34,065 bases of DNA from Acrocarpospora phusangensis (GTDB lineage: Bacteria; Actinomycetota; Actinomycetes; Streptosporangiales; Streptosporangiaceae): positions 1 through 34,065 of the forward strand of contig NZ_BOOA01000086.1 in NCBI RefSeq assembly GCF_016862995.1. Reading direction: 5' to 3'. Both the position numbers and the translations under genes were made by a program. The stretch's first letter is position 1. Each line of letters opens with the position of its first letter. Below are positions 1 to 34,065 of this stretch, piece after piece. The notes under the pieces were generated by a model, which saw nothing but the letters and a program-made list of their open reading frames with translations, did not search any database and was not told where the DNA came from.

Positions 1-24
1 ACCGGCTCCCCGGCGGCCAAGCCC

Positions 25-43
25 GCCGATCCGGAGGATCGGC
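25..43 (-). terminator. Hairpin downstream of the tetR-like gene
   Basis: GCCGATCC (25-32) and GGATCGGC (36-43) form a perfect 8-bp stem with a 3-nt loop, about 18 nt beyond the regulator's stop codon. There is no T-tract, so termination is inferred from position and stem only. Confidence 0.4.
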
Positions 44-60
44 CAATGTCACAGCCAATG

Positions 61-639
61 TCACAAGCGGTCGAGTTCGGCGGTCATGATGCGCTCCATG
101 CGGGCGTCGTCGGCCGGGTAGAGCAGGCGGTGCACGCTGAGGCCGTCGACCAGGGCCAGCAGGCGTTCGGTGACGTCATCGAGGTTCTCGGCGGTGGTCA
201 GCTCGCCGGAGTCGCGGGCGGACTGGAGCAGGGCGCGGACCAGGCGGCGCAGGTCGCCCGCCTCCTCCCGCTGCACCTGGAGCAGGGCGGGCGAGCCGAT
301 GCTGCGCGCCCAGAAGCCGATCTCCAGGCCGGTCTCCTGCACGCGCTCGTCGTCGAGCGGCAGGTTGTCCAGCAGCACCTCGCGCAGGGCCGCCAGCCCG
401 GTACGGCCCGCCAGCTTGTCCATCAGCCGCGCCGTGATCCGGCGGTGCGAGGACTGGAGGGCGGACAGCAGGATGTCGTCCTTGTCGCTGAAGTAGTGGG
501 TGAGGACGCCGTTGGAGTACCCGGCCTCCTTGGCGATGGCGCGGGTGGTGGCCGCCTCGATGCCGTCCCGCAGGATGATGCGTCGCGCGGCCGCCACGAC
601 CTCCTGGCGGCGCTCCTCGTGGTTCACGATCTTCGGCAC
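61..639 (-). CDS. TetR-family transcriptional regulator
   Basis: A 192-aa DNA-binding repressor of TetR type. The N-terminal helix-turn-helix lies at about residues 29-50 (AATTRAIAKEAGYSNGVLTH, then YFSDKDDIL), typical of the family. The C-terminal ligand domain is divergent, so the effector cannot be read. The frame is open far upstream, but the chosen GTG at 639 has a G-rich Shine-Dalgarno stretch 4-9 nt before it and begins the usual short pre-HTH segment. The gene is divergent from the PfkB kinase gene, and a near-perfect palindrome lies inside that gene's promoter, so it probably represses the kinase-aminotransferase pair. Family assignment is firm; the target is inferred. Confidence 0.9.
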   Translation of the reverse strand: MPKIVNHEERRQEVVAAARRIILRDGIEAATTRAIAKEAGYSNGVLTHYFSDKDDILLSALQSSHRRITARLMDKLAGRTGLAALREVLLDNLPLDDERVQETGLEIGFWARSIGSPALLQVQREEAGDLRRLVRALLQSARDSGELTTAENLDDVTERLLALVDGLSVHRLLYPADDARMERIMTAELDRL

Positions 640-662
640 GATTCCCCCCGTCACACCGGCTG

Positions 663-693
663 TTGACATTTTAGTCGGACGCCCGTCTATTAT
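663..693 (+). promoter_or_regulatory. Promoter of the kinase operon with embedded palindromic operator
   Basis: A consensus -35 TTGACA (663-668) and a -10 TATTAT (688-693) are 19 nt apart. The -10 ends 7 nt before the ATG at 701, implying a leaderless transcript. The spacer holds the imperfect palindrome TAGTCGGACGCCCGTCTA (672-689), 14 of 18 positions symmetric and overlapping the -10. This is a plausible site for the divergent TetR protein. Confidence 0.65.
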
Positions 694-700
694 CCAGGGC

Positions 701-1615
701 ATGACCGTCGTCACGCTGGGCGTCCACATCGTGGACGTGCTGGCTCGCCCGGTGGAGTCCATCCCGGCCGGCCAGGACACGCATCTGGTGGAGCAGGTCC
801 GGATCACGGCCGCCGGGGCCGCCGCGGGCACGGCGGTCGATCTCGCCAGACTCGGCGTCCCGGTCGCCTCCGCGGGAGCGGTCGGGGACGACGAGCTCGG
901 CGACTTCCTACTCATGATTATGGCCAGACACGGCGTCGATGTGGCGGGTGTGGCGCGAAAGTCCGGCGAGCAGACCGCCGCGTCGATCCTCCCGATCCGC
1001 CCGGACGGCGGCCGCCCGTCCTTCCACGTGCCCGGCGCCAATCTCGGCTTCGGCCTCGCCGACTTCGACCCGGCCCTGGTCCTGGGCGCGGAGCTGGTCC
1101 ACCTGGGCGGCATGGACGCCACCTGGAGCCTGCACGACCCCGCCTTCTTCGCCCTGCTCGACGAGGCCCGCGCGGGCGGCACGGTCGTCACCATGGACCT
1201 GCTGTCCAACATGCCGGACCTGATGCCGGCCGCGAAGACCTTCCTCCCGCACCTGGACTACTTCCTGCCCAACGAGGAGCAGGCCCTCATGATCACCGGC
1301 GCCGCCACCGTCGAGGAGGCGGCCACCGCGCTGCTCGCCGAGGGCCCGGCCGCCGTCCTGATCACCCTGGGCGCCGAGGGCAGCCTGGTGGCCACCGCCG
1401 AGGGCGCCTCCCGCGTGCCCGCCCTGGACATCGAGGTCGTGGACACCACCGGCTGCGGCGACGCCTACTGCGCCGGCTTCATCGCCGGCCTCCTGGACGG
1501 CCGCTCCGTGCTCGACGCCGCCCGGCTCGGCACCGCCGTCGCCGCCCGCGTGGCCGGCGGCCTCGGCTCCGACGCGGGCCTGAGCGACGCCCGCGGCCTG
1601 CTGTCCGGCCAGTGA
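701..1615 (+). CDS. PfkB-family (ribokinase-like) sugar kinase
   Basis: A 304-aa cytosolic kinase predicted to phosphorylate a sugar or nucleoside-like hydroxyl with ATP. The PfkB signature 2 is seen as DTTGCGDAYCAGF at about residues 248-260, with D254 the expected catalytic base. The usual GAGD anion-hole motif reads GCGD here. The N-terminal region has the GGxxxxxA-type substrate part in altered form (AAGAAAGTAVDLARLG). The start at 701 sits 7 nt after a -10 element; upstream in-frame sequence would read through the divergent tetR gene and is rejected. The class-III aminotransferase follows 26 nt later, so the two are probably one operon. The substrate cannot be assigned. Confidence 0.88.
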   Translation: MTVVTLGVHIVDVLARPVESIPAGQDTHLVEQVRITAAGAAAGTAVDLARLGVPVASAGAVGDDELGDFLLMIMARHGVDVAGVARKSGEQTAASILPIRPDGGRPSFHVPGANLGFGLADFDPALVLGAELVHLGGMDATWSLHDPAFFALLDEARAGGTVVTMDLLSNMPDLMPAAKTFLPHLDYFLPNEEQALMITGAATVEEAATALLAEGPAAVLITLGAEGSLVATAEGASRVPALDIEVVDTTGCGDAYCAGFIAGLLDGRSVLDAARLGTAVAARVAGGLGSDAGLSDARGLLSGQ

Positions 1616-1641
1616 CCCCACCAGCCACCACGAGGAGCCAC

Positions 1642-2865
1642 ATGTCGATCGACGCCGATCTGCGGGCGAGGGCCGCCAAGGTCATCCCCGGCGGGATGTA
1701 CGGCCACCTCAACGCCGCCCTGCACGGCGACACCTACCCGCAGTTCTTCGTCCGGGGCGAGGGCGCCCGGCAGTGGGACGCGGACGGCCGGGAGTACATC
1801 GACCTGATGTGCAGCTGGGGCCCCATGATCGTGGGCCACCGCAACCCGGTCGTGGAGGCCGCCGCGGCCGCCCAGCAGGCCCAGGGCGACTGCCTCAACG
1901 GGCCCGGCCCGATCATGGTGGAGCTGGCCGAACTGCTGGTGGACCTGATCCCGGCCGCCGACTGGGCCATGTTCTCCAAGAACGGCACCGACGCCACCAC
2001 CCAGGCGCTGATGGTGGCCAGGGCGGCCACCGGCCGGGCCAAGGTGCTGGTGGCGCACGGCGCCTACCACGGGGCCGACCCGTGGTGCACGCCCGGCCTG
2101 TCGGGCGTGACGGCCAGCCAGCGGGCCGACAACGTCGAGTTCGAGTACAACGACCTGGCCGCCGTGGAGGCCGCCGCCGCGGCCCACGACGGCGACGTCG
2201 CCGCGATCCTGGTCACCCCGTTCAAGCACGACTCGTTCGAGGACCAGGCCCCGGCCGAGGCCGGGTTCGCCCGGGGCGTGCGCGCGCTGGCCGACCGGAT
2301 CGGGGCCGCGCTGGTCATCGACGAGGTGCGCGCGGGCTGGCGGCTGGACCTGCGCGGCTCGTGGGAGGCCTTCGGCGTGCGGCCGGACCTGTCGGCGTGG
2401 AGCAAGGCCATGGCCAACGGCCACCCCATCGCGGCCGTGACGGGCGTGGACGCGCTGCGCGGCCCGGCCCAGACCCTCTACTCCACCGGCTCCTTCTGGT
2501 TCTCCGCGAGCGCCATGGCCGCCGCCAAGGCCACCATCGAGATCCTCAGGGACGGCGACGGCGTCGCGCTGATGGAACGCGCGGGCGAGCGCCTGCGGTC
2601 CGGCCTGGCCGCCCAGGCCGCCGCGCACGGCTTCCAGGTCAGCCAGACCGGGCCCGCCCAGATCCCGTGGCTGTCGTTCGCGGGCGACGACACCCTGGCC
2701 CAGGGGATCGCTTGGGCCGCCGCATGCCTGGCCGAGGGCGTCTACCTGCACCCGTGGCACAACTGGTTCCTGTCCACGGCGCACACCGACGACGAGATCG
2801 ACCAGGCGCTGCTGCGGACCGACGCCGCCTTCGCCAAGCTCAGGAAGGAGTCGGGCGCAGCCTGA
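1642..2865 (+). CDS. Class-III PLP aminotransferase (glutamate-1-semialdehyde aminomutase-like)
   Basis: A 407-aa PLP enzyme of fold type I. Visible motifs are the cofactor-phosphate region SKNGTDATTQALMVAR, the Asp of VIDEVRAGWR that binds the pyridine nitrogen, and the Schiff-base lysine in WSKAMANGHPIAAV. The arrangement resembles glutamate-1-semialdehyde 2,1-aminomutase and related omega-aminotransferases, but it stands next to a PfkB kinase and not among tetrapyrrole genes, so a catabolic or modifying transaminase is more likely than HemL. ATG 1642 is preceded by GAGGAG at 1632-1637; a start 30 nt earlier lacks a better ribosome site. The 3' end overlaps the convergent acetyltransferase gene by 26 nt. 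Confidence 0.88.
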   Translation: MSIDADLRARAAKVIPGGMYGHLNAALHGDTYPQFFVRGEGARQWDADGREYIDLMCSWGPMIVGHRNPVVEAAAAAQQAQGDCLNGPGPIMVELAELLVDLIPAADWAMFSKNGTDATTQALMVARAATGRAKVLVAHGAYHGADPWCTPGLSGVTASQRADNVEFEYNDLAAVEAAAAAHDGDVAAILVTPFKHDSFEDQAPAEAGFARGVRALADRIGAALVIDEVRAGWRLDLRGSWEAFGVRPDLSAWSKAMANGHPIAAVTGVDALRGPAQTLYSTGSFWFSASAMAAAKATIEILRDGDGVALMERAGERLRSGLAAQAAAHGFQVSQTGPAQIPWLSFAGDDTLAQGIAWAAACLAEGVYLHPWHNWFLSTAHTDDEIDQALLRTDAAFAKLRKESGAA

Positions 2866-3949
2866 CCCACCGCACGTCGTCCTGCCGGGTGCCGTCCGGG
2901 CCCGGCAGCAGTTCCCGCGCGACGCCCTCCCGGGTGAAGCCGGCGCGCTCCAGCACCCGGTGCGAGGCGGTGTTGCCCGGCACGGTCCCGGCGATCACGC
3001 GGTGGATCGCGGTGTTCGCGAAGACCCAGTCCACCAGGAGCGTGGCCGCGCGGGTGGCGTAGCCCTTCCCCCGGCACTCGGGCAGCAGGCTGTAGCCGAT
3101 CATGGCCTCGCTCAGCGGCGGGACCACGTTGGAGAGCTGGATGTCGCCCGTGAACGCGCCGGTGGCCGCGTCCCTGATCGCGATCTCGGCCTGCTCGCCG
3201 GCCAGCCAGCGGTAGCCGGCGGTACGGCAGCGCGCCGCCGTGTCGGCGTACGCCACCGGCCCAGGGGGCACGTGGTGGGCCATGACCACGGGGTCGCCCG
3301 CCATGCGGTGGTAGTCGGCGGCGTCGGCGGGCGTGAGCCGTACCAGGCGGATCACGCCGTCGGTGAGCCCGTCGGCGGGCAGGTCCGGCAGGTAGGGCCG
3401 GATCGGGTCGCCGGAGTCCGTCGCCAGCCGGGCGAAGGACACCAGGTCGCAGCGGGAGCCGTCGCGCAGGGTGCCGGCGCCGCGCCGGATGCCCTCCCGG
3501 GTGTAGCCGGCGGCCATCGCCACCTTCTGGGAGCCCAGGTTCTCGACGTCGGTCAGCAGGTCCATGCGCGCTGCGCCCTGAGCGAAACGCCACGCCGACA
3601 GGGCCCGGACGGCCGCCGTCGCGGCGCCCTTGCCACGCCCCCAGGGCGCCGTCCAGTAGCCGATCTCCACGTTGCCGAGCCGGTCGGGCGGCTTCACCCC
3701 GATCACGCCCTGGAGCTCGCCGCTCGCGGGGTCGGCCATCACGAACTCGGCGCCGCCGTCGGCCCAGGTCTGCTCGGCCAGCTTGTCCTTCCAGAACTGG
3801 GCGTCCGCCCGCTCGTACGGCACCGGGACGAGCGGGATGAACCTGGCGATCTCGGGGTCGGCGCAGGCCCGGGTGATGGCGTCGATGTCCGCGTCGGTGG
3901 GAGGACGGAGGTCGACCGGCCCGGCGGGGATCGTTTCACGGGGGAGCAT
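2840..3949 (-). CDS. Tandem GNAT-family N-acetyltransferase (RimJ/RimL-like duplication)
   Basis: A 369-aa protein made of two GNAT domains in tandem, about residues 1-175 and 190-369. Each has a beta-bulge acetyl-CoA motif: WTAPWGRGKGAATAAVRAL in the first, and LLPECRGKGYATRAATLLV in the second. The second also has the RimJ/L-type ending NTASHRVLERAGFTREG; the first has the cognate NLGSQKVAMAAGYTREG. Single-domain RimJ-type enzymes are about 180 aa, so this is a fused duplication. Probable activity is acetyl transfer from acetyl-CoA to an N-terminus or small amine; the acceptor is unknown. The gene diverges from trmI and converges with the aminotransferase. Confidence 0.88.
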   Translation of the reverse strand: MLPRETIPAGPVDLRPPTDADIDAITRACADPEIARFIPLVPVPYERADAQFWKDKLAEQTWADGGAEFVMADPASGELQGVIGVKPPDRLGNVEIGYWTAPWGRGKGAATAAVRALSAWRFAQGAARMDLLTDVENLGSQKVAMAAGYTREGIRRGAGTLRDGSRCDLVSFARLATDSGDPIRPYLPDLPADGLTDGVIRLVRLTPADAADYHRMAGDPVVMAHHVPPGPVAYADTAARCRTAGYRWLAGEQAEIAIRDAATGAFTGDIQLSNVVPPLSEAMIGYSLLPECRGKGYATRAATLLVDWVFANTAIHRVIAGTVPGNTASHRVLERAGFTREGVARELLPGPDGTRQDDVRWVRLRPTPS

Positions 3950-4044
3950 GACCCCTTTGCTACCAGGCCGAAGAGGTCTCCGCGAGTTGATTTAGCCCCC
4001 TCTTGGGCGGTTTGTACGCAGGAGCCGTACCAGTGGAACGAAGA

Positions 4045-4050
4045 TAGCCT
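4045..4050 (+). promoter_or_regulatory. Candidate -10 element for leaderless trmI
   Basis: TAGCCT ends exactly 7 nt before the trmI ATG, the spacing expected if transcription starts at the start codon. No convincing -35 is visible 16-19 nt upstream, and there is no Shine-Dalgarno sequence before the ATG, which favours a leaderless message. Confidence 0.4.
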
Positions 4051-4057
4051 TGCGCCC

Positions 4058-4921
4058 ATGGGTTTTCGCAGGCACGGCCCGTTCCAGGCCGGGGATCAGG
4101 TTCAGCTCACCGACCCCAAGAACAAGCGGCACACGCTGACGCTGAAAGAGGACGGGGTCTTTCACACGCACAAGGGATGGATCCCGCACACCGACCTGAT
4201 CGGTCAGCCGGAGGGTTCCGTGGTGCGCTCCTCGGGCGGCACCCAGTACCTGGCCTTCCGTCACCTGCTCCAGGACTACACGCTCTCCATGCCGCGCGGC
4301 GCGGCCGTGATCTACCCGAAGGACTGCGGGCAGATCGTGGCCATGGCCGACATCTTCCCGGGCGCGAAGGTGGTCGAGGCCGGCGTGGGCTCGGGCGCGC
4401 TCAGCTGCTTCCTGCTCCGGGCGGTCGGCCACGAGGGCTCGCTCACCTCCTACGAGCGGCGCGCGGACTTCGCCGAGGTGGCCACCAAGAACGTGGAGAA
4501 GTTCTTCGGCGGCGAGCTGAAGCAGTGGCGGCTGGTGGTCGGCGACTTCAACGAGGCGCTGGACGAGACCGACGTGGACCGGATCATCCTGGACATGCTG
4601 GCCCCCTGGGAGTGCGTCGACGCCTCGGCCAGAGCACTCACCCCAGGTGGTGTTATCTGTTGTTATGTTGCAACTACGACACAGTTGTCCAAGACGGTAG
4701 AGACCATCAGGGAGCACGGGAGTTTCACCGAGCCCCACGCGTGGGAGACCTTGGTTCGCGACTGGCATGTCGAGGGGCTCGCGGTCCGGCCCGACCACCG
4801 GATGGTCGGCCACACCGGGTTCCTCGTCACCGCCCGCCGCATGGCGGACGGTGTCACGCCGCCGCCGCGACGCAGGCGTCCGTCCAAGGGCGCGTACGGG
4901 GAGGGAACCGAAGGTCAGTGA
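4058..4921 (+). CDS. trmI: tRNA (adenine-58-N1)-methyltransferase TrmI
   Basis: A 287-aa SAM-dependent enzyme that methylates N1 of A58 in the tRNA T-loop, normally as a tetramer. The N-terminal small domain carries GWIPHTDLIG. SAM motif I is VVEAGVGSGALS, the catalytic-site motif is IILDMLAPWE, and the C-terminus has the family block HRMVGHTGFLVTARRMA. Length and order match Mycobacterium tuberculosis Rv2118c, which also sits beside the proteasomal ATPase gene. The open frame extends about 1.1 kb further upstream only as a shadow of the opposite-strand acetyltransferase. A stretch at about 4646-4690 uses A/T-ending codons unlike the rest of the gene. Confidence 0.95.
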   Translation: MGFRRHGPFQAGDQVQLTDPKNKRHTLTLKEDGVFHTHKGWIPHTDLIGQPEGSVVRSSGGTQYLAFRHLLQDYTLSMPRGAAVIYPKDCGQIVAMADIFPGAKVVEAGVGSGALSCFLLRAVGHEGSLTSYERRADFAEVATKNVEKFFGGELKQWRLVVGDFNEALDETDVDRIILDMLAPWECVDASARALTPGGVICCYVATTTQLSKTVETIREHGSFTEPHAWETLVRDWHVEGLAVRPDHRMVGHTGFLVTARRMADGVTPPPRRRRPSKGAYGEGTEGQ

Positions 4922-5127
4922 CGATTTAGCGGCGAACCGGCAAAGAGGCGTGACACGGGGAACAAACCATGTGTTCGATGTGCTCACGTCTATGAACCAG
5001 TCGAAAAGGCACCAAATCACCAGGCACTCAACGTAACGAGACGAACACCAGTCGGCCACGTTTTTTAAGGCCGTCAGATTGGTAGTGACTTGAGTAGTCT
5101 TTCCTCGAATGGAAGGAGGTGACGGGC

Positions 5128-6891
5128 GTGGCAGCTCGCGATGACGCTGAGGCTCGGGCCGCGCAGCGCGAACGGGAGGTCGCTGACCTCACAACTCAGG
5201 TCTCCTTCCTTCAGGAGGAGATCACCGCGCTGCGTCGCAAACTCGCCGAGTCCCCGCGGCAGGCCAGGGTCCTCGAAGAGCGGCTGCACGACGTGCAGGC
5301 CCAGGTGGCGGCGCTCACCAGCCAGAACGAACGCCTGGTCTCCACCCTCAAGGAGGCCAGGGACCAGATCGTGGCTCTCAAGGAGGAGGTCGACCGGCTG
5401 GCCCAGCCGCCGTCCGGCTTCGGCGTGTTCCTGGAGGCCCGGGAGGACGGCACGATCGAGGTGTTCACCGGGGGGCGCAAGCTCCGGGTGAACGTGAGCC
5501 CGGCCGTGGACGTCGACTCGCTCAAGCGTGGCCAGGAGGTCATGCTGAACGAGGCGCTGAACGTGGTCGAGGCCCTCGGCTTCGAGGACGTCGGCGAGAT
5601 CGTCATGCTCAAGGAACTCCTCGAGGACGGCCAGCGCGCCCTGGTCATCTCGCACGCCGACGAGGAGCGCGTGGTCAAGCTGGCCGAGTCGCTGCTGGAG
5701 CAGCCGATCAGGTCCGGCGACTCGCTGCTGCTTGAGCCGCGTTCGGGTTACGTCTACGAGCGCATCCCCAAGTCCGAGGTGGAGGAACTGGTCCTCGAAG
5801 AGGTCCCCGACATCTCCTACGACGAGATCGGCGGCCTCCGCGGCCAGATCGAGCAGATCAGGGACGCCATCGAGCTGCCCTACCTGCACGCCGACCTGTT
5901 CCGCGAGCACAAGCTCCGCCCGCCGAAGGGCGTCCTGCTGTACGGCCCGCCCGGCTGCGGCAAGACGCTCATCGCCAAGGCCGTCGCCAACTCCCTGGCC
6001 AAGCAGGTCGCGGAGAAGACCGGCCAGTCCGGCAAGAGCTTCTTCCTCAACATCAAGGGCCCCGAGCTGCTCAACAAGTACGTGGGCGAGACCGAGCGGC
6101 ACATCCGCCTGGTCTTCCAGCGGGCCAGGGAGAAGGCCTCCGAGGGCACCCCGGTGATCGTGTTCTTCGACGAGATGGACTCGATCTTCCGGACCCGCGG
6201 CTCGGGCGTCTCCTCCGACGTCGAGAACACCATCGTGCCCCAGCTGCTGTCGGAGATCGACGGCGTGGAGGGCCTGGAGAACGTCATCGTCATCGGCGCC
6301 TCCAACCGCGAGGACATGATCGACCCGGCGATCCTGCGGCCCGGCCGCCTGGACGTCAAGATCAAGATCGAGCGGCCGGACGCCGAGGCGGCGAAGGACA
6401 TCTTCTCGAAGTACCTGATCTCCGAGCTTCCGCTGCACGGCGACGACCTGGCCGAGCACGGCGGCAGCCGCGAGGGCACGATCGCCGAGATGATCCAGCG
6501 GGTGGTCGAGCGCATGTACACCGAGATCGAGGAGAACCGCTTCCTCGAGGTGACCTACGCCAACGGCGACAAGGAAGTCCTGTACTTCAAGGACTTCAAC
6601 TCCGGCGCGATGATCCAGAACATCGTCGACCGCGGCAAGAAGATGGCGATCAAGCAGTTCCTCGAGACCGGGCAGAAGGGCCTTCGGATCCAGCATCTGA
6701 TGGCGGCCTGCGTGGACGAGTTCCGCGAGAACGAGGACCTGCCGAACACCACCAACCCGGACGACTGGGCCCGCATCTCCGGCAAGAAGGGCGAGCGGAT
6801 CGTCTACATCCGCACCCTCGTGCAGGGCAAGCAGGGCACCGAGGCCGGCCGCTCCATCGACACGGTGGCCAACACCGGCCAGTACCTGTAG
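5128..6891 (+). CDS. arc: Proteasome-associated AAA ATPase ARC (Mpa)
   Basis: A 587-aa hexameric unfoldase that captures pupylated proteins and threads them into the 20S proteasome. An N-terminal coiled coil (about residues 5-95, leucine heptads) binds Pup, and two OB-type domains follow to about 240. The AAA module has Walker A GPPGCGKT (about 273-280), pore loop NKYVGE, and Walker [10 protein letters not shown] (about 343-351). The C-terminus ends GQYL, the conserved tail that docks into the alpha ring. GTG 5128 is chosen over GTG 5119 because AAGGAGGTG at 5113-5121 gives ideal spacing to 5128, whereas 5119 lies inside that ribosome site. Confidence 0.97.
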
Positions 6892-6899
6892 CACGGCTG

Positions 6900-6938
6900 C
6901 GAAAGCGGCGCGTTCCCTCCGGGGGCGCGCCGCTTTCG
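6900..6938 (+). terminator. Rho-independent-type terminator after arc
   Basis: A 13-bp perfect stem (6900-6912 with 6926-6938, core GAAAGCGGCGCG / CGCGCCGCTTTC) encloses a 13-nt loop. It begins 9 nt after the arc stop and is followed by GGCGTTTT. It should separate arc from the acyltransferase and dop. Confidence 0.8.
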
Positions 6939-7076
6939 GCGTTTTCCACCGGTCCGGTGGCCTGGAACGCACTCTTTACGTGATACTTGGGCGTTCTAGT
7001 GCGATCTCAGTGACTTGGGTAAACGGAACACGCCGGACTTACGGGGGATTGTGGTGTTCAAGCGGGGAGTTCTCAC

Positions 7077-8243
7077 GTGACCTCGGCGCCCACCCGGAGA
7101 CGCCGCCGCCGGCCCTCCTCGCCGCCGCCGCGCCGGGCCGCACCCGCGCCGGTCCTGGCCGAGCCGGTACGCCCCGGGGGCGAGCCCAGGCTCGTCGAAC
7201 TCGACCTGCTGCGTTTCGTCGCCGCGTTCGCGGTGATGGCCTTCCACTTCATGGCCGCGAGCAGGTCGCTCTGGGGCGACTACCCGACCGAGATCTTCGC
7301 CCCCGTGAACCGGGTCACCACCCTCGGCATCCTCGGCGTCGAACTGTTCTTCCTGATCAGCGGCTTCGTCATCCTGATGAGCGCCTGGGGCCGCAGCCTC
7401 GGCAAGTTCGCGGTCTCCCGGATCTCGCGCCTCTACCCCGCCTACTGGTTCACCGTCGTCGCCCTCTACGTCCTGTACACCTACACGGACGTGACCGGCT
7501 TCAAGGGCAATCTCTACCCGGTCCACTACCTGATCAACCTCACCATGTTCCAGGAGGCCTTCGGCGTCCTGCACGCGGGCGGCGTCTTCTGGTCGCTCTG
7601 GGTGGAGCTGAAGTTCTACTTCCTCATCTCGATCATCGTCGTCATCGGCATCAACCTGCGCCGCGCCATGGCCTTCATGTGGGTCTGGCTGGTCCTGGTG
7701 ATCGTGGCCGAGTACCTGGAGAACGACCTGGTGACCGAGATCGTGATGCCCAGGCAGGCGCCGTACTTCATCGCGGGCATGGCGTTCTACCTGATCCACC
7801 GGGTGGGCTCCTCGGTGACCCGCTGGGGGTTCGTCCTGGTCGGGTACGCCTTCGCCGTGTACGCGGCTCTGGAGCGCGTACAGAGCCGGGTGGACGCCAT
7901 CGGGCTCAAGCGGTTCCCGGCGCCGCCGGAGGCCGTCATCGTGGCGATCACGCTCATCTTCCTGCTCATGGCGGCGGTGGCCCTCGGCTGGCTGGCCTGG
8001 ATCAGGTGGGCTCCGCTCACCACGGTGGGCGCGCTCACGTACCCGCTCTACCTGCTGCACCAGAACGTCTCGGCGGTGCTCATCCCGGGCCTGCGCGACA
8101 CGCTGAACCCGTGGCTGCTCACCGCGCTGACAATGGCCGCGTCTATAGTGCTCGCGTATCTCGTTTACAAGCTGATCGACCGTCCTGGCCAGCGATTGCT
8201 CCGCCGGATTCTCGGCGGACGGAGACCCGTGCGAAACGAATAG
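7077..8243 (+). CDS. Acyltransferase-3 family membrane protein
   Basis: A 388-aa polytopic inner-membrane protein of the acyltransferase-3 (OafA/NodX-like) family, which O-acylates sugars or other surface molecules. The first transmembrane part has the family start LDLLRFVAAFAVMAFHF with the presumed catalytic His at 57. GVELFFLISGFVILMS and FAVSRISRLYPAYWFTV follow as expected, then about ten hydrophobic segments. The first 35 residues are a basic, proline-rich cytosolic tail. GTG 7077 has CGGGGAG at a suitable distance. It lies between arc and dop and points the same way; a role in the Pup system is not known for this family, and the substrate is unknown. Confidence 0.9.
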   Translation: MTSAPTRRRRRRPSSPPPRRAAPAPVLAEPVRPGGEPRLVELDLLRFVAAFAVMAFHFMAASRSLWGDYPTEIFAPVNRVTTLGILGVELFFLISGFVILMSAWGRSLGKFAVSRISRLYPAYWFTVVALYVLYTYTDVTGFKGNLYPVHYLINLTMFQEAFGVLHAGGVFWSLWVELKFYFLISIIVVIGINLRRAMAFMWVWLVLVIVAEYLENDLVTEIVMPRQAPYFIAGMAFYLIHRVGSSVTRWGFVLVGYAFAVYAALERVQSRVDAIGLKRFPAPPEAVIVAITLIFLLMAAVALGWLAWIRWAPLTTVGALTYPLYLLHQNVSAVLIPGLRDTLNPWLLTALTMAASIVLAYLVYKLIDRPGQRLLRRILGGRRPVRNE

Positions 8244-8334
8244 TCGGTTCTCTGCCGTAACTGTCGGGTAACCGGGCATAGATGAGGGGCTAGGCTCGGG
8301 ATATAAACGGCGGAACGACAGCCATGGGGTGCGC

Positions 8335-9852
8335 ATGACGGTACGGCGGGTGATGGGCATCGAGACCGAGTACGGCATCGCCGTGCCCGGTCAGCCCGGG
8401 GCGAACGCGATGGTGACCTCTTCGCAGGTCGTCAACGCGTACCTCGCGGCGTCGGCCGCGCGCGCCAGGCGGGCCCGATGGGACTTCGAAGAGGAGAACC
8501 CGCTGCGCGACGCGCGGGGCTTCGACCTGGCCAGGGAGGCGGCCGACTCCAGCCAGCTGACCGACGAGGATCTGGGCCTGGCCAACGTGATCCTCACCAA
8601 CGGCGCGCGGCTGTACGTGGACCACGCCCACCCGGAGTACTCCACGCCGGAGTGCACCAACCCCCGGGCGGCGGTCATCTGGGACAAGGCGGGCGAGCGT
8701 GTCATGCACGACGCGGCCGTCCGGGCCTCGGCCATGCCGGGCAACGCGCCCATCCAGCTCTACAAGAACAACACCGACAGCAAGGGCGCCTCCTACGGCT
8801 GCCACGAGAACTACCTGATGCGGCGGGCCACGCCCTTCGCGGACATCGTCCGGCATCTGACGCCGTTCTTCGTGTCGCGGCAGGTGGTGTGCGGGGCCGG
8901 GAAGGTCGGCATCGGGCAGGACTCCCGGGGCGACGGCTTCCAGATCAGCCAGCGCGCCGACTTCTTCGAGGTCGAGGTCGGCCTGGAGACCACGCTGAAG
9001 CGGCCGATCATCAACACCCGGGACGAGCCGCACGCCGACCCGGAGAAGTACCGCCGCCTCCACGTGATCATCGGCGACGCCAACATGTCGGAAATATCCA
9101 CCTATCTGAAGCTGGGTTCGACGGCGCTGGTCCTCGCGATGATCGAGGACGGCTTCCTCACCGGGGACCTGTCCGTCGAGTCGCCCGTCGCCGCCCTCCG
9201 CGCGGTCTCCCACGACCCCACCTGCAAGTACGAGATCTCGCTGCGCAACGGCCGCAAGATGACCGCCGTGCAGCTCCAGATGGAGTATCTGGAGCAGGCC
9301 CGCAAGTACGTCGAGGACCGGTACGGCGCGGGCGTGGACGAGATGACCAAGGACGTGCTGAACCGGTGGGAGTCGGTGCTGACCCGGCTGGCCGAGGACC
9401 CGATGCAGCTGTCGCGCGAACTGGACTGGGTGGCCAAGCTGGAGCTCCTGGAAGGGTACCGGACGCGGGACAACCTGCCCTGGTCGCACCCCCGCCTGGG
9501 CCTGGTGGACCTCCAGTACGCGGACATCCGCCCCGACCGTGGCCTGTACAACCGCCTGGTGGCCCGTGGCCGGATGCAGCGGCTGGTGACCGAGGAGGAC
9601 GTCGAGCGGGCCATCGAGACGCCGCCGAACGACACCCGGGCCTACTTCCGGGGGCGCTGCCTGCGGCAGTACAGCGAGTCCGTGGCCGCCGCGTCCTGGG
9701 ACTCGGTGATCTTCGACATCCCCGGGCGGGAGTCGCTCCAGCGGGTGCCCACCCTGGAGCCCCTGCGCGGGACGAAGGCGCACGTCGGAGAGCTGCTCGA
9801 CCGGTGCAGGACCGCCGCGGACCTGGTGGCCGCGCTCACCGGCGAAGGCTGA
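8335..9852 (+). CDS. dop: Depupylase / Pup deamidase Dop
   Basis: A 505-aa ATP-binding enzyme of the carboxylate-amine ligase (glutamine synthetase-like) fold. It hydrolyses the isopeptide bond between Pup and target lysine and, where Pup ends in Gln, deamidates it. Seen are the N-terminal GIETEYG ATP/Mg motif, the Dop-specific insertion before [20 protein letters not shown] (the likely catalytic Asp is D96), [19 protein letters not shown], and [13 protein letters not shown]. The insertion between about residues 45 and 85 separates it from PafA. ATG 8335 with GGGGT upstream gives the family start [14 protein letters not shown] 8329 is the alternative. Because Pup here already ends in Glu, Dop should act only as depupylase. 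Confidence 0.95.
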
Positions 9853-9856
9853 CAGG

Positions 9857-9886
9857 TTGACGGGTTTGTCCGTTCAGGGATACGTT
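9857..9886 (+). promoter_or_regulatory. Promoter driving the first cobalamin riboswitch
   Basis: TTGACG (9857-9862) is followed after 16 nt by GATACG (9879-9884), or after 18 nt by TACGTT (9881-9886). Either predicts a start near 9891-9893, just before the riboswitch P1 stem. It lies immediately after dop, so the cobalamin operon need not depend on dop transcription. Confidence 0.55.
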
Positions 9887-9890
9887 CCCG

Positions 9891-9990
9891 GTGAATTGTG
9901 GCGGCGTGAGGGAAATCCGGTGTAAATCCGGTGCGGTCGCGCCACTGTAACCCTCCCGATGAGGGGAGCCAGGTCACCACCCGCCACAGA
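9891..9990 (+). ncRNA. Cobalamin riboswitch upstream of cbtB
   Basis: The conserved cobalamin core is visible: GGGAAATCCGGTG with TAAATCCGGTGCGGTC, the B12 box GCCACTGTAA at 9941-9950, and AGCCAGGTCACC. A perfect 7-bp P1 helix closes it (GTGGCGG 9898-9904 with CCGCCAC 9981-9987), giving a compact aptamer of about 90 nt. The region after P1 (to 10030) holds the cbtB ribosome site GGAGGAGGA at 10015-10023, so translational control by masking that site is the likely mechanism. Family and strand are firm; the outer limits are approximate. Confidence 0.92.
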
Positions 9991-10030
9991 CCGACGACAG
10001 GGACGCGTAATCCCGGAGGAGGACCGTGGC

Positions 10031-10225
10031 GTGAGCCAGCTCTCAGCCCCCCACGTCCAGCCCATTCCCCTTCGCAGCCTCGCCTGGTGGGCGCTCGCCG
10101 TGCCCGCCCTCCTGCTGCTGGCCTACCTGGTCACCTTCGACCAGGGAGCCATCTCGCAGGCCGGCGACTACCTGCACGAACTCATGCACGATGGGCGTCA
10201 CCTGCTCGGCGTCCCCTGCCACTGA
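10031..10225 (+). CDS. cbtB: CbtB cobalt transporter subunit
   Basis: A 64-aa protein with one transmembrane helix (WWALAVPALLLLAYLVTF) and a C-terminal histidine-rich metal motif HELMHDGRHLLGVPCH, the hallmark of CbtB. It works with CbtA as a cobalt uptake component usually found under B12 riboswitch control. GTG 10031 is selected by GGAGGAGGA 7-15 nt upstream; an in-frame GTG further upstream would place coding sequence inside the aptamer. The stop overlaps the cbtA start (TGATG). Confidence 0.93.
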   Translation: MSQLSAPHVQPIPLRSLAWWALAVPALLLLAYLVTFDQGAISQAGDYLHELMHDGRHLLGVPCH

Positions 10226-10941
10226 TGATCCGCTCACTCTTCGTCCGGGGCCTGCTCGCCGGAATCATCGCAGGACTGGCGGCGGGCGCGTTCGCGTTCT
10301 TCGCGGGCGAGCCGCACATCGACGCGGCCATCGCCCTCGAAGAGGCCGCCGCCGGGCACACGCACGCGGAGGCTCCCCTGGTCAGCAGGTCCGGCCAGGT
10401 GGGCGGCCTGTTCCTCGCCACCGCCCTGTACGGCATGGCCGTCGGCGGCCTCTTCGGCCTGGCGTTCGCGCTGGTCCGGGGGCGCGTCGGCCCCCGCTCG
10501 GGGAGCGCGCTGGCGGTCGGCCTGGCGGCGGCCGGGTTCGTCGCCGTCGTCCTGGTGCCGTTCGTGAAATATCCGGCCAACCCGCCCGCGGTGGGGGATC
10601 CGGAGACGATCGGCTCGCGCACCTCGCTCTACCTGGTCGCGGTCGCGATCGGGCTGCTGGCGGCGGCCGCGGCCGCGGTCGCGCACCGGATCTTCGAGGT
10701 CAACGGGGAGCCCGTGCGCTGGCTGGCGACCGGGCTGGGGTTCCTGCTCCCGGTCGCGGCGGCGTGGATCTTCCTGCCGGCCGTGTCGGAGGTTCCCGAG
10801 GGCTTCCCCGCCGATCTGCTGTGGGACTTCCGGGTCTCCTCGCTGGGGACCCAGGTCGTGCTGTGGGGCGTGCTGGGGGTGTCGTACGCGTACCTCTTGT
10901 ACCGGAGTGAGCGGGTGGCCGGCGTGGCCGTACCGGCCTGA
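10225..10941 (+). CDS. cbtA: CbtA cobalt transporter
   Basis: A 238-aa integral membrane protein with about six hydrophobic segments, the first directly at the N-terminus (FVRGLLAGIIAGLAAGAFAF). It has the CbtA features GEP.....AIALEE with a His-containing stretch GHTHAE after helix 1, and PFVKYPANPPAVGDPETI between helices. It is predicted to import cobalt for corrin synthesis together with CbtB. The ATG shares one base with the cbtB stop, indicating translational coupling, and the phosphatase-like gene follows after one base. Confidence 0.93.
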   Translation: MIRSLFVRGLLAGIIAGLAAGAFAFFAGEPHIDAAIALEEAAAGHTHAEAPLVSRSGQVGGLFLATALYGMAVGGLFGLAFALVRGRVGPRSGSALAVGLAAAGFVAVVLVPFVKYPANPPAVGDPETIGSRTSLYLVAVAIGLLAAAAAAVAHRIFEVNGEPVRWLATGLGFLLPVAAAWIFLPAVSEVPEGFPADLLWDFRVSSLGTQVVLWGVLGVSYAYLLYRSERVAGVAVPA

Positions 10942-10942
10942 G

Positions 10943-11545
10943 GTGGCCTCTCGGGTGACCTTGGTCGCGCATGGGAGGACGGCGGCCATGCGGGCCGCCG
11001 CCTTCCCCTCGCCCGGTGATCTCCTGGAGCCCTTGCCGGATTCTCCCGGTTTGGCCGGTGCCGAAGGCCGGTGCGGGCCGGAGGAGCGGTGCCTGGGGAC
11101 GGCGCGGTGGCTGGGGTTGGCGGCGGTCGCCGATCCCGGGCTGCGGGACTGCGATCACGGGCGCTGGCGCGGGTTGTCGCTGGCCGAGGTGGCGGCGGCG
11201 GAGCCCGAGGGCGTGCGGGCCTGGCTGGCGGATCCCGGGGCCGCGCCGCACGGCGGGGAGTCGGTGGCCGGGCTGATCGGCCGGATGGGGGAGTGGCTCG
11301 GCGCGCTCCCGTCCGGGCGGGTGGTGGCGGTCACGCATCCCGCGGTCGTCCGGGCCGCGCTGGTGGCGGCGCTGGAGCTGCCGGCGGAGGCGTACCGGCG
11401 GGTGGATGTGCCGCCGCTGGGGCGAGTGGAATTGACCGGATTCGGGGACCGCTGGAACCTTCGTTTACCGCGATGGGAACCGCCGAGGGATGCTTCCCGG
11501 CGGTCCCGGGAGATATCCCCGGACTTTCTTGAAGGGTCTCCTTGA
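10943..11545 (+). CDS. Histidine-phosphatase-like protein in the cobalamin operon
   Basis: A 200-aa protein of the phosphoglycerate-mutase/histidine phosphatase superfamily. Recognisable parts are LVAHGRT near the N-terminus with the phospho-accepting His, DCDHGRWRGLSLAEV, HGGESVAGLIGRM, and the second active-site His in AVTHPAVVRAAL. The usual RHG triad reads AHG, so the first phosphate-binding Arg is missing. In a cobalamin operon the natural guess is alpha-ribazole phosphatase (CobC-type) or a degenerate relative, but the lost Arg argues for caution. GTG 10943 follows the cbtA stop by one base; GTG 10955 is an alternative. Confidence 0.78.
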   Translation: MASRVTLVAHGRTAAMRAAAFPSPGDLLEPLPDSPGLAGAEGRCGPEERCLGTARWLGLAAVADPGLRDCDHGRWRGLSLAEVAAAEPEGVRAWLADPGAAPHGGESVAGLIGRMGEWLGALPSGRVVAVTHPAVVRAALVAALELPAEAYRRVDVPPLGRVELTGFGDRWNLRLPRWEPPRDASRRSREISPDFLEGSP

Positions 11546-11604
11546 GTGAGTGCTGACGTGCGGATTCCGGATCTCCGGGCCTTTGAGGAAAGTTGGTATT
11601 TCGC

Positions 11605-13695
11605 GTGACTTATCCCTTCAGCGCCGTCGTCGGGCTGGCGGATCTGAAACTCGCGCTCGTGCTCAACGCGGTCTCGCCGCGGGTGGGCGGGGTGCTGGTC
11701 CGCGGGGAGAAGGGCACGGCCAAGTCGACCATCGTGCGGGCGCTGGCCGCGCTGCTGCCCCCGGTCGCGGTGGCCGACGGCTGCCGCTTCTCCTGTGACC
11801 CGGCGGCCCCCGACCCCCTCTGCCCCGACGCGCCGCATTCGGGTGACGGCTCGGTACGCGCCGCGCGGCTGGTCGAACTGCCGGTGGGCGCGTCCGAGGA
11901 CCGGCTGGCCGGGTCGCTCGATCTTGAGCGGGCGCTGACCGAAGGCGTGAAGGCGTTCGAGCCGGGCCTGCTGGCGGCGGCGCACCGGGGCATCCTGTAC
12001 GTGGACGAGGTGAACCTGCTCCACGACCACCTGGTCGACCTGCTGCTGGACGCCGCCGCGCTCGGGACGTGCTACGTCGAGCGGGAAGGGGTGTCGGTGC
12101 GGCATTCCGCCAGGTTCCTGCTCTCGGGGACGATGAATCCCGAGGAGGGGGAGCTGCGGCCGCAGCTGCTCGACCGGTTCGGGCTCACCGTGGAGGCGCG
12201 GGCGTCGCGGGATCCGGCGGAACGGGCGGAGGTCATCCGGCGGCGGCTCGCGTACGAGCTCGATCCGGAGGGGTTCGCGGGGCGCTGGGCGGCGGAGGAG
12301 GCGGAGCTGGCGCGGCGGATCGCGGAGGCCCGCGCGCTGCTGCCCGGGGTGGTGCTGCCGGACGCGGCGTTGAAGCAGATCGCGACGGTCTGCGCCGGGT
12401 TCGAGGTGGACGGCATGCGGGCGGACATCGTCACCGCGCACGCGGCCATGGCGCACGCGGCGTGGGAGGGGCGTGCGCGGGTGGGGTCGGCGGACGTGCG
12501 GGCGGCGGCGCGGCTGGCGCTGCCGCATCGGCGGCGGCGGGATCCCTTCGACGCGCCCGGCCTGGACGAAGCGCGGCTCGACGAACTGCTGAACGACTTC
12601 GACGACTACCCGGACGACGACCCCGATGGGCGCCCGGAAGACCCCGAGGCCGGAAATTTCGATACATCGGAGCCGAGTTCGGAACCGGAGTCGGGTGACG
12701 CGGAATCTGATGCGGAGTCCGGCTCTCCATCGGCGGATCCCCGCGATTCAGGCGATCTCCGCGATTCGGGAGACCTTCGTGATTCCCGTGATTCCCGTGG
12801 TTCCCGCGATCCGCGTGAGGCGGGTGTCGGCCAGGCAGGCGCTGCCCGGTCCCCGGACGCCTCGGGGTCGGATTCTCTGACCGTTGAAGATGCCTTCGCC
12901 CAGGCCGGTACGCCCTATCGGGCCCGCGTGTTCACCGTCCCCGGCGTCGGCACGGGCGTCCCCGGGCGACGCTCACGGGCACGAACCCCGGACGGGCGTA
13001 CGTCGGGATCGCGTCTGCCCGAAGGGCGGATCACGAGCGTGCACCTGACGGCCACGCTCCGGGCGGCGGCCCCCCACCAGCGCTCGCGCGGCGTGGCCGG
13101 ACCCGGCCTGCGGATCGTCAAATCCGACTTACGCGAGGCCGTACGCGAAGGCAGGGAGGGCAACCTCGTGCTGTTCGCCGTGGACGCCAGCGGGTCGATG
13201 GCGGCGCGCAAGCGCATGGGCGCGGTCAAGGCGGCCGTGCTGAGCCTGCTGCTCGACGCGTACCAGCGGCGGGACAAGGTCGGGCTGATCACCTTCCGGG
13301 GGGATACGGCCGAGTTGGTGCTGCCGCCGACCTCGTCGGTGGAGGCGGGGGCCGCGCGCATGCGCGAACTGCGCACGGGCGGTCGTACGCCGCTCGCGGC
13401 CGGTCTGCTCAAGGCCGCCGACGTGCTCCGGGTGGAGCACCTGCGCGACCCGGCCCGCCGTCCGCTGCTCGTCGTCGTCACCGACGGCCGCGCCACCTCA
13501 GGACCGGACCCCAGGCGCGCCGCCGGTCTGCTCACCCGGGTCAGCACCGTCGTCGTCGACTGCGAGTCCGGCCCCGTACGGCTCGGCCTGGCCGCCGAAC
13601 TGGCCGCCGGCATGGGCGCTTTGGCCGTCCGCTTGGACTCGCTCGCAGACGGAGCACTGGCCCAAGTGGTCCGGGCCACGAGGATGGTCGCGTGA
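11605..13695 (+). CDS. ChlI-ChlD fusion, ATPase/VWA subunit of the cobaltochelatase
   Basis: A 696-aa fusion of an AAA+ ChlI/BchI-like ATPase (about residues 1-325) and a VWA ChlD/BchD-like domain (about 510-696). The ATPase has Walker A GEKGTAKST and Walker B GILYVDEVNLL; the VWA has MIDAS DASGSM near 527-532. The acidic linker (about 330-490) is low complexity, with tandem R-D-S units. With CobN it should form the ATP-driven chelatase that inserts cobalt into hydrogenobyrinic acid a,c-diamide, replacing CobS/CobT, a known actinobacterial solution. GTG 11605 is preferred; TTG 11593 would directly abut the GAGGAAAG ribosome site. Confidence 0.9.
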   Translation: MTYPFSAVVGLADLKLALVLNAVSPRVGGVLVRGEKGTAKSTIVRALAALLPPVAVADGCRFSCDPAAPDPLCPDAPHSGDGSVRAARLVELPVGASEDRLAGSLDLERALTEGVKAFEPGLLAAAHRGILYVDEVNLLHDHLVDLLLDAAALGTCYVEREGVSVRHSARFLLSGTMNPEEGELRPQLLDRFGLTVEARASRDPAERAEVIRRRLAYELDPEGFAGRWAAEEAELARRIAEARALLPGVVLPDAALKQIATVCAGFEVDGMRADIVTAHAAMAHAAWEGRARVGSADVRAAARLALPHRRRRDPFDAPGLDEARLDELLNDFDDYPDDDPDGRPEDPEAGNFDTSEPSSEPESGDAESDAESGSPSADPRDSGDLRDSGDLRDSRDSRGSRDPREAGVGQAGAARSPDASGSDSLTVEDAFAQAGTPYRARVFTVPGVGTGVPGRRSRARTPDGRTSGSRLPEGRITSVHLTATLRAAAPHQRSRGVAGPGLRIVKSDLREAVREGREGNLVLFAVDASGSMAARKRMGAVKAAVLSLLLDAYQRRDKVGLITFRGDTAELVLPPTSSVEAGAARMRELRTGGRTPLAAGLLKAADVLRVEHLRDPARRPLLVVVTDGRATSGPDPRRAAGLLTRVSTVVVDCESGPVRLGLAAELAAGMGALAVRLDSLADGALAQVVRATRMVA
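12741..12816 (+). repeat. 9-nt tandem repeat tract in the ChlID linker
   Basis: About eight degenerate copies of a 9-nt unit (consensus CGYGATTCC, coding R-D-S) run in frame through the acidic linker between the AAA and VWA domains. Units differ at single bases, so the tract is not freshly amplified. Confidence 0.75.
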
Positions 13696-13713
13696 ATCGC
13701 CAGGAGGGGTCAG

Positions 13714-14310
13714 ATGCCGCAGGGCAAGCCTGAACACGTGCCGGAAGACGGCCTCACCACCCGGCAGCGCCGTAACCGGCCGCTCGTCATCGTGCACACC
13801 GGTCCCGGCAAGGGCAAGTCCACCGCCGCATTCGGGCTCGCCCTGCGCGCCTGGAACCAGGGCTGGCCGATCGGCGTGTTCCAGTTCGTGAAGTCCGCTA
13901 AATGGCGCATCGGCGAGGAGGCCGCCCTGCGCGCCCTCGGCGAGATCGGCCCGCCCGTCGTCTGGCACAAGATGGGCGAAGGCTGGTCCTGGATCAAGAA
14001 GGCGGGCACCGAGGAGGATCACGCCGCCGACGCCCGCGAAGGCTGGAACCAGATCAAACGCGACCTCGCCGCCGAGACCTACCGCCTGCTCGTCCTAGAC
14101 GAGTTCACCTACCCCATCAAATGGGGCTGGATCGACATCGACGACGTCACCACGACTTTGACGAGCCGCCCCGGCGCCCAGCACGTCGTCATCACCGGCC
14201 GCGACGCCCACCCCGACCTGCTCGCCCTGGCCGACCTGGTCACCGAGATGACCAAACTCAAACACCCGATGGACACCGGCCAGAAGGGCCAGAAGGGCAT
14301 CGAATGGTAG
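13714..14310 (+). CDS. cobO: Cob(I)yrinic acid a,c-diamide adenosyltransferase
   Basis: A 198-aa enzyme of the BtuR/CobA/CobO family that transfers the 5'-deoxyadenosyl group of ATP to Co(I) corrinoids. The P-loop HTGPGKGKST is at residues 28-37, with FQFVKSAKWRIGEE, VLDEFTYPIKWGW and the C-terminal MTKLKHPMDTGQKGQKGIEW typical of the family, and full length. AGGAGGGG lies 5-12 nt before the ATG. It follows the ChlID gene by 18 nt, matching the biochemical order cobalt insertion then adenosylation. Confidence 0.95.
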   Translation: MPQGKPEHVPEDGLTTRQRRNRPLVIVHTGPGKGKSTAAFGLALRAWNQGWPIGVFQFVKSAKWRIGEEAALRALGEIGPPVVWHKMGEGWSWIKKAGTEEDHAADAREGWNQIKRDLAAETYRLLVLDEFTYPIKWGWIDIDDVTTTLTSRPGAQHVVITGRDAHPDLLALADLVTEMTKLKHPMDTGQKGQKGIEW

Positions 14311-14357
14311 CCCTCTGCGATCTGCTGGCGGGGGCGCAGGGCCGGGAATTGTGACGG

Positions 14358-14532
14358 TCTGGGGCGGTCATGTGATGCCTGACATCGCGATGTGTGGCGG
14401 AAGGATGGCGGCGGGTTCTGTGACCGAGGTGGGGGGAGCGGCTGCCTTGTGCGGTGGCTTGGGGCGGTCGTGTGATGTTGTGGGTTTCGTGATGTGGGAG
14501 GGCGGCGGAACGTTGGGGTCGATAGGGTTGGA
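14358..14532 (+). repeat. Degenerate ~100-bp tandem duplication in the cobO-cobB gap
   Basis: The 222-nt gap before cobB holds two related blocks exactly 100 nt apart. TCTGGGGCGGTCATGTGATG at 14358-14377 recurs with three differences at 14458-14477, and a weaker GATGTG...GGCGGAA segment follows each. No hairpin terminator or convincing promoter was seen in the gap. Confidence 0.6.
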
Positions 14533-16119
14533 ATGGTGATGGTGCCTCGGCTGGTCGTCGCCGCTCCGGCTTCCGGGGCGGGGAAGACGACCATCGCCAC
14601 CGGGCTGATGGCGGCGCTGGTGCGGAGTGGACTGGATGTCTCTCCGCACAAGGTGGGGCCGGATTACATCGATCCCGGCTATCACGCTCTGGCCACCGGT
14701 CGTCCTGGCCGGAATCTGGATCCTTGGCTCACGTCGGAAGACTTGATCGTCCCGCTCTTCCTGCATGGTGCGGCCGATGCCGACATCGCGGTCATCGAGG
14801 GCGTGATGGGTCTTTATGACGGGATGCGCGGGGCTGGTGACTTCGCCTCGACCGCGCATGTCGCGCGGCTGCTCCAAGCGCCGGTCGTGCTGGTCGTGGA
14901 CGCCACCGGCCAAGGGCGTTCCGTGGCGGCTCTGGTGCACGGGTTCGCCTCGTACGACACCCGGGTGCGCCTGGCGGGAGTGATCCTCAACCGTGTCGGT
15001 TCGGCCCGGCACGAGGAGGTGTGCCGGGAGGCCCTCGAATCCACCGGCATCCCCGTCCTCGGCGCGATCCCCCGCACCGCCGACGCGGCCACCCCGTCTC
15101 GTCATCTCGGGCTCATCCCGGTCGCCGAACGCCGTACCGAGGCGGCGGAGGCCATCTCCGCCCTCGCCACTTTGATCGACTCAAGCTGTGATATATCCGG
15201 ACTTGTCGCCCAAGCACACACCGTCGGCCCGATAGCGGGGACGCCGTGGAACCCGGCCGACGCCCTCGCAGCCCTGGGCACCGGGGAATGGGACGCGAGA
15301 CCTTCGGGTGGCACCCCTCTCGGCGCCAGGCCCCTGAGCATCAGCCTTTCGAACGCCGGGACCTTGGGCGACGGGCATCTGAGCGTCGGCCTTTCGAACG
15401 CCGGGACCTTGGGCGACGGGCATCTGAGCGTCGGTCTTCCGAACGTCGGGACCTTGGGCGACGGGCCTTCGAGCATCGGCCTTCCGAACGTCCGGACCCT
15501 GGGCGACGGGCCTTCGAGCAGTGGCTCTGCGGGCGCGGGGCCTCGGGTCGCCGTGGCCGGGGGAGCGGCCTTCACCTTCGGTTACGCGGAGCAGGTGGAG
15601 TTGCTGGCCGCTGCGGGCGCTGAGGTCGTGACCTTTGATCCGGTACGGGATGAGGACCTGCCGGAGGGTACGCGAGGCGTGATCCTTCCTGGCGGATTTC
15701 CGGAGATGTATGCCGAGGAATTGTCCGCCAATGAGCGGCTTCGAGCGCGGATGACCGCGTTCGTGGCGAACGGGGGTGTGGTTGTGGCGGAATGCGCGGG
15801 ACTGCTCTATCTGAGCCAGGAGCTCGACGGCCACCCGATGTGCGGGATCGTCGACGCCAAAGCCGAAATGACCGGACGGCTGACTTTGGGGTATCGGGAC
15901 GCGGTAGCCGTACGGGAATCGGTGATGACGCGGGCGGGGGAGCGGTATCGGGGGCATGAGTTCCACCGGACGGTGTGCACCCCGCCGGGGAACCCGGTGT
16001 GGCGATGGGTTGACGGTGGCGACGGATACGCTTCCGGTCGGGTGCTGGCCTCCTACCTGCACCTGCACTGGGCGGGCAGTCCGGTGCTGGCCGCGCGATT
16101 CGTAGAGGAGTGCTCATGA
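14533..16119 (+). CDS. cobB: Cobyrinate / hydrogenobyrinate a,c-diamide synthase
   Basis: A 528-aa two-domain amidotransferase (CobB/CbiA family) that amidates the a and c carboxylates of the corrin ring using glutamine and ATP. The N-terminal dethiobiotin-synthetase-like domain has the P-loop AASGAGKTT-type motif (APASGAGKTT) and GVMGLYDG. The C-terminal class-I glutaminase domain has the nucleophile Cys in VVAECAGLLYL and GHEFHRT. Family members are about 450-470 aa; the excess is a linker of four 15-residue repeats at 268-327. ATG 14533 has AGGG a few bases upstream. The stop overlaps the PPOX gene start (ATGA). Confidence 0.95.
   Translation: MVMVPRLVVAAPASGAGKTTIATGLMAALVRSGLDVSPHKVGPDYIDPGYHALATGRPGRNLDPWLTSEDLIVPLFLHGAADADIAVIEGVMGLYDGMRGAGDFASTAHVARLLQAPVVLVVDATGQGRSVAALVHGFASYDTRVRLAGVILNRVGSARHEEVCREALESTGIPVLGAIPRTADAATPSRHLGLIPVAERRTEAAEAISALATLIDSSCDISGLVAQAHTVGPIAGTPWNPADALAALGTGEWDARPSGGTPLGARPLSISLSNAGTLGDGHLSVGLSNAGTLGDGHLSVGLPNVGTLGDGPSSIGLPNVRTLGDGPSSSGSAGAGPRVAVAGGAAFTFGYAEQVELLAAAGAEVVTFDPVRDEDLPEGTRGVILPGGFPEMYAEELSANERLRARMTAFVANGGVVVAECAGLLYLSQELDGHPMCGIVDAKAEMTGRLTLGYRDAVAVRESVMTRAGERYRGHEFHRTVCTPPGNPVWRWVDGGDGYASGRVLASYLHLHWAGSPVLAARFVEECS
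15334..15513 (+). repeat. Four 45-nt tandem repeats within cobB
   Basis: Four in-frame units (15334-15378, 15379-15423, 15424-15468, 15469-15513) each encode a 15-residue motif, consensus LSVGLSNAGTLGDGH. A partial fifth unit follows. Units 1-2 and units 3-4 form more similar pairs. The tract sits exactly between the ATPase and glutaminase domains of CobB. Confidence 0.95.
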
Positions 16120-16493
16120 GTTTCGAGACGTTCTGGAAGGAACGGCACCTCTGCACGCTCACCACGATCCGCCCGGACGGCACGCCCCACGTCGTGCCCG
16201 TCGGCGTGACCCTGGACGGCGACACGGCCCGAGTGATCACCAGCGGCCGGTCCCGCAAGGCCGAACACGTCCGTGCGGCCGGACCGGAAGGCGCGTTCGT
16301 CGCCGTCTGCCAGGTGGACGGCCGCCGCTGGTCCACCCTCGAAGGCCGCGCCGTCGTCCGCGACGATCCCGCCTCGATCGCCGACGCCGAGAACCGCTAC
16401 GCCGCCCGCTACCGCCAGCCTCGCCCCAACCCGGAACGCGTCGTCATCGAAATCAGAATCACCCGAATCCTAGGAAACGTCCCCCATGCCTGA
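16116..16493 (+). CDS. PPOX-class (probable F420-dependent) oxidoreductase
   Basis: A 125-aa split-barrel flavin/F420-binding protein of the pyridoxamine-5'-phosphate-oxidase-like superfamily. Visible are HLCTLTTIRPDGTPHVVPVGVTLDGDTARVITSGRSRKAEHVRA and the later VVIEIRITRILG strand, the pattern of small actinobacterial PPOX/F420 proteins. It could bind F420, FMN or heme; the sequence alone does not decide. ATG 16116 overlaps the cobB stop by 4 nt and has AGAGGAG upstream, so it is translated with cobB. A corrin-related redox role is suggested by context only. Confidence 0.82.
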   Translation: MSFETFWKERHLCTLTTIRPDGTPHVVPVGVTLDGDTARVITSGRSRKAEHVRAAGPEGAFVAVCQVDGRRWSTLEGRAVVRDDPASIADAENRYAARYRQPRPNPERVVIEIRITRILGNVPHA

Positions 16494-16649
16494 CCCGCGA
16501 CGGCACCCTGGCCGGGTCCGTCACCGGACGACATCCGCGATGACTTCCCCGGCCGGGTCCCGCGATCACCTGGATCGACCCAGGTCCCAGTGGCCCGGCC
16601 GAGCCAGGCGGCGAACTCACGCGGGCACCGCTCCCTGGGACTGTTGGTC

Positions 16650-17864
16650 ATGACGTACCCGGTGGTCGTCGTGGGGATCGGCGCCGACGGATGGGACGGG
16701 CTGTCGCCGGCCGCGCGGCGGGAGATCGAGAGCGCGGACGTGCTGATGGGCAGTGCCCGGCAGCTCGCCCTGGTCGCGACCTACGCCGAGCAGGTCACCT
16801 GGCCCTCGCCCCTGCTTCCGGCGCTGCCGGGCCTGCTCGCCGGGTACGGCGGGCGCCGGGTCTGCGTCCTGGCGAGCGGCGACCCCATGTTCCACGGCAT
16901 CGGCTCGACCCTGGTCCGCATCCTCGGCAGGGAGAACGTCAGGATCGTGCCCTCGCCGTCGTCGGTCTCGCTGGCGTGCGCGCGCATGGGCTGGCCGGTC
17001 GAGCGTACCCACGTGGTCAGCGCCGTCGGCCGCCCGCTCGCCGCGCTCAACGCGGCCCTGCGCCCCGGCGAACGCCTCCTGGTGCTCGGCGCCGACCCCG
17101 CCCGCGTGGCGGAACTCCTCATCAACGCCGGGTACGGCGAAAGCCCCTTCAGCGTCCTGGAGCTCCTGGGCGCGCCCGGCGAGCACGTCCGCCACACCAC
17201 CGCCGCGGGCTGGGCCATCTGGGGAGACGACCCGGACCCGCTCAACATCGTGGCCGTCGAATGCCTCGCCGCCCCCGGCACGCCGGTGCCCCCGCGCGTG
17301 CCCGGCCTCCCCGACGACAGCTTCGACCACGACGGCCAGCTCACCAAGCGCGAGGTCCGCGCGGTCACCCTCGGCCTGCTCGGCACCGACGGCATCCTCT
17401 GGGACATCGGCGCGGGCGCGGGCAGCATCGCCATCGAATGGCTCCGCGCCCACCCCACCGGCACCGCGATCGCCATCGAACGCGACCCGGCCCGCGCCAC
17501 CCGCATCGCCGATAACGCCGAATCCCTCGGCACCCCCGCGCTGCGCGTCCTCACCGGCTCCGCCCCCGACGCCCTCACCGCCCTCACCATCCCGCCCACC
17601 ACGATCTTCGTCGGCGGCGGCCTCACCACCCCCGGCCTCCTCGACCAGTGCTGGACCCGCCTGAGCCCGGGCGGCCGCCTGGTCGCCAACGCGGTCACCC
17701 TCGAATCCGAAGCCGTCCTCACCACCTGGTACGGCCGCCTCGGCGGCGACCTCCTCCGCCTCTCCGTCAGCAGAGCCGCCCCCATCGGCGCCTTCACCAC
17801 CTGGCGCCCCCACCTCCCGGTCACCATCTGGTCGGTGACCAAACCCTCCGAGGACCCTCGATGA
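16650..17864 (+). CDS. cobL: Precorrin-6Y C5,15-methyltransferase (decarboxylating)
   Basis: A 404-aa bifunctional enzyme that methylates C5 and C15 and decarboxylates the C12 acetate side chain. The N-terminal CbiE-type domain (about 1-200) starts VVVVGIGADGWDGL and has SGDPMFHGIGSTL. The C-terminal CbiT-type domain has the SAM motif WDIGAGAGSIAIEW at about 251-264, and FVGGGLTTPG. ATG 16650 starts the canonical domain; an upstream frame extension to 16590 adds an unrelated tail and is rejected. No obvious Shine-Dalgarno precedes it. The gap from the PPOX gene is 156 nt with nothing recognisable. Confidence 0.94.
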   Translation: MTYPVVVVGIGADGWDGLSPAARREIESADVLMGSARQLALVATYAEQVTWPSPLLPALPGLLAGYGGRRVCVLASGDPMFHGIGSTLVRILGRENVRIVPSPSSVSLACARMGWPVERTHVVSAVGRPLAALNAALRPGERLLVLGADPARVAELLINAGYGESPFSVLELLGAPGEHVRHTTAAGWAIWGDDPDPLNIVAVECLAAPGTPVPPRVPGLPDDSFDHDGQLTKREVRAVTLGLLGTDGILWDIGAGAGSIAIEWLRAHPTGTAIAIERDPARATRIADNAESLGTPALRVLTGSAPDALTALTIPPTTIFVGGGLTTPGLLDQCWTRLSPGGRLVANAVTLESEAVLTTWYGRLGGDLLRLSVSRAAPIGAFTTWRPHLPVTIWSVTKPSEDPR

Positions 17865-18112
17865 CGCTCCATCTCCCGGGTCACCGCCCGGCGAGTCCTT
17901 CGACGACCATGATGTCGATCTGTCTCCGGGGGACGGTCCGGCCCATCGCCAGGTGCCGGAATATCCCAGCGACGATCTCTCCCGGGTCGCCGTCTCGGAG
18001 TGGCGAGTCCTCCCATGCGTGCCGATGACGATCCGACTTCAGGTCGCCGTCTGATCGGTGGCCGAATCCTACGAGGAAATGCGATGACGATTCAGCTTTC
18101 AGGTGGCTTGCG
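17861..18112 (+). repeat. Degenerate repeat-rich gap between cobL and cobM
   Basis: Related blocks recur four times: around 17861-17904, 17972-18015, 18022-18070 and 18080-18112. The first two share ATCTC..CCCGGGTC.CCG and GGCGAGTCCT; the last two share CGATGACGAT and TTCAGGT. They look like decayed tandem duplications that include sequence near the cobM start. A 55-codon frame starts in the cobL stop (17861-18028) but encodes nothing recognisable. Confidence 0.5.
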
Positions 18113-18856
18113 GTGACGGTTTACTTCATCGGTGCGGGTCCGGGTGCGCCGGATCTCATCACGGTTCGCGGGCAGCGCCTGATCGAACGCCTGCCGGTCT
18201 GCCTGTACGCGGGCTCGCTCGTCCCGCCGGAGCTGATCGCCGCCTGCCCGCCGGGCGCGCGGCTGGTCGACACCGCCCGGCTGAACCTGGACGAGATCAT
18301 CGCCGAACTGGTCGCCGCCAACACCGCCGGCCTGGACGTGGCCCGGCTGCACTCCGGCGACCCGTCCGTCTTCAGCGCCATGGCCGAGCAGATGCGCCGC
18401 CTGGACGCCGAGGGCGTCCCCTACGAGGTGGTGCCGGGGGTGCCCGCCTTCGCGGCCGCCGCCGCCACACTCGGGCGTGAGCTGACCGTCCCCGGCGTCG
18501 CCCAGACGATCGTCCTCACCCGCACGGCGCTTCGCGCGACCCCCATGCCCGAACGCGAGGACCTTCCCACCCTGAGCCGCAGCCGCGCCACCATGGTCCT
18601 GCACCTCGCCGTCCAGCGCGTCGACGCGGTCGTCGCCGACCTCACCCCCGAGTACGGCGCGGACTGTCCCGCGGCCGTCGTCGCCTGGGCGAGCCGCGCG
18701 AACGAGACGGTGCTGCGCGGCACCCTGGCCGATATCGCGGCGAAGGTCCACGCCGCCGGCATCACCCGAACCGCCGTCATCATCGTCGGCAGCGCGCTCA
18801 GCGCCTCCACGTTTCCGGACAGCCACCTGTATTCCACGACCCGCCCCCGGCCTTGA
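18113..18856 (+). CDS. cobM: Precorrin-4 C11-methyltransferase
   Basis: A 247-aa SAM-dependent methyltransferase of the tetrapyrrole methylase family that methylates C11 of precorrin-4. The N-terminal VYFIGAGPGAPDLITVRG, the SGDPSVFSAM loop, and PYEVVPGVPAFAAAAATLGRELT are diagnostic. The length is normal. GTG 18113 is the only start giving the usual short N-terminus. It is the last plus-strand gene of the first cobalamin operon and converges with cbiD 102 nt away; no clear terminator hairpin was identified between them. Confidence 0.94.
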   Translation: MTVYFIGAGPGAPDLITVRGQRLIERLPVCLYAGSLVPPELIAACPPGARLVDTARLNLDEIIAELVAANTAGLDVARLHSGDPSVFSAMAEQMRRLDAEGVPYEVVPGVPAFAAAAATLGRELTVPGVAQTIVLTRTALRATPMPEREDLPTLSRSRATMVLHLAVQRVDAVVADLTPEYGADCPAAVVAWASRANETVLRGTLADIAAKVHAAGITRTAVIIVGSALSASTFPDSHLYSTTRPRP

Positions 18857-18958
18857 CCGATGAAACGTCTCGGGTGCCGCTGCAAGGTCATGGCAGGGGG
18901 CCTCCGGCGCTGTCCCGCTGTTCCTTGTGGGGGGAGTTCGGTCCTGATCGGCCTGGTC

Positions 18959-20068
18959 CTACGGCTCCGGGCGAACAGGCGGACGCCAAGGTAGCTCGCC
19001 GGGCGCGCGGCCGACGACGGCTCCCGCACGGTCGATGACAACGACGTCGACGCAGACGGGCGAACCGGTCAGGACGTTCAGGGCGCTGCTCCGGGCGCGG
19101 GCGGCGATGAGGTCGCCGAGGGGGAGGTCCGCGGACTGGGAGAGGCGGAGGGCGTGCAGGGCCGTGTTGGCGGATTCGATCTGGGAGATCAGGTCGGGGG
19201 AGGCTCCGGCTTCGGCGGCGAGGGCGCCCAGGAAGGCGGGGTTGACCTGGGAGCGGGCGGAGTGGAGGTCCAGGTGGCCGTCGGCGAGTTTGGCGAGTTT
19301 GCCGACGCCGCCGACGATGGTGAGGCGCGGGATGGGGTGGCGGCGCAGGTATTTGAGGACGGCGCCGGCGAAGTCGCCCATGTCGAGGAGGGCGTCGTCG
19401 GGCAGGCCGTACAGGGTGGTGGCGACCTGTTCCGAGGTGCTGCCGGTGCAGGCGGCGACGTGGGGGTGGCCGGCGGCGCGGGCGACGTCGACGCCGCGGC
19501 GGATGCTGTCGATCCAGGCGGAACACGAGTACGGGACGACGACGCCGGTGGTGCCGAGGATGGACAGGCCGCCGAGGATGCCGAGCCGGGGGTTCCAGGT
19601 CTTGCGGGCGAGCTCCTCCCCGCCTTCGACGGAGATCTCCACCACGACGTCGCCGGTGCCGCCGTCGCGGGCGGCGACGGCCGTCACGTGGTCGGTCATC
19701 ATCCGCCGGGGGACCGGGTTGATCGCGGGCTCCCCGACGGCGAGCGGCAGGCCGGGCTTGGTCACGGTCCCGACGCCGGGCCCGGCCTGGAAGGCCACGC
19801 CGGAGCCGGGCACGCCGGGCCGTACCGTGGCCACCACGAGCGCGCCGTGGGTCACGTCCGGGTCGTCGCCCGCGTCCTTGACGATCGCGGCCATCGCCCA
19901 CCCGTCGCCGAGCGACTCACGCGCCAGCGCGAACGACGGCCGCCTGTCCTTGGGCAGGACGATCTCGACCGGGTCCGGGAACTCGCCGGTGAGCAGCGCC
20001 GTGTACGCGGCCGTGGTCGCGGCGGTCGCGCACGCGCCCGTGGTCCATCCGTATCTGAGCCCGCTCAT
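18959..20068 (-). CDS. cbiD: Cobalt-precorrin-5B (C1)-methyltransferase CbiD
   Basis: A 369-aa enzyme of the CbiD family that methylates C1 of the corrin ring coupled to loss of the extruded acetyl unit. The N-terminal RYGWTTGACATAATTAAYTAL is the family signature, with ILGGLSILGTTGVVVPYS and VGGVGKLAKLADGHLDLHSARSQV. CbiD is the anaerobic-pathway enzyme; here it accompanies CobG, an oxygen-dependent step, and takes the place of CobF. The ATG at 20068 overlaps the cobK stop (ATGA). It is the last gene of the minus-strand operon. Confidence 0.95.
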   Translation of the reverse strand: MSGLRYGWTTGACATAATTAAYTALLTGEFPDPVEIVLPKDRRPSFALARESLGDGWAMAAIVKDAGDDPDVTHGALVVATVRPGVPGSGVAFQAGPGVGTVTKPGLPLAVGEPAINPVPRRMMTDHVTAVAARDGGTGDVVVEISVEGGEELARKTWNPRLGILGGLSILGTTGVVVPYSCSAWIDSIRRGVDVARAAGHPHVAACTGSTSEQVATTLYGLPDDALLDMGDFAGAVLKYLRRHPIPRLTIVGGVGKLAKLADGHLDLHSARSQVNPAFLGALAAEAGASPDLISQIESANTALHALRLSQSADLPLGDLIAARARSSALNVLTGSPVCVDVVVIDRAGAVVGRAPGELPWRPPVRPEP

Positions 20069-20808
20069 GGCACGAGTATGGCGTCGAGCCAGGCCACCGC
20101 CTCGCCGACCGTGCTCGCCGTGCGCACGCCGGGCGGCGGGGGCGGACGCCGTACCACGACGACGGGAAGGCTCAGCTCGCGGGCGGCGGCGAGCTTGGCG
20201 GAGGTCATCGCGCCGCCGCTGTCCTTGGTGACGACCACGTCGATCCGGTGCCCGCGCATGAGGGCGAGTTCCCCTTCGCGCGTGTACGGCCCCCGGCTGA
20301 GCAGCACCTCCATCCGGGGCGGAAACGGCGGCTCCGGCGTGTCGACCGACCGCGCCAGGAACCACACGCCGGACAGGTGGGCGAAGACGGCCAGGCTGCG
20401 GCGGCCGGTCGTGAGGAACGCGCGCGAGCCGACGGCCGGCAGCAGCGCCGCGGCCTCCTCCAGGGTGGCCGTCCACCGCCAGTCGTCGCCGGGCGCGGCG
20501 GTCCAGCCGGGCCTGCGCAGCACCAGCAGCGGAACCCCCGCGCGCTCGGCCGCCGCCACGGCGGAGGCGGTCATCCGCGCCGCGAACGGATGCGACGCGT
20601 CCACGACCACGTCCACCCGCTCCGCGCGCAGCCAGTCGGCGAGCCCGCCGGGCCCGCCGAACCCGCCGATCCGGACCTCGCCCTCGGGCAGCCGGGGATC
20701 GTTCACCCGCCCCGCCAGCGACGAGACCGTCCGCATCCGCCCGTGTACGGCCGCCGCCAGCCGCCTGGCCTCGTCCGTCCCCCCGATGATCAGCAGCCGG
20801 GGGCTCAT
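20065..20808 (-). CDS. cobK: Precorrin-6A reductase
   Basis: A 247-aa NADPH-dependent reductase converting precorrin-6A to precorrin-6B. It has the CobK/CbiJ start LLIIGGTDEARRLA, SSLAGRV, IGGFGGPGGLADWL, VVVDASHPFAARMTASA and the C-terminal VVTKDSGGAMTSAKLAAARELSLPVVVVRRP. The length is normal. Start and stop overlap neighbouring genes by 4 nt, so translation is coupled to cobIJ before it and cbiD after it. Confidence 0.95.
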   Translation of the reverse strand: MSPRLLIIGGTDEARRLAAAVHGRMRTVSSLAGRVNDPRLPEGEVRIGGFGGPGGLADWLRAERVDVVVDASHPFAARMTASAVAAAERAGVPLLVLRRPGWTAAPGDDWRWTATLEEAAALLPAVGSRAFLTTGRRSLAVFAHLSGVWFLARSVDTPEPPFPPRMEVLLSRGPYTREGELALMRGHRIDVVVTKDSGGAMTSAKLAAARELSLPVVVVRRPPPPPGVRTASTVGEAVAWLDAILVP

Positions 20809-22349
20809 GCCGGATAGCGGCGCGGCGTGAACACGACGTCCCCCCGCTCCCTGGCGACGATCCGCGTGGTCGACGACCCGACGATCAGCAGGCAGCGCAT
20901 GTCCACGCCGGCCGGGTCCAGCTCGCCCAGCGTGGTCACGCGGACGTCCTCCGCGGGCGAGCCCACGGCACGCCCGATGATCACCGGCGTGCCGGGGTCG
21001 CGATGCTCCAGGAGCAGGTCCCGGGCCGCCGCCACCTGCCAGGTCCTGGTCCTGGACGCCGGGTTGTACACGGCCAGCACCAGATCCGCCCGCGCGGCGG
21101 CGCGCACCCGGTCCGCCACGACCTCCCACGGTTTGAGCTGGTCCGACAGGGAGATCACGCAGTAGTCGTGCCCGAGCGGCGCCCCGGCCCGCGCCGCGAC
21201 CGCGTGCGCCGCCGTGAGCCCCGGAACCACCCGTACGGGCACGCCCGCGAACCGCTCCTCGCAGGCCACCTCCAGCACCGCGCTCGCCATCGCGAAGACG
21301 CCGGGATCGCCCGAGGAGACCACCGCCACCCGCGACCCGGACAGCGCCAGCTCCAGCGCGTGGGCGGCCCGCTCGGCCTCGACCCGGTTGTCGGTCGCGT
21401 GCCGCTTCTGGCGCGGGTTCGCGGGCACCCGGTCCAGGTAGGGCCCGTACCCGACCAGTTCGTCGGCGGTCATCAGCGCGTCCTGCGCCTCGGGCGTCAG
21501 CCACGGCCGCCCGGCGGGGCCGAGCCCGACGACGGCCACCTCGCCCGCCGCCGGCGGCGGGGCCGTACGCGCCGGCGGGGCGGCCGGGTCGCGTACCGGG
21601 CTGGGCAGCAGAGCCAGCGAGAAGTAGGGCACGGAGGCCGGGTCCACGTCGGCCAGGGGGGCGATGCGCTCGCCCGCCGTGGTGGCCCGCTCCACGTACC
21701 AGGCGTCGTCCAGCCGGCCCGCCGCCGCGAAGGCGTCCCGCACCTTCTCGAAGGTACGGCCCAGCTTCAGGATCGCCACCGAGTCCGCCGACCCGATGTG
21801 CGCGGCGAGCCGTTCCGCCGGAAGCGTGCCCGGCAGGACCGTCAGCGTCTCGTCCCGCTCGACCAGCGGGCGCCCCAGCACGGCCGCCGCCCCGCTCACC
21901 GACGTCACCCCCGGCACGACCTCGGTCTCGTACCGGTGCGCCAGCCGCTTGTGCATGTGCATGTACGACCCGTAGAACATCGGGTCGCCCTCGCACAGCA
22001 CGACCACGTCCCGGCCCGCGTCCAGATGCTCCGCCAGCCGGATCGCGCACGCCGCGTAGAAGTCGTCGAGCGCGCCCTGGTAGCCGCCCGGATGGCCGGT
22101 CGTCTCCGTGGTGACCGGGTAGACGAGCGCCTCCTCGACCTGGTCGCCGCTCAGGTAGGGGGCCGCCACCGAGCGGGCGATGCTCCGGCCGTGGCGGGCG
22201 CTGTGGTAGGCGATCACCCCGGCGGAGCCGATCAGCCGGGCCGCCTTCACGGTCACCAGCTCGGGGTCCCCGGGGCCGAGGCCGACGCCGTACAGCCGGC
22301 CGGGGTTGTTCGCGGGCCGGGTCACCTGGTTCGCACCATCCTCGTTCAT
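20805..22349 (-). CDS. cobIJ: CobI-CobJ fusion: precorrin-2 C20- and precorrin-3B C17-methyltransferase
   Basis: A 514-aa fusion of two tetrapyrrole methylases. The CobI half (about 15-250) starts [18 protein letters not shown] and has [13 protein letters not shown] and [13 protein letters not shown]. After a proline/alanine linker (about 255-270), the CobJ half starts [18 protein letters not shown] and has [42 protein letters not shown] and [11 protein letters not shown]. It adds methyls at C20 and C17, the latter with ring contraction. Fusion of these two activities is known from mycobacteria. Overlaps of 4 nt join it to cobH and cobK. Confidence 0.96.
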
Positions 22350-22966
22350 TCTTCTTCGCTCGCGATCGCGTTGATCGCCGCGGCCGTCATGGCGCTGCCG
22401 CCCCGGCGTCCCCGTACCACCAGGAACTCCAGGTCGTCGCGGGCGGCGAGCGCGTCCTTGGACTCCGCCGCGCCGATGAAGCCGACCGGAACCCCCAGCA
22501 CGGCGGCGGGCCGTCCCGCGCCTTCGTCGATCATCTCCAGCAGCCGGAAGAGCGCCGTCGGCGCGTTGCCGATGGCCACGACCGAGCCCTCCAGGCGGTC
22601 CCGCCACAGTTCCAGCGCCGCCGCGCTCCTGGTGGTGCCCAGCCGCCCGGCCAGGGCGGGTACGCGGGGGTCGCTCAGCGTGCAGACCACGTCGTTGCCG
22701 GCGGGCAGCCGTCTGCGGGTCACGCCGGAGGCCACCATCCAGGCGTCGCACAGCACCGGCGCGCCGCCCCGCAGGGCCGCCTCCGCCGCCGCGACCACGC
22801 CGGGCGACCAGGCCAGATCCCGGACGAGATCCACCATCCCGCAGGCGTGGATCATCCGGACGGCCACCCGCGCCACGTCCCGCGGGAGCCCGTCCAGCTC
22901 CGCCTCGGCGCGGATCGTGGCGAACGACCGCCGGTAGATCTCCGCCCCGTCCCGGACGTAAGTCAC
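22346..22966 (-). CDS. cobH: Precorrin-8X methylmutase
   Basis: A 206-aa isomerase that moves the C11 methyl to C12, giving hydrogenobyrinic acid. The catalytic His lies in RMIHACG (H40). [26 protein letters not shown] and [13 protein letters not shown] are family blocks, and the length is normal. GTG 22966 is preceded by AGGAGG; the frame is open further upstream only as a shadow of cobG. Overlaps of 4 nt with cobG (GTGA) and cobIJ (ATGA). Confidence 0.95.
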
Positions 22967-24225
22967 CCCATCCTCCTGACCCGCACGTCCTCGACCACGG
23001 CGTGCAACCCCCGATGCGTACGGCTCACGCCCCCGCGATCCACCCGATATCCCCCTTCGACCGCCACCACGTCCACGACCTCGCCCCGGGGCCGCCCGCA
23101 ACGCCGCTCGCACCCGGCCCAGTGCACGGCCACCCCGCCACCAATGACCGGCACCGACGACCGGGCGTCGCCCTGTACGTCGCTCAGCGACTTCGCGCAT
23201 CCCGGCCGGCCCGCGCACGCCGAGACGCCGATCCACGCCGACCGCGGATCGGTGACCAGCCCCGCCTCCACCAGCCGGGCCCCGGCCCACCCGATCCTGT
23301 CACCGGTGAGCCCCAGCACGACCACGCCCCGCCACGGCGTCAGCCGCACCTGCGCGCCCTCCTCGGCCAGTCGCGCCAGCACCTCCACCTGGGCGGCGGA
23401 CAGCCGCCCCAGCGGAACCGCCGCGCCGACCGCGGCGGTCCCGTCCCGCAGCGGGATCACTCCCACCAGTTCCTGCAGCGCCGGGCCGGCTCCCACGGGT
23501 TCGTCCCGTAACGTGCCGGATCGGGCGGCCTCAGGCAGCCGGGCCGCCGTCCTGGCGGGCCCGTCCGGAAGCTCGGACAGCCGCCACGCGTGGCTGCCGT
23601 CCTCGGCGCGCACGGCCAGGAAGCTCTCCGCCGCCGCCAGCATCAGCGGCACGGCCGACCCGGCGGAGCAGCGCAACCCCTGATCCGTGCCACCCAGCAG
23701 GACCGCGACGCCGCCCGCCAGGGGGACGGCCGTCACGTCCGCGTCCAGCGCGGCCACGTCCCCGGTCCCGTCGTCCAGGGCGAACAGGAAACGGCCGGGC
23801 AGGCCGGCCAGCGGCGTACACGAGATCAGCTCTCGGTCCAGGGCGGTGACCAGCGGGCGCACGCCGAGCACGCCGCGCGGGCCGAGCCCGGTCAGCGGAG
23901 ACGCGACGATGTTGCGGACCCGCTCATGGGTGGCCGACGGCAGCAGACCCGCCGCCGCGATGCGATCGGCGAAGGCGACCGGATCGCGCACCGCCCTGAC
24001 CTGCACGTTCGCGCGGGACGTCAGCTCGACGCAGCCGTCCCCGAGATCCGCTGCCAGGGCGCGGAGCCCGGCCGCGGAGATCTCCCCGCCGGGTACGCGC
24101 ACCCGCGCCAGCGGCCCGTCGGCGGCCTCGTGCAACTGCAGGGCTCCAGGGCAGGCATCAGATCCACGTCGGATGTGATCTAAGACGCTTCGCGTCGGAA
24201 TCCCTGATTGTCCGGCAATGGCCAC
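22963..24225 (-). CDS. cobG: Precorrin-3B synthase
   Basis: A 420-aa oxygen-dependent monooxygenase with a sulfite/nitrite-reductase-like fold. It hydroxylates precorrin-3A at C20 and forms the ring-D gamma-lactone. The N-terminal [23 protein letters not shown] is typical. The Fe-S/siroheme-type cysteines are in [15 protein letters not shown] and [12 protein letters not shown]. The only reasonable start is GTG 24225, which stands 7 nt after a TACGAT hexamer on the minus strand (24238-24233), so the operon may begin as a leaderless message with no room for a riboswitch. First gene of the cobG-cobH-cobIJ-cobK-cbiD operon. Confidence 0.93.
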
Positions 24226-24319
24226 GTCCTGGATCGTAGGGCCTTTACGGGCGCTTTGCTCCCCAGGGGGCGGGCGTTGGTGACCTTTGGGCGGGGTGTC
24301 CTGGAAAGCGAGGTTGGCA

Positions 24320-24325
24320 TAGGCT
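24320..24325 (+). promoter_or_regulatory. -10 element of the cobN riboswitch transcript
   Basis: TAGGCT predicts a start near 24331-24333, which is where the riboswitch P1 helix begins. The -35 region (about 24296-24302) is weak. The agreement with P1 supports the call. Confidence 0.45.
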
Positions 24326-24330
24326 CCTCG

Positions 24331-24475
24331 TGGCGACGGCGTACGAGGAAGCCGGTGTGAATCCGGCGCGGTCCCGCCACTGTCACCGGGGAGCGAACCC
24401 CACCAGGGCCACTGTCACAGGGAAGGCCGGGGGGAGCGTCGAGCCGGGAGCCAGGACACTCGCGCCGCCGCGGCT
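24331..24475 (+). ncRNA. Cobalamin riboswitch upstream of cobN
   Basis: The core GAGGAAGCCGGTGTGAATCC is followed by GGCGCGGTCCC, the B12 box GCCACTGTC at 24376-24384, and GGGAGCCAGGACACT. A 9-position P1 with one mismatch closes the aptamer (GCGACGGCG 24333-24341 with CGCCGCCGC 24463-24471). It is about 50 nt longer than the cbtB riboswitch, mainly in the arm after the B12 box, which carries a second copy of GCCACTGTCAC at 24408-24418. The cobN ribosome site GAGGGAGGG follows at 24501-24509. Confidence 0.92.
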
Positions 24476-24516
24476 TCCGACGACCCGGGGCGCGGACCCC
24501 GAGGGAGGGCTTTCGC

Positions 24517-27500
24517 GTGATCCTGCTGCTGTCCACGTCCGACACCGACCTGCTGAGCGCCCGTGCCAGCGGCGCCGGCTACCGCCTCGCCAACCCGGCC
24601 AGGATCCGGCCGGACGACCTGCCCGCCCTGCTGGACGGCGCCGAACTCGTCGTCGTCCGGCTCCTCGGCGGCCGCCGGGCCTGGGAGGAGGGCCTGGACG
24701 CGCTGCTCGCCGGGCCGGTCCCGGTCGTCGTGCTCGGCGGCGAGCAGGCTCCGGACGCCGAGCTGATGGAGCTCGCCACGGTCCCCGGCGGCGTCTGCGC
24801 CGAGGCGCACGCCTACCTGGCCCACGGCGGCCCCGCCAACCTCGCGGAGCTGCACCGCTTCCTGTCCGACACCGTGCTGCTCACCGGCCACGGCTTCGAA
24901 CCGCCCGCCGCCCTCCCCACCTGGGGAGTCCTGCCCCGCGCGCAGGCCGGGGACGGCGGCCCGCTCGTCGGCGTGCTCTACTACCGGGCCCACCACGTGG
25001 CCGGCAACACCGCGTTCGTGGAGACGCTCTGCGACGCCGTCGAAGCCGCCGGCGGACGCGCGTTACCCGTCTACTGCGCGTCCCTGCGCACGGCCGAGCC
25101 CGGCCTGTTCGAGGCCCTGGGCACGGTGGACGCTCTCGTCGTCACCGTGCTGGCCGCCGGTGGCACCCGCCCGGCCACCGCCTCGGCCGGCGGCGACGAC
25201 GAAGCCTGGGACGTGGGCGCTCTGGCGGAGCTGGACATCCCGATCATCCAGGGGCTCTGCCTCACCGGCGACCGCGCCACCTGGGCGGCGGGCGACGACG
25301 GCCTCTCGCCGCTGGACGCCGCCACCCAGGTCGCCATCCCCGAGTTCGACGGCCGCATCATCACCGTCCCCTTCTCCTTCAAGGAGATCGACCCGGACGG
25401 CCTCACCGTGTACGTCGCCGACCCCGAGCGCGCCGCCCGGGTCGCCGGCATCGCCGTACGGCACGGGCGGCTGCGGCACGTGCCCGCCGCCGGACGCCGG
25501 ATCGCGATCATGCTGTCCGCGTACCCCACCAAACACTCCCGCATCGGCAACGCCGTCGGCCTGGACACCCCGGCGAGCGTCGTACGCCTCCTGGACGCCA
25601 TGGCCGCCCGCGGGTACACCCTCGGCGACGACCTGCCCCGGCACGACGGGGACGCGCTCATCCACGCCCTCATCGCGGCCGGCGGACAGGACCCCGACTG
25701 GCTGACCGAGGAGCAACTGGCCGGCAACCCCGTACGCATCCCCGCCGGCCGCTACACCGCCTGGTACCGAACCCTGCCCGAGGACCTGCGCGAGGCGATG
25801 GAACGGCACTGGGGGCCGCCGCCCGGCGAACTCTACGTCCAGGACGGCGACATCGTGCTGGCCGCCCTGCGGTCCGGCAACGTCGTCGTCATGGTGCAGC
25901 CGCCGCGCGGCTTCGGCGAGAACCCGATCGCCATCTACCACGACCCCGACCTGCCGCCCAGCCACCACTACCTCGCCGCCTACCGGTGGCTGTCGGACAC
26001 GTTCCAGGCGGACGCGGTCGTGCACGTCGGCAAGCACGGCAACCTCGAATGGCTCCCCGGCAAGTCCGCGGGGCTGTCCGCCTCCTGCGGCCCGGACGCC
26101 GCCCTCGGCGACCTGCCGCTGGTCTACCCGTTCCTGGTCAACGACCCGGGCGAGGGCACCCAGGCCAAACGCCGCGCCCACGCCACCCTGGTCGACCACC
26201 TCGTGCCGCCGATGGCCCGCGCCGACAGCTACGGCGACCTGGCCCGGCTGGAGCAGCTGCTGGACGAGCACGCCTCCATCGCCGCGATGGACCCCGCCAA
26301 GCTGCCCGCCGTACGCGCCCAGATCTGGACGCTCATCCAGGCCGCCCGCCTCGACCACGACCTGGGCCTGGAGGACCGCCCCCACGACGCCGAGTTCGAC
26401 GACTTCCTGCTGCACGTGGACGGCTGGCTGTGCGAGGTCAAGGACGTGCAGATCCGCGACGGCCTGCACGTGCTGGGCGTGGCCCCCGAGGGCGAGGCCA
26501 GGGTGGACCTGGTCCTGGCCATGCTCCGGGCCCGGCAGATGTGGGCGGGCTCGGAGGCGCTGCCCGGCCTGCGCGAGGCGCTCGGCCTGTCCGAGGCCGG
26601 TGGCGAGGCCCGCGCGGACGTGGACGGCGCGGAGACGGCCGCCCGCGCGCTCGTCTCGGCCATGGAGGCGCGCGGCTGGGACCCCGAGGCGGCGGAAGTC
26701 GTGGTCCGGGAGACGCCCCTCGGCGAGCACGCCGATCCCGGGCTGGCCGAGCGGGTCCTGCGGTTCGCCGCCACCGAGATGGTGCCCCGGCTGGCCCGTA
26801 CCACCGACGAGATCGGCAACGTGCTGCACGCGCTCGACGGCGGCTACGTCCCCGCCGGGCCCAGCGGATCGCCGCTGCGCGGCCTGGTCAACGTGCTGCC
26901 GACCGGGCGCAACTTCTACTCGGTGGACCCGAAGGCCGTGCCCAGCCGCCTGGCCTGGGAGACCGGCCAGGCCATGGCCGAGTCGCTGGTCGAACGCTAC
27001 CGCGCCGACACCGGCGACTGGCCCCGGTCGGTGGGCCTGTCCATCTGGGGGACCAGCGCGATGCGCACGGCCGGGGACGACATCGCCGAGGTGCTCGCCC
27101 TGCTCGGCGTGCGGCCGGTCTGGGACGACGCCTCCCGCCGCGTCACCGGCCTGGAGGCGATCCCCGCCGAGGAGCTGGGCCGGCCGCGGGTGGACGTCAC
27201 CGTCCGCGTCAGCGGCTTCTTCCGGGACGCGTTCCCGCACGTCGTGGCCATGCTGGACGACGCGGTCAAGCTCGTCGCCGGGCTGGACGAACCGGGCAAC
27301 TTCGTGCGGGAGCACGTACTCGCGGACGCGGCCAGGGGCGAGCGCGCCACCCTGCGGATCTTCGGTTCCGCCCCGGGCGCGTACGGCGCGGGCCTGCTCC
27401 CGCTCATCGACAGCCGCAACTGGCGCGACGACGCCGACCTGGCCGAGGTGTACGCGGTCTGGGGCGGTTACGCCTACGGCCGCGGCGTGGACGGCGTCCC

Positions 27501-28071
27501 CGCCCGGGAGGACATGGAGTCCGCGTACCGCCGGATCAACATCGCCGCCAAGAACGTCGACACCCGCGAGCACGACATCGCCGACTCCGACGACTACTTC
27601 CAGTACCACGGCGGCATGATCGCCACCGTGCGCGCCCTCACCGGCCGGGCTCCCGCCGCCTACATCGGCGACAGCACCCGGCCCGACGCCGTACGAACCC
27701 GCAGCCTGTCCGAGGAGACCAGCCGGATCTTCCGGGCCCGTGTCGTCAACCCCCGCTGGCTGGCCGCGATGCGCCGGCACGGCTACAAGGGCGCGTTCGA
27801 ACTGGCCGCCACCGTCGACTACCTGTTCGGCTACGACGCCACCACCGGCGTCGTGGCCGACTGGATGTACGACAAGCTCGCCGCCACGTACGTCCTGGAC
27901 GAGGAGAACCGGCGTTTCCTCAGCGAGTCCAACCCCTGGGCGCTGCACGGCATCGCCGAACGCCTCCTGGAGGCGGCCGGCCGCGGCATGTGGGAGCACC
28001 CGGACCCCGACATCCTCCAGCGACTCCAGGAGGCATTCCTCAAGGCGGAAGGAGACCTGGAGGACAGCTGA
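24517..28071 (+). CDS. cobN: Cobaltochelatase large subunit CobN
   Basis: A 1184-aa catalytic subunit that binds the corrin and inserts cobalt in an ATP-dependent reaction. It belongs to the CobN/BchH/ChlH magnesium-chelatase-H family. Family blocks include VVHVGKHGNLEWLPGKSAGLS, GNVLHALDGGYVPAGPSGSP with LVNVLPTGRNFYSVDPKAVPS, and SGFFRDAFPHVVAMLDDAV. GTG 24517 follows GAGGGAGGG by a normal distance. Partner ATPase functions should come from the ChlID fusion at 11.6-13.7 kb. It is divergent from the cobG operon and stops one base before the convergent kinase gene. Confidence 0.96.
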   Translation: MILLLSTSDTDLLSARASGAGYRLANPARIRPDDLPALLDGAELVVVRLLGGRRAWEEGLDALLAGPVPVVVLGGEQAPDAELMELATVPGGVCAEAHAYLAHGGPANLAELHRFLSDTVLLTGHGFEPPAALPTWGVLPRAQAGDGGPLVGVLYYRAHHVAGNTAFVETLCDAVEAAGGRALPVYCASLRTAEPGLFEALGTVDALVVTVLAAGGTRPATASAGGDDEAWDVGALAELDIPIIQGLCLTGDRATWAAGDDGLSPLDAATQVAIPEFDGRIITVPFSFKEIDPDGLTVYVADPERAARVAGIAVRHGRLRHVPAAGRRIAIMLSAYPTKHSRIGNAVGLDTPASVVRLLDAMAARGYTLGDDLPRHDGDALIHALIAAGGQDPDWLTEEQLAGNPVRIPAGRYTAWYRTLPEDLREAMERHWGPPPGELYVQDGDIVLAALRSGNVVVMVQPPRGFGENPIAIYHDPDLPPSHHYLAAYRWLSDTFQADAVVHVGKHGNLEWLPGKSAGLSASCGPDAALGDLPLVYPFLVNDPGEGTQAKRRAHATLVDHLVPPMARADSYGDLARLEQLLDEHASIAAMDPAKLPAVRAQIWTLIQAARLDHDLGLEDRPHDAEFDDFLLHVDGWLCEVKDVQIRDGLHVLGVAPEGEARVDLVLAMLRARQMWAGSEALPGLREALGLSEAGGEARADVDGAETAARALVSAMEARGWDPEAAEVVVRETPLGEHADPGLAERVLRFAATEMVPRLARTTDEIGNVLHALDGGYVPAGPSGSPLRGLVNVLPTGRNFYSVDPKAVPSRLAWETGQAMAESLVERYRADTGDWPRSVGLSIWGTSAMRTAGDDIAEVLALLGVRPVWDDASRRVTGLEAIPAEELGRPRVDVTVRVSGFFRDAFPHVVAMLDDAVKLVAGLDEPGNFVREHVLADAARGERATLRIFGSAPGAYGAGLLPLIDSRNWRDDADLAEVYAVWGGYAYGRGVDGVPAREDMESAYRRINIAAKNVDTREHDIADSDDYFQYHGGMIATVRALTGRAPAAYIGDSTRPDAVRTRSLSEETSRIFRARVVNPRWLAAMRRHGYKGAFELAATVDYLFGYDATTGVVADWMYDKLAATYVLDEENRRFLSESNPWALHGIAERLLEAAGRGMWEHPDPDILQRLQEAFLKAEGDLEDS

Positions 28072-28072
28072 G

Positions 28073-28990
28073 CTAGAGCATGAAGATGCCGCGGGGCAGG
28101 TTCTCGCTGGACGGGAGGGTCTGCGGGCGGCGGCCGGGAGTGGCGGTGGAGATGCCCTCCCGGCGCAGGATGTCGGCCAGCAGCAGGGCGACGGCCTCCC
28201 CGGTCAGGCGGCGGCGCGGCTCCCGCCGCAGCAGGCCCTCGATCACCGGCCAGAGGGACCCGGCGTTGTGCGGCGGGTCGGGCTCGTGGGTGAGCGCCAT
28301 GCCGAGCATCGCGCTCGGCCCGTCCCCCGGATAGGGCGGGCGCCCCTCCACCGCCATGTACATGGTCGCCCCCAGCGACCACAGGTCGGAGGCGTGCGTG
28401 GCGGGCTCGCCGCGCATGCGCTCGGGGGCCAGGTAGGCGGCGGAACGGGCGAGCGGGATGGTCTGGGAGGCGTTCGGGGAACCGGCGTCCTCCTCCAGCG
28501 CGGCGATGCCGAAGTCGGTGAGGACCACGCGGTCGCCGGTGAGCAGGATGTTCTCCGGCTGGATGTCGCCGTGCATGACCCCGCAGTGGTGGGCGTGCCG
28601 GATCCCGGCCAGCAGCTGGAAGCCCAGCCAGGCCGACCAGCGGATCGGGACGCGGCCGATGTGCTCCATCGTCTCCTTGAGGGTCAGGCCCTCCAGGAAC
28701 TCGGTCACGATCCAGAAACGCCCGTGCTCCTCGAACAGGTCGTGCACGGTGATGATCCCGGGGTGGCTCAGCCGGGCCGCGGACCGCGCCTCCTTGAGCG
28801 CGCGCCGCCGGGTGCCCTCCAGATCGGGCATGTCCAGGCGGTACGGCGGCTGCACCTCCTTGATCGCCACGTCCCGGGTCAGCCGCAGGTCATGGGCCTG
28901 CCACATGATGCCCGTGCCGTCACGACGAATCGGCGAGGCCAGCCGATAGCGCTCCAGGAGCAGTCGTGCGCGATCCGTTCCCATATCCAC
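28073..28990 (-). CDS. Soluble Ser/Thr protein kinase
   Basis: A 305-aa Hanks-type kinase domain with no transmembrane or extracellular part. Seen are VAIKEV with ATP-binding K44, the catalytic loop HGDIQPEN (H140-G141-D142), the Mg-binding DFG at 159-161, AYLAPERM, and DLWSLGATMYMAVEGRPPY. The HRD motif reads HGD, making it a non-RD kinase, and the glycine-rich loop (RRDGTGIMWQA) is degenerate. GTG 28990 with GGAG 7 nt upstream is preferred over ATG 28984. Substrates are unknown. Confidence 0.9.
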   Translation of the reverse strand: MDMGTDRARLLLERYRLASPIRRDGTGIMWQAHDLRLTRDVAIKEVQPPYRLDMPDLEGTRRRALKEARSAARLSHPGIITVHDLFEEHGRFWIVTEFLEGLTLKETMEHIGRVPIRWSAWLGFQLLAGIRHAHHCGVMHGDIQPENILLTGDRVVLTDFGIAALEEDAGSPNASQTIPLARSAAYLAPERMRGEPATHASDLWSLGATMYMAVEGRPPYPGDGPSAMLGMALTHEPDPPHNAGSLWPVIEGLLRREPRRRLTGEAVALLLADILRREGISTATPGRRPQTLPSSENLPRGIFML

Positions 28991-29087
28991 CTGTCTGCTC
29001 CGTGCCCGCCGTACCCGAGTCCATATTGTGCTCTGGCACGGTTCCGGCGGGCGGCGTCACTCCCTGGACGGGAGATAACGATCCGAT

Positions 29088-29492
29088 CTACACCAGGCCG
29101 ATCCCGAGGATCATCGTTCCGGCCCCCAGTCCGACTCCGCCGAGCACGGTAAGCCATATCAGCTTGTTCGGCTTGGTGTCTGACGGCCGTACGACCGACA
29201 GGAAGAAACCGAGCGGCATCAGGATGGGGGCGGCGACGATCAGCGCCCGGGCGAGAGAGCGCATCCCGTCCGAAAGATCCGCTTGATCTAGGTATAGCAG
29301 GGCGACCAGCGCGAAGAGTACTAAAACGCCCGCATGGGCGTGTCCGGCCCGCCAGAGGCCGCGCCTGACCGGGTTGTCGAGGTAGCCGGGAATGCGCCCG
29401 AGGATGTGGCCCAGCAGGGACAGGCCGCCGATGCCGACGGCGGAGACGGTGATGAGCAGCAATCCGGCCGTGCCGAGGGAAGAGGGGGACAT
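29088..29492 (-). CDS. Small four-helix membrane protein of unknown function
   Basis: A 134-aa hydrophobic protein with four predicted transmembrane helices: LLLITVSAVGIGGLSLLGHI, the segment after RAGHAHAGVLVLFAL, ALIVAAPILMPLGFFLSVV, and LIWLTVLGGVGLGAG. The conserved-looking block between helices 1 and 2 (GYLDNPVRRGLWRAGHAHAG) has three histidines in or near the membrane, which could bind metal or protons. I do not recognise an assigned function. Its promoter carries a striking operator array, so its expression is evidently controlled. Confidence 0.75.
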   Translation of the reverse strand: MSPSSLGTAGLLLITVSAVGIGGLSLLGHILGRIPGYLDNPVRRGLWRAGHAHAGVLVLFALVALLYLDQADLSDGMRSLARALIVAAPILMPLGFFLSVVRPSDTKPNKLIWLTVLGGVGLGAGTMILGIGLV

Positions 29493-29508
29493 GCGCGTAT
29501 CCGTTCAG

Positions 29509-29558
29509 ATTGGAGAGCGATGCTATCCAATTATTGGATAGTCTTGCTATCCAGTCAA
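29509..29558 (-). promoter_or_regulatory. Promoter with repeated CTATCC/GGATAG operator half-sites
   Basis: On the minus strand TTGACT (29558-29553) and AATAAT (29535-29530) are exactly 17 nt apart, a strong promoter for the small membrane protein. The spacer is itself GGATAG-N5-CTATCC. Overlapping the -10 is the perfect 19-bp palindrome CTATCCAATTATTGGATAG (29523-29541). A further partial half-site ATTGGA lies at 29509-29514. Three full half-sites therefore cover the polymerase-binding region, as expected for tight repression. The cognate regulator is not identifiable here. Confidence 0.8.
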
Positions 29559-29641
29559 GGGCACTTGCGTTTCCGCCGTTCAGGGGGTTGTCTGTCGGGA
29601 CCGCTTCGCCGAGCCAAAGATCACACGACGATTCAGGCGAG

Positions 29642-29669
29642 TTGTCGGCCGGTTCGGGGAAGATATGAA
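29642..29669 (+). promoter_or_regulatory. Candidate pup promoter
   Basis: TTGTCG (29642-29647) and TATGAA (29664-29669) are 16 nt apart and predict a leader of about 25 nt carrying the pup ribosome site GGAGG at 29689-29693. Each hexamer matches the consensus at 4 of 6 positions. Confidence 0.45.
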
Positions 29670-29701
29670 GCAGAGACGTCCCCCGAGCGGAGGTATCACC
29701 G

Positions 29702-29911
29702 ATGGCGAGCAAGGACACCGGCGGTCAGAAGCAGACCGGCCGCCAGGACAGCGAGACCCAAGACGTCGAGGCGCAGGACGCCACCGACGTCCAGGAACGG
29801 CACGAGAAGCTCACCGACGACGTGGACGCGATCCTCGACGAGATCGACGAGGTGCTCGAGGAGAACGCCGAGGAGTTCGTGCGCAGCTACGTTCAGAAGG
29901 GCGGCGAGTAA
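29702..29911 (+). CDS. pup: Prokaryotic ubiquitin-like protein Pup
   Basis: A 69-aa intrinsically disordered protein modifier that PafA attaches by its C-terminal Glu side chain to target lysines, marking proteins for ARC and the proteasome. The N-terminal half is Gln/Asp-rich. The C-terminal half has the ARC-binding helix region LTDDVDAILDEIDEVLEENA and the conserved tail FVRSYVQKGGE. The last codon is GAG, so the mature Glu is encoded directly, unlike the GGQ tail of mycobacteria and streptomycetes that Dop must deamidate. ATG 29702 has GGAGG 8 nt upstream. The gene is separated from dop by about 19.8 kb. Confidence 0.97.
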   Translation: MASKDTGGQKQTGRQDSETQDVEAQDATDVQERHEKLTDDVDAILDEIDEVLEENAEEFVRSYVQKGGE

Positions 29912-29954
29912 GGGGGGGAGCCCCGTCCAGTTTGACCGAAGTCGAGCGGACGTT

Positions 29955-29996
29955 CGCCGGGCCGGGCGGGCTCTTCGGCCTTCCCGGCCTCCGGCG
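29955..29996 (+). terminator. Strong hairpin downstream of pup
   Basis: CGCCGG-GCCGGG (29955-29966) pairs with CCCGGC and CCGGCG (29983-29988, 29991-29996), a 12-bp stem with one 2-nt bulge and a 16-nt loop, 44 nt past the pup stop. There is no T-tract. It lies between convergent genes and may serve both strands. Confidence 0.5.
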
Positions 29997-30044
29997 GAGT
30001 CCGGGGGATTCTCTGCGTGAACCGCGGCGTTCCTGTCCCAGTCC

Positions 30045-30755
30045 TCACTGAGATAGGGCGCCGCGTCGTTCTTCTCCGGGCCCCGCGAGCAGGCCGTGAC
30101 GGTATTCCGCGGCCAGCCGGGCCAGCGCCGGTTCGCCGGCCCTCCACGGCAGGACCGCGAGCCGCGCCGCCGACGCCGGGTCCCGCAGCACCGCCAGCCG
30201 GCCGGGAACCGGCTCCCAGCCCGCCGGCAGCTCCCCGGCCAGCGCCTCCAGCCGGGCGAAGGGCTCACCCGCCCGCAACTCCACCCGCAGGACCGCCTCC
30301 GCGCCGGCGATCTCCATGGCCGAGACCAGGGTGCCCCGCAGCACGTCGTCCACCTCCGCCGGGTCCGGCAGCCCGGGGCCGCCGGCCTCCGCGCCGCCCG
30401 CCGCCCGCAGCGTGATCACGCCGTCCAGCGCCGCCACCCGGAGCAGGCCGTTGTCGAGCACGCCGGGGCCGGGCAGCGAGCCACCGCCGCCCGGACGGGG
30501 GTTCAGGGCAGGAGCCGCGGACGCGACCAGGACGATCCGCCCCGCAGCCGGGACCGTGACCCACGCCGCGACGGTCACCGAGGGTTCCACCACCCGGCCG
30601 TCCACCAGCGAAGGCCCGTGCTCCAGCCACTGCACCGGCACCCAGGACCCGTCCGCCGTGACCAGGTGCGGGCGGCTCTCCGGCAGCTCCGCGAAGATCA
30701 CCCCCGTCCGCTCGTACGGCGAGGGGTTGCGCACCACGATCTCCACGGTGCCCAT
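30045..30755 (-). CDS. Uncharacterised protein resembling a glycoside-hydrolase beta-sandwich domain
   Basis: A 236-aa soluble protein without signal peptide. The order VVRNPSPYERTGVIFAEL, then VPVQWLEHGPSLVDGR, then VPAAGRIVLVA, then VLDNGLLRVAALDGVITL recalls the C-terminal beta-sandwich region of GH38 alpha-mannosidases (N-P-rich start, LENxxLRVxxxxDGTIxS). No catalytic domain is present, so it would be a detached or relic domain; this resemblance is by eye and weak. ATG 30755 with GGGGAT upstream is preferred over a longer start. It lies antisense between pup and prcB, which therefore cannot be one simple operon without reading through it. Confidence 0.55.
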   Translation of the reverse strand: MGTVEIVVRNPSPYERTGVIFAELPESRPHLVTADGSWVPVQWLEHGPSLVDGRVVEPSVTVAAWVTVPAAGRIVLVASAAPALNPRPGGGGSLPGPGVLDNGLLRVAALDGVITLRAAGGAEAGGPGLPDPAEVDDVLRGTLVSAMEIAGAEAVLRVELRAGEPFARLEALAGELPAGWEPVPGRLAVLRDPASAARLAVLPWRAGEPALARLAAEYRHGLLAGPGEERRGALSQ

Positions 30756-30907
30756 GATCCCCCGATCGGTACACGCGGGGCGCAAGGGGTACGAATATAA
30801 GTCTGGGATCTTCGGGGCGGTTCGCGCTCAGCTGATCGGGAAGAGTGCAAGCAGTGCGCCGAGGTGAGTAGGGTCGGCCTAAACAGACGACAATTGGAGG
30901 GAGTCGC

Positions 30908-31762
30908 GTGGCATCTCAGCATGAGGCGCCGGCCAGCAGGAGCTGGATGAACAACCTCTTCACGAATACCGGTTCCTCGTCGTTCAGCGGGTTCCTGGGC
31001 GAGCACGCGCCGGATCTGCTGCCGTTCCGGAACCAGCAGCTGGCCGCGCCGGTCGGCGACCAGATTCCGCACGCGACCACGATCGTCGTGGTGACCTGCG
31101 CGGGCGGCGTCGTGATGGCGGGCGACCGACGCGCCACCTCCGGCAACATCATCTCGCAGCGGGACATGCAGAAGGTGTTCCGCACCGACGACTACTCCTG
31201 CCTCGGCATCGCCGGAACCGCCAGCACCGGCATCGAGATGGCCCGGCTCTACCAGGTCGAGCTCGAACACTACGAGAAGATGGAGGGCCGCTCGCTCTCC
31301 ACCGAGGGCAAGGCCAACCGGCTCGCCACCATGATCAAGGGCAACCTGCCCATGGCCATGCAGGGCCTGGTGGTCGTCCCCATCTTCGCGGCGTACGACC
31401 CGAATCTGGACGCGGGGCGGATCTTCGGCTACGACGTGGGCGGCGGGCCGTACGAGCAGTTCCAGTACCACTCGATCGGGTCCGGCTCGATCTTCGCCAA
31501 GGGGTCGCTGAAGAAGCTCTACCGGGAGAACGCCTCCCCGGAGGACGCGGTGCTGACCTGCGTGCAGGCCCTGTACGACGCGGCCGACGACGACTCGGCG
31601 ACCGGCGGGCCCGACGTGACCCGCAAGATCTGGCCGGCGGTCGCGGTGATCACGGCGGACGGTTTCCGGCGGCTGAGCGACGACGAGGTCGCGGGCTACG
31701 TGCAGGCGATGCTGGAAGCCCGGATGACCGACCCCGACGGCCCCACCGCCCCGCTGCGCTAG
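30908..31762 (+). CDS. prcB: 20S proteasome beta subunit
   Basis: A 284-aa Ntn-hydrolase precursor. The propeptide (1-56) is removed autocatalytically to expose the nucleophile T57 in PHA/TTIVVV. The other active-site parts are [12 protein letters not shown] (Asp) and MQKVF (Lys). Seven mature subunits form each inner proteolytic ring. GTG 30908 has TTGGAGGGA 6-14 nt upstream. The gene is followed by prcA after 16 nt, so the two are co-transcribed. Confidence 0.97.
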
Positions 31763-31778
31763 AGAGGAACCCCACGAG

Positions 31779-32576
31779 GTGTCCATACCTTTCGGATACG
31801 CATCGCCCGAGCAGATCATGCGCGACCGGGCGGAATACGCGCGGAAGGGCATCGCCCGCGGCCGGAGCGTGGTCGTGATGCAGTACGCGGACGGAATCCT
31901 GTTCGTCGCGCCGAACCCGTCCAAGGCCCTGCACAAGATCAGCGAGATCTACGACCGGATCGGCTTCGCCGCCGTCGGCCGCTACAACGAGTTCGAGTCG
32001 CTGCGCCTGGCGGGGATCAGGTACGCGGACATCAACGGCTACACCTACAACCGCAACGACGTCACCGGCCGCGGCCTGGCCAACCTGTACGCGCAGCAGC
32101 TCGGCATGATCTTCACCGACTCGATCAAGTCGCTGGAGGTGGAGATCGTGGTCGCCGAGGTGGGCGACAGCGCCGAGGAGGACCAGATCTACCGGCTCAC
32201 CTTCGACGGCTCGGTCTTCGACGAGCAGGGCATGGCCGTCATCGGCGGCCAGTCCGAGGCGGTGGCCGGGCGGCTCAAGGAGCGCTACCGTCCCGGCCTG
32301 CCGCTGGGCGAGGCCCTGGACGCGGCCCTCGTCGCGCTGACCGAGCCGGGCGGGGAGCGCTCGCCGGTCGGGCAGCTGGAGGTCGCCGTGCTGGACCGTA
32401 CCCGGGAGCAGCGCAAGTTCCAGCGCCTGGCCGGGCCGCGCCTGGAGCGCCTGCTGACGTCCTCCACGCCCGCGCCCGCCCCCGAGCCGACTCTGCCGGA
32501 GAAGGGCGCTCCGGAGGTCGACACCGGCCCCCCCACCGCCCCCGACGGCGACATCGACACCGGCTCCGAGCCCTGA
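31779..32576 (+). CDS. prcA: 20S proteasome alpha subunit
   Basis: A 265-aa subunit of the outer gating rings to which ARC docks. The N-terminal [31 protein letters not shown] is the family gate and H0 helix. It lacks the N-terminal Thr nucleophile, as expected. The last 30 residues are a Pro/Ala/acid-rich disordered tail, common in actinobacterial PrcA. GTG 31779 is at a normal distance from AGAGGAAC. Confidence 0.97.
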
Positions 32577-32580
32577 GCCC

Positions 32581-32613
32581 CCGGATGGCCACCGATACGC
32601 GGTGGCCATCCGG
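32581..32613 (+). terminator. Terminator hairpin after prcA
   Basis: CCGGATGGCCACC (32581-32593) and GGTGGCCATCCGG (32601-32613) form a perfect 13-bp stem with a 7-nt loop, 5 nt past the prcA stop. It separates prcBA from the lipoprotein and pafA. Confidence 0.8.
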
Positions 32614-32692
32614 TTCTCCGGTCCCGCCCGGCCTCCGGCGAGCCCCCATTCTGGGCACAACCAAATCGGCATTTCGCTAGTCTTTTCCCCAT

Positions 32693-33346
32693 ATGACGAC
32701 TTATATCCGGCAGGCCGTGCTGGCCGTCGCCGTGCTCTCGCTAGCCGCCTGCTCGGGAACCGAGGCCGCGGCCCCCGCCGCCACCGTGACCGTCACGGCC
32801 CCCGCCCCGTCCGGCCCGGCCACCGTCACGGCCACCCCGGCCGCCGAGCCCACGCCCGGCTCGACCACGGCGCAGACGACCTCCGCGCCGCCCGGTTCGG
32901 TGACCGAGCCGTCCGACGACTACGACCAGACCGACGTCATCGGTCCCAAGCAGCCCGCGATCCAGGGCGCCAAGTTCCAGTTCGACCCCGGCCACGACTT
33001 CACCAAGCGCATCAGCCCCAGCTCCGACGGCATCCTGCGCGGCCGTTTCGTCACCATGCAGGACGGCGACACCGCCGAGTACGTCCCGGTCCGCTGGGAG
33101 GGCGGCACCTTCGTCGGCCCGGCCGAGGGCGACTCCACCGCCTACGCCGCGCGGCTCGCCCCCGGCGTGGTCTACCTGAGCGCCACCGGCTGCACCGGCA
33201 ACGACCAGACCATCAACGACGACGCGCTCGGCACCGAGCGCTGCACCCGGGCGCGACTCGCCGAACACGCCGCGCAGGGCCGCCTCACCGCCATGATCAC
33301 CGTGCGGAACGGCCAGATCACGAAGGTAGTGGAGATCTATTTCTGA
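32693..33346 (+). CDS. Predicted secreted lipoprotein
   Basis: A 217-aa protein with a lipoprotein signal (AVLAVAVLSLAAC, lipobox LAAC, lipidated Cys at 20), so it should be anchored on the outer face of the cytoplasmic membrane. A Thr/Pro/Ala-rich spacer (about 21-75) leads to a globular C-terminal domain with two Cys that could pair. I recognise no known domain. A -10-like TAGTCT ends 9 nt before the ATG. It lies between the prcA terminator and pafA on the same strand; no role in the proteasome can be inferred. Confidence 0.82.
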   Translation: MTTYIRQAVLAVAVLSLAACSGTEAAAPAATVTVTAPAPSGPATVTATPAAEPTPGSTTAQTTSAPPGSVTEPSDDYDQTDVIGPKQPAIQGAKFQFDPGHDFTKRISPSSDGILRGRFVTMQDGDTAEYVPVRWEGGTFVGPAEGDSTAYAARLAPGVVYLSATGCTGNDQTINDDALGTERCTRARLAEHAAQGRLTAMITVRNGQITKVVEIYF

Positions 33347-33394
33347 CCCCCGGACGGCCCCGGGATATCGCCCGCCGACAATCCGCTTCATGAT

Positions 33395-33426
33395 CCCTAT
33401 GTCGTTTCGCCATTCGGGGCATAGGG
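33395..33426. promoter_or_regulatory. Inverted repeat at the pafA start
   Basis: CCCTATG (33395-33401) and CATAGGG (33420-33426) form a perfect 7-bp inverted repeat with an 18-nt spacer. The right arm overlaps a -10-like TAGGGT (33422-33427) 6 nt before the pafA ATG, so it could be an operator or, if transcribed, a leader hairpin. Confidence 0.5.
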
Positions 33427-33433
33427 TGAGGTG

Positions 33434-34065
33434 ATGGATCGTCGCATCTTCGGGCTTGAGAACGAGTACGGCGTCACCTGCGTCTTCCGCGGGCAGCGAA
33501 GGCTGTCACCGGACGAGGTGGCGCGGTACCTGTTCCGGCGAGTGGTGTCCTGGGGCCGATCGAGCAACGTCTTCCTCCGCAACGGCGCGCGTCTGTACCT
33601 GGACGTGGGCAGCCATCCCGAGTACGCCACGCCTGAGTGCGACAACGTCGTGGAGCTGGTGGCCCACGACAAGGCGGGCGAGCGCATCCTCGAAGGCCTG
33701 CTGGTGGACGCCGAGAAGCGGCTCCGCGAAGAGGGCATCGCCGGGGACATCTACCTGTTCAAGAACAACACCGACTCGGCCGGCAACTCCTACGGCTGCC
33801 ACGAGAACTACCTGGTCGGGCGGCACGGCGAGTTCGGCCGCCTGGCCGACGTGCTGATCCCGTACCTGGTCACCCGGCAGATCATCTGCGGCGCGGGCAA
33901 GGTGCTGCAGACACCGCGTGGAGCGGTCTACTGCGTCTCGCAGCGGGCCGAGCACATCTGGGAGGGCGTCTCCTCGGCGACCACCCGGAGCCGCCCCATC
34001 ATCAACACCAGGGACGAGCCGCACGCCGACGCCGAGCGGTTCCGCCGCCTGCACGTCATCGTGGG
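33434..34065 (+). CDS. pafA: Pup ligase PafA (5' part, runs off the window)
   Basis: The first 210 residues of the Pup-protein ligase, a glutamine-synthetase-like enzyme that activates the Pup C-terminal Glu with ATP and joins it to lysine side chains. Seen are the N-terminal [12 protein letters not shown] with the Mg/ATP Glu residues, [21 protein letters not shown] with the catalytic-site D57, [19 protein letters not shown], and [17 protein letters not shown]. The short segment before RNGARLYLD lacks the Dop loop, which tells it apart from Dop. ATG 33434 is chosen; GTG 33431 is in frame one codon earlier. Confidence 0.96.

Follow-up and report, generated by a model that had tools for sequence, protein, structure and literature searches.

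Genes of the Pup-proteasome system (PPS) are described in a review as encoded in close proximity (PMC8223512), and CbtAB is described as a predicted cobalt transporter occurring mostly in Proteobacteria and Actinobacteria (PMC2667541). The window, the whole stretch of 34,065 nucleotides analysed from Acrocarpospora phusangensis, resembles the usual PPS gene locus in that arc, dop, pup, prcB, prcA, and pafA occur in standard order on the + strand, but dop does not lie beside pup, from which 19.85 kb of cob, kinase, and membrane genes separate it. The intervening genes match an actinobacterial cob cluster in content (CbtA/CbtB, CobN, CobO, CobB, CobL, CobM, CbiD, CobK, CobIJ, and two B12 riboswitches) and differ in position and in arrangement, with block 1 (cbtB-cbtA-phosphatase-chelatase ATPase-cobO-cobB) in tandem before block 2 (cobL to cobN, with the second riboswitch). 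Block 1 is reversed behind CobN in the non-dop clusters of relatives, except for G053 and G074, which have the CbtA-chelatase-CobO-CobB-CobL-CobM order of the window. As with variable insertion slots between core genes, the flanks are conserved, the cargo changes, and no mobile-element gene is needed; the dop-pup slot differs in splitting a functionally linked pair and in holding a cob set in seven genera. No description of cob genes between dop and pup was found in the literature searched, a partial set without most subscription journals.

The spacer between dop and pup, both on the + strand, measures 19,849 bp. Profile matches and coordinates confirm the separation of ~19.8 kb by a B12 block, a kinase, and a membrane gene reported in the initial annotation, and its statement that proteasome gene order and strand are kept on both sides is borne out by Dop, Arc, PrcB, and PrcA matches above curated cut-offs. 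The window is an entire contig of a 219-contig draft (genome, 9.1 Mb), and pafA is therefore incomplete. The features are as follows.

5119..6891, + strand: arc (proteasome ATPase), left flank; TIGR03689 848 bits, cut-off 504.75
7077..8243, + strand: acyltransferase-like gene between arc and dop; PF01757 93.7 bits
8329..9852, + strand: dop, depupylase; TIGR03688 784.5 bits, cut-off 492.3
9897..9988, + strand: AdoCbl riboswitch, 44 bp past the dop stop; RF01482 52.5 bits, gathering 50
10031..10225, + strand: cbtB, cobalt transporter subunit, 64 aa; PF09489 43.3 bits, cut-off 27
10225..10941, + strand: cbtA, cobalt transporter subunit, inferred start overlapping the cbtB stop; PF09490 233 bits
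10907..11545, + strand: histidine phosphatase, CobC-like, exact start uncertain; PF00300 71.7 bits; TIGR03162 53.6 bits, below cut-off 162.9
11593..13695, + strand: CobD/I-type cobaltochelatase ATPase; TIGR02442 778.5 bits, slightly below cut-off 779.45
13714..14310, + strand: cobO adenosyltransferase; NF004637 263.3 bits, cut-off 185
14494..16119, + strand: cobB, cobyrinate a,c-diamide synthase; PF01656 and PF07685, both above cut-off
16110..16493, + strand: PNPOx-like ORF separating blocks 1 and 2; PF01243 70.1 bits
16590..17864, + strand: cobL (CbiE + CbiT); TIGR02467 151 bits and TIGR02469 98.9 bits, both above cut-off
18113..18856, + strand: cobM; TIGR01465 297.6 bits, cut-off 259.65
18959..20074, - strand: cbiD, approximate start; NF000849 519.7 bits
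20065..20811, - strand: cobK, approximate start; NF005968 324 bits
20805..22313, - strand: cobIJ fusion, approximate start; NF004647 329.2 bits and TIGR01466 312.5 bits
22963..24225, - strand: cobG-like precorrin-3B synthase; TIGR02435 220.9 bits, below cut-off 234.8
24345..24461, + strand: cobalamin riboswitch upstream of cobN; RF00174 72.6 bits, gathering 31.5
24517..28071, + strand: cobN; PF02514 1333.7 bits
28073..28990, - strand: Ser/Thr kinase, slot occupant, elsewhere also without cob genes; PF00069 117.9 bits and layouts of relatives
29088..29492, - strand: small membrane protein with no Pfam match, slot occupant, elsewhere also without cob genes; layouts of relatives
29508..29556, no strand: tandem dyad in the interval from the membrane gene to pup, candidate operator; motif search
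29702..29911, + strand: pup, 69 aa, C-terminus GGE; Pfam Pup match
30908..31762, + strand: prcB; TIGR03690 356.2 bits
31779..32576, + strand: prcA; TIGR03691 342.3 bits
33434..34065, + strand: pafA, truncated by the contig end; contig boundary

CobN, CobO, CobB, CobL, CobM, CbiD, CobK, and CobIJ of the window all exceed curated cut-offs, and both B12 riboswitches reach the Rfam gathering score. Pup and prcB are separated by a - strand ORF, and prcA and pafA by a further ORF. GC3 was lower in block 1 (0.78–0.91) than in block 2 (0.88–0.96) and dop (0.96), a contrast given little weight because the CbtA and CobB ORFs taken for this comparison extend too far at the 5' end.

The origin of the window from one full contig of such a draft would allow its gene order to have been made by an assembly chimera, but the identical dop-cob-pup order occurs on single contigs in the congener G024 and in G117, G155, G100, and G075. 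Further, dop and pup are 17.2–17.8 kb apart in 7/7 genomes of the sister genus g29 among the matches listed, with CbtA directly behind dop. Because congeners and g29 show the same arrangement, a chimera was ruled out, its probability being negligible. An integrative mobile element was also rejected. In agreement with the initial annotation, an NCBIfam scan of 38 ORFs gave no integrase or transposase; the search of the locus found no tRNA, and the stretches searched, each border separately, held no repeat pair joining the two borders.

Across a phylum sample, dop and pup were <500 bp apart in 57/60 genomes that carry the two on a single contig, in line with the earlier statement that they are near neighbours in mycobacteria and many other actinobacteria, and the gap of the window exceeds that of all 60. 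Adjacency of dop and pup is the ancestral state. Dop-cob-pup as the ancestral order was rejected, being absent from the phylum sample; its presence in distant orders had been named as a refutation of an insertion, and it was seen in no genome outside the Streptosporangiaceae (GTDB family). Since adjacency is ancestral and the dop-cob-pup order is absent outside the GTDB family, the block was inserted. For the family itself, distances were drawn from the matches listed, which cover 150 genomes for dop, 150 for pup, and 91 for CbtA. Same-contig dop-pup pairs in this family sample were <500 bp apart in 36/120 cases and <1.5 kb apart in 63/120, with a largest distance of 35.8 kb among the matches listed. 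A gap of 19.4 kb occurs without these cob genes in G176 (g40), and gap length by itself is not unique within the family. The usually adjacent dop-pup pair can thus be split by tens of kb across an actinobacterial family, and dop and pup therefore need not share a transcript in it.

In the GTDB family, the content of the slot between dop and pup varies. Relatives without cob genes show dop-STK-pup, dop-Mem-pup, or dop-STK-Mem-pup layouts, the kinase and membrane genes filling the junction in many genera where B12 genes are absent from it, and unrelated cargo is found in other lineages. Because cob-free relatives carry the kinase and membrane gene between dop and pup, these two are separate from the cob insertion, and one compound insertion including them was rejected; of the single insertion into an ancestral locus first proposed, the insertion and the ancestral adjacency stand, but not the arrival of the kinase and membrane gene in the same event. 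The B12 set of the slot has three sizes: a full block (the window genus and g29), a shorter core (five further genera), and two genes (Planotetraspora). CbtA was ≤20 kb from dop in 26/150 genomes from seven genera among the matches listed (g1, the window genus, 5/5; g29, 7/7; g38, 4/4; g52, 2/2; g5, 2/2; g16, 1/1; g6, 5/9), and in 25/26 of these it starts 369–836 bp behind the dop match. Within g6, the core is present in at least seven genomes and absent in four; block-1 losses happen inside this one genus. Here g20 is taken to be Planotetraspora, g6 Streptosporangium, and the f4 group discussed below Mycobacteriaceae, from layout.

Overall, a permissive slot is the likely explanation of the arrangement. 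Genes for a kinase and a membrane protein would have entered the dop-pup junction, shifting pup away from dop, and a cob gene set would then have been placed directly behind dop, headed by its own B12 riboswitch. Block 1 is common to the seven genera, and block 2 would have been added to it in the ancestor that the window genus shares with g29. Judged by its gene families and riboswitches, the block would serve cobalt uptake and corrin synthesis under ordinary repression by B12, with no part in proteolysis.

The number of insertions was approached through an rpoB-rpoC species tree of 31 tips (31/46 chosen genomes with a usable stretch). Rows with less than half of the columns were left out (<45% in the species-tree parsimony and proteasome set), so that the proteasome tree lacks G155; PafA rows of 470–471 aa in that set, judged to be matches to Dop, were excluded, as was one phosphatase row of >300 aa (Planobispora rosea). 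The genera g1 and g29 are sisters with bootstrap 100 in both DNA and protein trees, and g45, with a slot lacking cob genes, is placed next to them (bootstrap 100). The block is common to both sisters, for which the earlier description of it as old is retained. Repeated horizontal transfer of cob genes to this one slot, through recombination within its conserved flanking genes (to the left dop; to the right kinase, membrane gene, and pup), fits the parsimony result that three changes suffice, while a single gain requires five losses. Cob genes clearly move between genera, as g45 and g59 pair in all eight cob trees holding both (FastTree) and are not sisters in the rpoB-rpoC tree. Against a single insertion, CobG of g29 groups instead with g45/g59 (FastTree). 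Eight slots without cob genes showed no relic of a B12 riboswitch, also in keeping with repeated transfer. However, Dop follows the species pattern rather than moving with the block (window Dop, 95–96% to cob-free relatives compared to about 92% to Streptosporangium), and the tree of CobB and the phosphatase joins Planotetraspora with g1/g29, as under vertical descent, at a support of just 83.

Trees of the dop-linked block-1 genes conflict with the species tree from rpoB-rpoC. The dop-linked copies of CbtA fall in a single clade (support 92, FastTree), and in free trees the dop-linked rows are split by non-dop copies of G053, G074, G030, and G159. In quick treekit trees, grouping of the g1 and g29 block-1 genes with g45 was rejected (p-AU = 4e-43 and 6e-6) and forcing all dop-linked rows into one clade was not (p-AU = 0.35 and 0.20), p-values that are optimistic because the groups were picked after the trees had been viewed. 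One insertion in an ancestor, with five or more later losses or replacements, has roughly an even chance of being correct and is slightly favoured over repeated transfer, which is plausible at somewhat below even; both fit. Of the reading in the initial annotation, the ancestral adjacency is supported and the one old insertion is only partly borne out, with a block of three sizes across genera and trees that fit either one insertion with losses or several.

A different origin would have block 2 lying ancestrally on the downstream side of the proteasome locus, some tens of kb away, making the present order a local rearrangement and not a distant insertion. In f4, cobN follows dop on the same strand at a distance of 31–47 kb in 4/4 one-contig genomes, with the order CobL+ CobM+ CobK+ CobIJ- CobG- CobN+ whole in one genome and partial in three, and the shorter-core genomes G015, G038, and G086 have cobN 93–117 kb downstream on the same strand (3/3 on one contig among the matches listed). 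The remaining one-contig phylum genomes show no such closeness, though, and the in-family outgroups G034 and G051 have cobN 0.8 and 2.5 Mb from dop; in those phylum genomes it lies 100 kb upstream (G250) or at 234 kb (G296), 288 kb (G288), 750 kb (G234), 2.4 Mb (G272), and 6.0 Mb (G201). Such an old neighbourhood is considered unlikely.

It is far more doubtful still that the linkage lets B12 status tune the Pup-proteasome system. Read-through from dop into the riboswitch leader is conceivable over the 44 bp that separate them, and the linkage is kept in seven genera, but two reverse-strand genes stand between the cob genes and pup, relatives retain the proteasome genes with the slot free of cob genes, and the same slot holds unrelated cargo elsewhere. 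Since these two - strand genes (kinase and membrane protein) separate cobN from pup, a cobN transcript would not enter pup in sense. No support was found for the regulatory link between B12 status and protein turnover raised at the outset; the arrangement is unusual and probably has no special function, because the gap also collects unrelated genes, and the cob block probably plays no part in proteolysis.

In Planotetraspora, cob genes of two lineages occur together. In Planotetraspora-type genomes, CobB and the phosphatase lie at dop and belong to the dop-linked lineage, and CobO and CobD/I lie beside CobN and belong to another, their joining to the dop-linked rows being rejected (p = 6e-5, likewise optimistic); dop-linked tree labels apply per genome, the Planotetraspora CobO, CobD/I, and CobN lying outside the slot. 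One pathway is here cleanly divided between two loci whose genes belong to different lineages, and the mosaic is useful for studying gene-by-gene cluster replacement. A more elaborate reading, which is improbable, has a family-wide integration slot marked by the dyad as a dedicated regulatory site, through which two cob lineages would have been exchanged to give the Planotetraspora mosaic, with the uncoupling of pup from dop enabled by a pre-existing dyad-binding regulator of pup and the membrane gene.

The dyad makes a candidate regulator of pup or its neighbour testable. With up to one mismatch allowed, the tandem dyad upstream of pup (29508–29556) occurs once in the 9.1-Mb genome, and it is conserved in relatives.

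The window is one of 219 contigs (C86) in the 9.11-Mb draft genome and carries arc, dop, prcB and prcA, with profile matches above the cut-offs, along with a truncated pafA and pup:

29702–29911, same strand as dop: pup

Between dop and pup lie 19,849 bp, bearing out the wide separation with a B12 block, a kinase gene and a membrane gene described in the initial annotation. This spacer holds two B12 riboswitches and encodes CbtB, CbtA, a histidine phosphatase, a chelatase ATPase, CobO and CobB (block 1), a PNPOx-like ORF, CobL, CobM, CbiD, CobK, CobIJ, CobG and CobN (CobL to CobN, block 2), and at its right end a kinase and a small membrane protein, both on the reverse strand; CobG and the chelatase ATPase scored slightly below NCBIfam cut-offs. 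Judging from these protein families, the block should have a role in cobalt uptake and corrin synthesis, and would act under riboswitch control. Positions 18959–24225 place a CbiD-type C1-methyltransferase alongside a CobG-like enzyme in one block. Because the opposite-strand kinase and membrane genes lie between cobN and pup, locus anatomy suggests no coupling of the cob block to proteolysis, and lends no support to an earlier speculation linking B12 status with protein turnover.

The Pup-proteasome locus is described in passages of PMC8223512, according to which some Pup proteins have a C-terminal glutamine and need deamidation. Pup in the window ends in GGE (29903–29911), such that deamidation by Dop before conjugation should be unnecessary. 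The terms ‘cobalamin’ and ‘Streptosporang’ are absent from the text of PMC8223512, and no description of cob genes in the dop–pup gap was found among the title listings and paper passages searched. A second pafA start, cut by the contig end, occurs on contig C136 of the same genome (14179–14808; about 95% protein identity to the window pafA), neighboured by genes for an RHS-repeat protein, a phosphoesterase, an MFS protein and a LysR regulator.

A phylum-wide comparison (138 genomes, 60 with dop over the cut-off and pup on the same contig) identified the window as an outlier at 19.9 kb, with spacing of ≤500 bp in 57 of the 60 and of 1.6 and 2.0 kb in two. Nine of 80 named Dop loci (L004, L010, L013, L018, L023, L024, L025, L027, L028), all from Streptosporangium, Planobispora, Sinosporangium or Planotetraspora, had cob genes behind dop, and none of the 80 had the full block. 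In another family, f4 (presumably Mycobacteriaceae; G213, G244, G304, G223), cobN follows dop in the same orientation at a distance of 31–47 kb in all four genomes with both on one contig, and block 2 gene order resembles that of the Streptosporangiaceae.

Within the GTDB family (180 genomes; 150 dop and 150 pup places among the matches listed), at least 120 genomes had both genes on one contig, at least 36 of them under 500 bp apart and at least 63 under 1.5 kb; the widest gap among the matches listed was 35.8 kb, in congener G117. CbtA occurred ≤20 kb from dop in 26 of 150 genomes from seven genera and started 369–836 bp behind the dop match in 25 of the 26 (6.9 kb in G103), again among the matches listed. 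The full block was found in the window genus (g1; G024 and G117) and in its sister genus g29 (G155, G100, G075), whose blocks gave no CbiD match; in G072 and G097 the two halves were on separate contigs, and the CobG–CobN interval of G117 was about 12 kb longer, the extra DNA encoding ABC transporter, amidase and FGGY kinase proteins. Block 1 alone, a shorter core, occupied the dop–pup slot in genera g5, g6 (Streptosporangium by layout), g16, g38 and g52, including two g6 genomes (G131, G092) beyond the 26, and in G004 had a truncated CbtA and no phosphatase match. Genus g20 (Planotetraspora by layout) had only the phosphatase and CobB at dop (L004, L104, L238). A B12 riboswitch lay between dop and cbtB/cbtA in 5 of 7 dop-linked loci tested and between the phosphatase and CobB in L104; the L092 slot had none at gathering score.

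Slots without cob genes contained a kinase gene, a membrane gene or both across many genera. Other cargo was scanned over 20 ORFs, of which 18 matched Pfam families, and included a two-component system in Microbispora, genes for MFS proteins and amidohydrolases, PucR regulators, AMP-binding enzymes, alpha-lytic-type proteases, a gene of the enolase family and a GGDEF/EAL protein. The 19.4-kb gap of G176 had no matches to the window proteins used as queries, and a search of eight cob-free slots turned up no B12 riboswitch relics. Genomes lacking slot cob genes usually had CobN and block 1 together elsewhere, as block 2 then reversed block 1; G053 and G074 had block 1 then CobL and CobM, a window-like order. 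With the shorter core, CobN was 93–117 kb downstream on the same strand (G015, G038, G086); in G004, G064, G052 and G079 it was on a different contig from dop. The pup–prcB gap also varies in the family (L134, 3409–13722, and other loci), and in Microtetraspora holds an operon for GH38, oxidoreductase and ABC sugar transporter proteins.

The slightly favoured reading is that the block entered once, directly after dop, in an ancestor shared by the cob-bearing genera, with losses and replacements afterwards; it rests on the constancy of the left border, on dop itself tracking the species pattern, and on the loss observed inside g6 (core present in seven genomes, absent in four). The one insertion initially proposed is partly supported: it needs those later losses and replacements, and repeated transfer of cob genes into the slot is a serious rival. 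Fitch parsimony required at least three changes, and a single gain five losses. The rpoB–rpoC species tree (31 genomes) joined g1 and g29 (support 100), then g45 (100), set Streptosporangium-type G015, G038, G052 and G086 apart from these, and placed g20 near Microtetraspora with weak support. For groups chosen post hoc from trees already inspected, forcing g1 and g29 with g45 was rejected (CobO+CobD/I, p-AU = 4e-43; CobB+phosphatase, p-AU = 6e-6), while forcing all dop-linked sequences into one group was not (p-AU = 0.35 and 0.20, respectively); in the free trees G053, G074, G030 and G159 were interspersed among them. Placing the g20 copies of CobO+CobD/I that lie away from dop with the dop-linked sequences was rejected (p-AU = 6e-5), as was moving the dop-linked CobB+phosphatase of g20 to Microtetraspora (p-AU = 2e-4). 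CobN and CobIJ of g1/g29 grouped near the dop-linked genera, and CobG of g29 with g45/g59. Several of 46 genomes searched had two rpoB genes, one not adjoining rpoC.

Upstream of pup, a tandem dyad was identified:

29508–29556, between the membrane gene and pup: TGGATAG-N5-CTATCCA, two copies 24 bp apart

At ≤1 mismatch this is its sole occurrence in the 9.1-Mb genome. Surveyed ≤700 bp upstream of pup at ≤2 mismatches, the dyad was present in 38 of the 39 loci that carry the membrane gene compared to 10 of the 104 that lack it (eight of the ten from Actinomadura), counts that are not independent as some loci share a genome. A promoter-like site for the membrane gene, TTGACT-17-AATAAT, overlaps the dyad.
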